From Omphalotus guepiniiformis (Eukaryota; Basidiomycota; Agaricomycetes; Agaricales; Omphalotaceae), in contig JAQOOI010000042.1 in assembly GCA_028554645.1 (NCBI GenBank), positions 62,001-126,000 of the forward strand: 64,000 bases of DNA, given 5' to 3'. Position 1 is the stretch's first letter. Every line of letters starts with the position of its first letter. The translations under genes were made by a program, and so were the position numbers. Positions 1 through 64,000 of this stretch are shown in pieces. The notes beneath the pieces were generated by a model. That model was not told the DNA's origin and did not search any database. It saw only the letters and a program-made list of their open reading frames with translations.

Positions 1-467
1 CAACTTTGTAAGTGCCATGCACATAGCAGATGTGTGTTCTGTCTTGAATGCTTGAATAACCAGTATCTAGCTTATTTTAAGTATCTCAAATCTTAGATGC
101 CTTTTTGATGCTTTGAGTCCTGTCAAGACACCCTAATCACAACAGCAAGACTTCTTGAACTGGTCTGTGAGCAGATAGCTCGTCCATGCAGTAGCACTGT
201 TGAGCAATACTAAAGTCAGATACTAACACAAATTCTGAATGAGATATTGATGCACCTTTTCAGTAGAAGACTCCAACTGTTTTGATGGACAAGGACATCC
301 TTCCTCTGAACAAGGCTCATCCATAGAGGTGGTCAAGTAGAGAGAAAGACATCTTGTTTGGATGTAGAATCTGTACTATTTGTTCAATTGCAAGACTGCC
401 AATTTATCACAGTCTAAATTTTCCAGTATGTCATTCAAGAATATAGAAGCAATAGTTCATGAGATAT
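1..467. other. AT-rich stretch with no recognised gene
   Basis: I see no credible reading frame or RNA gene here. The right end runs into sequence matching the 3' untranslated end of the copia element, so this may be decayed retrotransposon or flanking DNA. Confidence 0.4.
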
Positions 468-562
468 AGATGATGACACACTTTGTCAATAGAGCACCTC
501 CATTACACAAGTGTTCTATCAGGGGGCTGTGTTGAATGAAGTGCTAGAACACTTGTACATGT
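468..562 (+). repeat. Copia 3' untranslated end, polypurine tract and LTR stub
   Basis: This stretch matches the 3' end of the complete copia at about 8163-8249, including the tract CAGGGGGCTG just before TGTTGAATG. The LTR that should follow continues for only about 30 bases before an inverted LTR begins. It is therefore the edge of a rearranged or deleted older copy. Confidence 0.75.
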
Positions 563-930
563 TAGAATCTAAGACAATGCACTACCAGTGATACACTGAT
601 CAGACACAATGAATAGAGTTCAATTACAGTTCACTGAGATCACTAAAGCATTGTAATAGTAGCATGCACAAGAATTGCTTTCCAAGTGTCTTAGATTTCT
701 CCAGACATGTAAGGATTTACATATTGTTTGGTCCTGTTGTGTCAGGCCGCGCATGAGACGTGAAAATGAGGGTCCACATTTTCGCGCGCGCTCTAAACAC
801 TCCAGAATGACCCTACATACATGGTATAACTATCTACAATAGGTATTAAAGTCATTAGTATAGTATTATATGTACTTGAAGGACTTTCTAATGATATGTA
901 CAGTATTTGTATAGTATCTACAAGTGTTCT
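563..930 (-). repeat. Inverted, truncated copia LTR
   Basis: The sequence starts TGTTAGAATC and is the reverse complement of the copia LTR at 8222-8611. It lacks the last ~18 bases and joins directly to the copia 5' untranslated region in the opposite orientation. The junction shares the short string TCTATTGG with normal leader sequence, which suggests microhomology-mediated rearrangement. Confidence 0.8.
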
Positions 931-2348
931 ATTGGATTTGTGGCATTTACTGTCATTCATTGTTACCAGTTCATTAATTGACTGGACACAATCAATTGTA
1001 TTGGAACACATTCACACAAACACATTCATTCTTCCTTCACAGTTATGTCTTCTTCAGACACACCAAAATTTAAACTCCTCAATAACTCCAACTATCCTGA
1101 ATGGAGTGGAGATATGATGGCTTGGTTGATGTGTATGGGCTATTGATTCTCTGGTGCAGAGTCAAAGCCTACTGAAGGCTCACCTCTGGCCAATTGGGAG
1201 ATCAAAGCCAGTAAAGCTGCTGGTGACATCTACCTTTCTCTGGATCAAGATCAGAAGGTTCATGTCAAGTCATATCTTGCTGATGATGATCCTATTGGCA
1301 TGTGGACAGCTGTAGAAAGAGTGCATGTGTCTAGAACACCAGGTGCACGCTTCAATGCCTATAATGAGGAGGATGAGAGTTTAGTTGATCTGGGGACAAG
1401 GATTGAAAATGCAGTCTTCACCATTAGGAATCTCAGAGACAAGGAATACACCTTGGAGAAACTTGATGCAGAGCTGCAGGCTTTGGCCTTGGTCCGTGCA
1501 TTGCCCCCAGAATCTAACCTCACCTCAAACTTGCTGCTATTGGACACATTGGACAAGGACAAGATTCTTCAGTACTTCATTGCTGAAGAACAAAATCTGA
1601 AGAGACAGGCAGAGCAGGTGAACAAAAGCACAAGGCTATATCAAGCCTAATTGGAAGAAGGGGTTCTGTTATTATTGCAAGAAGGAAGGGCATTGGAAGG
1701 CTGAATGTCCCACCTTGAAAGCAAGGAATGAAGGAAAGAGTGGGAATGGGAGATATCAGGCCAATAAGGCTGAAGTGAAAGAGGAAGATGTTGTTGAAAG
1801 TGCTGGCAGTGCAAGTACATTCTCTTCTAATGATACTTCATCTTCTGACATACTTGATTGGAATACAGACACGGGGGCCACTTCTTATATGACACCACAT
1901 CACCATTGGATTAGGAATTATACCCCCTATAGAGTACCTATTAAATTGGCTGATGATAGAATTATATATTCTGAAGGTGTAGGAAATGTTGTGTTTAGAC
2001 CAATCATTAGTAGAGTACTGCATGTACCTTCACTTAAAAATAATCTTCTTTCTGTTCTGTACTCAACAAAACATAAAGGCTTTCATGTACATATTTGGTC
2101 TGATAGAATGGAATTTGATAGAAATGGTCCTATTCTTTTTACTGTGCGTGTTACTGCAAACAATGTGGGATACTTGAATGGACATACTATAGATAAGTCT
2201 GAAAGCCTCTGTTTGACAACAACTCTACCTCTGGATCTGAAGCTGAGGCACTGTTGGGAATCAAGAGCTCCATGTAAACAAGGCCAAATTAATGGCAGCA
2301 ACTTGCTTACGGTCAAGTGACCACATAACAAAGTAGGGGAAATATGTT

Positions 2349-2421
2349 GGCATGAGCTGGGATTGAACCAGCGACTCCCAGCACACATAACTGGTGCTCT
2401 AACCAACTGAGCTAACATGCC
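2349..2421 (-). tRNA. tRNA-like sequence in TRIM 1 left LTR
   Basis: The 73-nt minus-strand sequence folds as a cloverleaf: acceptor GGCATGT/TCATGCC with six of seven pairs, D stem GCTC/GAGC, anticodon stem CCAGT/GCTGG, T stem GCTGG/CCAGC with loop TTCAATC. The anticodon position reads TGT (Thr), but position 33 is A rather than the near-universal U, so it may be a tRNA relic rather than a working gene. Internal A- and B-box regions are recognisable. Confidence 0.65.
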
Positions 2422-2668
2422 GTTGGTAGAGTATGGAGGTTAGTCCATCTCGCTATGAGTGGTGTTAACACTCAATGGTGGGGTTAGCACCAGGTCTTCT
2501 ATTGCTCATCCAACACAGCCCCCCAATTGAAGACCGGGTCAGGGAACTTCAATTACAAATTACTGCTACCATGTTGGGAATCAAGAGCTCCATGTAAACA
2601 AGGCCAAATTAATGGCAGCAACTTGCTTACGGTCAAGTGACCACATAACAAAGTAGGGGAAATATGTT

Positions 2669-2741
2669 GGCATGAGCTGGGATTGAACCAGCGACTCCCA
2701 GCACACATAACTGGTGCTCTAACCAACTGAGCTAACATGCC
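2669..2741 (-). tRNA. tRNA-like sequence in TRIM 1 right LTR
   Basis: This is the same 73-nt cloverleaf-capable sequence in the second LTR of TRIM 1, with the same single acceptor mismatch and the same non-canonical A at position 33. Confidence 0.65.
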
Positions 2742-3301
2742 GTTGGTAGAGTATGGAGGTTAGTCCATCTCGCTATGAGTGGTGTTAACACTCAATGGTG
2801 GGGTTAGCACCAGGTCTTCTATTGCTCATCCAACAGGCACAGGCGCTTCTGGCATCATGGGCACGATGATATATTGCGCATGTTGAGGGATAATTTGGCA
2901 GAGGGCTTGAAACTAGACTCTAATGCAAAGCCAGATCCTGTTTGTGAACCTTGTCTGGCTGGCAAGATGCATGCACATCCATTCCATTCCTCACACACCA
3001 GAGCTGATACTGTGTTGGGCCTTATTCATTCTGATCTCCATGATGTTGGTGTGCATTCTCCTAGTGGATACAGATACTGGATCACATTCATTGATGACAA
3101 GTGGTGTTTCCGTGCAGCACTTCCTCTGAAGAAGAAGGGTGATGCATTTGATGCATTCAAGAAGTACAAAGCTTGGGCTGAGAACACCACTGGAGAGAAA
3201 ATCAAAATCTTTAGATGTGATAAAGGTGGAGAGTACATATCAAAGGAGTTTATTGCATTTCTGGACAACTGTGGAATAGAGTGTCAATACACTGTCAGAA
3301 A

Positions 3302-3691
3302 TGTTGAATGAAGTGCTAGAACACTTGTAGATACTATACAAATACTGTACATATCATTAGAAAGTCCTTCAAGTACATATAATACTATACTAATGACTTT
3401 AATACCTATTGTAGATAGTTATACCATGTATGTAGGGTCATTCTGGAGTGTTTAGAGCGCGCGCGAAAATGTGGACACTCATTTTCACGCCTCATGCGCG
3501 GCCTGACACAACAGGACCAAACAATATGTAAATCCTTACATGTCTGGAGAAATCTAAGACACTTGGAAAGCAATTCTTGTGCATTAAGCTACTATTACAA
3601 CGCTTTAGTGATCTCAGTGAACTGTAATTGAACTCTATTCATTGTGTCTGATCAGTGTATCACTGGTAGTGCATTGTCTTAGATTCTAACA
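3302..3691 (+). repeat. Copia 5' LTR
   Basis: The LTR is 390 bp, begins TGTTGAATG and ends TTCTAACA. It differs from the 3' LTR at about 3477 (A for C) and 3629 (T for C). Confidence 0.95.
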
Positions 3692-3707
3692 GGTTATGGG
3701 CCCCGGC
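3692..3707 (+). promoter_or_regulatory. Copia primer-binding site (half initiator tRNA)
   Basis: The sequence GGTTATGGGCCC directly after the LTR is complementary to the anticodon stem-loop of eukaryotic initiator tRNA-Met (GGGCCCATAACC). Priming by an internally cleaved initiator tRNA is known for Drosophila copia and yeast Ty5, so this element likely uses the same half-tRNA mode. Confidence 0.85.
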
Positions 3708-3950
3708 CTTTAAAACTTGAACAGAACTGATTGATCTTGCTCAATTGCTATTGTTGGCTCTGTGACATTTATTGTCAATTATTGAAACCCCTTACAAGTC
3801 AATCTATTGACTGTACAAAATATTGTTGGCTCTATTGGATTTGTGGCATTTACTGTCATTCATTGTTACCAGTTCATTAATTGACTGGACACAATCACTT
3901 GGGTTATTGGAACACATTCACACAAACACATTCATTCTTCCTTCACAATT

Positions 3951-6900
3951 ATGTCTTCTTCAGACACACCAAAATTTAAACCTCTCAATAACTCCAACTA
4001 TCCTGAATGGAGTGGAGATATGATGGCTTGGTTGATGCGTATGGGCTATTGGAGATTGGTCTCTGGTGCAGAGTCAAAGCCTACTGAAGGCTCACCTCTG
4101 GCCAATTGGGAGATTAAAGCCAGTAAAGCTGCTGGTGACATTTACCTTTCTCTTGAACAAGATCAGAAGGTTCATGTCAAGTCATATCTTGCTAATGGTG
4201 ATCCTATTGGCATGTGGCAGGCTCTAGAAAGGGTGCATGTGTCCAGAACACCAGGTGCACGCTTCAATGCCTATGATGCTCTGTTCAGCATCACAAAGGA
4301 GGAGGATGAGAGTTTAGTTGATCTGGGGACAAGGATTGAAAATGCAGTCTTCACCATTAGGAATCTCAGAGACAAGGAATATACCTTGGAGAAACTTGAT
4401 GCAGAGCTGCAGGCTTTGGCCTTAGTCCGTGCATTGCCCCCAGAATCTAACCTCACTGCAAACTTGCTGCTATTGGACACATTGGACAAGGACAAGATTC
4501 TTCAGTACTTCATTGCTGAAGAACAAAATCTGAAAAGACAGGCAGAGCAGGTTAACAAGGCCAATGCTGCTGCCAAAGCACAAGGCTATATCAAGCCTAA
4601 TTGGAAGAAGGGGTTCTGTCATTACTGCAAGAAGGAAGGGCATTGGAAGGCTGAATGTCCCACCTTGAAAGCAAGGAATGAAGGAAAGAGTGGGAATGGG
4701 AGATATCAGGCCAATAAGGCTGAAGTGAAAGAGGAAGATGTTGTTGAAAGTGCTGGCAGTGCAAGTACATTCTCTTCTAATGATACTTCATCTTCTGACA
4801 TACTTGATTGGAATACAGACACGGGGGCCACTTCTCATATGACACCACATCACCATTGGATTAGGAATTATACCCCCTATAGAGTACCTATTAAATTGGC
4901 TGATGATAGAATTATATATTCTGAAGGTGTAGGAAATGTTGTGTTTAGACCAATCATTGATGGAAAAGTATCTAGGGATGTTGAATTTAGTAGAGTACTG
5001 CATGTACCTTCACTTAAAAATAATCTGCTTTCTGTTCTGTACTTAACAAAACATAAAGGCTTTCATGTACATATTTGGTCTGATAGAATGGAATTTGATA
5101 GAAATGGTCCTATTCTTTTTACTGCGCGTGTTACTGCAAATAATGTGGGATACTTGAATGGACATACTATAGATAAGTCTGAAAGCCTCTGTTTGACAAC
5201 AACTCTACCTCTGGATCTGAAGCTGTGGCACAGGTGCTTCTGTCATCATGGGCACGATGATATATTGCGCATGTTGAGGGATAATTTGGCAGAGGGCTTG
5301 AAACTAGACTCTAATGCAAAGCCAGATCCTGTTTGTGAACCTTGTCTGGCTGGCAAGATGCATGCACATCCATTTCATTCCTCACACACCAGAGCTGATA
5401 CTGTGTTGGGCCTCATTCATTCTGATCTCCATGATGTTGGTGTACATTCTCCTAGTGGATACAGATACTGGATCACATTCATTGATGACAAGTGGCGTTT
5501 CCGTGCAGCACTTCCTCTGAAGAAGAAGAGTGATGCATTTGATGCATTCAAGAAGTACAAAGCTTGGGCTGAGAACACCACTGGAGAGAAAATCAAAATC
5601 TTTAGATGTGATAAAGGTGGAGAGTACATATCAAAGGAGTTCATTGCATTTCTGGACAGCTGTGGAATAGAGCGTCAATACACTGTCAGAAATAGGCCTC
5701 AACAGAATGGTGTTGCTGAAAGAGCAAATAGAGTGATGGAGGAAAGGATTGTTGCAATGCTAGAAGAGTCTGGTTTACCAAAGTCATTTTGGGTAGAGTG
5801 CCTGGCTGCACTTGTTCATGTGTGGAATCGTTGCCCTACATCTGCTGTACCAAACTGCACTCCCTATGAGGGATGGTACAAGAGGAAACCAAAGGTGGAT
5901 CATCTGAGGGTCTGGGGTTGTGTTGCATATGTGCATGTTCAGAAGGATAAGAGGAAACACTTGGGTTCTCATATGGAAAAGTGTATCTTCATTGGGTATC
6001 CAGATGGTGTGAAGGGATGGAGATTTTGGAATCCTGTCACCAAGAAGGTTGTGATCAGTGAGAGAGCTGACTTTGATGAGAGGTACACTTATAAAGTTGG
6101 ATCTTCACAACCACCTTCCAAACCTTCACCTTCCAAACCTTCAACTAGTACACCACCCAATACGTCCTATGTTCCTCTTGATGATCATCCTCACTCTGAC
6201 TCTGACTCTGAGTCAGATGACCCTGCATTACCTGAACCTGACCATGAGTCCTCTACAGAACAAGACAATACTGGCCCTGAGCAGAATAATGAACCTGCTG
6301 ATGACAATGATAGTTCTGCAGAGGAGGAACAGATTGAACCACCTGAGGATGTCCTTGTAGATAATAGACCAATTGCTTTCCGTAGGTCTGAGCGGAAGAG
6401 ACAGGCTCCTGGTGAATGGTGGAAAGTGAACCTCCCTGCTCCCAAGCGAAACAAGGATGCAGATGTGCCAGATGATGATGATAATATGGAGGAAGCCCAC
6501 ATCATGACTGACAATGGTCCAGAGCCTTTGACATTCAAGCAGGCTATGGAAGGACCTAATGCCAGACAGTGGCAGGAGGCCATGATGGAGGAAATGAATG
6601 CACACCTCACCAATGGCACTTGGGATGTTGTGGAACTTCCACCAGATAAGAGAGCAATTGGATCTAAATGGGTATTCAAGATAAAGCACAAGGCTGATGG
6701 ATCCATTGAAAGGTTCAAGGCTAGACTTGTTGCCAAAGGATTCAGCCAAAGACCTGGCTTTGACTATCTAGAGACATTCTCATCTACTATGAGACAGACT
6801 ACAATCCGCACTATTCTTGCTCTGGCTGCCATTGAGGACTTGCATTTGCGCTCTGTGGATATCTCTCATGCATTCATCAATAGTGACATTGATACAGAGA

Positions 6901-8096
6901 TCTTCATGACACAGCCAGAAGGGTTCAAGGAGCGTGGTCCTAGATTTGTCTGCAGGCTGAACAAGTCCCTGTATGGGTTAAAGCAGTCACCCAGACTTTG
7001 GGGTGAGAAGCTTGCAGGAGTGTTACAATCAATGGGCTTTAGTCGCACCCAATCTGATCCAAACCTATATATCTATCAGAAAGATGACATTAAGGTTTTT
7101 GTACCTGTCTTTGTGGATGATATCACTCTTGCTTCCAAGTCAGAGGCATCTTTGGACCACTTTGTGGCAGAGCTAGCAAAGCACTTCAAACTCCGTGACC
7201 TGGGTCCTACATCATATTTGCTGGGAATAGAAATCACAAGAAATAGAAAGGAGAGAAAATTGTATATGGGTCAGAAACAATATATTGTCAACAAACTGAA
7301 TGAGTTTGGAATGTCTGACTGTAGACCTGTTGGTACACCCATGGATCCAGGAGCTGCTCTGTCAACTGCACAGTGTCCAAAGACTGCTGAAGAAAAGGAA
7401 GAGATGGCCAAAATTCCATATATTAGTGCTGTTGGCTCCTTGTTGTATCTTGCTACCACCAGTCGTCCTGACATTGCATACACAGCTAGTGTTTTGGCAC
7501 GGTTTAATTCAAATCCTGGCATGGCACACTGGGTTGCAGTAAAGCATGCATTCAGATATCTGAAGGGAACAATGGACATGAAGCTTGAATATGGTCCTGA
7601 TCCCTGCCAGCCAGATCTATTTGTTACATATTGTGATGCAGACTTTGGTGGTAACAGGGACAACTCAAAGTCCACTAGTGGGTATATGGTCAAACTTGGA
7701 TCAGGTGTGGTTAGCTGGAGCAGTAAGCTACAGCCCTTTGTAACACTCTCCTCTACAGAGGCAGAATATGTGGCAGGTGTTGCTGCTGGCAAGGAGATTT
7801 GTGCCATGAACAGCCTGTTACAAGATTTGGGATACCAGACACCTCAGCCAGCCAGGTTGCTAATGGACAATCAATCCACAATCAAGGTTGCTAAGAATCC
7901 TGAGCATCATGGGAGGATGAAGCATCTTGACCGGCATTACTACTGGCTGAGAGACCAAGTTGAATACAAGGTCATGGCTCCTGAATATCTGCCTACTGAT
8001 GAGAATGCAGCTGATTTGCTCACCAAGCCTCTCAGTAAGCCCAAGGTGGAGAAGTTGAGGGAGATGATGGGATTGCACATAATACAGAACCCCTAG
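3951..8096 (+). CDS. Copia Gag-Pol polyprotein, intact
   Basis: This 1381-aa protein has all copia domains in order. Residues ~7-200 are UBN2-type gag. The CCHC knuckle is at 223-236 (C-H-Y-C..H..C). The aspartic protease motif is DTGA at 290-293. The integrase has a zinc-binding H/C region around 427-465 and catalytic D492, D554 and E590 (D-35-E spacing). The acidic/serine linker is ~735-860. Reverse transcriptase has D970 and FVDD at 1054-1057. RNase H has D1229, E1270 and D1306. The product would form virus-like particles and carry out cDNA synthesis and integration. The start lies 260 bp past the LTR and matches the start of the decayed copies. No lesion is visible, so it is potentially autonomous. 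Confidence 0.96.
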   Translation: MSSSDTPKFKPLNNSNYPEWSGDMMAWLMRMGYWRLVSGAESKPTEGSPLANWEIKASKAAGDIYLSLEQDQKVHVKSYLANGDPIGMWQALERVHVSRTPGARFNAYDALFSITKEEDESLVDLGTRIENAVFTIRNLRDKEYTLEKLDAELQALALVRALPPESNLTANLLLLDTLDKDKILQYFIAEEQNLKRQAEQVNKANAAAKAQGYIKPNWKKGFCHYCKKEGHWKAECPTLKARNEGKSGNGRYQANKAEVKEEDVVESAGSASTFSSNDTSSSDILDWNTDTGATSHMTPHHHWIRNYTPYRVPIKLADDRIIYSEGVGNVVFRPIIDGKVSRDVEFSRVLHVPSLKNNLLSVLYLTKHKGFHVHIWSDRMEFDRNGPILFTARVTANNVGYLNGHTIDKSESLCLTTTLPLDLKLWHRCFCHHGHDDILRMLRDNLAEGLKLDSNAKPDPVCEPCLAGKMHAHPFHSSHTRADTVLGLIHSDLHDVGVHSPSGYRYWITFIDDKWRFRAALPLKKKSDAFDAFKKYKAWAENTTGEKIKIFRCDKGGEYISKEFIAFLDSCGIERQYTVRNRPQQNGVAERANRVMEERIVAMLEESGLPKSFWVECLAALVHVWNRCPTSAVPNCTPYEGWYKRKPKVDHLRVWGCVAYVHVQKDKRKHLGSHMEKCIFIGYPDGVKGWRFWNPVTKKVVISERADFDERYTYKVGSSQPPSKPSPSKPSTSTPPNTSYVPLDDHPHSDSDSESDDPALPEPDHESSTEQDNTGPEQNNEPADDNDSSAEEEQIEPPEDVLVDNRPIAFRRSERKRQAPGEWWKVNLPAPKRNKDADVPDDDDNMEEAHIMTDNGPEPLTFKQAMEGPNARQWQEAMMEEMNAHLTNGTWDVVELPPDKRAIGSKWVFKIKHKADGSIERFKARLVAKGFSQRPGFDYLETFSSTMRQTTIRTILALAAIEDLHLRSVDISHAFINSDIDTEIFMTQPEGFKERGPRFVCRLNKSLYGLKQSPRLWGEKLAGVLQSMGFSRTQSDPNLYIYQKDDIKVFVPVFVDDITLASKSEASLDHFVAELAKHFKLRDLGPTSYLLGIEITRNRKERKLYMGQKQYIVNKLNEFGMSDCRPVGTPMDPGAALSTAQCPKTAEEKEEMAKIPYISAVGSLLYLATTSRPDIAYTASVLARFNSNPGMAHWVAVKHAFRYLKGTMDMKLEYGPDPCQPDLFVTYCDADFGGNRDNSKSTSGYMVKLGSGVVSWSSKLQPFVTLSSTEAEYVAGVAAGKEICAMNSLLQDLGYQTPQPARLLMDNQSTIKVAKNPEHHGRMKHLDRHYYWLRDQVEYKVMAPEYLPTDENAADLLTKPLSKPKVEKLREMMGLHIIQNP

Positions 8097-8211
8097 GTTG
8101 AAGAAGTGCATCATCAGGGGGCTGTGAAGAAGGTGAGGAAAGTGAAGAGGTTGAGGGATATGTGATGACACACTTCATCAATAGAGCACCTCCATTACAC
8201 AAGTGTTCTAT

Positions 8212-8221
8212 CAGGGGGCTG
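8212..8221 (+). promoter_or_regulatory. Copia polypurine tract
   Basis: CAGGGGGCTG lies immediately upstream of the 3' LTR and should prime plus-strand DNA synthesis. A near copy, preceded by CATCA, lies about 100 bp upstream at 8110-8124. Confidence 0.8.
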
Positions 8222-8611
8222 TGTTGAATGAAGTGCTAGAACACTTGTAGATACTATACAAATACTGTACATATCATTAGAAAGTCCTTCAAGTACATAT
8301 AATACTATACTAATGACTTTAATACCTATTGTAGATAGTTATACCATGTATGTAGGGTCATTCTGGAGTGTTTAGAGCGCGCGCGAAAATGTGGACCCTC
8401 ATTTTCACGCCTCATGCGCGGCCTGACACAACAGGACCAAACAATATGTAAATCCTTACATGTCTGGAGAAATCTAAGACACTTGGAAAGCAATTCTTGT
8501 GCATTAAGCTACTATTACAACGCTTTAGTGATCTCAGTGAACTGTAATCGAACTCTATTCATTGTGTCTGATCAGTGTATCACTGGTAGTGCATTGTCTT
8601 AGATTCTAACA
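8222..8611 (+). repeat. Copia 3' LTR
   Basis: This 390-bp LTR is nearly identical to 3302-3691. Its last base abuts the first base of TRIM 2 with no spacer or target duplication. Confidence 0.95.
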
Positions 8612-8708
8612 TGTTGGGAATCAAGAGCTCCAAGTAAACAAGGCCAGATTAATGGCAGCAACTTGCTTACGGTCAAGTGACCACATAACAAAGTAGGGGA
8701 AATGTATT

Positions 8709-8781
8709 GGCATGAGCTGGGATTGAACCAGCGACACCCAGCACACATAACTGGTGCTCTAACCAACTGAGCTATCATGCC
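8709..8781 (-). tRNA. tRNA-like sequence in TRIM 2 left LTR
   Basis: This is the 73-nt cloverleaf sequence with a perfect seven-pair acceptor stem (GGCATGA/TCATGCC), perfect D and T stems and a five-pair anticodon stem including one G-T. It is a better tRNA than the copy in TRIM 1. The anticodon position reads TGT, but position 33 is still A. Confidence 0.7.
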
Positions 8782-9028
8782 GTTGGTAGAGTATGGAGGT
8801 TAGTCCATCTCGCTATGAGTGGTGTTAATACTCAATGGTGGGGTTAGCACCAGGTCTTCTATTGCTCATCCAACACAGCCCCCCAATTGAAGACCGGGTC
8901 AGGGAACTTCAATTACAAATTACTGCTACCATGTTTGGAATCAAGAGCTCCAAGTAAACAAGGCCAGATTAATGGCAGCAACTTGCTTACGGTCAAGTGA
9001 CCACATAACAAAGTAGGGGAAATGTATT

Positions 9029-9101
9029 GGCATGAGCTGGGATTGAACCAGCGACACCCAGCACACATAACTGGTGCTCTAACCAACTGAGCTATCATGC
9101 C
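9029..9101 (-). tRNA. tRNA-like sequence in TRIM 2 right LTR
   Basis: This is the same sequence as at 8709-8781, in the second LTR of TRIM 2, with a fully paired acceptor stem. Confidence 0.7.
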
Positions 9102-9195
9102 GTTGGTAGAGTATGGAGGTTAGTCCATCTCGCTATGAGTGGTGTTAATACTCAATGGTGGGGTTAGCACCAGGTCTTCTATTGCTCATCCAACA

Positions 9196-9365
9196 CAATA
9201 TGTAAATCCTTACATGTCTGGAGAAATCTAAGACACTTGGAAAGCAATTCTTGTGCATTAAGCTACTATTACAACGCTTTAGTGATCTCAGTGAACTGTA
9301 ATTGAACTCTATTCATTGTGTCTGATCAGTGTATCACTGGTAGTGCATTGTCTTAGATTCTAACA
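9196..9365 (+). repeat. Partial copia LTR (3' 170 bp)
   Basis: The sequence equals LTR positions 8442-8611 and ends TTCTAACA, followed by the AGAAA duplication of the copia insertion. It is the true right boundary of the nested insertion. Confidence 0.9.
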
Positions 9366-9370
9366 AGAAA

Positions 9371-10857
9371 TAGGCCTCAAGAGAATGGTGTTGCTAAAAG
9401 AGCAAACAGAGTGATGGAGGAAAGGATTGTTGCAATGCTAGAAGAGTCTGGTTTACCAAAGTCATTTTGGGTAGGGTGCCTGGCACTTGTTCATGTGTGG
9501 AATCGTTGCCCTACATCTGCTGTACCAAACTACACTCCCTATGAGGGATGGTACAAGAGGAAACCAAAGGTGGATCATCTGAGGGTCTGGGGTTGTGTTG
9601 CATATGTGCATGTTCAGAAGGATAAGAGGAAACACTTGAGTTCTCATATGGAAAAGTGTATCTTCATTGGGTATCCAGATGGTGTGAAGGGATGGAGGTT
9701 TTGGGATCCTGTCACCAAGAAGGTTGTGATCAGTGAGAGAGCTGACTTTGATGAGAGGTACACTTATAAAGTTGGATCTTCACAACCACCTTCCAAACCT
9801 TCACCTTCCAAACCTTCAACTAATACACCACCAAATGCTTCCTATGTTCCTCTTGATGATGATCCTCATTCTGACTCTGACTCTGAGTCAGATGATCCTG
9901 CACAGATGATCCTGCATTACCTGAACCTGAGTCCTCTACAGAACAAGACAATACTGGCCCTGAGCAGAATAATGGACCTGCTGATGACAATAATAGTTCT
10001 GAAGAGGAGGAACAGATTGAACCACCTGAGGATGTCCTTGTAGATAATAGACCAATTGCTTTCCGTAGGTCTGAGCGGAAGAGACAGGCTCCTGGTGAAT
10101 GGTGGAAAGTGAACCTCCCTGCTCCCAAGCGAAACAAGGGTGCAGATGTGCCAGATGATGATGATAATATGGAGGAAGCCCACATCATGACTGACAATGG
10201 TCCAGAGCCATTGACATTTAAGCAGGCTATGGAAGGACCTAATGCCAGACAATGGCAGGAGGCCATGATGGAGGAGATGAATGCACACCTCACCAATGGC
10301 ACTTGGGATGTTGTGGAACTTCCACCAGATAAGAGAGCAATTGGATCTAAATGGGTATTCAAGATAAAACACAAGGCTGATATATCCATTGAAGGGTTCA
10401 AGGCTAGACTTGTTGCCAAAGGATTCAGCCAAAGACCTGGATTTGACTATCTAGAGACATTCTCATCTACTATGAGACAGACTACAATCTGCACTATTCT
10501 TGCTCTGGCTGCCATTGAGGACTTGCATTTGCGCTCTGTGGATATCTCTCATGCATTCATCAATAGTGACATTGATACAGAGATCTTCATGACACAGCCA
10601 GAAGGGTTCAAGGAGCGTGGTCCTAGATTTGTCTGCAGGCTGAACAAGTCCCTGTATGGGTTAAAGCAGTCACCCAGACTTTGGGGTGAGAAGCTTGCAG
10701 GAGTGTTACAATCAATGGGCTTTAGTCGCACCCAATCTGATCCAAACCTATATGTCTATCAGAAAGATGACATTAAGGTTTTTGTACCTGTCTTTGTGGA
10801 TGACATCACTCTTGCTTCCAAGTCAGATGCATCTTTGGACCACTTTGTGGCAGAGCT
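9371..10857 (+). pseudogene. Decayed copia integrase-RT, left arm (3' part)
   Basis: This continues the old copia copy interrupted at 3301, from the end of the integrase core through the linker to the middle of reverse transcriptase (FVDD present). The catalytic integrase glutamate reads Lys (GCTAAAAGAGCA versus GCTGAAAGAGCA). A short duplication in the acidic linker (around 9895-9915) shifts frame, and the sequence breaks off inside RT where the inverted arm begins. Confidence 0.9.
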
Positions 10858-13093
10858 GTAGAGGACTCAGGTTCAGGTAATGCAGGATCATCTGTGCAGG
10901 ATCATCTGACTCAGAGTCAGAGTCAGAATGAGGATCATCATCAAGAGGAACATAGGAAGCATTTGGTGGTGTATTAGTTGAAGGTTTGGAAGGTGAAGGT
11001 TTGGAAGGTGGTTGTGAAGATCCAACTTTATAAGTGTACCTCTCATCAAAGTCAGCTCTCTCACTGATCACAACCTTCTTGGTGACAGGATCCCAAAACC
11101 TCCATCCCTTCACACCATCTGGATACCCAATGAAGATACACTTTTCCATATGAGAACTCAAGTGTTTCCTCTTATCCTTCTGAACATGCACATATGCAAC
11201 ACAACCCCAGACCCTCAGATGATCCACCTTTGGTTTCCTCTTGTACCATCCCTCATAGGGAGTGTAGTTTGGTACAGCAGATGTAGGGCAACGATTCCAC
11301 ACATGAACAAGTGCCAGGCACCCTACCCAAAATGACTTTGGTAAACCAGACTCTTCTAGCATTGCAACAATCCTTTCCTCCATCACTCTGTTTGCTCTTT
11401 CAGCAACACCATTCTCTTGAGGCCTATTTCTGACAGTGTATTGACACTCTATTCCACAGTTGTCCAGAAATGCAATAAACTCCTTTGATATGTACTCTCC
11501 ACCTTTATCACATCTAAAGATTTTGATTTTCTCTCCAGTGGTGTTCTCAGCCCAAGCTTTGTACTTCTTGAATGCATCAAATGCATCACCCTTCTTCTTC
11601 AGAGGAAGTGCTGCACGGAAACACCACTTGTCATCAATGAATGTGATCCAGTATCTGTATCCACTAGGAGAATGCACACCAACATCATGGAGATCAGAAT
11701 GAATAAGGCCCAACACAGTATCAGCTCTGGTGTGTGAGGAATGGAATGGATGTGCATGCATCTTGCCAGCCAGACAAGGTTCACAAACAGGATCTGGCTT
11801 TGCATTAGAGTCTAGTTTCAAGCCCTCTGCCAAATTATCCCTCAACATGCGCAATATATCATCGTGCCCATGATGCCAGAAGCGCCTGTGCCTCAGCTTC
11901 AGATCCAGAGGTAGAGTTGTTGTCAAACAGAGGCTTTCAGACTTATCTATAGTATGTCCATTCAAGTATCCCACATTGTTTGCAGTAACACGCACAGTAA
12001 AAAGAATAGGACCATTTCTATCAAATTCCATTCTATCAGACCAAATATGTACATGAAAGCCTTTATGTTTTGTTGAGTACAGAACAGAAAGAAGATTATT
12101 TTTAAGTGAAGGTACATGCAGTACTCTACTAATGATTGGTCTAAACACAACATTTCCTACACCTTCAGAATATATAATTCTATCATCAGCCAATTTAATA
12201 GGTACTCTATAGGGGGTATAATTCCTAATCCAATGGTGATGTGGTGTCATATAAGAAGTGGCCCCCGTGTCTGTATTCCAATCAAGTATGTCAGAAGATG
12301 AAGTATCATTAGAAGAGAATGTACTTGCACTGCCAGCACTTTCAACAACATCTTCCTCTTTCACTTCAGCCTTATTGGCCTGATATCTCCCATTCCCACT
12401 CTTTCCTTCATTCCTTGCTTTCAAGGTGGGACATTCAGCCTTCCAATGCCCTTCCTTCTTGCAATAATAACAGAACCCCTTCTTCCAATTAGGCTTGATA
12501 TAGCCTTGTGCTTTTGTTCACCTGCTCTGCCTGTCTCTTCAGATTTTGTTCTTCAGCAATGAAGTACTGAAGAATCTTGTCCTTGTCCAATGTGTCCAAT
12601 AGCAGCAAGTTTGAGGTGAGGTTAGATTCTGGGGGCAATGCACGGACCAAGGCCAAAGCCTGCAGCTCTGCATCAAGTTTCTCCAAGGTGTATTCCTTGT
12701 CTCTGAGATTCCTAATGGTGAAGACTGCATTTTCAATCCTTGTCCCCAGATCAACTAAACTCTCATCCTCCTCATTATAGGCATTGAAGCGTGCACCTGG
12801 TGTTCTAGACACATGCACTCTTTCTACAGCTGTCCACATGCCAATAGGATCATCATCAGCAAGATATGACTTGACATGAACCTTCTGATCTTGATCCAGA
12901 GAAAGGTAGATGTCACCAGCAGCTTTACTGGCTTTGATCTCCCAATTGGCCAGAGGTGAGCCTTCAGTAGGCTTTGACTCTGCACCAGAGAATCAATAGC
13001 CCATACACATCAACCAAGCCATCATATCTCCACTCCATTCAGAATAGTTGGAGTTATTGAGGAGTTTAAATTTTGTGTGTCTGAAGAAGACAT
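10858..13093 (-). pseudogene. Decayed copia gag-protease-integrase, inverted right arm
   Basis: Read on the minus strand from 13093, this is the same old copy as the left arm, with the same early TGA, the same gag deletions and the same linker duplication. It lacks the TRIM and nested copia, and so preserves both empty target sites. One uninterrupted stretch (12424-10823) would encode about 530 residues from the knuckle through the integrase and then reads into the opposite arm; it is not a natural protein. The integrase Glu is retained here. Confidence 0.9.
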
Positions 13094-13334
13094 AACTGTG
13101 AAGGAAGAATGAATGTGTTTGTGTGAATGTGTTTCAATAACCCAAGTGATTGTGTCCAGTCAATTAATGAACTGATAACAATGAATGACAGTAAATGCCA
13201 CAAATCCAATAGAGCCACCAATATTTTGTATAGTCAATAGATTGACTTGTAAAGGGTTTTAACTAATGACAATAACTGTCAGAGCCAACAATAGCAATTG
13301 AGCAAGATCAATCAGTTCTGTTCAAGTTTTAAAG

Positions 13335-13350
13335 GCCGGGGCCCATAACC
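13335..13350 (-). promoter_or_regulatory. Copia primer-binding site, right arm
   Basis: The reverse complement reads GGTTATGGGCCCCGGCC, identical to the site after the intact 5' LTR, and abuts the minus-strand LTR at 13351. Confidence 0.8.
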
Positions 13351-13739
13351 TGTTAGAATCCAAGACAATGCACTACCAGTGATACACTGATCAGGCACAA
13401 TGAATAGAGTTCAATTACAGTTCACTGAGATCACTAAAGCATTGTAATAGTAGCTTAATGCACAAGAATTGCTTTCCAAGTGTCTTAGATTTCTCCAGAC
13501 ATGTAAGGATTTACATATTGCTTGGTCCTGTTGTGTCAAGCCATGCATGAGGTGTGAGAATGAGCGTCCACATTTTTGCGCGCTTTAAACACTCCAGAAT
13601 GACCCTACATACATGGTATAACTATCTAACAATAGGTATTAAAGTCATTACTATGATATTATATGTACTTGAGGGACTTTCTAATGATATGTACAGTATT
13701 TGTATAGTATCTACAAGTGTTCTAGCACTGCATTCAACA
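13351..13739 (-). repeat. 5' LTR of the old copia (right arm)
   Basis: This 389-bp LTR in minus orientation runs TGTTAGAATC to CATTCAACA. It carries many substitutions relative to the young LTRs, several of them C-to-T or G-to-A at former CpG sites in the GCGCGC region, as expected of an older insertion. Confidence 0.9.
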
Positions 13740-13883
13740 GATTGAACCAGCAAGATCTAGCACTCATAACTGGTGCTCTAACCAACTGAGCTATCATGCC
13801 GTTGGTAGAGTATGGAGGTTAGTCCATCTCGCTATGAGTGGTGTTAACACTCAATGGTGGGGTTAGCACCAGGTCTTCCAACA
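13740..13883 (-). repeat. TRIM LTR relic
   Basis: This is the right half of a TRIM LTR, starting inside the tRNA-like sequence (GATTGAACCAGC) and ending CCAACA with a ten-base internal deletion. The old copia appears to have inserted into this TRIM, so TRIM activity both predates and postdates the copia. Confidence 0.8.
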
Positions 13884-13975
13884 ATTGGTTCACCTGGTCT
13901 ACTTTCATGCAATCTTTCTTGGAGTCTAATAACTTGTTTTTTGCTGTTTTGGAAGTGTAGAAAAAACAAATCACT

Positions 13976-14342
13976 ACCACCACTCCTAGTGCCACTGGTA
14001 GTACTACTATCACTTCCACTAACCTCGAATATCAAGACTGGAAGAATGCTGATACCCAATGCATCAGCTATATCAAAATGAAATTACCTATCAAATATCA
14101 TTCTCATGTTGGCCAAAATTCTAAAGAAACCTGGGCTGCTCTCAAAGTGGCTTTTGATACCCCCACCAATATGACTCTGTTTGTTGAATTTGGAGCTGTC
14201 AAAGACGTCAAAATCTGCGACTCCCACAATATTCTAAAGAGTCTTGATTGCTTCACCACCATGTGTGAACGTCTCAAGAATCATAAGAAAGTCGAATTCA
14301 ATGAAACTTTACAGGTCATGACATTTCTCACTGCTTTATCGT
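13976..14342 (+). pseudogene. Fragment of another copia gag (UBN2-like)
   Basis: An open stretch of about 120 codons resembles copia UBN2 gag: a Y-Q-D-W-K-N-A-D segment, a Y-I-K-M-K-L segment and T-W-A-A-L-K. It differs from the copia described above, has no clear start and is cut by a gypsy LTR at 14343. Confidence 0.55.
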
Positions 14343-15710
14343 TGATGAGAATGAAACGGGGAAATGAACTGCTAAAGGGCTAATGAACAAAAACCCAAAA
14401 ACAACCAAAACAACCAAATCACTCAAAAGGTGCAAGTCTGAGGGGGTGTTGTCAAAGATTCTGCACAACCAAACTTATTTCTTTATTAGAACTTTATATC
14501 TTTATCACAAGAACTTTATAGTTGAGCTTTTAAAATGCACTAAGGCAAAAGTAGCATAAGGAGGTTTTGAACAAGACAGGTGTTCACTGCACAATCACAA
14601 CCAATTGACCACAAGATCAAACAACCAATTCCAATAACACAACCAGTTCAATTCAACCAACAATGATCTTTATACAATATCGCAATAAACACCGGACTAT
14701 AAACAGACCAGGGTAATTTTATTTTTTTGGTAGGATTTCCCTTCACAGGCACAATTCACGTTATAAAGACAATCCCCAGTGACCCTATGACTCTATGGTA
14801 CTCTTCTAGATTTTCTCTCTCCAAGTTACTGCACTTTTATACCTACTGCCAGTCCAAAATAAATAAAAACGGAAATTATAGCTAAACTGTCCTATTTTAT
14901 ATATATACCTATATCTGTGTACGTAGGTTGTAAGTATCTGTGTCAAGTATGTCCATTATTACTTGATATATATCTATTTTATGAGGCAAACCTCAAAAAT
15001 GCATTTTAATTCCATTATTTTTATTGTGAGCAATATTCAGCCCCTTGATTTCATTTTTACGGATTTCCTTGACATTTCTCAGGCATCCGGGTTCCATAGG
15101 ATTAATCACCTGATAGAAATTATACCCCTCAAAGTATCACATTGTTTTGTCCAAGGAGCTCCTTCAATTCAGTAGTATTCTGAGAAATTTTACTGATCAA
15201 GTTTTTATACCTCCTAACCGGTTTCTTGGCAAGCAATTTTCACCAGACAAATCATTGAAGCAATTTTCCTCAATCAACTTTTGTTCCTGGCAATTAATTA
15301 AGGAGTAAATACCCCAGAACTATTCTAGATTCATTATTTTGACTTTATTTCGTGTTCCAGCCATTTTTAGTTTCCACCGGGTTTTTAATCTTTATTGACT
15401 GAAGGAAAATATTCCCCTAATAATTATATATTGCAATTGATGTTGTGATGTCAGAGTTCTCGTTACGAGATTGGGTGAGTCTGATTCAACAGTGAATTAA
15501 ACAATTCTCTACATAACAACTATACTGACTAGCCTAGAACCTTGATACACATGCTGTACCATAGGTAATAGAACATGCTTTATTACTCAAATCACAACAC
15601 ATTTTGATTGACAAGGCAGGCACCTTTCAACCCTCTATATTTCTTATTGCAAATGCCTAAAATGATTAATCACCTGGCTTTTAATGCAGGTGCCAAAAAT
15701 CGGCACATCA
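14343..15710 (-). repeat. Gypsy-A family LTR, minus orientation
   Basis: This 1368-bp LTR runs TGATGAG to CATCA and is the reverse complement of the Gypsy-A LTRs at 18959 and 47702. A polypurine tract follows at 15711 (minus strand), so it is the 3' LTR of a minus-oriented Gypsy-A copy whose remainder is truncated at 17140. The four flanking bases are TCGT. Confidence 0.9.
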
Positions 15711-15721
15711 TCTCCCCCAAA
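15711..15721 (-). promoter_or_regulatory. Polypurine tract of the reverse Gypsy-A copy
   Basis: The reverse complement reads TTTGGGGGAGA, the same tract as before the LTRs at 43689 and 47702. Confidence 0.8.
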
Positions 15722-16275
15722 CTAAAAATCTTGATGTCCGCAGTCAATTCTTCAGCCAATCTACTGACTTTATTTTATAGTACAGCAGTTGTTAAAAGTT
15801 CAATAAAATTTTTCTCCAACATTATTCACCCAGTCAATATTCCATTATTCAAACACTGGATCGAAAGCTGCTATGGCACAATCACGTGACTTTTTGCTGA
15901 ACTGCCAGAACTGAATACAAACAGCTTTGGCCTCACAAACTTAGAAGTGTGTTTTCCTAACTTGTGCATTTTAAAGTTTTTCTGGAATATTAGCCCTCAA
16001 CACGAGCTGATTTCCATCATAGGTGAGTCATTATTACCTTATAGGTTGTTATTTCTTTTATTCACATCTTTTTTCATTTCACGCTTGTCACTTTATTATA
16101 TATGGGTTCAACTTCGCTTTTTCTTTCTTTGTATGATTTCTATTTCTCCGACTCTCAGAATCTACAGGACAAGCTGGGACTTCGTTCTATCCCTCCTGAT
16201 CTTCATTCTACTACTTTTAATCATTCTATTCTTCTTCTTTGTTGGCTGCATTCTCTCCCTTCTTTGTTTGCTCCA

Positions 16276-17140
16276 ATGGCTCCCAAACAACCAACAGACA
16301 ACAAACGTGGTGGCAAAAAGACGGCATCCACAGTCGAAGTAGTGAGTTCTCAAAAACGTATTGCTAAAAATTCTGTTCCTTCTTTTGAACTGATCTCTCT
16401 TCCTCTCGTTTGGCACTATATGTTACAAAAGGCGTTAACTAAAATTCAGACCCAACTTTCTGAAATTTACATTGCCAACTTCAAATTTCTGGGCTACGAG
16501 AATGATTATCCTAGTGCCCGTGTTCTGGAAGCTTTAACATACGCATACCTCGACTGGGTAAGCCAGTTTCTTCTTTTTCTCTTTTTCTTTATATTAATAT
16601 CTTTATTTCTTTAACTTTCTAGTCTCATTTCTTCGACGATTGGGCTAATGAGACAGATTTGTCTTATTACACACGTTGTTTTTGGTGGTCTATCTCTTGC
16701 CTTGCTTGGCTGCTTCGCAATAAGGAGTGTAAAGAATACAAGGACTTTGAATTCCTTGTCATCCCAAAAGCAACTGCTAAATGACTCCGCCAACTGAAAC
16801 TTTCAGTAGGCCTATTGTTACATTTCCGTTTCTAATCTCATTCCCTTTATAGCCTTTTCCTTTTTCTCAGCAGCTTCCTGATGTAGACTCATACGATTTC
16901 AAGAACGAACTATCTTTCAAATTCGATCCCTTGCCTGAGTTCTCCACCCCTCTTGATACTGAAACATCCTCAGCAGCTCCTCCCGTGAAGGTTCTTACTG
17001 AAAATCCCCCGATTGAGAATGCCTACTTGCCTTTTTCCAACGACTCCAACGATTCCGAGCAATTGGACGAGCTTGCTTCTCCTCCTAAGAAGAAGGCAAA
17101 ATGCAACCCTTCCCCTTCTACCTCGAAAATTGTCACACGG
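16276..17140 (+). pseudogene. Antisense gene 2 of the reverse Gypsy-A copy, broken
   Basis: This gene lies antisense to its element. Exon 1 (16276-16557) starts M-A-P-K like the better copy at 47135. Exon 2 begins at 16623 and contains the conserved C-F-W-W-S-I-S block, but hits an in-frame TGA near 16783. Exon 3 (about 16878-17140) has the S-P-P-K-K-K segment and is cut by a solo LTR. The cysteine-rich C-terminal half is missing. Introns are GT-AG. Upstream, 15722-16275 is promoter-like and shows no other gene. Confidence 0.75.
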
Positions 17141-18954
17141 TGTTGCGTCAAAAAGCCTTTCAGCACTGAAATCTATCAGATTGAAGTAAATATGGGATGT
17201 TCAAGCATTGGAAACTGAACATAAAGGACTAGAGTCATCCCAGACTGCTAGTTAAGACATGAAACATACTTGTACTCACAATGCCTAAGTTTAGTAATTG
17301 CTACAGTACTAAATCTGGTGCTAAGCAACTGTGACCAATGGGTTATACAAAGAGATACTAGTTATGCCTCTCCAGATGTGTTGGAATTCCAATGTTCCAT
17401 ACCAGATTGAGTTGGTCAGACCCACCCTCTAATAACTAGAGACTCTACCAAGTGTTGTTGACTGTAATCCAAGGGGTTGATGGATTTTCACTTCAATCAA
17501 ACAACTATCTAAGTCCTTTGGACTGATCAAAAGTTCCAGCTGGTCTTGCTAACTAAGTTGGCACTACAAGATTAAAAGCTGAGAATATGGGCAATCTTGA
17601 AGATTGTATTACCAGAGAAATATTTGTACATTGGGTACTATGAGAACATAATGTTACAAAGATGAAATGCCAATCTGTGTAATAATGGAAGGAGATTCAA
17701 AGTTACATCTGCACAAATGAGTTAGATACTGAAAATGAGTATCTCTCTGGATCTGAGTATCTCTCTGAAATTCAGTAACCCTCTGAACTTGATGAAAGAC
17801 AAAGGCACTCTAATTGGAGGTCTTAGACGGAACTATGGGATAGAATACTGTCCTAGGAGAAGCTGAGAGCTATCCTAAACAAAAAATATAACCTGAGTAC
17901 AAATCTGACCAAAAAGAAATGTATAGAGGTAAAACTTGAAATAAACAGCTACTGTACCTTACTGTGGCTGATAGAAATGATGAAGCATGGTCTAGATGAG
18001 CTCTAGAGCTTCTACACAACTCCTAATGCTGCCCTAGTAGAGGAGAATGTGCCAATTTTGGAGAAACTTATAGGGGACCAGATTTGCAATGCACTGAGGA
18101 GAATGTCAACTGTCATGATACTGGTTGCTATTTACATGTTCTGGACCTTTATGTAGATACCTTGGGTACACCCTAACACACCTAGAACGCGAACAAAGCG
18201 ATATATTTCTGTTTTTATACCAATCTATACCCAAAGTTCCTACATTTTGACTATCTAACTGGAAAATTACCTAGAAAACTACCTAAAAAGAATCCAATCT
18301 CTACTCAATTGATACTTACTTACTTTTGACTCATTTACTGTCCAGATTACTCTTTTAATTTTGAGATATATGTTTGATTTTATGATTTAGTATATATAGC
18401 TTACAGAGTATCTATTTAGATTTTCTTAAGCAAGTACTGCCCAAAGCTACAAGCCAAAGCAGGAAACCCTTCTTAGATGGAATATAGCCTGGCTCTTTAG
18501 AGTTCAGTTTGAGAAATATCCAGTTGTGAAAACTTCTGTAAAGTCCCTTGTGGCAGATAAATTGAAAGAGATACTGAATCTTTGCTGAAACTGCTGTTCT
18601 GTCTGTGCTGAATCTGCCTGCTAAAACTGTCTGTGCTGCATCTGAAACTGTTCCCTGCATTGTCTGACCATTGGATTGAGTTTAACATCGAGATTGATTG
18701 TCCTGAAACCCTCCTGAACCCTGAAAGCCACCCTTACCTTCTGTCTGAATCTTGTGTTTTGAGATACCCTCTACCATTTTTCACCCAGATTGAGATAAAG
18801 ACATCTGTAACTCTGCAGATTCGAAGTTCAATTGTTGCGTCTAACTGTGCAGAATCTCTGACAATGCCAGTCACACCTCACCCTACATCATTTTTGATTT
18901 GAGTTGGATTGTGCTCATTTGAGTAACTTTCTCGTTCATTTCATAGTCACTACA
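17141..18954 (+). repeat. Solo LTR related to Gypsy-B
   Basis: This 1814-bp LTR runs TGTTGCG to CACTACA and aligns along its length with the Gypsy-B LTRs (shared blocks such as TTCAAACATTGGAAACTGAA with changes, and a CTG-rich 3' part) but is clearly diverged. The duplication ACGG flanks it at 17137-17140 and 18955-18958. Gypsy-A later inserted immediately after the right duplication. Confidence 0.85.
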
Positions 18955-18958
18955 ACGG

Positions 18959-20336
18959 TGATGCGCCGATTTTCGGCATCTGCATTAAAAGCCAGGTGAT
19001 TAATCATTTTAGGCATTTGCAGTGAGGTATTAGAGGGTTGAAAGGTGCCCGCCTTGTCAATCAAAATGTGTTGTGATTTGAGTAATAAAGCATGTTCTAT
19101 TACCTACGGTACAACATGTGTATCAAGGTTCTAGGCTAGTCAGTACAGTTGTGATGTAGAGAATTGTTCAATAGCCATCCACTGTTGAATCAGACTCACC
19201 CAATCTCGTAACGAGAACTCTGACATCACAACGTCAATTGCATCATATAACTATTAGGGGAACATCTTCCTCCGGTCAATAAAGAATAAAAACCCGGCGG
19301 AAACTAAAAATGGATGGGACGCGAAATAGAGTCGAAATAATGGATCTAGAATAGTTTTGGGGTATTTACTCCTTAATTAATTGCCAGGAACAAAAGTTGA
19401 TCGAGGAAATTTGCTTCGATTAATTGTCCGGTGAAAATTGCTTGACAAGAAACCGGTTAGGAGGTGTAAAAACTCGATCAGTAAAATTTCTCGGAATACT
19501 ACTGAATTGAAGGAGTTCCTTTAACAAAACAATGTGATACTTTGAGGGGTATAATTTCTATCAGGTGATTAATCCTATGGAACCCGGATGCCCGAGAAAT
19601 GTCAAGGAAATCCGTAAAAATGAAATAAAGGGGCTGAATATTGACTATAATAAAAATAATGGAATTAAAACACATTTTTGAGGTTTTGCCTCATAAAATA
19701 GATCTATACAAGTAATAATGGACATACTTGACACAGATACTTACAACCTACATACACGGATATAGGTATATATATAAAACAGGACAGTTTAGCTATAATT
19801 TCCGTTTTTATTAATTTTGGACTGGCAGTATGTATAAAAGGGCAGTAACCTGGAGAGAGAAAATCCAGGAGAGTACCATAGAGTCACAGGGTCACTGGGG
19901 ATTGTCTTTATAGCGTGAATCGTGCCTGTGAAGGGAAATCCTACCAAAAACATAAAGTTGCCCTGGTCTGTTTATAGTCCGGTGTTTATTGCGATATTGT
20001 ATAAAGATCATTGTTGGTTGAATTGAACTGGTTGTGTTATTGGAATTGGTTGTTTGATCTTGTGGTCAATTGGTTGTGATTGTGCAGTGAACACCTGTCT
20101 TGTTCAAAACCGTCTTGTGCTACTTTTTGCCTTAGTGCATTTTAAAAGCTCAGCTATAAAGTTCTTGTGATAAAGATATAAAGTTCTAATAAAGAAGCCA
20201 TAAGTTTGGTCGTGCGGAACCTTCGACAACGCCCCCCTCAGACTCGCACCTTTCGAGTGACTTGGTTGTTTTGGTTGTTTTTGAGTTTTTGTTCATTAGC
20301 CCTTTAGCAGTTCATTTCCCTGATTCATTCTCATCA
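18959..20336 (+). repeat. Gypsy-A 5' LTR
   Basis: This 1378-bp LTR has ends TGATG and CATCA. It contains a TATA-like box and, near its 3' end, a block GCGGAACCTTCGACAACGC that is also present in Gypsy-B LTRs. Confidence 0.92.
19833..19840 (+). promoter_or_regulatory. TATA-like box in Gypsy-A 5' LTR
   Basis: TATAAAAG lies about 874 bp into the LTR and recurs at the same place in the 3' LTR (48578-48585). It is a plausible core promoter for the element RNA. Confidence 0.55.
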
Positions 20337-20338
20337 TC

Positions 20339-20354
20339 TGGAGCCCACCGCGAG
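20339..20354 (+). promoter_or_regulatory. Gypsy-A primer-binding site
   Basis: TGGAGCCCACCGCGAG begins two bases after the LTR and starts with TGG, complementary to a tRNA CCA end. The same sequence follows the Gypsy-B 5' LTR. I cannot name the tRNA. Confidence 0.75.
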
Positions 20355-20861
20355 GGTCAAAAGTACAAATTGACTTCGTGAGGGACGAATTCGTGGCTTT
20401 CTAACGGAATTTTACCGTTTGAATTACAAGGAGATTTGTGTTGTGCAATAAAGTACTGTTTTGTTCTATACAGTGCTACATAAAGCTTTTGCTTTAATTT
20501 TGGATTGTGAAGTTCACTGGTCAAAATTAGTGGACCTAGCAAACCTAAACCAAAACGTCAGACAAAGAATTCCCAAAGAGCTGGTGAAGAAGTTTTAAAC
20601 TTTCAATCCAGATCTTCTACAAGAGAAAGAAGTGTTACTAGTTCCGCATCTAAGGGCAAAGGGAAATCAGTACCAGAGCCTGAAAGTGTTGATCCAGTAT
20701 TACCTGGTTCTTTTGTTCTGTCATCTGACAATAATCGGGAGTTCATACCCGGTGAATTTGATCGTTTACGTCCGCCTAAATCTACTGTTGGATTTGGAAA
20801 GTCTTATAGACTACCTGCTTCAGCACAAAAATCTAAAAAGAGTTTCAGAGAAGTTACTACT
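20355..20861 (+). other. Gypsy-A leader with an open frame upstream of gag
   Basis: The gag frame is open upstream of its first ATG back to about 20450. The translated segment after TCAAAATTAG (20521-20530) resembles the equivalent Gypsy-B segment (R-Q-T-K/R-N-S-x-R-A-G). There is no in-frame ATG here, so this part would need splicing or a non-AUG start if translated. Confidence 0.45.
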
Positions 20862-22334
20862 ATGCCTGCTACTAGTACTACTGGTGCTGGTCCAAGTGGA
20901 CAAAGTAGAGGAGATGATGATATACCCAGAAACAATGATAATACAAGGACAACTTTTGTGGGAGTTCATGAACTTTCCCCAGAAGCATTAAAGGAAATCC
21001 AGAATGATAAGCTTCCTAAGAAATCAAAAATGGCACCAATCTTTGACCATGTAGATCCTGGCAGTTTGATAAGCTGGTTGGAACAAGTGGAAGAAATATT
21101 CCTGAAAATGGGAATTAAAGATGATGCAGCAAAGATTTACTTAGCTACAGACTGGATGACTCATGATACGAAGAAAAGGGTTGAAGCTTACCCTGAAACA
21201 AAAAGTAGAAAGTGGGGAACATTCAAAGATGCTTTGAAACAAAACTTTCCAGAGTCTTCTTTAGAAGAAGGAGGTTCTCTGACCAAGTTGAGAAAGTTAA
21301 ATTCAGAGTATGCATATATTCCATTGAAGAACTTTGATAAGTTCTTCAAGTTCAAAAGGCTGTTTGAATATGAGTATAAGAAAGCTGCAAAGCCACCGGC
21401 TGTTATCTCTAACTTAGAGGCAGTAACTCTGTTTGGCAGATCCTTAGAACCTGCTTTCTGGGATAAAGTAAAGGATAGACTGGAAAAGACTTATATAGCT
21501 AATCCAGATAATCCTAGAAGAAGGGAAGACAAGTATCCTATTGAGGATGTGATAGCTGCTGCTGCCCACATCTGTGAGAATAACATGGATGATGGTTTTG
21601 CAATAGTCGGCATGTCTCTAGCTTCTGAAACAGAAAGAGAAAGAAGTTACACACCTTTTAATATTAAAAGGGAGAATGTTGAGAAGAATGAATTTGAAAG
21701 AAAGATTGCTGATACAATGGATAGGCATGAAGTTGCCTTGAAACAGGTGCAATCTAGATTTGAAGAGAATCAAGCTACCTTGATCTCTCAAGTTCAAAAA
21801 GTTCTTGCAGAAACATTAGGTGGTAACAATGGTATGAATATACCACACATGCAATCTATTGCTATGGGTCAGAACCGTGGTAATAGATATGCAAACCCAC
21901 AAGGACCTACAGAATATTCTTGTTATTTCTGTGGTGAGAAAGGGCATATTGCTACAAATTGTCCTCACCAGAAATCACAGTTTGAGAAGGGATATTTAGT
22001 TAGGAATGCAAGAGGAATGATAGTCATGAAAGATGGACAAGTTGCTCCATCTGGTGATATGAATTCTTCTAGAAAGGACAAAATTGAAGCTATTGCTAAA
22101 CAAAAAGGTTGGGATAAGGAAGTTGGCAAAAATGCCTTCATCTTTGCAGAAGAAAGTGACATGGGATATAATATGCCTAGTGGACCTTCTGAATCTCAAC
22201 ATAATAGTTTTGATATGTCAGTCTTTACCAACACCTTGTTGAAGATTTCAGAAAGATTGGACAGAATTGAAAATCAGGATAAAAGCCAGACTTCAAATGG
22301 TCAGGCTTCTTACTTGAGCCAGTCGGGAAACTAA
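20862..22334 (+). CDS. Gypsy-A Gag
   Basis: This 490-aa protein has a retrotransposon-gag-like region at ~50-240 (W-L-E-Q-V-E-E-I-F, W-G-T-F-K-D-A-L-K), a central charged coiled region (~270-320) and a CCHC zinc knuckle at C354, C357, H362 and C367 followed by a basic tail. It would form the capsid and bind RNA. The chosen ATG is the first in frame, but conserved coding-like sequence lies upstream, so the N-terminus is uncertain. The frame ends at TAA directly after a -1 slippery heptamer, and the protease frame follows in -1. Confidence 0.9.
   Translation: MPATSTTGAGPSGQSRGDDDIPRNNDNTRTTFVGVHELSPEALKEIQNDKLPKKSKMAPIFDHVDPGSLISWLEQVEEIFLKMGIKDDAAKIYLATDWMTHDTKKRVEAYPETKSRKWGTFKDALKQNFPESSLEEGGSLTKLRKLNSEYAYIPLKNFDKFFKFKRLFEYEYKKAAKPPAVISNLEAVTLFGRSLEPAFWDKVKDRLEKTYIANPDNPRRREDKYPIEDVIAAAAHICENNMDDGFAIVGMSLASETERERSYTPFNIKRENVEKNEFERKIADTMDRHEVALKQVQSRFEENQATLISQVQKVLAETLGGNNGMNIPHMQSIAMGQNRGNRYANPQGPTEYSCYFCGEKGHIATNCPHQKSQFEKGYLVRNARGMIVMKDGQVAPSGDMNSSRKDKIEAIAKQKGWDKEVGKNAFIFAEESDMGYNMPSGPSESQHNSFDMSVFTNTLLKISERLDRIENQDKSQTSNGQASYLSQSGN
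22325..22331 (+). other. Candidate -1 frameshift site, gag-protease (Gypsy-A)
   Basis: GGGAAAC is in the correct phase (G GGA AAC) and is followed immediately by the gag stop TAA. Slipping -1 reads V-G-K-L-S-V-P-M straight into the protease frame. Gypsy-B has V-E-K-L-E-V-P-M at the same place, which shows protein-level conservation in the -1 frame upstream of the protease ATG. G GGA AAC is an established retroviral slippery class. Confidence 0.8.
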
Positions 22335-22342
22335 GTGTTCCG

Positions 22343-23737
22343 ATGATGGGATCTAGTACTAGAAATATGTACAGTACCACAAAGAAGGTCCCTGAGGATA
22401 AACAAAGAGTTGGTATTAAAAAGAGAATGGAAGTAGAAATTATAAGGCCTAAAGGATTTGATAAAAGGTTGTATGTACCTCCACCCTTGAGAATGGAGGA
22501 GTTAGAGAAAGAAACCAAGGATAATGAAGAGGCTTTACTAAGAGATCAAGAGGATATAATGGATCCTTCTATAAAGGATATGGTAATTCAACCAGGTCAA
22601 AAAGAGATTAATGTTGAACCTGCTAAAGAAAGGCCATTTGATAGAGTGGAACCATTACAAAGAGATCCTATTCCTAGTAACCAAGCTTTGAACAAAGTTA
22701 GAAATGAAGTGGTGGAAAAAGCTAGAAATGTTCAGAAAGAAAGTAATAAAGAGAATGCTATAGTCTATAAAGAAACAGCTAGAAGGATTGGAGATTTTAG
22801 ACATGCCTCTACTTTATCTAAACCAGGTTTAGAAGAGGAAATGGCAGAAAAGATTTTCAATATGGATATTACTGTTCCAGTTGGAGACCTTATGGCTGTA
22901 TCTCCAGGCATTAGAGCTGTCATATTGAGAAAAGCTAGAAATAGAAGGGTTGTTGAGAGAGCAGAGAAGGCTTTCTTGCAGATAGAACCTAATCAGAATG
23001 ATTTGAATCCTATTCAAATGGACTCTGAGGTGGAACCAATAAAGAAAGTAAATGTTGAGGATATTTGGTCTTTAAAGGAGACTTTCATTACATTGACAAA
23101 AGATACTGGTGATTTGAAAGCTGGTACTATTGTTCACCAAGATGTAGTTGAGCAATTCCTTAGAGATCTAGGTCCTAACAAGAAAGATAAAGTTATACTG
23201 GTGGCTAGAGAATCAGAAGGACTTAGAGTAGTATTCCCAAAAATCAATAACTCTGATGAAACTGTGGAAGCTGTTCTAGATAGTGGTTCTCAGATCATAT
23301 CAATGGATCAGATGGTAGCAATGGGACTTGGAATGTCATGGGATCCTGATGTAGTGATTCACATGCAAAGTGCAAATGGGAGTTTAAAGCCTACTAAGGG
23401 TATGGCTAGAAATGTACCTTTTGTGTTTGGGGGCTTAACAGTCTACTTGCAAGTTCATATTGTGGAAGAGGCTCCATATCAAGTTTTACTTGGTAGACCT
23501 TTTGATGTAAACACCCAAAGTATAATAAAGAACTTTGAGGATGGAGGTCAAGAGATAACCATAACTGATCTAAATTCTGGCTACAAGTGTACTATTGGAA
23601 CCTATCTGAGGGGAAGAGGTGTTAGAATTGAACAGAAGAAAGAAGGATCTACTCTTAAAGAGATTTGTAGACCTCCACCTGTGGTACCTAAAGATGTACA
23701 AGAAGGAGTTGTAAATTTTCAGACCTCTATGATCTGA
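22343..23737 (+). CDS. Gypsy-A protease-containing protein
   Basis: The frame from its first ATG encodes 464 aa; by frameshifting it would be fused to Gag. The N-terminal ~290 residues are charged and of unknown role. The retropepsin motif is D-S-G-S-Q at 313-317, within V-L-D-S-G-S, followed by the usual hydrophobic strands and the L-L-G-R-P-F-D segment. It matures Gag-Pol. It is 1 frame back from gag and 1 frame ahead of pol, and ends with TGA shortly after a second slippery site. Confidence 0.9.
   Translation: MMGSSTRNMYSTTKKVPEDKQRVGIKKRMEVEIIRPKGFDKRLYVPPPLRMEELEKETKDNEEALLRDQEDIMDPSIKDMVIQPGQKEINVEPAKERPFDRVEPLQRDPIPSNQALNKVRNEVVEKARNVQKESNKENAIVYKETARRIGDFRHASTLSKPGLEEEMAEKIFNMDITVPVGDLMAVSPGIRAVILRKARNRRVVERAEKAFLQIEPNQNDLNPIQMDSEVEPIKKVNVEDIWSLKETFITLTKDTGDLKAGTIVHQDVVEQFLRDLGPNKKDKVILVARESEGLRVVFPKINNSDETVEAVLDSGSQIISMDQMVAMGLGMSWDPDVVIHMQSANGSLKPTKGMARNVPFVFGGLTVYLQVHIVEEAPYQVLLGRPFDVNTQSIIKNFEDGGQEITITDLNSGYKCTIGTYLRGRGVRIEQKKEGSTLKEICRPPPVVPKDVQEGVVNFQTSMI
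23713..23719 (+). other. Candidate -1 frameshift site, protease-pol (Gypsy-A)
   Basis: AAATTTT is in phase (A AAT TTT), 15 nt before the protease stop. A -1 slip reads K-F-S-D-L-Y-D-L-I into the pol frame. Gypsy-B has the identical heptamer at the homologous point and a similar -1 peptide, ending in both with Q-G-E-V-A. Confidence 0.78.
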
Positions 23738-23790
23738 TTGGCCCTCAGGGAGAGGTAGCTCTAAGAGTTGGCCTGAAAGAAAATGGTGAA

Positions 23791-26589
23791 TTGTTTGTGG
23801 ATGGGTATAAACTACCTGATGAAGATGGAACTTTTAAGAAAGAAGAATTGGCAGAAACTTTTGTATTTGCTGCTAAAGAGTATGTGGAAAAAGATAAAGA
23901 AGCTGCAGAAGTGCTAGATGCTTATATGAACTCTACTACTATAAAGAGTAGGGGAAAAGACAAGCAAGTGTTCTGTAGTTGGAGAGAAGAGTTGAAAGAA
24001 AAGAAGGATGCTATGTTTCAAGAGGAAAATTCTTGTACCATAGAAAAAGAGAAAAATAATAAAGAGTTTGTAGATGTGTATAGAAAGTACAAATCTGTAA
24101 AGGATAAAGTTAGACCGGTTAAAGCTACTTTACCGGCTGAGTTTCGTGTAGAAAGGAATATTTTTGGTGATCCGTTAGCAGAAATGCTGGAATTATCTCC
24201 AAATCCACCTGAGTTCACACCGGGTGAAAGATACAATGAAGCAAGAAAGAATATCATAGACAAAAATCATGATGAGGGCTTTTTATGGCCAGAAGAAATG
24301 AAGTTAGTTCATCATTTGATGAAACAACAGGAAAAAGCTTTTGCTTGGGAACCTGCAGAAGGAGGAAACTTTAGAACAGATTTCTTTCCACCTGTGAAAT
24401 TTCCAGTCTTACCACATGTACCTTGGGTTGAAAGAAACATTCCAATACCACCTGGTATATTTGATGATGTGTGTAAAATTATAAAGGCAAAAATTGATTC
24501 TGGGGTTTATAAACCTTCAAGTTCTTCTTACAGATCAAAATGGTTTTGTGTTTTAAAGAAAGATGGAAAAAGTTTGAGACTGGTGCATAGTCTGGAACCA
24601 TTGAATAAAGTTACTATACAACATTCAGAGATTCCACCAGCTACTGCAGATGTTGCTAGAAACTTTGCAGGAAGAGCATGTCTAGGAACACTGGACATCT
24701 TTGTTGGATATGATGAAAGGTTGATAGATGATGATTCTAGAGACTTAACCACCTTCCAAACACCATTTGGGCCACATAGACTAGTAAAACTGCCTATGGG
24801 TTGGACTAACTCAGTACCTATCTTTCATGATGATGTTACTTTCATTCTAAGAGATGAAATTCCACATGTGACTATACCTTATGTTGATGATGTACCTGTA
24901 AGGGGTCCAGCAACAAGATATGAGTTACCAGATGGCAGATATGAAACTATTCCTCAAAACAATGGTATAAGGAGATTTGTATGGGAACATATGCAGAATA
25001 TGAATAGAGTGATACAAAGAATGAAATATGTTGGTGGTACATTTTCTGGTACAAAGGCATTCATTTGTGTAAAAGAAGGCATGGTTGTTGGTCACCGTTG
25101 TTTATATGAGGGTCAAGCACCTTCTAATAAGATAGCAGAAGTGGTTACTACATGGCAAAGATTTGACTCTAAGACAGATGTCAGGGCTTTCTTGGGTACT
25201 ACTGGCCAACTTAGACAATTTATAAAGGACTATGCTAAAATTGCTGCACCTTTGCAATATTTGACCAGAAATGTTCCATTTGAGATGAAGGCTGAACAAT
25301 GGGATTCTGTAGTAGCTCTTAAGGAAGCTATCAGAGTTGCACCTTGTTTAAGACCTATAGACTATATGTCAGAAAATGGGATTACACTTGCTGTAGATAC
25401 TTCTTGGATGGCAGTTGGATATTATATATACCAAACTGACCCAGAAGATCCTAAGAAGAAGTACTTTAACTACTTTGGTTCAATTACATTGAATGAAAGG
25501 GAAGCAAGGTTTTCTCAACCAAAGAGAGAGCTGTATGGTCTGAAATTAGCTTTAGAAGCTTCTTATTACTTGATTTATGGGTGTAGGAATTTGACTGTGG
25601 AAACAGATGCTAGCTATATAAAGGGCATGTTGGATCATCCCAGTTCAGGCCCTAATGCAACTATAAACAGGTGGATAGAGGATATAAGGAAATATCAGTT
25701 TACATTGGTACATGTTAAGGGAACTTTACATGGACCGGATGGTCTATCTAGAAGGGGTCCTGGAGGTATAACAACTGAAAGACCACCTGTAAATGAGGAA
25801 GACTATGTAGATGAAGATAATGGAGAACCATTACAGTTTAGAATGCAAAATGAAGAAGATGATATACCACTAGACTTTGAGTCTTTCAGAGATAAAATAG
25901 ACAATAGAGGTGGCTATCTTTTTGAAATGGCAAGCTCTGAAAATGAATTTGAAGATGATTTGCAAGAATGCATAGAAGAAGAAAAGATTGCAGAATGTTA
26001 TAGGATTAGAATTTTAGAAGCTCATGGAATGGTGAAGAGTGCTTTTGCTCAAACTTTAGTAATTCCACCAGGAGATCCAGAGTGGAGTAATTCTCATCCT
26101 TATAGTGAGGTACATAGAAGGGATGAAGGAAAGAAAATGGATGATCTTCTACCTTTAATAAAGGATTGGCATCAAGACAAGAACTCAGCTGTTATTAAAA
26201 GTTTGAATAAAACTGAAAAGAGATCTTTTCTAAGACAAGCTGTTAAGTTCTTTGTTGATAAAGATGGTAAAATGTATAGAAGGAATGAAGAACTAGATGG
26301 TCAACATAAGTTGGTTGTATCTAAGGAAAAGAGAATGTACATGATGCATGCTGCACATGACAATTTGGGTCATAAAGGGATGTTTGCAACTAAAGCTGTC
26401 ATAGACAAGAGATTTAAAGACTTGGTCAAAAATACAGATTATATTTTTGATGCCATACCCAATCTTAGGCTTGAAGGGGACGATTCTGATGAAGAAGACA
26501 GTGATTCGGATCTTGGAGACAACTTAGAAGACAATGAGGAACCAGATTGGGACGAAGGTGTCAAAACCAGGTCAAAAAGACAGACGTGA
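23791..26589 (+). CDS. Gypsy-A reverse transcriptase/RNase H, integrase core deleted
   Basis: The frame from its first ATG encodes 932 aa. RT has D302 and YVDD at 364-367. RNase H has D536 in A-V-D-T-S-W, then K-R-E-L-Y-G, V-E-T-D-A-S and G-P-D-G-L-S. The start of the integrase zinc region is present (H-x3-H around 860-868), but after residue ~875 the protein jumps to the acidic C-terminal tail. About 360 residues present in Gypsy-B (zinc-finger cysteines, D-D-E core, C-terminal domain) are missing without a frame change. It can copy RNA but should not integrate alone. Confidence 0.92.
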   Translation: MFVDGYKLPDEDGTFKKEELAETFVFAAKEYVEKDKEAAEVLDAYMNSTTIKSRGKDKQVFCSWREELKEKKDAMFQEENSCTIEKEKNNKEFVDVYRKYKSVKDKVRPVKATLPAEFRVERNIFGDPLAEMLELSPNPPEFTPGERYNEARKNIIDKNHDEGFLWPEEMKLVHHLMKQQEKAFAWEPAEGGNFRTDFFPPVKFPVLPHVPWVERNIPIPPGIFDDVCKIIKAKIDSGVYKPSSSSYRSKWFCVLKKDGKSLRLVHSLEPLNKVTIQHSEIPPATADVARNFAGRACLGTLDIFVGYDERLIDDDSRDLTTFQTPFGPHRLVKLPMGWTNSVPIFHDDVTFILRDEIPHVTIPYVDDVPVRGPATRYELPDGRYETIPQNNGIRRFVWEHMQNMNRVIQRMKYVGGTFSGTKAFICVKEGMVVGHRCLYEGQAPSNKIAEVVTTWQRFDSKTDVRAFLGTTGQLRQFIKDYAKIAAPLQYLTRNVPFEMKAEQWDSVVALKEAIRVAPCLRPIDYMSENGITLAVDTSWMAVGYYIYQTDPEDPKKKYFNYFGSITLNEREARFSQPKRELYGLKLALEASYYLIYGCRNLTVETDASYIKGMLDHPSSGPNATINRWIEDIRKYQFTLVHVKGTLHGPDGLSRRGPGGITTERPPVNEEDYVDEDNGEPLQFRMQNEEDDIPLDFESFRDKIDNRGGYLFEMASSENEFEDDLQECIEEEKIAECYRIRILEAHGMVKSAFAQTLVIPPGDPEWSNSHPYSEVHRRDEGKKMDDLLPLIKDWHQDKNSAVIKSLNKTEKRSFLRQAVKFFVDKDGKMYRRNEELDGQHKLVVSKEKRMYMMHAAHDNLGHKGMFATKAVIDKRFKDLVKNTDYIFDAIPNLRLEGDDSDEEDSDSDLGDNLEDNEEPDWDEGVKTRSKRQT

Positions 26590-26748
26590 ACTCAAAGTTG
26601 TAACTAGTATTCTTCATTACAAAGCTATCTAGTCACTACATGACTCTGAGTATGCACATAATGTATAGTAAGGACAGTGTTTAGGTATATATATAATATA
26701 TGCCGGACATTTAAAAAGAACGTTGTAAATAAAGTGGTACCAGGGGAA

Positions 26749-28066
26749 CTACTCGTCAGTGGTCATGTCGGTGGTAGAGGTAGAATCTACTGAGTCCATA
26801 GAGTCATCTCCATCCACATTGGAACTACCTTTAATGGACTTCTTCTTAATAACTAAGGAAAGATTGTCTGCTAGCTTCTGCATGTCACGATAACGAGCAC
26901 CGTTGGTTTGAACAATGTGTGCGAGAGTAGAACACTCGGTACGGAGGCAATTGTGTATGGCCTTAAGAGATTCGAGCGTGAGCTGGTCGTAATCGTAGTA
27001 TGGAACAAACGCGAGTGTCTTAAGAACACTGGTGTGAGCCATATCACGTAGGGCCTTCTCAACTATAAAGAATAATGTCAGAATGTATATTGAATACTAT
27101 TAAGTGTGTACTTACAGTCAGTTTCTTCACTAAGGTTTGAAACAGCTGTTTCCAACTTAAGTCGTTTTTGGCCGGATGTCGCAAAGCCCTTCGAAATGTA
27201 GTGGTTAGCCTTCCTGTACGCGCCAGAGGATTGATCCAATCCAGGAACTGCTGAGTATGGCATGCTTACAACGGCGTGTTGGTTCACGATAAGTTCTGCC
27301 TTACGGAACTAGTAACGAATTAATATATGTCCGGTTGAAAATAATGAGTGACTTACAGTAAGATTCTTGATAGCACTAGCTTCTTTAGCGCTGCTAGAGC
27401 CCTTGGTACCATCAGTCATCTGTAAGAACAATGTGTACAAAATGTTAGTACAAAGTATTAATTACCGGGTGGAAATTACTTACAAGTGCTTCACCGACAG
27501 TTTTGTCGAGAGGAGGGGTAATAATGACTTCAACATTGTCGTCGTCGTCACAAACAGCCTTTGACTTGGGGGTTTCCTTGCCCTGGAATAAAGTTAGATA
27601 ATGAATATAAGTCTGGTACATATTCGTACCTTGCGTTTCCGATTGTTACCTTCTTCTTTAGCCTTAGCGACTGCTTCAGCAGCAGCAGCAGCATTCTTGA
27701 GACGTTCTTGAACCATACGGTCAATGTGTTTCTGAAGTCCAGCTACAGAACGAAGAGGCGACATTTGAGGACAAGCTGCCATAACCGCCTGCAGGGCAGT
27801 GACGTTGTCTTCAAACTTCTTGAAGAGTTCGTTGTCGGCAGCTGTAGTAGCCATATCGAGGGGTTTAACCTTAAACTCGAATTATTATTAAACGCTGGAC
27901 GATTATTAAAAATGTAATAACGTACCAAGAAGTCACAAAGCGTCTTAGCGAATTGGAACATCTCTCCATCGGGAACGTTACGAGCACGAGCACGATCAAA
28001 GGTGCCACGACGAAGTTCCAGCAAAGCAAGCCAGTCTTCTTTGATGAAAGAGGGAGTAGGGGCCAT
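26749..28066 (-). CDS. Gypsy-A antisense gene 1 (unknown function)
   Basis: This gene is antisense to the element and has six exons: 27926-28066, 27630-27875 (or -27869), 27484-27582, 27357-27419, 27116-27308, 26749-27062. All introns are GT-AG and about 45-65 nt. They join in frame to about 350 aa. The N-terminus starts M-A-P-T-P-S-F-I-K. The middle is Ala/Lys-rich (N-A-A-A-A-A-E-A) with an acidic D-D-D-D patch, and the C-terminal third follows an N-L-S-E-E-T-D block conserved in the Gypsy-B copy and ends in a Ser/Thr/Asp-rich tail. I recognise no domain. It converges tail-to-tail on pol. A self-consistent gene model in an element that old suggests selection. Confidence 0.75.
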
Positions 28067-28759
28067 TGAGAAAGTAAGAGCTTGTGATAACGAGTTATAG
28101 AACGAATGAATGTTGGTTCGATGCAATTTACGATCCTTACATTTGTTCTTTTATAGCTGAAAAATGTATTGTACCTGGCTGAAAACTTTTGAGGTCGAAA
28201 AATTATCTTCAAATTCTCTTAGGGGTATAATGTTCAGCGGGGGCGCTGAAATTTTTGGTTTGGGGGAGAGGGTGACAAGTTGCAGAAAAATTATGAATAT
28301 AATTATTATCCGGTGTATAATCGTCCCCCAAATTAAAAGAAACATAAAAGAATAGAAGGAAAAACGAAGTAAAAAGAATGTAATATTGAATGTTGTGGTC
28401 ATTTCTTAATATGGAATTTAAGCGCTGAGCGTTTATCTTTGATTTTGAATTTCAGCCGGACTTCAGAAAGTCAGCTGCAACTTCGATTTCTTAGAATCTT
28501 AAGGTTTGAATTCACTCATAATAAGCAAAAGAAAGCACAATGACAATGATATTTTAGTACCCTAAGTGTCTACAAGCAAGAGGTAGAACTTAAACTTAGG
28601 TACAAACAGCGGTATGGTAAAGATAATGTTCGTATAAAGTGTTCGTTCCGACGAGTGGCGACCTACAACGAAATAAGACCGTCAAGAAAAGCAGAGATAA
28701 ACGCGTTCAAAAGAAGGAGCTGGGGTGAATAGAATGAACAGAAAGTGTAAGTCCAGTGC
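28067..28759. other. Space between the Gypsy-A antisense genes
   Basis: The AT-rich spacer is presumably the promoter of antisense gene 1 (reading leftwards) and the 3' end of antisense gene 2. It contains the internal polypurine tract at 28259. I see no gene. Confidence 0.5.
28259..28270 (+). promoter_or_regulatory. Internal polypurine tract, Gypsy-A
   Basis: TTTGGGGGAGAG matches the 3' tract before the LTR (TTTGGGGGAGA at 47691). Gypsy-B has the same tract at the equivalent point (40238). It may be a second plus-strand primer, as the central tract is in lentiviruses, or a relic of module duplication. Confidence 0.6.
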
Positions 28760-29037
28760 CTAAGCTTCTGGACTTACCTCCTGCGATTCCCCAACTCCTG
28801 CACTTTGATTTGCAGTTTCTCTAGCCTTGTCTAAAAACGCGGGGTCTACGGCTATCGGTTCGCCTTGGTCGTTGGTGCTGATTGCGCTACGAAGCCGAAA
28901 GTCGTCGACTTGCCACCCGAGAGCCGCAGCTAACAATTCCATCTGGCCTTTATTTGCTAAGAATTCCGCATCCGGCTCGAGAGAACGAAGAACGCTGCAA
29001 GCATCTACACACGATTCGCGAAGACGCTGTTGTTCGG
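28760..29037 (-). pseudogene. Gypsy-A antisense gene 2, 3' part
   Basis: This is the last coding segment of antisense gene 2, separated from the rest (45489-47135) by the Gypsy-B insertion. Removing Gypsy-B and one 4-bp duplication restores the frame exactly (I-Q-T followed by E-Q-Q-R-L-R). It encodes a helical region containing L-A-A-A-L-G-W, resembling L-C-T-A-L-G-W-D in the Gypsy-B protein, and ends at TAG/TAA-type stop 28760-28762. Confidence 0.8.
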
Positions 29038-30840
29038 TGTCGCGACTAAAAGCGGTCTAGGCTTGAAATCATGCAGATTGAGAAAGATTTTGGTTGTTCA
29101 AACATTGGAAACTGAACAATGAGAACTAGAGTTCACCCAGACTGCTAGTTGAAACATGAGAACACACTCAGTTACTCAAGCCTGAGTGTAGAGTTAGCTA
29201 TAGTACATGATATGGTACCTAGCAACTGTGACCAATGGGATCATGGAGAGAGATACTAGTTTTGCCTCTCACTTGATATTGGAGTACCAATGTTCCATGC
29301 TAAGTTGAGTTGGTCAGACCCACCCTCTAAAGACTAGAGACTCTCATGAGTGTTGTTTGATTGTAATCCAAGGGAATGATGGAAGTTACAATTCAATCTG
29401 AGAAACATCTAAGTCCACTGGACTATCTAACTCCAGCTGGTCTTGCTAACTCAGGTTGGCTGTAAAGACTGAATGCTGAGAGTGCAGACAAGCTTGTATT
29501 GCTCTGACCAGAGAAATATGTTGTACATTTGGTACTATGCTTAGAATGGTGTTACAACTTGTGAACCACCATTGTCTGTAGGCTGAAGAGGAAAAATCCT
29601 CTAAGTCATTTCTGAAGAATGGAGTTAGATGCTCAAGTTATCTTACCACGGAACTAGATGTTGATTCTGGAGTATCCCTCTGAAATGTAACATCTAACTG
29701 AGTGATACCCTGAACCCAGACACCCAAATAGGGAAGAAGAAACGATTATTGGGACATAATACTGTCCATAGCTTGTTGCTAGAACCAGCTAAAAGGAGAA
29801 GTACCTCCTGGAGACAAATCAGATGCAAGATCTGGCCAGATAGACACCTGTGCTACTGTACAGCTTGTGGATGATAGTAACAACGGAGTAGGGTCTAGAT
29901 GACCTCTGAAACGAAGAAATAACCACTGGATATGCTAGGAACCTCACCAGCATCCCCCAGTTAGGAAAATCAAAAGAGTTGCAAATTTCAAAATCATAAA
30001 AGATATTGTCATATGGCACCATTCTGGACTGATATTGCGTGCTGTACACCCTGGTTAGATACCCTGGACTTGATTGCCAAGCCACTATATGGACAAAGCG
30101 ATTTATATAACAATTTTTATACCCAAGATACCTATACATGACAGTATCTAACTGAAAAATACCTACAAAAATACCAAAAAAGACACCAATCCCTGCTCAA
30201 TTAGTCTTTCTGTTATCTATTCTATTTACTCTGCTCAGATTCCCTTACATTTTCGAGATTTACTATATTTATTCTCTGACCTGTATATAAGAACTACCTA
30301 CTTGTAGATATTTTTCCTTAAGTTAGGACTGCCTAGGCTCACTACCAAAGCAGAACTTCTTCTAGACGAAATTTGCCTGGCTCTTAGGAGTTCAGTTATA
30401 GAGAAATATACCAGTTGTGCAAACTTCTGTAAAGTCCCTTGTGGCAAACCTTGAGAGAGATACTGAAACTGTTGCTGTCCCTGCTGTTCTGTCTGTGCTG
30501 TTCTGCCTGCTGAAACTGTTGCTGCTACTGTTCTGATTGATACTGTCACTGTTTGGACCATTGGATCGAGTTGCCCACTCTGATTATTGCCCTGAACCAT
30601 CCCCCTGAACCCCTGAGAAACTAGTTGCCCTCAGTCTTGAACCTGTGTTTTTGAGTTACCCTGTCACTTATACCCTGTTCAGAGCGGACTGCAGACACTT
30701 GCTAGCTCAGTATTGAGTTCGATTGTCGAGTTTAACTGTGCGGAACCTTTGACAACGCCAGCCACACCTCCACAAACCCCCTAGAATTGAGTTAGAGGTT
30801 GTTTCTTGAGACTCCCTCTCAGTCTAATTCTTGCACATTA
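29038..30840 (+). repeat. Gypsy-B 5' LTR
   Basis: This 1803-bp LTR starts TGTCGCG and ends near CACATTA. The right limit is set by where the two LTRs stop matching, plus or minus one base. A CTG-rich degenerate stretch lies at about 30467-30540. Confidence 0.88.
30284..30291 (+). promoter_or_regulatory. TATA-like box in Gypsy-B 5' LTR
   Basis: TATATAAG lies about 1246 bp into the LTR and is repeated at 44932-44939 in the 3' LTR. It is a candidate core promoter. Confidence 0.5.
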
Positions 30841-30842
30841 TC

Positions 30843-30858
30843 TGGAGCCCACCGCGAG
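30843..30858 (+). promoter_or_regulatory. Gypsy-B primer-binding site
   Basis: TGGAGCCCACCGCGAG is identical to the Gypsy-A site, so both families use the same tRNA primer. Confidence 0.78.
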
Positions 30859-30983
30859 GGGTGGCTTTAGACTTGATATTTGAACCCTTCTGTGCTATTT
30901 GCACGCGTCTGGAATCTATCTGGACTACTCCCCTGCTGGAACTTTGTTCTGTTCTGCAGTTAGCAACTACATCTTTATAGAAG

Positions 30984-32932
30984 TTGTTGCAAGAAAAACA
31001 TAGCTATATACTTCGAGTTTGCTTTGTCAAAATTAGCAGCTCAAGGAAAAGCACCCACCCTAGACAAACTAGAAATTCTGTGAGAGCTGGAACAGAAGAG
31101 TTACCTCTGAACCAGTTACCCAGAAGGAAAAGTTCAAAAGGAAAGGAGAAAGAAGTGTCACCTGAACCTGAATCTAGTCCACTTTCGTCTCTATCATCCC
31201 TTAGTTCTATTCCTGAAAGGAATCTTCCAGAGTTTGCTGAACTTTCAGCTAGATACAAGAAAAATAAGAGGAAATTTCTTAATAGCCCTCAATTCTTTTC
31301 CTTGACTCATAAGAGAATACCTGTGAGGATTGTAAAAGATAAAAGAAACAACATGTCTACCACTGGTGAACAAGCTAATCCTGGAGAAGGTACTCAAGGG
31401 CAAGGTCCTACCGAGAATCTAACTCCACGGAGCAAGATACTATCCTTGGGAATTGCACCTGACATTCAGATACCTGCCCCAGCAATCCTAGAGTTGCAAA
31501 ATGAGAAATTACCGAAAGTTTTGAAGCATGCACCCATATTTGACAAGAGACATCCATCTGAATTAGTTGCATGGTTGGCAGAGTTAGAGAATATCTTTGT
31601 CTCCACTGGAACTAAGACTGATGCTGCAAAGGTCATGTTGGCTCTCAGATATATGGAGTTCCATACTAAAGCAGAGTTTCAACGGCTTGAAGCAGTCAGA
31701 AATTTAGATTGGCTTGCATTTAAGGAGGCTTTGATGAAAACTTTCCTGAATCTGCAGACAGAGGTCTGGGATCAAGACAAAAGCTTTATGCTATTGTAGA
31801 AGAATATAAACTCATTGTGCTTGGTGCTATTCAGAAACTGATGGCATTTAAGAGAGAGTATGAGATTGAATATGAGAAACTGTCCTCTGGTGCTACACCT
31901 GTAGTATCTAACTCAGAAGCTGTTGCTGGTTTCTTGAGTGCATTGGATGAACCTTTCAGAAGAAAGCTTCTGGACCGTCTGGAAAACAAAGTAATCAATG
32001 GCCACATACATGTTCAGAGAGAAGATGATCCTTTTACTCTGAAAGATGTCATGTCTGAGGCTGAGAAGCTCTGTTCTGTAAAAAGAGCAGGTGGTTATAA
32101 CTTTGGTTTATTCATGAATGGTCCTAGCATAGCTGAGGGTTACTCCAGAGCGCTTCCAACACCTGAACAGAGTGCTACTAGGAAATTGTATGATCCATAC
32201 CAAGTAGCAACTACTGTGAAGGCAGAACCAGACCAATGGGCAATGAAGTTGTCTGCTACAGTGGATAGTCACCAGAATCAGTTTAATCAGATCAGACAAG
32301 CTCAGGAATCGAATTTGGCAGCTCTTGCAAAGCTCTCAGAGACAGTTGCTAACTTGGCAAAAATGACCCAAGTAACATCTAGCTCCATGAGAATGAACAT
32401 GAATGCTCCAATTCAAAATTCTGGGTCTGGGATGAATTCTAATGGACACAATGGTGCTCCTAGGTCGTCTCAGGTCTCCTCTGTTCATAACAATTCTCAC
32501 TCTGACTCTAATTGCTACATGTGTGATGAACCTGGACATAGATCTGTGGACTGTCCCCATCAACTTAGATTTATCAGGTTGGGGTGGATGACCAAAAACA
32601 GTGCTGGTAAATGGGCATTAAAAGATGGAGTGTATTGGCCAAGAGCTGATCCTTCAGATACTCGGTCTAAGAAAGATAAGATTGAGGAAATTGCCAGAAG
32701 ACATGGTTGGGACCAATCTCCCACTCATGTTGACCAGAATCTGTATGCTTTTGAAGAAGAGGATACTGCTGCAATGGCAGGCCCTTCTCAAAACAGTTCA
32801 CTAGATGCTATAAACAGTCTTGTTGCGCAGTTCAGTCATGTTTGTACTACACTACAGAATTTAGCTCCAGTTGCTAACTCGGAGAAAAAGCAGATTCTGA
32901 AGAGAGATAGTACCTCTGAGTCGAAAAACTAG
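30984..32932 (+). pseudogene. Gypsy-B Gag with a 1-nt frameshift
   Basis: The first frame (30984-31799) covers the N-terminal and early gag domain. At about 31735-31740 one base is missing from an A run relative to Gypsy-A, and the remainder continues in another frame to 32932, keeping the F-P-E-S segment shared with Gypsy-A. The second part contains a long linker and a CCHC knuckle (C-Y-M-C..H..C). Homology runs through both frames, so this is a lesion, or less likely a third recoding site. Gag ends in TAG after G AAA AAC. Confidence 0.85.
32923..32929 (+). other. Candidate -1 frameshift site, gag-protease (Gypsy-B)
   Basis: G AAA AAC directly precedes the gag stop TAG, in the same phase and place as G GGA AAC in Gypsy-A. 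The first base departs from the X-XXY rule, so efficiency may be lower. The -1 frame reads V-E-K-L-E-V-P-M into the protease. Confidence 0.65.
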
Positions 32933-32940
32933 AGGTTCCA

Positions 32941-34338
32941 ATGAAGGAGTTTGGTGTAGAAGATGTATTTTCACAACATCCTTCTCACAGAGCAAGTCAA
33001 ACTCCTGAGGATTTTAATCTTGCAAAGAGAAAGAAAATGGAAGTCTTGTTACCCACCTTGAAACCATCTGAAAAGGAGAAATACAGACCCCCGGCCATGA
33101 GAAAAGAACAAGTCCATTTTGAGCTACCTGTTGAATCTGACACTGAGGAGCCTGAGTCTCCCTCTGACATGGAGTTCGATACTGCACGGAGAGTATCTAA
33201 CCGACCATTTGACAATATAAAGGCAATTGATAGGCCACCTATACCAAAGGGAGCGCCTGTAGGGAGCCAACATAAGTCAAAGGAAGGTGATATTACTCAG
33301 TCTAGAACTAGAGAAGGAATGAATAGTGACACAAAGAATGCTATTGTTTATACAAAGCCTTTGCGCAAATCTGAGCCTGATTTCAAGCTTAGAAACTCAT
33401 TGTTCAAACCTGGTCTTGCTGAAGAAATAGCAGACAAAATCTTTAGGTCTGAGATAGATATTAGTAGTGGTGATCTCATTGCTATATCTCCTGCACTACA
33501 GAAAATCATGCAGAGAAAGTTGAAGAACAGTAGAGTGTATAAACGGCCTATAAAGGCATTTGTTCAAGAGGTTAGGGATGAAGATGATCCTGAGTATGGT
33601 ACTCAACTTGAGGAAGATGTTACTCTGTCTAAGGCAACCTATATGGTTAATGTTGATGATATGGCCTATGAGAAGGAAGATGTGTTTATTATCTTAGATG
33701 AAGACACAGATGACCTTAAGAAAGGTTCAGTGGTTCACAAGGATGTTGTGGATCAATATCAACGAGATATTCCTTCAGAAGAAAGGGATAAGATCATTAT
33801 AGTAGCCAGTCAGACTGACAGTCTAAAGGCAATCTATCTGATAAACTACTCTGACCAGCAAATTGAGACAGTCATTGACAGTGGCTCTCAAATTGTATCA
33901 ATGGACACTAGAGTTGCAATTGGTTTAGGCCTGAGATGGGACCCTGCTACAGTAATCCATATGCAAAGTGCAAATGGGCAACTACAAGCAACAAGGGGAC
34001 TAGCTAGGAATGTACCATTTACCTTTGGGGAGATTACAATCTATATGCAGATACATGTAATAGATAAAGTGCCTTATGATGTTCTCTTGGGGAGACCATT
34101 TGATGTGTTGACAAGCAGTGTAATTAGGAACTTTGAGACTGGAGAGCAAGAAATCACTATCACAGATCCAAACAGCGGAATGAAGTGTACAATGGGCACA
34201 TATGATAGAGGTCATGGAGTAAAGGTCAAACCTGTACCCGGTGAACCGAAACTTGTCCCAGAAACACAAAAATCTTCGAGTATCCCACTCAAGCCTGAGG
34301 GGGAGACTCAAAATTTTCATCAGACCTTAATGAACTGA
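32941..34338 (+). CDS. Gypsy-B protease-containing protein
   Basis: This 465-aa protein is collinear with the Gypsy-A protein. It has the retropepsin D-S-G-S-Q motif within V-I-D-S-G-S, about 315 residues in, followed by the L-L-G-R-P-F-D segment. The N-terminal part is charged and of unknown role. It is likely expressed by -1 frameshifting from gag and continues by a second -1 shift into pol. Confidence 0.9.
   Translation: MKEFGVEDVFSQHPSHRASQTPEDFNLAKRKKMEVLLPTLKPSEKEKYRPPAMRKEQVHFELPVESDTEEPESPSDMEFDTARRVSNRPFDNIKAIDRPPIPKGAPVGSQHKSKEGDITQSRTREGMNSDTKNAIVYTKPLRKSEPDFKLRNSLFKPGLAEEIADKIFRSEIDISSGDLIAISPALQKIMQRKLKNSRVYKRPIKAFVQEVRDEDDPEYGTQLEEDVTLSKATYMVNVDDMAYEKEDVFIILDEDTDDLKKGSVVHKDVVDQYQRDIPSEERDKIIIVASQTDSLKAIYLINYSDQQIETVIDSGSQIVSMDTRVAIGLGLRWDPATVIHMQSANGQLQATRGLARNVPFTFGEITIYMQIHVIDKVPYDVLLGRPFDVLTSSVIRNFETGEQEITITDPNSGMKCTMGTYDRGHGVKVKPVPGEPKLVPETQKSSSIPLKPEGETQNFHQTLMN
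34311..34317 (+). other. Candidate -1 frameshift site, protease-pol (Gypsy-B)
   Basis: A AAT TTT is identical in sequence and phase to the Gypsy-A site. The -1 frame reads K-F-S-S-D-L-N-E-L-I and then Q-G-E-V-A before the first pol ATG, matching Gypsy-A. Confidence 0.78.
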
Positions 34339-34427
34339 TAGAAGATCAGGGAGAGGTTGCTGTTTGTATTGAGATAGATGATGATGGAAATGCTACCATT
34401 GCTGGATTTAAGCTGCCAGATGCGAAA

Positions 34428-37400
34428 TTGTTCTCAGAACCTGAAAAGGCTGAAGCATTTGTGTTTGCAGCAGAATCCACCATAAGAGAAAAAGATAAAG
34501 GTGCTGCAGATACGGTTAGATCATATCTAAATCATTCTGTAGACTCTGAAAAGAAGCAGGTGTACTGTACCTGGCGTGAAAATCAAACTTTGGATGAAAA
34601 TCTGGAGTTAGATACTCCACCAGCGCCTGTATACAATGAGGAACCAGTATCTAAGCGTCAACAAAAGAGGATTGATAAGTGTAAATCTGTTAAAGAAAAG
34701 CACAAACAATCGCCTTTTAGACCTAGATGGAGCAGAAATGCTAATGGAAACAAGTTTGCTGAGTTAGTAACTGTATTGGCTTCAAGAAAGTACAAACCAG
34801 TTGCTGTAAAAGTTAAACCTGTTAAAGCTACATTGCCTGCAGAGTTCCGAATTGAGAGAAAAATCCTAGGAAATCCGTTAAAGGATATGCCTGAGCTACC
34901 TACTCATCCACCAGAGTTCACTCCTGGGGAGAGGTATACTCAAGAAAGAAAAGAAATTATAGACAAGAATCATAATGAAGGTTTCTTATGGCCTGAAGAA
35001 ATGAAGCTTGTACATCATCTCATGAAAGTCCAAGAGAAATCATTTGCATGGGAAGCATCTGAAGGTGGGACTTTTAATACAGAGTTCTTTCCGCCAGTGA
35101 AGTTTCCAGTATTGCCTCACACACCTTGGGTGGAAAGGAATATTCCTATACCTCCAGGGATCTATGATCAAGTGTGTAAGATGATCAAGGACAAGATAGA
35201 TGCTGGTGTATATGAGCCTTCTAGTTCATCCTATAGATCTAAATGGTTCTGTGTCTTAAAGAAAGATGGAAAAAGCTTAAGATTAGTACACAGTTTGGAA
35301 CCACTCAATAAAGTGACTATCCAACATTCAGGAATTCCTCCTGCAACTGCAGATATAGCTAGAAGCTTTTCTGGAAGAGCATGTTTGGGATTGCTGGATA
35401 TCTTTGTTGGCTATGATGAGAGACTGGTTGATGAAAGTTCAAGAGATCTTACAACCTTCCAGACACCTTTTGGCCCACATAGATTAGTGAAGTTACCTAT
35501 GGGTTGGACAAACTCTGTTCCTATCTATCATGATGATGTTACATATATCTTCAGAGATGAAATTCCACATGTAACTAAACCTTACATTGATGATGTACCA
35601 GTAAAAGGTCCAGCTACTTGTTATGAAACTCCAGATGGAGGATATGAGACTATACCTGAGAATTCTGGCATCAGAAGGTTTGTGTGGGAGCATCTACAGA
35701 ATATGAACAGAATTGTACAGAGGATGAAACATGCTGGTGGTACTTTTGCTGGTACCAAAGCTTTTATCTGTGTAGCTGAAGGTGATGTTGTTGGACATCA
35801 TGTCAGTTATGAAGGAGAAAAACCAGTTGAACGGCTAGCTGAGGTTGTTCTGACTTGTGATGCATCAAAATGGTCTGAAAAGAAAGATATCCGGTCATTT
35901 TTGGGCACTGCTGGTCAGATGAGAATGTTCATAAAGGATTATGCTAAGAAAGCTAGACCTTTAACAATCTTAACTGGAGATGTACCGTTTCAAATGGGTC
36001 CTGCAGAGTTAGAAGCTGTAGAAATGATTAAAGATGGGATTAGGAATGCTCCAGCACTCCGTCCTATTGACTATGGTTTAAGTTCTGGAATCACCCTTTC
36101 AGTAGATACTTCATGGATGGCAGTTGGTTTTCAATTGTACCAAACAGATCCTCTGGATCCTAAGAAGAAATACTACAATTGGATGGGTTCTATTACTTTA
36201 AATGAGAGAGAAGCAAGGTTTTCCCAACCTAAGAGAGAACTTTATGGCTTGATGTTGGCCTTACAACAAACATACTACCAGACATATGGATGTAGGGAAC
36301 TTACTGTGGAAACAGATGCAAGCTGCATTAAAGGCATGCTTGACAAACCCAGTAGTGGTCCCAATGCAACTATAAACAGGTGGATTGAAGAAATAAGGAA
36401 GTTTCACTTCACTTTAGTACACATCAAAGGTACTGAACACAAAGGACCTGATGGTTTATCAAGACCCCCTAGGGGCACCATACCAACTGAAAGAGCTGCG
36501 TCTAGAGATCCTGATTCATTTATTGATGAAGATGACGGTCTACCAGTGAAATTCAGGATGGGAGATGGTGAAACTGAGTCACCCTTTGAGTTTGAGTCCT
36601 TTAAAGATGAAATAGATACTAGAGGAGGTTATTTGCAGGATGTTGCTAAGTCAATTGATGACTTTGAAGACGATTTGCAAGAAGCCATTGAAGAAGAATG
36701 CCATCTGAATTCCATTAGAGCATTGTTGCTAACTCAATACCGAGTATCTAACTCGGTGTTGCAGTTTGCTCAAACTCTTGTTGTGCCTGAAGGAGGTACT
36801 GAATGGACACATGAGCACCCTTACCGGGAAGATCATAGATCTGCATCTACAAAAGAGCTGGATGATCAACTTGAATTAATTAGAGACTGGTATCTGCACG
36901 GAAACCAGTATCTAACTCAATTGAGTGGGACACTCCAGAAAAAGTTCTTATCCAGAGCTATAAAGTTCTTTGTAGACAGAGATGGTCGTCTCTATAGGAG
37001 AAATGATGATACAGGAGGCCAGCATAGACTGGTTGTGCCTAAAGAGAAAAGGATGTACATGATGCATGCTGCTCATGATCATCTGGGACATAAAGGAATG
37101 TTTGCAACAAAAGCCCTTATAGAAAAGCGTTTTTGGTGGCCAGACTTGAATGGTGATGTCAATTGGTTTGTCAAATCCTGCCAAGTCTGCCAGAACCGCA
37201 AAATGGACTTGTTGAAAATTCCTCCCACTCTTACCCACACTCCCTCTCTGTTTCAGAAGATTCATGTTGATGTTTTCAAAGTATCACCTGCAAGCAATGG
37301 TTGCAAAGATGTTGTACATGGCAGATGTGCACTATCATCTTGGTCTGAAGGAAGAGCCTTAAGATCTGACAATGCTAGGTCATTGGGAGAATGGTTCTTT

Positions 37401-38393
37401 GATGATATTATATGCAGATGGGGTTGTCCTGATGAAGTTGTAACTGATAATGCACCCCAAATGCGAGCTATGCTTAAATGGCTAGAAGAGAAATATGGAA
37501 TTAAAGGGATTAACATATCTCCTTACAATTCACAAGCCAATGGCAAGATTGAGAGAGCCCACTTTGACATTAGAACTGCCCTTGCAAAAGCTACAGGGGG
37601 AGATCTAAAAAGATGGTGGTGGTTTCTCAAGCATGTCTTCTGGGCAGATAGAATTACAGCTAGAAAGGGACTTGGATGTTCACCATACTTCCTTGTTACT
37701 GGTGCTGAACCTATTTTACCCTTAGATATTGTTGAGTCCACTTGGTTGGTAAAACTACCAGATAGAATTCTGACATATGAGGAACTTATTGGCTACAGAG
37801 CTCAAGCTCTAGCTAAACATAGAACCCATGTTCAAGAAATGATATCCAGGGTAGATACTACCAAGAGGGATACTTTAAGACAATATGAAGAAGAATACAG
37901 AAATGTTATCAGAGACTTTGATTTCAAACCTGGTACTTTAGTACAAGTCAGAAATACACAAGTTGAGAAGAACTTGGACAGGAAAATGTATCCTAGATAC
38001 TTGGGACCCATGATTGTAATAAGGAGAACCAAAGGGGGATCCTACATTGTGGCCCAAATGGATGGTACTGTACTCAGAGAAAAGGTTGCTGCCTTCAGAG
38101 TACTGCCCCATGTTGCTAGATATGAACCAATTAAACTGCCTGAGAACATTCATGAACTTATAGACTTGACTAGTGAACAGCTAGAAGCCATGGTTAATGA
38201 AAACATGGAGTTAGATAGTGAACTTGAAAGGGATTATATCTTTGACAGTATTCCTCAGTTGAGAATTCCTGTTGATGATGAAGACTTAGAAGAGTTCACT
38301 GATGAAGAAGCTGCATCTGACAATGATGTAGATGAAGAAGAGCCTGATTGGGATGCTCCAATGCAGACCAGGGCTCGCTCTTCAAAGAGATAG
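34428..38393 (+). CDS. Gypsy-B reverse transcriptase/RNase H/integrase
   Basis: The frame from its first ATG encodes 1321 aa. RT: D324, Y-I-D-D at 386-389. RNase H: D560, E604, D630, D675. Integrase zinc region: H880-H888 with C918 and C921. Integrase core: D948, D1007, E1042 (34 residues between the last two). A C-terminal domain (~1170-1230) is followed by an acidic tail rich in D/E and a basic end. No chromodomain is recognisable. All catalytic residues are present, so it could integrate itself and possibly supply integrase to Gypsy-A. An unusual feature is that the RT V-D-D aspartate pair is followed by P-V-K-G rather than typical hydrophobics. Confidence 0.95.
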   Translation: MFSEPEKAEAFVFAAESTIREKDKGAADTVRSYLNHSVDSEKKQVYCTWRENQTLDENLELDTPPAPVYNEEPVSKRQQKRIDKCKSVKEKHKQSPFRPRWSRNANGNKFAELVTVLASRKYKPVAVKVKPVKATLPAEFRIERKILGNPLKDMPELPTHPPEFTPGERYTQERKEIIDKNHNEGFLWPEEMKLVHHLMKVQEKSFAWEASEGGTFNTEFFPPVKFPVLPHTPWVERNIPIPPGIYDQVCKMIKDKIDAGVYEPSSSSYRSKWFCVLKKDGKSLRLVHSLEPLNKVTIQHSGIPPATADIARSFSGRACLGLLDIFVGYDERLVDESSRDLTTFQTPFGPHRLVKLPMGWTNSVPIYHDDVTYIFRDEIPHVTKPYIDDVPVKGPATCYETPDGGYETIPENSGIRRFVWEHLQNMNRIVQRMKHAGGTFAGTKAFICVAEGDVVGHHVSYEGEKPVERLAEVVLTCDASKWSEKKDIRSFLGTAGQMRMFIKDYAKKARPLTILTGDVPFQMGPAELEAVEMIKDGIRNAPALRPIDYGLSSGITLSVDTSWMAVGFQLYQTDPLDPKKKYYNWMGSITLNEREARFSQPKRELYGLMLALQQTYYQTYGCRELTVETDASCIKGMLDKPSSGPNATINRWIEEIRKFHFTLVHIKGTEHKGPDGLSRPPRGTIPTERAASRDPDSFIDEDDGLPVKFRMGDGETESPFEFESFKDEIDTRGGYLQDVAKSIDDFEDDLQEAIEEECHLNSIRALLLTQYRVSNSVLQFAQTLVVPEGGTEWTHEHPYREDHRSASTKELDDQLELIRDWYLHGNQYLTQLSGTLQKKFLSRAIKFFVDRDGRLYRRNDDTGGQHRLVVPKEKRMYMMHAAHDHLGHKGMFATKALIEKRFWWPDLNGDVNWFVKSCQVCQNRKMDLLKIPPTLTHTPSLFQKIHVDVFKVSPASNGCKDVVHGRCALSSWSEGRALRSDNARSLGEWFFDDIICRWGCPDEVVTDNAPQMRAMLKWLEEKYGIKGINISPYNSQANGKIERAHFDIRTALAKATGGDLKRWWWFLKHVFWADRITARKGLGCSPYFLVTGAEPILPLDIVESTWLVKLPDRILTYEELIGYRAQALAKHRTHVQEMISRVDTTKRDTLRQYEEEYRNVIRDFDFKPGTLVQVRNTQVEKNLDRKMYPRYLGPMIVIRRTKGGSYIVAQMDGTVLREKVAAFRVLPHVARYEPIKLPENIHELIDLTSEQLEAMVNENMELDSELERDYIFDSIPQLRIPVDDEDLEEFTDEEAASDNDVDEEEPDWDAPMQTRARSSKR

Positions 38394-38608
38394 AAAGATA
38401 AAACACACTGTATTTGAAAAAGTAGCTAGTTAGATACTCGAGAGAGACTATCTAGCTCAATGAAAAATAAATAAAAGTGTAAAAAGTAGTTCTAAACTAC
38501 TAAGATGAATGAAAAAGGATGTTCTAAATACTCGAGGATGTCCTATGTGATGTACCAGTGACGTGTATACTACCTATACATTGAAACTAAGGTGCTAAAA
38601 AGTAACAT

Positions 38609-40011
38609 CTAGTTCAGTGTTAAGTCTGCAGGAGGAAATTCATGAAATGGAGCTGGGTCTGAAGCTACTGCTGGACCTGCCTGCAAGGGATCCTGAGAAG
38701 CACGATTGGCCTTCTCTTTTGCCTTCCTGAGCTGCTCCAACTTGGAATATTCCTGGTAGGCAAACCTGTACTGAGAATGGTGATACTGGATAGCATGTTG
38801 GTGAACACTGAGTTCAGTCCTCAGAAAGTTGGAAATAGAGTGAAGGACTTCTGGAGAGAAGTGGTCAAGGTCCATGAACGGAAATAAAGCCGTAATGCGA
38901 TTAACTATCTCTTCTCCACTCTCCCTGAGTTTGCGCTCATCTGTAAAGCATAGAGTTAGATACTCGACGCGGTACCAGATTGAGTTAGATACTCACACTC
39001 TGTCTCTTCACTAAGGTTGACAAAGGGCTTCTCAATGCGAGGCTTCTTCTGACTACCAGCCTTGGGAGTTTCTGGGACAGTCTCAGGCTATAGGAGCAGT
39101 AAACAGTCAGTCATGCTGTACTTATCAACTCAGAGTAAAAATAACCCTTACCACTTTGGACTGAATTGGGTTGGCCTATATGGTCCAAAAGACGTTCAAA
39201 GTAAGTAAAAGAGATGAAATAATAAGGCTGAGAAAGGATACCTACCACTGGAGTAGTAGGTACTACTTTGTCCTTAGCAGTCTTAGCAGCTGCACTAGGG
39301 GTGTTGGTAACCTTGCCTGATTCCTTGCTGTCCTTCTTGGGAGCATGGATGGACGCAGAAAGTCCCAGGGCTGGTCCATCAGCCATCTGAAAAATGAAAG
39401 GAAATGAAAATTAGAAATTATTCAGGCCACTATGGAGTTAGATACTCAACAGTAACGTCTCCATCGCCTGTAATAACTTCGATTTCCTCATCCTCATCAT
39501 TGTCGTCATCAACAAGCTCAGGGGTTTTCGCTGGCTGCACGGAAACATGCAGTTAGTGACTCCAGGTGACGAGGATACTCGAGAAAAATGCTTACTTTGC
39601 GCTTTCTGGGTGGAAGATCCCTCTCCCTGCGCTTAACCAAGTCCTCCCTGAAGATCTTGATATGAGCAAAAGTGTCAGGCTCAGGAATGCTTGAATATTT
39701 CTTGAGGGTGTCAGACACCAAGGAAACACCTTTGTCATATAGACCAAAGGCTTCTTCGGACTTGGCAACTGCAAAAGCAGGAAGGGACTTCTTCTATAAC
39801 AGAGAGACGCAGAGTTAGATACTGGAACATGGCGGGCATCGAGTTAGATGTTACTCACCAGATGACTAGCTAGGGCAGTGACCAACATGCCCAATAGCTC
39901 GGTATCGACGTCCTTGGCCTCCATAGCTCCAGTAGCACGAGAAATATAACGTTGAGTAGTTGCTACCCACTCAGGGCGCTCAGGCCAACCTTTGGGACCT
40001 TTTGGGGGCAT
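38609..40011 (-). CDS. Gypsy-B antisense gene 1 (unknown function)
   Basis: Seven exons can be modelled: 39859-40011, 39596-39793, 39451-39534, 39246-39386, 39152-39175, 38997-39087, 38609-38940. All have GT-AG introns and join in frame to 340 aa. The protein starts M-P-P-K-G-P-K, has a K-R-R-E-R basic patch, an acidic D-D-D-N-D-E-D-E-E patch and an M-A-D-G block matching M-T-D-G in Gypsy-A. The shared N-L-S-E-E-T block sits at the same exon end, with the same intron phase, as in Gypsy-A. No known domain. The paired conservation of exon order and phase shows that it is the counterpart of 26749-28066. Several introns contain the GAGTATCTAACTC motif. Confidence 0.78.
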
Positions 40012-40842
40012 AGTAATGAAGTATGAGAAGTATAAGAATTGGGAAGGATGTAAAAGGGTAGAACCAAGTATCTTATGGTGCTGAATCGTCGTCAACGATT
40101 TGGGGAGCCCTTTATACTAGTTCTATACCTAACTTCTCGATTTGGACATTGAAAAACCTTGGACCAGGTTACTAAGTCAAAATTTCTTGACTAGGCCTGC
40201 CCATGCAATTCAACGGGGACATTGAAATTTATTTTGCTTTGGGGGAGAGAGTAAAAACAAGTTAACAATGACTCTAGAGCGAAATTTTTGATTTTTCAAA
40301 GATTAAGATCTAGAGATCTGGAACAGCTTTGACCGTTTGAGGGCTTAGCCGGCTTAAGATTGCCGAGTTCAACTCTGTCTTCACGCGGAAACCTTGGGCA
40401 AAATAAATCTTGACTTATCCATAATAAATAAAGATACTTACAGAATTTTATTTGAATATAACCTGTAATCATGGAGTCTCCCTCTGAAGCTCGACTTAGA
40501 TACTGTATCTGGAGAGGGATACTCGGACTTTTATAACATTTCAACTTAAAGTTCACACTTAAAGAAGAAAACAAGATAAATGAAATATATTTGAGCTCTA
40601 GAAGCTCATTGTTATGACTATGGAAGACACTCTACATGTACTACTATCTGAATAGAATACAGTGAGTGTCTGAAATACAAGATATATATATAAGGGCAAC
40701 TCAGTGTGTTAAACACTTGAGTCACCCCGCACGAGATGCAAACAGTTTACTGATAAAGAAACGACCAGTCCAACGCTGCGTAGGAATCACCGTAATGCTG
40801 AGGAAGATATGCTAGAAGGGCTGGAGGAACCTCGTGTGCGAG
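40012..40842. other. Space between the Gypsy-B antisense genes
   Basis: This is presumably the promoter of antisense gene 1 and the 3' side of antisense gene 2. It holds the internal polypurine tract at 40238 and otherwise nothing that I recognise. Confidence 0.5.
40238..40250 (+). promoter_or_regulatory. Internal polypurine tract, Gypsy-B
   Basis: TTTGGGGGAGAGA occupies the same position as the Gypsy-A internal tract, between the two antisense genes, and matches the 3' tract at 43678. Confidence 0.6.
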
Positions 40843-43196
40843 TCACTCTGAAGGGATATAATCCTCTTCAGGTAGTGGACTGCTCGCGGGAGCGAGAACC
40901 TTCTCAGTGTCCAATTCGTCCGCATCATCCTCGACTTCGGAACCGTTGTGAGAAGCACCAGTCGCTGGACGCGGCTCTTCGGTGTTCTTAGCAATAGATT
41001 CGGCTCGAAATGTAGAGGGATGAGATGGGCCAGCCTCGGCTTTATCCTCCTCGGGATCGACTACGATGAAGTTGCCGGCGCTGTTCTTCGAGATGTAACT
41101 GGCACGAGACACGATGTTGACGTCCCAACCAAGCGCGGTACAGAGAAGTCGCATCTGCTCGTCAGTGTATTCGAAGGACGGGTCACCAGTCTTAAGCTGA
41201 TGGAGTACGAGTCGAGGATCCCTGCACGATGCCTTGATATGCGCCTGACGATCGATGATTCCAGCGTGAAGTTGTTCCATGGCCTGCATCTGCGCGACAA
41301 CCCCTTCCTGCATCTTCTCGTAGGAGTCGATAAGAAGTTGGAGTTGACCCGCCTCTTGTGCAATGACTAGATAAACGAGAAATTCAGTTAGAAATTGAAT
41401 TGAAACCAAGAAAAATGAGAATAACTCACCAGCGCTACTACTACGAGCTAAGGTGTATGAAAGGCAGCGCATCTGATCGGTACCTTCGAGGCTGTATGTC
41501 CAACTGCACGCATGATTGTCCTTGGCGCAGGTACTACATCTCCAGTCAAACGAGTTCTCCTTGATTTGAGGGCGACACTTGCGACCGTCGGAATGGGTAC
41601 TGCCGACGCAAGCTGCGCAGATGGAATCACCGAAGAACTGCAAAAAGTATCAGCTAAAAGATGCTGCAATAAGAAAAATGAGATACTTACGCGGGTCGAA
41701 CGAGCGATTAATAGAAACGAGCTGTTGAAGTGTAACGGGACGACCGTAAGGCCACCCGAAGACAGTACGGTCTAGACAAATCGTTAGTTCTAAAAACTAT
41801 AAGTTAAGAAAACGAAATGACGTACCAGGAACGTCGGTATATTCCTCCTTGTTCCGGTGTTGAAAGGTGCGACCATCGACACGCTGGATAAAGCAAGGAA
41901 AGGTTAGTAGACCATACTGAGAAATGAAAAAGAAGACCTACTTGAAGATTAGGGGGTTCGTCATGAACGCCGGGAGCCTTCAGCACGGATGTAGTTGAGA
42001 AACCTGCGCGATTCGGCCAAAGGGAAGCAGAAAGGTCGACTTTGGACTCCTTGGCACCCTTCGACCCCTCATTCTTCTTTTTGGGCTTGTCTTCCTCATC
42101 CTCTACTTCCTCCTCGTCGCTGGATTCAGGGAGAGTCGTCTTGGTCGAAGTAGAAGCGGCCTTGGACCGAGTTTGACGCGCCGGCAGTTCCTCCACAGGT
42201 TCCTCCACGTGAATAGATTGAGTCTTCGGGCGAGGCTTCACCGTTTGCTTACCCTTGCCCTGTAAAGCCCATGAGAAATGAATACACCTAAGAAAGAGAA
42301 AATGAAACTCACCTTAGAAGATTTGGGAGCCTCAGGCTTCTTGGTCAATGAGGTCCGGGTTTTCTTTCTTGGAGGCTCGGAATCAGGAACCTCCGCGTTG
42401 TCGTCATCAGAGTCATCGGTGAAAACGGCAGAGTCCTCGGAATCCAGAGATTTGCGTTTCGACTAGAAAAATGAACAAGTCAGGAGGGATCCACTGCGAG
42501 AAATTCAAAAACTTACCACAGATCGACCCGGCATCGGTGTCAGGGCAGGTTTAGGTTTTGTCTTTGTAGCCGGAGCTGTCTTCTTGGTGGAACGAGTGGA
42601 TTTGGCAGCGGAAGCAATGGGTTCGATAGGAGAAAGGCGGATCTCGTCATCTTCTTCGTCGTCTTCGTGGTCTTCGAGCTGAGGGCCTAGGAGAGACTTG
42701 GGAAAAGGCGGTAAAGGCTCCCAGAGATTCCGCAGCTAAAAGAGAAATGAGACTTTGAATGTCAAAAGAAATAGACCCCTGAACTAGAAACTCACTGTAA
42801 ACTTCTTGTGCAAATCGTCATACCGAGCCCTGGAAGGACACCAAGGTGGCAGGACGAAAGTCCCCGGCCTCTGTTGATGCAACCAGAGCGCGAGGTTCGA
42901 AGCGGCAAGGAAGGTTCCAGTGAAGTAGTCGGGCAAATGGGTCTCGTTCTTCTGACAACGATTAAAAACCAACGCAACGTGAGCCTATACAGCGTAAACA
43001 CGCGTTAGTAAAGGCATAAATAAGAAATGAAAATAAAACCTACAAGAGCGAATTTTGCCTCCTCAAAAGTAGCGGACATCAGTTTGAGCCGGAGACCTGC
43101 ACCATAATGTTCAAATGATTGGTCGCGGAGTCGACGATCGAAGTCCCCAAGCTTAGAGCAGACGGTGGAAAGGGCCTGGTAGTTGTTGGCCTGCAT
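40843..43196 (-). CDS. Gypsy-B antisense gene 2: six-cysteine protein
   Basis: Nine exons can be modelled: 43044-43196, 42796-42984, 42517-42735, 42313-42462, 41942-42259, 41826-41883, 41691-41771, 41430-41637, 40843-41366. The product would have an N-terminal helical part, a long acidic/basic Ser-Lys-rich middle (nuclear-protein-like), then a cluster C-x2-C-x10-C-x12-C-x2-C-x6-C and a C-terminal helical domain with an acidic tail. The C-x2-C-x6-C half resembles one half of a fungal Zn2Cys6 cluster, so zinc and nucleic-acid binding is plausible but inferred. The exon 7 to 8 junction does not hold frame with the AG that I can see, so either the model or the gene is imperfect there. Confidence 0.7.
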
Positions 43197-43677
43197 AGTG
43201 TGTACACGCTAAGTAGGAAGTGAGAAAAGAGAAGGAAAGGGAGACTCCATGGAACGGGGATCTCAACTATATATGACACGACCGAAACGGTCCGTGAGAG
43301 AAAGAAGAATGAGTTGACTCACGAACTCAATGGAGGCATCGCTTCCTAGAGAAATGGAGTTAGCAAGTTCCCTAGAAAAGTCGTCCATAGGGAGACTCAG
43401 TGAGATGTGAAGAACGAAAGGGGTCTTCCATATTTGGCTGAACTTTGACGGATGCAGACATCGGGTTTCTCCAAATTGAGCATTGCCGAGGCATGCCGAG
43501 TGAAAAACGTACTGATCGGTCTTTCAATCGAGAAGTCTGCCTAACGGCAGTTCACTGTGACAAGGTGTCAACGTGATAGTAAAGCAATTGACTTGACTTC
43601 TGTGACTAACTACCTGGAAAAGTAGTATCTAACTCGATATTGGCCATCATGGACGATCGAGGTCGATCTTATTTTAC
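43197..43677. other. Upstream region of Gypsy-B antisense gene 2
   Basis: The spacer between the antisense gene start and the 3' polypurine tract contains one copy of AGTATCTAAC (43624-43633). No gene is seen; it probably holds the antisense promoter. Confidence 0.45.
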
Positions 43678-43688
43678 TTTGGGGGAGA
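43678..43688 (+). promoter_or_regulatory. 3' polypurine tract, Gypsy-B
   Basis: TTTGGGGGAGA ends immediately before the 3' LTR. Confidence 0.85.
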
Positions 43689-45488
43689 TGTCGCAACTAA
43701 AAGCGGTCTAGGCTTGAAATCATGCAGATTGAGAAAGATTTTGGTTGTTCAAACATTGGAAACTGAACAATGAGAACTAGAGTTCACCCAGACTGCTAGT
43801 TGAAACATGAGAACACACTCAGTTACTCAAGCCTGAGTGTAGAGTTAGCTATAGTACATGATATGGTACCTAGCAACTGTGACCAATGGGATCATGGAGA
43901 GAGATACTAGTTTTGCCTCTCACTTGGTATTGGAGTACCAATGTTCCATGCTAAGTTGAGTTGGTCAGACCCACCCTCTAAAGACTAGAGACTCTCATGA
44001 GTGTTGTTTGATTGTAATCCAAGGGAATGATGGAAGTTACAATTCAATCTGAGAAACATCTAAGTCCACTGGACTATCTAACTCCAGCTGGTCTTGCTAA
44101 CTCAGGTTGGCTGTAAAGACTGAATGCTGAGAGTGACAAGCTTGTATTGCTCTGACCAGAGAAATATGTTGTACATTTGGTACTATGCTTAGAATGGTGT
44201 TACAACTTGTGAACCACCATTGTCTGTAGGCTGAAGAGGAAAAATCCTCTAAGTCATTTCTGAAGAATGGAGTTAGATGCTCAAGTTATCTTACCACGGA
44301 ACTAGATGTTGATTCTGGAGTATCCCTCTGAAATGTAACATCTAACTGAGTGATACCCTGAACCCAGACACCCAAATAGGGAAGAAGAAACGATTATTGG
44401 GACATAATACTGTCCATAGCTTGTTGCTAGAACCAGCTAAAAGGAGAAGTACCTCCTGGAGACAAATCAGATGCAAGATCTGGCCAGATAGACACCTGTG
44501 CTACTGTACAGCTTGTGGATGATAGTAACAACGGAGTAGGGTCTAGATGACCTCTGAAACGAAGAAATAACCACTGGATATGCTAGGAACCTCACCAGCA
44601 TCCCCCAGTTAGGAAAATCAAAAGAGTTGCAAATTTCAAAATCATAAAAGATATTGTCATATGGCACCATTCTGGACTGATATTGCGTGCTGTACACCCT
44701 GGTTAGATACCCTGGACTTGATTGCCAAGCCACTATATGGACAAAGCGATTTATATAACAATTTTTATACCCAAGATACCTATACATGACAGTATCTAAC
44801 TGAAAAATACCTACAAAAATACCAAAAAAGACACCAATCCCTGCTCAATTAGTCTTTCTGTTATCTATTCTATTTACTCTGCTCAGATTCCCTTACATTT
44901 TCGAGATTTACTATATTTATTCTCTGACCTGTATATAAGAACTACCTACTTGTAGATATTTTTCCTTAAGTTAGGACTGCCTAGGCTCACTACCAAAGCA
45001 GAACTTCTTCTAGACGAAATTTGCCTGGCTCTTAGGAGTTCAGTTATAGAGAAATATACCAGTTGTGCAAACTTCTGTAAAGTCCCTTGTGGCAAACCTT
45101 GAGAGAGATACTGAAACTGTTGCTGTCCCTGCTGTTCTGTCTGTGCTGTTCTGCCTGCTGAAACTGTTGCTGCTACTGTTCTGATTGATACTGTCACTGT
45201 TTGGACCATTGGATCGAGTTGCCCACTCTGATTATTGCCCTGAACCATCCCCCTGAACCCCTGAGAAACTAGTTGCCCTCAGTCTTGAACCTGTGTTTTT
45301 GAGTTACCCTGTCACTTATACCCTGTTCAGAGCGGACTGCAGACACTTGCTAGCTCAGTATTGAGTTCAATTGTCGAGTTTAACTGTGCGGAACCTTTGA
45401 CAACGCCAGCCACACCTCCACAAACCCCCTAGAATTGAGTTAGAGGTTGTTTCTTGAGACTCCCTCTCAGTCTAATTCTTGCACATTA
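43689..45488 (+). repeat. Gypsy-B 3' LTR
   Basis: This 1800-bp LTR is almost identical to 29038-30840, lacking three bases (CAG near 44134) and with a few substitutions. Small open frames shared by both LTRs come from the repeat and are not supported as genes. Confidence 0.9.
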
Positions 45489-47135
45489 TTGGTTTGAATC
45501 AATGAACTCAAACGTTTGGCGGACTCGCGAGTTTGATTTGATTGTCGAACGAGGTTGTCGAACTCAGCGTGAAGTTGTAGTAAATTCGAAATGTGTGTGT
45601 TGATCGCTAATAAAACGAAATTAGAAGGAATGAAAAAGACTAAAAATGGACTACGTACCAGCAGGGTGTTGACGTCCTTCCTGGAAAGCAAGGTCGCGCA
45701 CCTTTGTGATACCATCGAGCGAATATTGAAAGGAACAAGGTCGTTTCCATTTCTCGCAGACGCTACATTTGTTGTCCTCTCCGCGCCATACACATGGCTG
45801 ACTGAGATTGCCGGCTAGGCATCCAGCGCAGATGGGGTTCAAGCTGTAACCTTGGAGAGACCGATTGACGGTGACGAGGTCCTTGAACTTGTGTCGTAGG
45901 CCGGTAGGATCAACGAAATTGAAGGGGATCATAGCTGCGGAGGTGGCGAGGCGTGAATCTCTGATAAAGGATTTCTTGCTGCCGGTTGGCTAAAGAAAAC
46001 AGTTAAGAAACAAAAAGAATAAAGATATAATGTGGAACTTACTGCATTGGTAGCGTATGTAATTTCGTAGGGGTTGGCAGTAACAGTTTCGACTACCTCG
46101 TCGTCTTCGCCAGCGCTAACCTCAACCGTTTTCTAGAAATGGGATTAGTTAGTAAACATAATGTTAATAAAAGGATTGGATAAAGAGACCTACCTCGGGT
46201 TTGACCTTTTTGGGACGACCTCGACCACGTGAAGCACCAGAACGAGTCGATGTAGGAATCGAAGTCGTCGACCGAGTTTGAATCTGCGACCGAAGTGCTG
46301 GGGAAGGAACACGCTTCACCTTTTTCTTTGGCGGAGACTCCAACTCGTCCTCTTCCTCTTCTTCGTCGTCCAAATCGTCATCGTCGTCAGAAGATTCTTC
46401 AACGGGAGGCGACTCTTTGAGTTTTTTTGGAGAAGCTTTGGACGGAAGTTCAGGAAGCGCCGAGACATTGAATTCCGGAAGGGAGGAGAAGTCAAAGGAG
46501 TTCCCGCTTTGAAAACGATAGGATTCAACGGGAGGGAGTTGACGAGATAAAGGAAAAGGCTGAAAAAGAGTCGTAAGTAACGATACAAAAAGAAGGATAT
46601 GAGAAAAACAAACCTTGAACTTGAGCGCTTTCAGCTCACAAAGCATTGCCTTGGGAATTACCATCGGTTCGAGAGTTTCGAAGTCAGAAAGGCCGGTATC
46701 TTGTAGACGCCAAGCTAGACGAGAGATTGACCACCAAAAACATCTTGCATAGTAGGGAAAATCGTCGTCAGAAGTCCAGTCTTCATAGAATGTGTGCTAG
46801 AAAGTAATAAAGACCTTAGTAAGGGAATGATTTGAATAAAACATAATGAATCTTACCCAGGTGGTATAAGCGTTATCCAAGGGCATGATTAGATGAGCAA
46901 CTCGGAAGCTAGGATTGTCGTCTTTTTCGAAGAGGCGAATACAAACCTCTGAGACATGGCGCTGGATCGCAACCATAGCCTCTTGGAGCGCGATGTGCTG
47001 CACACAAGGAAGAGAAACCGATGAAAAGATGGGGGGGGCTTTCTTACGAGGAGCTATAGTGGACGTCCCGGCGGAAGTCGTTCACCCAGAGTCGCGTTTC
47101 TTCTTGTTACCTGAGCCGTCTTTCTTGGGAGCCAT
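45489..47135 (-). pseudogene. Gypsy-A antisense gene 2, 5' part: six-cysteine protein
   Basis: Read leftwards from about 47135 (M-A-P-K-K start; first exon boundary uncertain), exons carry an H-I-A-L-Q helical segment, the C-F-W-W-S-I-S block, a very acidic region with P-P-K-K-K and R-G-R-G-R-P-K-K (AT-hook-like), and a cluster C-x2-C-x8-C-x8-C-x2-C-x6-C, the counterpart of the Gypsy-B cluster. Introns are short GT-AG. The frame is then broken by Gypsy-B, with the remainder at 28760-29037. Before that insertion the gene appears intact. The R-G-R-G-R-P motif and cysteine cluster suggest a nuclear DNA-binding role (inference). Confidence 0.78.
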
Positions 47136-47690
47136 TGGAGCAAACGAAGTAGGGAGAGAATACAACCAACAAAGAAGAAGGATAGAACGATTGAAAGCAG
47201 TAGAATGAAGGTCAGAAGGGAGAGCACCAAGTTCCTGCTCGTTCTGTAAATTCTGAGAGTCGGAGGGATAGGAATCATATGAAGAAAGAAAAAACGAAGT
47301 TGAACCCATATATAATGAAGTGACGAACGTGAAAAGCAAAAAGATGTGAATAAAAAGATATGACAATGTATACGGTAATAATGACTCACCTATGATGGGA
47401 AACAGATCGTGTTGAGGGCCGATATTCCAGAAAAACTTTAAAATGAGCGAGTTAGGAAAACACACTTCTGAGTTCGTGAGGCCAAAGCTGTTTGTATTCA
47501 GTTCTGGCAGTTCGGCAAAAAGTCACATGATCATGCCATAGTGGCTTTCGATCCGGTGTTTGAATAATGGAATATTGACCGGATGAATAATGTTGAAGGA
47601 AAATTTTATTGAACTCTTAACAACTGCTGTACTATAACATAAAGTCAGTAGATTGGCTGAAGAATTGACCGGGGACGGTCAAGATTTTAG
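47136..47690. other. Upstream region of Gypsy-A antisense gene 2
   Basis: The spacer to the 3' polypurine tract is closely related in sequence to 15722-16275 in the reverse copy. It is likely the antisense promoter; no gene is seen. Confidence 0.5.
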
Positions 47691-47701
47691 TTTGGGGGAG
47701 A
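47691..47701 (+). promoter_or_regulatory. 3' polypurine tract, Gypsy-A
   Basis: TTTGGGGGAGA lies directly before the 3' LTR. Confidence 0.85.
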
Positions 47702-49081
47702 TGATGCGCTGATTTTCGGCACCTGCATTAAAAGCCAGGTGATTAATCATTTTAGGCATTTGCAGTGAGGGGTATAGAGGGTTGAAAGGTGCCCGCCTTG
47801 TCAATCAAAATGTGTTGTGATTTGAGTAATAAAGCATGTTCTATTACCTACGGTACAACATGTGTATCAAGGTTCTAGGCTAGTCAGTACAGTTGTGATG
47901 TAGAGAATTGTTCAATAGCCATCCACTGTTGAATCAGACTCACCCAATCTCGTAACGAGAACTCTGACATCACAACATCAATTGCATCATATAACTATTA
48001 GGGGAACATCTTCCTCCGGTCAATAAAGATTAAGAACCCGGTGGAAACTAAAAATGGATGGAATGCGAAATAGAGTCGAAATAATGGATCTAGAATAGTT
48101 TTGGGGTATTTACTCCTTAATTAATTGCCAGGAACAAAAAGTTGATCGAGGAAATTTGCTTTGATTAATTGTCCGGTGAAAATTGCTTGACAAGAAACCG
48201 GTTAGGAGGTGTAAAAACTCGATCAGTAAAATTTCTCGGAATACTACTGAATTGAAGGAGTTCCTTTAACGAAACAATGTGATACTTTGAGGGGTATAAT
48301 TTCTATCAGGTGATTAATCCTATGGAACCCGGATGCCCGAGAAATGTCAAGGAAATCCGTAAAAATGAAATAAAGGGGCTGAATATTGTCTACAATAAAA
48401 ATAATGGAATTAAAACGCATTTTTGAGGTTTGCCTCCTAAAATAGATCTATAACAAGTAATAATGGACATACTTGACGCAGATACTTACAACCTACATAC
48501 ACGGATATAGGTATATATATAAAACAGGACAGTTTGGCTATAATTTCCGTTTTTATTAATTTTGGACTGGCAGTATGTATAAAAGGGCAGTAACCTGGAG
48601 AGAGAAAATCCAGGAGAGTACCATAGAGTCACAGGGTCACTGGGGATCGTCTTTATAACGTGAATTGTGCCTGTGAAGGGAAATCCTACCAAAAACATAA
48701 AGTTGCCCTGGTCTGTTAATAGTCTGGTGTTTATTGTGATATTGTATAAAGATCATTGTTGGTTGAATTGAACTGGTTGTGTTATTGGAATTGGTTGTTT
48801 GATCTTGTGGTCAATTGATTGTGATTGTGCAGTGAACACCTGTCTTGTTCAAAATCATCTTGTGCTACTTTTTTGCCTTAGTGCATTTTAAAAGCTCAAC
48901 TATAAAGTTCTTGTGATAAAGATATAAAGTTCTAATAAAGAAGCCATAAGTTTGGTCGTGCGGAACCTTCGACAACGCCCCCTCAGACTCGCACCTTGCG
49001 AGTGACTTGGTTGTTTTGGTTGTTTTTGGGTTTTTGTTCATTAGCCCTTTAGCAGTTCATTTCCCCGTTTCATTCTCATCA
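47702..49081 (+). repeat. Gypsy-A 3' LTR
   Basis: This 1380-bp LTR matches 18959-20336 with scattered differences (for example CGCTGATT for CGCCGATT at the start). ACGG follows at 49082-49085. Confidence 0.92.
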
Positions 49082-49085
49082 ACGG

Positions 49086-49296
49086 TGATTTGTTAAAGTT
49101 ACGCGTTAGTTCGTTTGAGTGGTGTGTAGCATAGAGTTTATCTGTGCCACGTCGGTTTTGACTGTGTCTCCGAGCTCCTCTTACAACAACCTTATTCGCT
49201 TCACAGAGTTTGTTGGTCCCCCAAAACCCCACGAACTTAAAAGTCTTTGTGTGTTGTGTGTGTGTTTTGAGTGCTTGATAGATTCATTCGAGTTAG
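49086..49296. other. Short spacer with no recognised gene
   Basis: The sequence between the Gypsy-A duplication and the transposase remnant includes a GT-rich run near 49245-49270. I see nothing coding that I trust. Confidence 0.4.
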
Positions 49297-49945
49297 TTAG
49301 CACTTCTTCTCATTCATACCCCATACCAAGCACATCAGCGAGCCGTCATCTCGTCGAAGTGACACCTCAACCCCCCAGTTATTTCCCTCCTTTGGTGTAA
49401 ACTTGGGCATTTTCCAAGCAGAAAGTGCATCCTCCGCTCGTTTCAAGTGAGTGGTGGCATTATCAAAAATAAAGACATGATCTTCATCAGGATAGTCGTG
49501 GGTCAAGATATCTGTGGCCTTCTTTGCCTGCTCAAGAATATTGTTGTTTTCAAAATAACTATCTTGATTTTTTCCTGGTCGGAAGATTACATGGGTGGAT
49601 TCCTTCCCATCTTTTGACCGTAACCAGCCATAATCTGCCAAGACGGTATCGGCAACCATCAATGACACCCCTTCACCTTTCGCATGTGGGGACGGAGAGT
49701 CACCTTCTGCAACCCACTGGGATGTACACCGGTCATGTGCATAGAAAATGGATTCATCATGACACCACACAACAGTGTGGCGGTGACCCTGAAGTGTCTC
49801 GTCAACTGACTCTTCCACATTGTCTTGCATCCAAGACCTCATCTGCCCCTCAATCTGGTACCAAGCGGGAAGGAAAGTTTTCTGGCAGTATGTAACCACA
49901 TCAATCTGCTCGTGACCATCCACATATTGACTATGATAATCCCGA
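49297..49945 (-). pseudogene. DDE transposase-like gene, C-terminal part
   Basis: Read leftwards from 49945, it encodes H-D-E-S-I-F-Y-A-H-D, a G-E-G-V-S-L-M-V-A-D segment and F-I-F-D-N-A-T-T-H, the acidic motifs typical of a large basidiomycete family of DDE (Tc1/mariner-like) transposase relatives that I recall as uncharacterised proteins. It is separated from its N-terminal part (51208-52362) by a solo LTR, and its own C-terminus is missing. Confidence 0.75.
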
Positions 49946-51207
49946 TGATGTGAATGAAACAGGGAAATGAACTGCTAAAGGGCTAATGAACAAAAACCCA
50001 AAAACAACCAAAACAACCAAGTCACTCAAAAGGTGCGAGTCTGAGGGGGCGTTGTCAGAGGTTTTGCACGACCAAACTTATGGCTTCTCTATTAGAACTT
50101 TATATCTTTATCACAAGAACTTTATAGTTGAGCTTTTAAAATGCACTAAGGCAAAAAGTAGCACAAGCAGGTTTTGAACAAGACAGGTGTTCACTGCACA
50201 ATCACAATCAATTGACCACAAGATCAAACAACCAATTCCAATAACACAACCAGTTCAATTCAACCAACAATGATCTTTATACAATATCACAATAAACACC
50301 AGACTATTAACAGACCAGGGCAACTTTATGTTTTTGGTAGGATTTCCCTTCACAGGCACAATTCACTTTATAAAGACAATCCCCAGTGACCCTGTGACTC
50401 CATGGTACTCTCCTGGTTTTCTCTCTCCAAGTTACTGCCCTTTTATACATACTGCCAGTCCAAAATTAATAAAAACGGAAATTATAGCTAAATAATTCTA
50501 TTATTTTTATTGTGAGCAATATTCAGCCCCTTTATTTCATTTTTACAGATTTCCTTGACATTTTCTCGGACATCCAGGTTCCATAGGGTTAATCACCTGA
50601 TAGAAATCATACCCCTCAAAGTATCACATTGTTTCGTCAAAGGAACTCCTTCAATTCAGTAGTATTCCGAGAAATTTTACTGATCAAGTTTTTACACCTC
50701 CTAACCGGTTTCTTGTCAAGCAATTTTCACCGGACAATTAATCGAAGCAAATTTCCTTGATCAACTTTTGTTCCTGGCAATTAATTAAGGAGTAAATACC
50801 CCAGAACTATTCTAGATCCATTATTTCGACTCTATTTCGTGTTCCATCCATTTTTAGTTTCCGCCAGGTTTTTTTTTAATCTTTATTGACCGGAGGAAGA
50901 TGTTCCCCTAATAGTTATATGATGCAATTGGCGTTGTGATGTCAGAGTTCTCGTTACGAGATTGGGTGAGTCTGATTCAACAGTGGATGGTCATTGAACA
51001 ATTCTCTATGTCACAACTATACTGACTAGCCTAGAACCTTGATACACATGTTGTACCGTAGGTAATAGAACATGCTTTAATACTCAATTCACAACACATT
51101 TTGATTGACAAGGCAGGTACCTTTCAACCCTCTATATCCCTTACTGCAAATGCCTAAAGTGATTAATCACCTGGCTTTTAATGCAGGTGCCGAAAATCAG
51201 TGCATCA
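49946..51207 (-). repeat. Solo Gypsy-A LTR inside the transposase gene
   Basis: This 1262-bp LTR in minus orientation runs TGATGTG to GCATCA and is shorter than the full-length LTRs because of an internal deletion (the segment around the A-T-rich middle). A perfect 4-bp duplication CCGA lies at 49942-49945 and 51208-51211. Confidence 0.9.
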
Positions 51208-52362
51208 CCGAACCCAGCAATATTTGAGTTCTTCATCCATCCATCACTTTGCTGTTGCAAGCGAGATAGTACTATCCAGCCCATACTTCTCCTGAATGTC
51301 ATTGCGGTTCATGAACGTCACAATGTCTAGTGCCTTCACATATTTCCCAATACTTTGCAGATGTTCCTGCAGCTCCTGTTTCAGCTCAGGATGGGTTTTG
51401 AGCAATGATTTGGCCCAGGAACCAAATGGGTTGGCGGGAACTTTTTGGGACAAAACAAACTTCTTAGCACAATCTTGAAGTCTGCATGAATGGCCATAGC
51501 GTGAGTGTACCTTCGTGTATTTGCCTCCCTTCTTCTTCTTAAGAGCAATAGATGCTTGGACCGAAGAGGTTGTCCACTCCCCATATGTTGACGAGCCATG
51601 CGCAGTATATAGATTGAGCATTGTCTCGATCTCTTCAAGGTGATTTTGGCTCCATCCATTCATTTTTACAGCCCTGACTCGTTTATGTGATCTGCTTATA
51701 GGAGGACGCAGAATGACGCCAAGAAATTCAAGAGCTTCCAGTGCAGCATTGACTGTGGGAGGTTTTCGGTGCTTCCAAGGAGTTATCTGTTCCCGGTTAA
51801 TGGGTTTCTCCTCCAATAAAGCATCAAGCGCAACCATATAAGATGTGCTGTCTACGCTTGCAGAACACTCATCAACTGAGTTAGCTGCTGAATCCGAGCT
51901 TGGAGTACCATAGAAGTCTAAGAACACTCCATCATGATACCACTCTGATGACTCGGCATCAGATTCTGGGATCAACATGGGGGTATTTCTGGAAGAGGAA
52001 GCTGATTATATTTGGATTTGGTGAGTGAGGCCTGAAAGTCAGCTGATCGGGTGATGGAATAGACATCAAAGCGCGTCTCGGAGATTCAGAATTGTTGCGT
52101 GAATCAGGTGCGTGATGGGTGGATATAGTATCAGAACTACTTGCATCAGGGATATTCTGATTGACATGTGTGTATTAGTGATTCTGAGTAGATATATGAC
52201 ATGTAAGCGCACCTCTTTATCCGACCTGTTCCTTCCACCTCTCTGCCACTTTCTACCAAGCTTTTTGGCAGCAGTGCATGCCGTATTGAGTATAGCCCAC
52301 TCAACAACTTTTAGGTTCAAATTATGAAGGTTTTTGCGACCTCGTAATGGCATTTCTGACAC
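51208..52362 (-). pseudogene. DDE transposase-like gene, N-terminal part
   Basis: Read leftwards from 52362: an exon starting M-S-E-M-P-L-R-G-R-K, a probable intron, then the long stretch 51978-51244 with a helix-rich region and S-L-A-T-A-K. A TGA then interrupts where the family normally continues (W-M-D-E follows in frame), just before the solo LTR. The gene was therefore dead or dying. The family usually encodes a DNA-binding N-terminus and a DDE core. Confidence 0.7.
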
Positions 52363-52422
52363 GCTTTCTGACGTGCTTTGAGACGTGTCGGGGGGAAAAT
52401 TGCGCGTTTTGAGCTTATTTGG

Positions 52423-52545
52423 TTAATGGCACTGAGATTTCAACCTAAATCAAAATTCGGCTCCCACAGATTTCTTAATAATTACATTTAGGACACATCT
52501 GCGGAAACAGATTTCTTGATTTGGGATTACTACGAGTGCCATTAA
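52423..52545. repeat. Short element-like inverted repeat
   Basis: TTAATGGCACT at 52423-52433 is repeated exactly inverted at 52535-52545, with further imperfect complementarity inside. It may be a small hairpin element or the terminal end of the adjacent transposase-bearing element. Confidence 0.5.
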
Positions 52546-52992
52546 AGAAATACTTGAAGTAACGCTTTTGTCACGGATGGTCATGTGACGTGTGCGCATC
52601 GTCCATGAGCCCTACCTTATGTTACGAATCCTAACGAAGTGGATTCGTTGTTCTTGGACGGTTTTGGAGCTCGAATTACTACCATAAAAGGGTTATTCAC
52701 CCCTAACCCTACCACTTTTTCTGGTTGCTCATGTTTGTGCACCTCGCCCCATTGTTCGATACGTACGTTGTCGCTTATTTGGCCAAGAAATTGCATTGTT
52801 CTCTCTCGCTGGCGAGAGCAGGTTGCGAATATACAGCTATTTCATACTCTATCTAACTTCCTTCACCGTCCCTGTCGCTCTCCACAGTGGTGAATTGTGT
52901 CGCTTGCAGTGAGTTACGCTGGACAACGCGGTGAGGGCAAGCTTCTCTGTTTGTTTCTCTGTTAGTGCAGATCTCGTTGTAAGTGTTTCAAC
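52546..52992. other. Intergenic stretch
   Basis: No convincing gene is visible. Base composition shifts here from AT-rich transposon sequence to the GC-richer block on the right. Confidence 0.4.
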
Positions 52993-54125
52993 CTACTCTC
53001 TGAAATATTTGTACAGCTTGCGCCCGTCCCTCCCGTCGCAGCTCGCCGGGTACTGTCCGCGTGCTTCGCTTTCGCGGACTGCGAAAAACGTCACCCGCCA
53101 GTGGATCTCTCGGGAACACGGTCTTCTCTCGCAAATCGACGCTGCCAAGGGCCCCCACTCAAAGCTATACAACCTGTAATTGTACCGCGGCTCACACCAG
53201 TTCACGTTCACGGGAAGTGTCACCCGGTTCTCTGTACGTAGGTCTTCCCTGTTCTCTGGCCCCAGCCCCGAGTGAATGAGTGCCTCCTTCACAGCTTTCC
53301 AAATGTCATTGTCCTTCTTCACAATCAGCGGTATCAGGAATGCCATTGCATGGTTTTGAAGGAATACCAGAACGTTGAGTCGCTTTTCATTTTCCTATTG
53401 CGCTGTAAGCTCCTTTGTGTACCCGCAGAAGAATGTCTCTCACCTCTGCCTCCTTCCTCAGCCCACGCACATGCACCCTCATTGCTTCCTCAATCCGCCT
53501 TGCCCGCTCTTTTGGGCTTAGGATCTCTGCCATTATCGAATCGAGGTTCGGTACTATACATTCGATCAGCCATATAACTTCCCAGAATATATATCCCTCA
53601 CTGCTGCTTTGAGGATGCCAGTGCCCACAAGCCATCCTATCTCGCTGTGAGTCGACTGCCATATGTCTTTACCATCGCTACTCACTCGCGTATGATTTCT
53701 CGTATAGCGTCTTTTTCCTCCTGCTCTGCGTCTACCACCTCGAGTTGATGGTTGAAAACCACTGCAATTGTCGCTCCTGCCCAGTACGTCGTGAAGTCAT
53801 CTCTGTCGCATTTCCCTGGATAACACGGTGGTAGCGCTATTCCACTGTCGTTCGAGCTGAACATTATCACTGTTTTGATGCTTCCGTCGCCGGCCGTGTA
53901 TGTTTTCGTAGCTGTCGTCGTGAGCGGCAGCTTTGTATACGGGTTCTCACCCACCGCTCTCTTGACCATGGTGCATGTGTCCTCAACGTCAACGGGGGGT
54001 TTCATCAGCAGGGGCACGACAAACACGAAGTTCCAGTGTGGTTCCATGTACAAAACCTTTTTGATGCTCGTTCCTTCTCCCTGCCAGCGCTCCGTTAGCT
54101 CGGTCTGCTGCTTACATTCTTCCAC
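52993..54125 (-). CDS. Multi-exon gene of unknown function
   Basis: Exons read leftwards: 54125-53682 (encoding M-E-P-H-W-N-F-V-F and E-I-I-R), a short exon with I-G-W-L-V-G-T-G-I-L, an exon with M-A-E-I-L-S-P-K-E-R-A-R-R, and a last exon ending at 52993 with Y-S-F-E-W-G-P-L-A-A-S and E-I-H-W-R-V-T-F. Introns look GT-AG, but one junction near 53570 is weak. No domain is recognised and the true start may be upstream. The coding strand has a protein-like, high-complexity composition. Confidence 0.6.
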
Positions 54126-54502
54126 GTACCTCCGTTGCTTGTTCCACCACCTTTTCGTGACCGATCGTCAACAGCTCTCTGCGAACTCGTACCATCCCGT
54201 TCAAGTCCATGTTGTCGTGGTTCAGATGGGTACTGCTTTGCTTTCGTTCACTTCTTTTATCTTACTTCCCCGCCTCCTACATCTGCTTTCCCGAATTTAG
54301 GTATCATACCTCCTCGCCATGCATTCGTTTCTTTCCCAGGGTTCTGTGCTTCTCGCCACTTTCCATGCTTCTCTCTAAACACCGTCTGACTTTCTCATTG
54401 CTTAGCTCAATGTAGCGTGTTTTCTTTGTATGCACGACACTACTGCAATGTAATCTATTGTGAAAACTTAAATATATTTTTTTTACGTGCTGCGGATGCT
54501 GT

Positions 54503-55708
54503 CTAACACTCGGAAGACCCTCCACTTCCCTCGCTAAGACTGAGTTTTGTCAGTTTCTTTCGGGCATGTTGTACATCGTCGTCTTCGAAACAAGCAGTTC
54601 GTTTCACTGTCGCCTTCCGCCTTGCCTCGTTTGCTCCCGCCATGGTTCGATTTTTGAGTGCTTGCTGCGAATAATCAGCGCTTCTCGTCTCGGTCGCTGC
54701 TGCCTCGTCACTTACCTGTGCAAAACTTCCATTCAGCAGGGTGATACTGCGCAGCAGCAGCAGCACCTTGCTGCTGGACCCCTTCGCCGGCACCGCAATC
54801 ATAGAAAATCCCACTTCAACTATGTCCCCTACAATGAGTCGTTGAGGACTCATTGGAATAGTGCTGAGCGCCAATCGTTAGTGAATGCGTGATTTCTCAG
54901 CTTCAAAATTCTCACCTTCGTTTCCCGTCCTCCACCACACTCTCCCTGTAAAGTACCTTGTTGTCCTCCGTGTGAACAAACTGCGTGTTCTCTTCGTTGA
55001 CTTTTGCGATTGCGCCGTTCTTGTCGGTGAGCAGGTTGACATCGGCTGGGGCCGCGTCTGGCGCATCTCGGCGCGACGTGAAGTATCTATTTGAGAATTC
55101 GAGTGTGGCGTCCCCAGGTTGTCGCGGCAATTCGAGCACTGCCTCCTCTTCAAGTTGCCGGTACATCAACGTGAATAGTTCCACTACGCTATCGATGTCG
55201 GTGTTGTATTCTTCAATCCCGAGTCCGGTGACTGTGATAGATTGCCTGAGGTGTCTCAGCTCTTTCCCTCCCGTGCTGCATCCCTGGTTAGTTCTGTCTC
55301 TGTTCTATGACACGACGTACTCACACTTGTCCCAGCCGCAGCGGCGGTAGATCCTTTTTCTGTAGCACGCCCACAATGAAAACGGTCACTTCCTTGTCAC
55401 CACCGTGGTTCGGCCCATCGTCCCGCCACATCATCCTCCAACACCTCGGCTCCTGGAATTGGGTCACTTCAACCTGGCTCTCCCAATTCGCTTGCTGTTG
55501 TCATGGGTGAGTTGTGTCTTCACTAGCCTGCAATCGTGCTGCTCACCTTCACCATTGTCGCGATCTGGGTTCTTTTCTCTTCCTCACTGCTTTTCAGCTC
55601 TCAAATCTGCGTCAACGCCACCTCTGCCACGCTCGTATGTTATCTGAGTGCCTTACGGAATGTGTGTGTTCACTTACTTGCTTGTTCGCGGTCGTAGAAC
55701 TGATCCAT
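54503..55708 (-). CDS. Multi-exon gene, agaricomycete family of unknown function
   Basis: Start M-D-Q-F-Y-D-R-E-Q at 55708, two very small exons, then exons encoding E-V-T-Q-F-Q-E-P-R-C-W, K-E-V-T-V-F-I-V-G-V-L-Q and L-P-P-L-R-L-G-Q, then the block 55290-54912, then V-G-D-I-V-E-V-G-F with L-L-L-L-R-S-I-T-L-L, and a basic C-terminal exon ending K-K-L-T-K-L-S-L. I recall similarly organised proteins repeated across mushroom genomes with no assigned function. It is transcribed away from the gene at 56121. Confidence 0.65.
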
Positions 55709-56120
55709 GGTGCTGTTTGTCTTTGAACTAGATCCTGCCACCCTTCTCTTACTTATGTCCAATTTCACCTCCTCCGTTTCTTCTTCTCTCCTGGCCGTGC
55801 CTTCGCTTCGCGAAATTCCGATTGTATGTTGCATTGGCTAGTGTCATTTATCGCAGATGCGGTACGTCCTTTTATGGTTATGATAAATAGCGGATCCTGG
55901 ATCTCAATTCTTATTGCTTCTAGTTGTCCGTTCGCCGTGTTTTAACTTCTGCTGCCTTTTTGTCGAGCTACCTCTTACGTTTTCGTACTTCTCCGTCCTT
56001 CGTTCTTTCGACCTATTTTTTCGCCAATGTCCTCCGTCTTTTAACTTCCTTAACCGCTGTTTTTTCCCTCTGTTTTCTCCCCGTCCTCGTCTCTTGCACC
56101 TGCTCTTGCAGTTGAATCCG
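55709..56120. promoter_or_regulatory. Divergent intergenic region
   Basis: About 410 bp lie between two genes transcribed in opposite directions. It is probably a shared promoter region; I cannot pick out a specific element. T-rich tracts lie just upstream of 56121. Confidence 0.4.
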
Positions 56121-58722
56121 ATGTCTGGTACAAGACGTTCTTCGCGCAAACCTGCTGCATCCCGACGCACAGTTGCAGCTCGAGGTTCCCGAAAAAAGGT
56201 CTCGTCTGATTCCGCCGCCAGCTCCGTACCCGCCGTTCCTTCTCCACAGTCAGAGGCGCAGCCTGTCTTCGATGTGTCTTCTTCCTCTCCCACCAAACGT
56301 GCGGTGTCAGCGTGAGTGCCACTTTCTCTTGTTTACTCTGTCTCCATTAACTCTTCGTGCAGCCCATCTTCGCCTTCACCTTCCACGCCTAAAAAGCCTC
56401 GCGCTAGCGCGAACTCACCTCCTGCGTCGTCGACTGCAGTGCCCACCCCAGCTGTACCGCCTGCAAGTGATAAGTCAGGCTTCTCCCTTTTTACTACTTC
56501 CGTTCTTCCTGACTTGCTGCTTTCCAGCATTGCCTCCTCCCCTCTTCTCCCTTCGTCTGTCTCAACTTGCGGTTCCCCTCTGTCTGACGTGTCTTCCGTG
56601 TCCGCAGCGTAAGTGTTTTCCTCTCTTTCCCTCTTTCGCCGCTGACACTATTTTCCCACCTCCTCTAACCCCTGCTGCGTACACCCGCTTTTTGTCCCTT
56701 TTCTGCTGCCAGCGATGTCTCCGTGGATACCAGCCGTCCTGTCGCAGCTCCCATTCTGCCCGCTGCTTCTGCTGACTCCGCTCCCCCCCCTGCTGCTCTA
56801 CCCGCCACTGCGTCAGTTCCGTTTTTGTGGGTCGTTGTCCGTCTAGCTAACATTCTCACGTCAGATCGGCCGAAGACGACGACGACCGTTATTTCGACCA
56901 CGTTGAAGACTTTTCTTTCCTTGCCGATATCCCGGTAATTCCTGGCTTGGAGTATGTTTTCTCCTCCTCTTAAACAAGCCTTATTGACCGTTGCTTTTTT
57001 GTGCTTAGCTGTCCCCTCGATGCCTCGTGCGCTACACCTCCCATTGGCCCTGCTGCTTTAGACAACTCTGCAGAATTGGGTGCCGATGTCTTGGGGAGTC
57101 CCGTTGCCCTGTCTGCCGATGCATCCACCACATCTCGACCTGTTACTACTTCTCTCACTGCACCCTCCACTGGATCCGACACTAGCCTTGCGTGCGTACT
57201 CTCTTCAATCACCCCTTCTGATGTGCTAGCTAACACAGCATGCCTTTCAGGCCTGCCGTCGTTTCTCCCTTGTCACTGGCTCAACCTGTCACTCCGTCTA
57301 CTCCCGTGACTTCCGGCGGGAAGGCATTGCGCTTGGCTGCCATCATCTCGGCGTTGGAACCCTCCCCTGCGTATGTCTTGTCGTTCTCTTTGCGACGTGT
57401 TCTGACTCGGGTCTGTTAGTTCTGCTGTGTCGTCTTCTGCTTCCTCTACTACTTCAGCCAGATCTGGTTCTACGACGCCCACCCCTGCCCCGCGCAAAGG
57501 CACTCTTGTGCAGGCTACGTTCCCTGCTGCTCCTCACGCTTGCGCTGCCCCTATTTTCGACACCTCCCTTGTCGCAGAAGGGTGTCTAGTGCCGCTCTTG
57601 ATGGATGACAAGCTTAAATCTACCTACGCCTCTGTACTTAATCTCCCGTGAGCTTTTTCCTCTGTGTGAATCACCTGTCCTTCATCTGACTTGCTCCATC
57701 TAGCCCAGTCACTCTCTTTGTCCTTTCGGTGACTGACCGTCCAAGCACTGGCGAGTGGTGTACTTATTCTACGGTATCCAGCGCGCTTTCCTCGGATGCT
57801 CAGAGGTGCGTCCTCGCCCTGTATTCCTGAACGTTCGTCTCCGTTTAATGGGCTTTAGGTCGGTCTTTCGATGTGTGACATTTGTTGAAAACGGGGTGTT
57901 CATCAACCCGTCCCGTGCCAATCCACGCAATGTCAGGGTTATGTCTGGTCCGAATGCTGTTGCCCGAAATACCTTTCACCAGCGGCGTGACTTCCTTGGT
58001 TTGAACGCTCTTTTTCTCTCTCTAGCAGTGACATCCTCATGCAACATCGTGACACCCGCCACTTTACCCCTGCCCGATGGTGCTAGCTACATGGTTCGCA
58101 GATTTGCAGGGAGGCTTTTTCAACAAGAGGCGCAACGCTTGATGGCGTACTTTGGTTATGCCCATGGCTTTACTGAAGCTGCGTGCGACATCGCCGATGA
58201 CGTGGTGTCCTTTACTACCATGGCCAGCCAGCCAGCATCCAAACTCCTGAAGGGTTCCAACAAGCGTGTGTATCTCTTTTTGCCTGTGATTGTCCCAGTC
58301 TCATTACCCTTCTAGTGTCTCCCAAGAAGAAAAACAAATGGTCAACTGCAGTTAACCGGAAAGCTGCTTTGCTGACTGCTTATCCCTCGGCTTTGGCTTT
58401 CAGCTCAGATGGTAATTTCTCGTTCCTCACTAATATATTATGTACTGATGCCGCTGGTTTGTAAGTCCCTATATATGACGGAAGACAGCGCGGCGCTCGT
58501 TCACCATTCCTGTTCAACACGTATGCCCTAGAGGAGTTGGCCATGCGTGATTTGCCTCTCTATGAAGATGGGCTTGCCGATCTACCCACAGACTCTGTGG
58601 TCTGCGTAGGATATACAGCGCAGTCGCTCTACCCACCGACTCCGCATTTCTTGGGCAAGTCGGTGACCCTGACTTTCAACCTGCAATTCTTGATCCTTCT
58701 TGATATTCCTCGTGTCGTGTAG
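56121..58722 (+). CDS. Multi-exon gene with low-complexity N-terminus, unknown function
   Basis: Start M-S-G-T-R-R-S-S-R-K. The first exons (56121-56311, 56363-56608, 56713-56811, 56865-56934 and more) join in frame into a Ser/Pro/Ala-rich, basic-then-acidic region of several hundred residues. The C-terminal exons encode an ordered domain with V-Y-L-F-Y-G-I-Q-R-A-F-L-G, G-V-F-I-N-P-S-R-A and I-Y-D-G-R, and end with F-N-L-Q-F-L-I-L-L-D-I-P. This C-terminal pattern recurs in many agaricomycete hypothetical proteins that I recall. I assign no function. Exon boundaries in 57000-57700 are approximate. Confidence 0.65.
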
Positions 58723-59366
58723 GTCTGCCGTGTTGTACGTACCTGGTTGAATACATATCTTGTTTCTTGGTAGCTCTGTGAATGCGTCTGAGCCTTCGCG
58801 TGGTTTCTTTCGGTAGCGTCTAACTCACTTTTCTGTTTTCTGTATGTGCTCATGTGACAAACATGTGACTTGACTTGGTGAAATGTTGAAGACAGGTTTG
58901 TTGATACTGTTTCAATCTAAAACACCCACCTTCACTCTGGCCGCCTACCGTACGTTCAGGTTTATTTCTCCGACTGGCCGCTGTGTTGAGCTGTACGCGC
59001 GCCACGTTCTGATTGATTCGATTCCCGGATCTAGAGAACTCACGGCACACGCACCTCAATGCGCTCCCTGGCTACATGCTGCTCTACGTTTCTGCCCCTC
59101 TGACTCCTCCCTCCTCACTGTAGAACCAACGCCATCTGCCACAGCCCGGCTGACAATGCTAAAAATTAGTACGTGTTCACGCGTCGTTTCTACCCGCCAC
59201 ACCCCCTACCCACTCCTCCTACCCACCGCCGCGTTGAAGGGCACGCGTGCCACTTTCTGGTTGATTCGACTCCCGGATCTAGAGAAGCAGTGGCACGCGT
59301 GTCTTGAGACATTGTCAGACACTTCGCATCACCTACCCCACACCACCCCTGCTGCAACACTGATAC
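58723..59366. other. Intergenic stretch with a short direct repeat
   Basis: A segment TTGATTCGATTCCCGGATCT (near 59017) recurs with one change near 59262, about 245 bp apart. There may be 5' exons of the next gene here, but I cannot define them. Confidence 0.4.
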
Positions 59367-61006
59367 ATGTATGCCGCTCAAAGTCCGTGCTCAGCGTTTG
59401 TCTTTCCAGGTCCTCCCCCCGTAAACGACAACAACTGCGCAAAGATTTCTGATTTCCTCTTCCTGGACGCGCAGCCAGTTGAAATTGCCGCAGACATCGA
59501 CCTTGACAAGCTCTTGGATGAGGCCCTCGAGCGCGAGCTGCAGGGCCCTGAAGACGACCTCGAACAACCGACTGCGTGTCCATCTGCCGTTACGAACCCT
59601 ATTGCCGATATGGCCCTCGAGCGTGAGTTGCAGGATCTTCAGAATGGCATTGAGCAACCGACTGCATCCACCTCTACCAACCCTGTTGCCCACGTTAAGC
59701 ATCCAGATTCACACTTACCTGCCTCTACCCCTGCTGCTGGCCTCAAACGCCCCCCGTCCCCAGCTCCGCATGCACCGTCAAAGCGCCAAAGACACGGCAA
59801 TGCAAAGCGACGTAGGCAACGCGAATCTGTGTACGAGTGTCGTGGCCACTTGGGGGGCCACAACTCTGCCGTGGCTGCAACTGAAGCGTCTGACCCGTCT
59901 CGCCCTATCCAGGCAGATATGTCATGCGAGGATCTCCCTTTTGCCGCTGGGTTCTATGTCGGGGTGGACTGCAAGCCTTACGGGAGGACGGTCAAGCGGA
60001 ATAAGGAATACCTGGCGCGAAAGGGTTTCCGCTACGTCGAGTGGGAAGGCCAGTAAGTTCCCTCTATTCACTTCCTACATCTCCTCCAGGTTATTAACTC
60101 CAACTGCAGCCAGTCCATTCCCATTATCGATAGACGCCAGCGAGTGATCGTTGCTGCCGTGAAGAAGTGCACAGCCAAGGGCTACCAGCAAGCTTTGGAC
60201 GAAGCGTTTGCTCTCATCGCTGACACGCAGAGAAACGTTAAGTTTGAAAAGGAGGAGAAGAAGCATCGACGTGGAGAATTTCCTGCTTTTGCATACGGCA
60301 TATCTTTTGGCAAGGGTCAGCCGCATCCAATGCGTCTGAAGGGTGCGCGTGATGATATGATGCAGGCTCTCCTACGTCGTCCCTGCTTTAGACGCCTGGC
60401 TGCCGCACAAAGTGGTGCGTATTGCTTTGCTTTCCAGATTTCAGTGAGCTTACAACATGTCTAGCTGCATACGCCGCATGGTCTCCAAAAAATTACGAGT
60501 ACTATCATCGACGCAACCGCGAATTGTATCAGCGACTTTCTGATCTGCAACCTAACTTCCCAAAAAGTGTATTCTCCTGCATCACTGTCAACTTCGGCCC
60601 GCAGGTTCAGACCCATGTACATATCGATTCGAAAAACACCGCTCATGGCATGTGCGCTGTGACGTCAGGTGGATCGTACAACCACAAGCTGGGAGGCCAC
60701 TTAATCCTTTGGGATTTGAAAATTGTCTTGGAATTTCCACCTGGCTGCACTATTCTACTTCCGTCTGCCCTTGTTCGTCACTCTAACCTCCCCGTTCAGC
60801 CTGGCGAGACTAGATATTCCTTCACGCAGTATACAGCCGGCGGTATTTGGCGTTGGTTGGACGCCGGGGGTAAAACCGACCGCTCCATCAAACTGAACGG
60901 CTCTGTTGACCAGATGAAAGAAGTTCTCGAAAGGAAGGCCAGTCGACGTGAATGGGCCATGGCTATGTTCTCAACTCTTGAAGAAGTTCAACGACACGCA
61001 CCCTGA
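59367..61006 (+). CDS. TET/JBP-type 2-oxoglutarate/Fe(II) dioxygenase
   Basis: Three exons (59367-60052, 60110-60414, 60465-61006) join in frame to 510 aa. The N-terminal ~130 residues contain two copies of A-L-E-R-E-L-Q, then a basic patch (K-R-Q-R-H, A-K-R-R-R-Q-R). The C-terminal domain has H-I-D-S-K-N (Fe-binding H-x-D), G-G-H-L-I-L-W-D-L, the distal His in L-V-R-H-S-N and the 2-oxoglutarate Arg in G-E-T-R-Y-S-F-T-Q-Y. These fit the fungal TET/JBP family, thought to oxidise 5-methylcytosine (or a methylated base) in DNA and expanded with transposons in basidiomycetes. All metal and cosubstrate residues are present. The start could lie further upstream. Confidence 0.82.
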
Positions 61007-61784
61007 CTACATATGCCCCCTTGTGCTGCACTACTACATACATCTATCTACCTCCGTGTTCACTGTACTCGTAAATATGTGCTTATATAAATCTCCGATT
61101 CCGATACATCGCGTGTTTTTTCCTCTCGTTTTCGTTCTTTGCTCGTTCCTTTGCAGAGGCGCATACATTCACCTTGCCACCTTTCAAGCTCTGTCCTTTT
61201 GTGTTACATCCGCCTACGCCAGTCCTCTCTACATACTTCATTTCGCAAATTTCACATCCGTGTACAAATGCAGTTGGCATGGTTTTCGTGTTTGTTTCCG
61301 TCCGACCTTTCCTTACATCGAACCATTCGCGTCAACAGAAGTCCGTCACTCAATCCATCCTCTGCGACTCAGGTCCCCGTTAGCAGATGATGAACTCCAG
61401 ACGACAGCCTTGAGAAACTTGATGCATCTCTTGCCGCTCGAACACTTATCCCTTTTGTATATGCAAGCACGCCTTACCTTGCTTTTTTCCTATCCTTTCG
61501 CTGCTGCAAGCCCTGCATTGACCTCGCCTTTGCCTGCTCGCTCCTCCTGTGGCCCCCTCGATGTGTGTTTTTTGTCAAACAGTGATCTTGAAAGGTGCGT
61601 CGCCTTGTTCTCGCTCAGTGCAATATTCATTCCTTCTAACCTCTTCCACTTGTAGTTCACAAACCTTTCCACCACCCTATCTCCCAGCCTGAAACCCTTG
61701 CCAGGGTTCTACAAACACCGTGCTCTACACATGGTGAGTCTTCGCTGGCTTCTCCTTTTTGTGATTATAACGTTTGTTGTCCAG
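61007..61784. other. Region between the dioxygenase and Helitron genes
   Basis: It probably holds the 5' exons of the Helitron gene. An intron from about 61736 to 61784 (GTGAGT to CCAG) precedes the long exon, with a coding-like piece before it. I cannot place the start codon or a Helitron end sequence with confidence. Confidence 0.45.
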
Positions 61785-64000
61785 GTGCTGGCTCTGTTAC
61801 TGCGAGGTTCATGCCCACGCGCGTCCTTCACCTGGGACCCACCCACCCCGTTGAAGATGTGTCTTTGGAGAACGCCCTCTGTGTGGTTAATTCTGCACAT
61901 GGATGCTACTCTGTACATACGGCGCTGTATTTATACGCAGTGTTACCTTCCGCATCATCGAATGTGTTGTTACCTGCATCTCTGGATGTGTTCTCTGCGA
62001 TTGACGCGTTGTCTGCGATTAACGTGTTCTCTGTGTCTGCCGACTCGTTCTTTTCCGTTCAGCTTCGCCCTGTTCGTCGCACCGCAATACATGTTTACCG
62101 TGAAATATTGTGTCTATCTGAGCTGCACCCCCATGAATTCTACATGGGTTTTGTATTTGCTTTGTCGTCTTTGTGCCGTTCGTACGTTAACTGTACGAAC
62201 TTGCGCGTTCGAAAGATTTTGTTGCGTCGCCAACAAAGCCTGTCTGAGTGCCCTTACACCCCCGCTGTTTGGTGTAATGCGCGCATGTCGTTCGATGACT
62301 CTCTGGAGACAGAGTGTTTCATCGGGTTTCCCATGCCACCAGCGCCGTCTCTTGCTGGTCGAGCTGCTAGCTGTGATATGCAAAGTTATCAGCTTCTTTT
62401 TGACGAAGGTCTGCGATGCTGGTGCTCGCCTGCATCCACCTCTCTTTCTGTCCAGATAGGCGGCGGGCCCCGCGGCAACGCTCCCACTCCCGTCTACCAG
62501 CTCGAAACAGTTAACGAACTTTCCTTTCCACCACCTGTGTCCTCTACTAGCTGCTTTCATGTATTTGATGTCCTCGGTGGTGCGAGACGAGGGCGCAAGC
62601 CAAAGGTGATGAAGGCAAACAATAAAACGGTCAACAAAACAACCTCTTCAGACTCTGACGGAGGTGCTGGGAAAAACGAGTCTTCTCTGCCCTCGACCCA
62701 CCGCGATCCAGATCCTTTTCCTCCACCGCCGCTGTCTCAAGAGCTGGAGGATAAAATCATTCGAGGGTGGTGCACTGATCTTCACCCGTCTAAAATCGAA
62801 GAGGCTGGATGTGCCGTGTGCGGTCGTCTCACCTTACTTGTCCGCTTGTCTAACCTGAGACACGTTAAACGATCTCTTCATATCTTGGAGGTCTCGGGTG
62901 TGACTCGCCTGCCTAGAACATCGCCTACTCAGGCGGTACATGAGATGAAAGGCCCTGTATTGGAACCTGGATGTAAATATATTTGTGATACTTGCCGTGA
63001 ATCCATTCGCCGTGTTCAGGTCCCACGAATCTGTCTTGCAAATGGCCTGTGGATAGGTGCCGTCCCCCCTGTTCTTGCAAAACTGCGCTACTTTGAACGC
63101 TTGCTAGTTGCGAGAGTACACCACTCTCGAAATTTTGTGAAGATCATGAACGGTCAGAAAAAGATGGTCGCAAATGTCATTTGCCATGCTACACCTATTC
63201 AGAAGATTTACGACCAGTTACCTCCTCCCCGAGAGGACATGGAAGACGTTATCGCTGTTCTGTTCAGCGGACCGTCGAAACCTACCTTGAAAGATTATCA
63301 GAGGACTCCACTCCTTGTTCGACACAGAGAGGTATCTGACGCTCTTCAGTGGCTCATTTGTAATAGCTCTGAATACGAGGACGTGAGGTACTCTCCCGAA
63401 AACCTTCTGGAATACCCTCAGGATATACCGGCAGTGGCTGTCGAGTATGTCAAGGGACACACCACGAAGGTGCCTGAAGGCGTCAGCGTTTTCGATGCAG
63501 GCGATGAAGACGGCACTGAAGAGGGCCAATGTCCGATCATAGTTCATGGCCTTGTCGGAAAAGACCTGGAAACGATGTCGGTGGATGCACTAAAAAGCCA
63601 GGCGATGGCGCACCTTGAAACTGGCGGTGCTTTTCTGCGAGTCTCCAACAATTCCTCCCCGGCGTCTTTATGGAACAATCCTGGTTTATACGCTCGTATG
63701 TTCCCTTGGCTCTTTCCGTATGGAGTAGGTTCACTTGGCTCAACGAGCCTTAGTTTTGAAGCTCATGCGAGCTACCTCCTTCACTATCACGACAAAAGAT
63801 TCCAGACTGATCCTACGTTCATGCTTGTCGCGTTTAGCCACATGCAGATGAAAACTGCCGCAACACAAGGCTGGCTTATGACAGAGAAGAAACAATTTAC
63901 TCAGATATCTGAACGCATGATGAACCTTGATATTGGCACACTCAAAGCCCTGTCAACTCGTATGCGTAATGGCGAACATGTACAACCTGCTTCTGACTCT
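61785..64000 (+). CDS. Helitron replication/helicase protein, 5' part (runs off window)
   Basis: One frame is open from 61785 to the window end (over 730 codons). After an unassigned N-terminal part comes a cysteine region (C-A-V-C-G, C-D-T-C), then L-A-N-G-L-W-I-G, L-P-P-P-R-E-D, V-P-E-G-V-S-V-F, the M-F-P-W-L-F-P-Y-G block and A-F-S-H-M-Q-M-K. This order matches the DUF6570 plus Helitron-like N-terminal domains of fungal Helitron proteins. The Rep HUH nuclease and Pif1-type helicase domains should lie beyond 64000. No stop or frameshift is seen. Confidence 0.88.

Follow-up and report, generated by a model that had tools for sequence, protein, structure and literature searches.

Large Ty3/gypsy retrotransposons of Omphalotus guepiniiformis with two intron-bearing antisense genes

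Two related elements, A and B, in the window analysed here (64,000 nucleotides of Omphalotus guepiniiformis, contig JAQOOI010000042.1, positions 62,001 to 126,000) are members of a lineage of large fungal Ty3/gypsy retrotransposons with two antisense accessory genes, and these genes are under selection about as strong as that on pol. The case shows that antisense placement relative to the genomic RNA lets a retroelement retain multi-intron genes, under pol-like selection. The gene products are best read as nuclear and probably DNA-binding accessory regulators. Element B and its sister family C also carry a new dispersed motif, GAGTATCTAACTC, to which these proteins may bind.

Architecture of the nested elements

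Element A (18959-49081) is the host of element B (29038-45489), which is inserted in the last exon (exon 6) of A antisense gene 2. The order common to both is gag, protease and pol on the forward strand, then two antisense multi-exon gene models and the 3' LTR. The preliminary description had claimed two related gypsy elements with this gene order and an antisense pair between pol and the 3' LTR, and the LTR pairs, the forward-strand domains and the exon models bear this out.

18959..20336, +, element A 5' LTR, 97.3% identical to 47702-49081
20862..22334, +, element A gag ORF, zinc knuckle PF00098
22343..23737, +, element A protease ORF, PF13975
23791..26589, +, element A pol (RT/RNase H), internal deletion has removed the integrase core, dN/dS 0.13
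47702..49081, +, element A 3' LTR, paired with the 5' LTR, AACGG on both sides of the element
29038..30841, +, element B 5' LTR, 99.7% identical to 43689-45489
31817..32932, +, element B gag ORF with zinc knuckle (domain match)
32941..34338, +, element B protease ORF (domain match)
34428..38393, +, element B pol (RT/RNase H/integrase), 1321 aa, dN/dS 0.18 for the 3' part
43689..45489, +, element B 3' LTR, paired with the 5' LTR, end uncertain by about 1 base

A domain search of the window proteins recovered the gag zinc knuckle, aspartic protease, RNase H and the integrase zinc-binding domain on the forward strand, giving the combination expected of Ty3/gypsy elements: an LTR pair, a zinc-knuckle gag, an aspartic protease, and RT-RNase H followed by integrase. 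The RT had no Pfam match in the window proteins, yet it aligns over its full length with relatives, and PF00078 or PF00665 was present in 2 of the 12 rows of these relatives. Pol had 1357 matches at E 1e-10 or better in a set of 5.8 billion proteins, of which the best named for a fungus was from Lentinula edodes (62%). The integrase core that is missing from the window copy of A was kept in all seven other A loci examined.

Structure of the antisense genes

26749..28066, -, element A antisense gene 1, 6 exons (28066-27926, 27869-27630, 27582-27484, 27419-27357, 27308-27116, 27062-26749), dN/dS 0.16
28148..28155, -, TATAAAAG, 89 bp upstream of the A gene 1 start codon (sequence)
28760..29037, -, element A antisense gene 2, remainder of exon 6 beyond element B (exon model, copies)
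45490..47135, -, element A antisense gene 2, 5' portion with exons 1-5 and the beginning of exon 6; exon 1 holds a premature stop (exon model, copies)
45654..45989, -, A gene 2 exon with six-cysteine cluster C-x2-C-x8-C-x8-C-x2-C-x6-C, PF00172 not reached
38609..40011, -, element B antisense gene 1, 7 exons (40011-39859, 39793-39596, 39534-39451, 39386-39246, 39175-39152, 39087-38997, 38940-38609), dN/dS 0.12
40110..40116, -, TATAAAG, 105 bp upstream of the B gene 1 start codon (sequence)
40843..43196, -, element B antisense gene 2, 9 exons, exon 7 with a private frameshift, dN/dS 0.10
41430..41637, -, B gene 2 exon carrying the six-cysteine cluster (exon model)

The gene 1 frames are open in the window copies of both A and B. 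As previously claimed, every intron is GT-AG, and an NLSEET block forms the end of the penultimate exon in both, followed by an intron of phase 1. Family C gene 1 is the same gene, with exon limits matching at most exons, and in A, B, C and F (a further family, described below) gene 1 is preceded by a TATAAA box. Two-sequence BLASTP, run with composition correction and the low-complexity filter off and hence with generous E-values, gave 24% identity between the A and B gene 1 proteins (E 3e-17) and 25% between the gene 2 proteins (E 2e-22). The gene 1 protein combines a KR-rich basic stretch with an acidic patch and a predicted C-terminal helical, coiled-coil-like domain; its last exon was modelled as helical (mean pLDDT 77), with a long helix predicted in the C-terminal part, and structure comparison of this model found no solved relative at E 0.001 or better.

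Gene 2 of A comprises 6 exons in total, split by element B into 47135-45490 and 29037-28760. Gene 2 is broken in both window copies, by the frameshift in B and by the premature stop and the insertion of B in A. The B frameshift is absent from all 12 other copies aligned across exon 7, several of which are damaged elsewhere and one within exon 7 as well. Many copies are damaged, and the frame is open in only 5 of 9 B copies and 2 of 6 A copies. The gene 2 protein combines basic runs, which we take to be NLS-like, with a six-cysteine, zinc-cluster-like domain, present in both elements as the preliminary description had stated, and a C-terminal, probably helical domain; the tail was poorly modelled (mean pLDDT 54). 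The sequence RGRPKK in A gene 2 is presumably AT-hook-like.

Neither gene product reached the Pfam cut-off for any domain when four spliced proteins and ten pieces were searched; in the same searches no bZIP domain appeared among the Pfam matches, and Transposase 28 (PF04195) had no match at E up to 10. The six cysteines of gene 2 (C-x2-C ... C-x2-C-x6-C, then weak coiled-coil matches) recall fungal Zn(2)-Cys(6) transcription factors; however, PF00172 did not match the gene 2 proteins of A, B, C or D, and matched a family F piece at E 2.7 across 13 residues, below the cut-off. With 8-10 residues before the third cysteine in A-D, and a looser overall arrangement in B, C and D than in A, all four depart from what we take to be the Zn(2)-Cys(6) spacing rule, which among A, B, C, D and F holds for F only. 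Sequence searches against solved structures returned nothing or weak coiled-coil matches. No homologue of gene 1, or of gene 2 with a two-sequence alignment as query, was found outside the Omphalotus guepiniiformis genome in the set of 5.8 billion proteins, a weak negative because that search requires shared exact words and intron-blind protein predictions match spliced genes badly. Viral contig and genome contig collections, both non-fungal, contained no relatives.

Introns, selection and recurrence

GT-AG was retained in 197 of the 201 introns examined across genome copies (B gene 1, 53/54; B gene 2, 72/72; A gene 1, 45/45; A gene 2, 27/30), with 8 A-type copies fetched of 43 matches and the A gene 2 statistics calculated without L041 and L046, whose sequence differs there. 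Introns persist in copies of A, B and C, and D has plausible introns. Such persistence would be predicted from the position of the genes antisense to the genomic RNA, and supports the earlier claim that their introns escape removal in retrotransposition.

Summed dN/dS in the modelled frame was 0.12 for B gene 1, 0.10 for B gene 2, 0.16 for A gene 1 and 0.21 for A gene 2, against 0.8-4.2 out of frame. Most copies preserve in-frame exon lengths, and the splice sites are retained, which together with low dN/dS in the modelled frame alone indicates more than chance. Since the values for the antisense genes (0.10-0.21) resemble those of pol in the same elements (0.13 in A and 0.18 in B, 3' part), both genes appear to act for the element.

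At least four related families (A, B, C and D) contain the antisense pair. Among 111 typed gene-2 loci, 94 have an antisense integrase behind them, 1 has a same-strand integrase only and 16 have none; this count used one last-exon match per locus among the listed matches that contain the last exon, and an integrase list of 150 scored rows. From the side of pol, the antisense genes lie 3' of it at 23 of 30 A and 9 of 10 D copies, counted with a typed subset of gene-2 matches. The preliminary description had proposed checking dN/dS across copies and position relative to pol, and both checks favoured real element genes: dN/dS is far from neutral, and the genes are mostly 3' of pol and antisense to it.

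A dispersed motif in families B and C

An exact search of the genome gave 327 matches to the 13-bp near-palindrome GAGTATCTAACTC and 0 to its reversed control. Element B contains 15 sites, exact or with one mismatch, of which 2 are LTR repeats of 2 others, against 0.06 expected in the whole window. The sites, located by motif scan, lie on both strands in the LTRs, leader, gag, pol and introns.

29421..29433, +, one mismatch, 5' LTR, repeated at 44072
29622..29634, -, one mismatch, 5' LTR, repeated at 44270
31413..31425, +, one mismatch, 5' leader
31902..31914, +, one mismatch, gag
34605..34617, -, exact, pol
36742..36754, +, exact, pol
36906..36918, +, one mismatch, pol
38427..38439, -, one mismatch, 3' of gene 1
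38953..38965, -, exact, gene 1 intron 6
38982..38994, -, exact, gene 1 intron 6, at the splice donor
39435..39447, -, exact, gene 1 intron 3
39812..39824, -, one mismatch, gene 1 intron 1
43623..43635, +, one mismatch, between gene 2 and the 3' LTR

On contigs C1-C25 the motif occurs within 6 kb of 17 of the 18 B/C gene-2 loci, compared with 1 of 12 for A and 1 of 12 for D, in a count that covers 97 of 100 listed motif places (327 exist) and sets aside small A-type fragments on C16 and C19. Of 97 listed sites, 20 lie at a distance of over 12 kb from every B/C or A/D anchor that was used. Intronic copies contain CTAAC, which we take to resemble a fungal branch site. Among B copies, motif positions in gene 1 introns showed no extra constraint (3/52 variable, compared with 22/328 other intron positions). 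The A, D and F sequences examined contain neither GAGTATCTAACTC nor a comparable dispersed motif; recognition of such a motif is thus not common to all families with the gene pair. Within B/C, GAGTATCTAACTC is a concrete candidate recognition site for the antisense proteins, with the A and D families as natural controls.

Comparison with known systems

According to the passages cited, plant Retand elements as a rule carry antisense ORFs whose domain probably binds DNA, TRP28 being the predicted DNA-binding domain on that strand (PMC11963269), and Grande GENE23 is nuclear and has its own promoter (PMC7264820). The fungal elements share with these Tat-lineage elements a long region between pol and the 3' LTR, antisense coding within it, nuclear or DNA-binding predictions and, in parallel with the own promoter of Grande GENE23, a probable promoter upstream (PMC11963269, PMC7264820). 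In contrast, the Retand/Grande ORFs described there carry Transposase 28 (PF04195) or SMC domains, which the fungal pair lacks, and the main texts of both papers never mention an intron, whereas the fungal models comprise two genes with 5-8 introns each.

In a fungus, the gypsy element Boty of Botrytis cinerea carries the antisense gene brtn (Zhao et al. 2011, as cited in PMC7264820 and PMC8365987). Judged by its mentions in these citing papers, Boty has an ascomycete host and one named gene. The novelty suggested earlier thus stands in part: an antisense gene in a fungal gypsy element was already known, but a pair of many-exon antisense genes was not found in the literature searched.

The Arabidopsis VANDAL elements offer a parallel for the motif, as VANC21 binds a motif scattered through its own element, and both systems pair accessory genes with a family-specific short dispersed motif that extends into accessory-gene introns (PMC5735166, passages cited). 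Such a motif was found in B/C and not in A, D or F. Unlike the fungal elements, VANDAL is a plant DNA transposon, and VANC sites are described there as often tandem in non-coding parts, whereas the fungal sites are scattered and also occur in gag and pol.

The fungal proteins contain no bZIP and derive from two many-intron genes of a retrotransposon, known from gene models. HBZ of HTLV-1, whose spliced gene lies close to the 3' end, is a bZIP protein. The likeness is that HBZ is an antisense nuclear regulatory protein of a retroelement (passage in PMC11963269).

Possible roles of the antisense genes

Each of the two antisense genes between pol and the 3' LTR probably has its own promoter. Its introns, being antisense, stay unspliced in genomic RNA and pass to each new copy, as anatomy and copies show; the host would transcribe and splice both genes to yield two nuclear proteins. 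Most likely these would bind the DNA or chromatin of their own element and promote transcription or counter silencing. We judge this proposal as a whole to have an even chance of being correct, and the lineage makes the function of gypsy antisense accessory genes testable. A role after transcription, and not in its regulation, is rather unlikely; here the proteins would resemble retroviral accessory proteins and act on the retrotransposition complex, be it in particle assembly, in nuclear entry or in the choice of integration site. Pol-like selection is compatible with any step, the long helix predicted in gene 1 and the absence of a dispersed DNA motif from A, D and F fit such a role, and nuclear import is discussed for such proteins in a passage of PMC7264820. 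It leaves the both-strand, B/C-specific motif unexplained, however, and the zinc-cluster-like domain, the presumed NLS-like runs and RGRPKK point to DNA. Far less probable is a functional antisense RNA with incidental reading frames, controlling the element through dsRNA or small RNAs. Retroelement antisense RNA can feed RNAi, an option raised in PMC7264820 (passage cited), but this predicts neither low dN/dS confined to the coding frame nor mostly in-frame exons. Chance capture or nesting of ordinary host genes, or of another transposon's genes, is hardly credible: introns do imply entry at the DNA level, from a source gene not identified, but at least four families whose proteins have diverged share the pair in one order and orientation, the gene-2 loci are mostly antisense to integrase (94 of 111), and no free host copy was identified, the 16 loci without a listed integrase being covered in the bulk count only.

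For the B/C branch, where the dispersed 13-bp motif would be the candidate recognition site for regulatory proteins of this kind, the gene pair may serve to recognise and regulate its own element. The fuller version of this reading is tentative and rather doubtful: a two-gene spliced antisense self-recognition module, of which one or both proteins bind GAGTATCTAACTC and protect or activate B/C only, as an independently evolved fungal counterpart of VANC, with other families using other signals. It is quite possible, instead, that the motif is a host-factor site or a splicing or replication signal unrelated to the antisense proteins, which would have another role. The overlap of intronic copies with CTAAC and the sites distant from the anchors fit that explanation; the spread of sites over both strands, from LTRs and leader to gag, pol and introns, and the tracking of the B/C gene lineage by the motif argue against it.

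Other families

The 3' region of family F has antisense open frames, a six-cysteine run and a TATAAAAGG box. Querying it directly with the A, B and D proteins yielded nothing significant, and homology of F to the A-D gene pair is not claimed, a profile comparison of the cysteine region with A-D giving an unconvincing probability of 7% and E 0.005. In the A family, k-mer and inverted-repeat counts resembled those of simulated sequence. A 12-mer enriched in the D family (130 exact genome matches, compared with 7 for its reversed control) was rejected as a dispersed motif, since it stems from a single (GACA)n array at each of three loci. The D family also shows a weak excess of CTTCG-N-CGAAG, at most 7 compared with simulated maxima of 5-6.

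Structure of the elements and their antisense genes

The assembly comprises 42.5 Mb in 80 contigs, the window being positions 62001-126000 of contig C27. Element B (16.45 kb) sits within element A (about 13.7 kb in this copy, with B subtracted). Both have on the + strand a zinc-knuckle gag, an ORF for an aspartic protease, and pol.

LTRs of elements A and B
18959-20336 and 47702-49081, LTRs of element A, 97.3% identical
29038-30841 and 43689-45489, LTRs of element B, 99.7% identical

Inverted A-type LTR copies at 14340-16286 and 49938-51210 (91-96% identical) flank element A. The top-ranked fungal-named relative of B pol was from Lentinula edodes (62% identity), which makes an agaricomycete host most likely; another pol relative, P0013, is labelled Thermoplasmataceae archaeon MAG and probably reflects fungal contamination of the bin. 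In the window copy of A (pol 23791-26589), an internal deletion has removed the integrase core while leaving the frame open, A residues 15-875 aligning with B 2-902 and A 883-929 with B 1269-1317. The core is present in 7/7 other A loci examined, and the window copy is potentially a non-autonomous derivative.

Each element carries two - strand gene models in the stretch from pol to the 3' LTR. Gene 1, with six exons in A (A1) and seven in B (B1), is open in both with GT-AG introns. Gene 2, with six exons in A (A2) and nine in B (B2), is broken in both window copies, B2 by an exon 7 frameshift absent from all 12 other copies aligned there, and A2 by a premature stop in exon 1 and the insertion of B. 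This insertion was placed in the last exon of A2 because another A copy reads through the point unbroken, and the exon is at full length in six aligned A copies. Intact A2 and B2 copies are present elsewhere in the genome.

Selection on the antisense genes

Splice sites and frames were compared across nine B copies (including that of the window) and across nine A copies for gene 1 and six for gene 2. Exon lengths were in frame in most copies of both elements and splice dinucleotides were retained, with GT-AG introns in 53/54 cases for B1, 72/72 for B2, 45/45 for A1 and 27/30 for A2, two of the three A2 exceptions resembling a shifted acceptor. Open copies numbered 9/9 for B1, 7/9 for A1, 5/9 for B2 and 2/6 for A2, for which two further copies had a single stop exactly at that irregular acceptor.

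Summed pairwise Nei-Gojobori dN/dS was 0.121 for B1, 0.103 for B2, 0.164 for A1 and 0.207 for A2, against 0.78-4.2 in shifted frames. These estimates are non-independent, as pairs share history, and codons were compared in the phase set by a reference copy. Evolution across genome copies is thus non-neutral. The same method gave 0.132 for A pol and 0.175 for the 3' part of B pol (eight copies each), and both the frame contrast and the match with pol are clear. The A and B proteins are homologous (E 3e-17 for gene 1 and 2e-22 for gene 2, in BLASTP of one sequence against the other with composition correction off). The two intron-bearing antisense gene models per element proposed in the preliminary description are upheld by splice sites, frames and dN/dS across copies, under protein-level selection like that on pol and tied to the pol lineage.

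Distribution among families

Over 8.4 kb spanning LTR, gag and pol, family C shares 84% identity with B; its gene 1 agrees with B in the limits of most exons, and its gene 2 is 56% identical over the C-terminal part. Both genes are present in family D, where the longer matched segments show about 22-37% identity; introns are plausible at both the first and the last gene 1 position, and some copies have pol frames of 1379 codons. A (GACA)n-type tandem array, by position probably in the LTR, was seen in three D loci (L047 1511-1560, L048 and L049).

The expected position, 3' of and antisense to pol, was largely borne out in this genome: at 94/111 typed loci an integrase followed gene 2 at no more than 7 kb and on the other strand, the remainder comprising one with only same-strand integrase and 16 without any, including the integrase-deleted window A copy. 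Conversely, antisense gene 2 followed 23/30 A and 9/10 D pol copies, and in none of these 30 and 10 was it solely in the orientation of pol. Family F has antisense frames in a similar layout, whose homology to the A-D genes was not established by comparison. In a further pol group (L051, contig C74), most listed copies share one integrase score (64% to the probe) and many have open frames of 1339 aa, so the group is probably young; its antisense frames, with Zn2Cys6-like cysteine spacing, are at most candidate relatives of the A-D genes.

Candidate expression signals, protein features and a dispersed motif

A TATAAA box lies 89, 105 and 103 bp upstream of the gene 1 start in A, B and C, and 46 bp upstream in F (start codon assumed). 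These boxes would fit separate antisense promoters, as reported for Grande gene23 (PMC7264820).

Pfam searches with both proteins returned no family at cut-off. In the gene 1 protein, a KR-rich stretch (RKRK) and an acidic patch are accompanied by a C-terminal domain modelled as helical (mean pLDDT 77). Acidic stretches and NLS-like runs mark the gene 2 protein, which in A also has an AT-hook-like RGRPKK. Its six-cysteine run, ending C-x2-C-x6-C, is conserved in A-D, and its C-terminal domain gives weak coiled-coil matches (best E 0.037). The Zn2Cys6, NLS and AT-hook labels follow general consensus patterns, and gene 2 does not match the Zn2Cys6 model PF00172.

The 13-bp motif GAGTATCTAACTC occurs, with at most one mismatch, at 15 sites in B (two per LTR, hence 13 discounting the LTR repeat), against 0.06 expected in the whole window. 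The one site elsewhere in the window, at 17719, lies in a fragment of a B-like LTR (17138-18879, 72-77% identical). Allowing two mismatches raises the number in B to 23, against a simulated mean of 0.85 and maximum of 3 (20 runs). Sites fall on both strands of the LTRs, leader, gag, protease, pol, gene 1 introns and intergenic DNA, and none in the antisense exons even with two mismatches allowed. Genome-wide there are 327 exact copies and none of the reversed pattern. On contigs C1-C25, the motif lies within 6 kb of gene 2 at 17/18 B/C, 1/12 A, 1/12 D and 0/1 further D-like loci, the lone D locus itself lying 3.7 kb from one of C. Among the 97 sites on these contigs, 72 have a B/C anchor no more than 12 kb away, five are near A/D only and 20 near neither.

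The antisense proteins may be nuclear and DNA-directed, regulating or protecting the element, with the B/C motif as their candidate target. Against a simple motif story stand the lack of extra conservation of sites in gene 1 introns among B copies (3/52 motif positions variable vs 22/328 remaining) and the absence of a comparable dispersed motif from those stretches of A, D and F that were examined. Placement differs partly between B and C, with five sites from leader to pol end in B and one in a C copy, and unlike LTR positions. Neither the motif nor its reverse complement was found in any paper searched.

In the literature available in part, VANC21 is the closest parallel in function, its motif being scattered through the element that encodes it, introns included (PMC5735166). 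In structure, Retand and Grande come closest (PMC11963269, PMC7264820). The claimed novelty holds in part: titles and abstract beginnings, mostly outside subscription papers, yielded no fungal element described as carrying two multi-intron antisense genes, but brtn of Boty is a fungal precedent for an antisense gene. The word "antisense" is absent from the available part of a survey of fungal LTR elements (PMC3248453).

Other features of the window

Positions 1-14000 hold rearranged copia-type (RVT_2) pieces, direct and inverted, whose arms are nearly identical. The same stretch includes four tRNA-Thr(TGT) genes within repeated blocks at 320 bp spacing. In the GC-richer right flank, 60422-61006 (+ strand) gave a weak Tet_JBP oxygenase match (PF12851, E 0.0019, under cut-off), possibly a TET-like gene, which would be of interest because the same window holds candidate anti-silencing elements.
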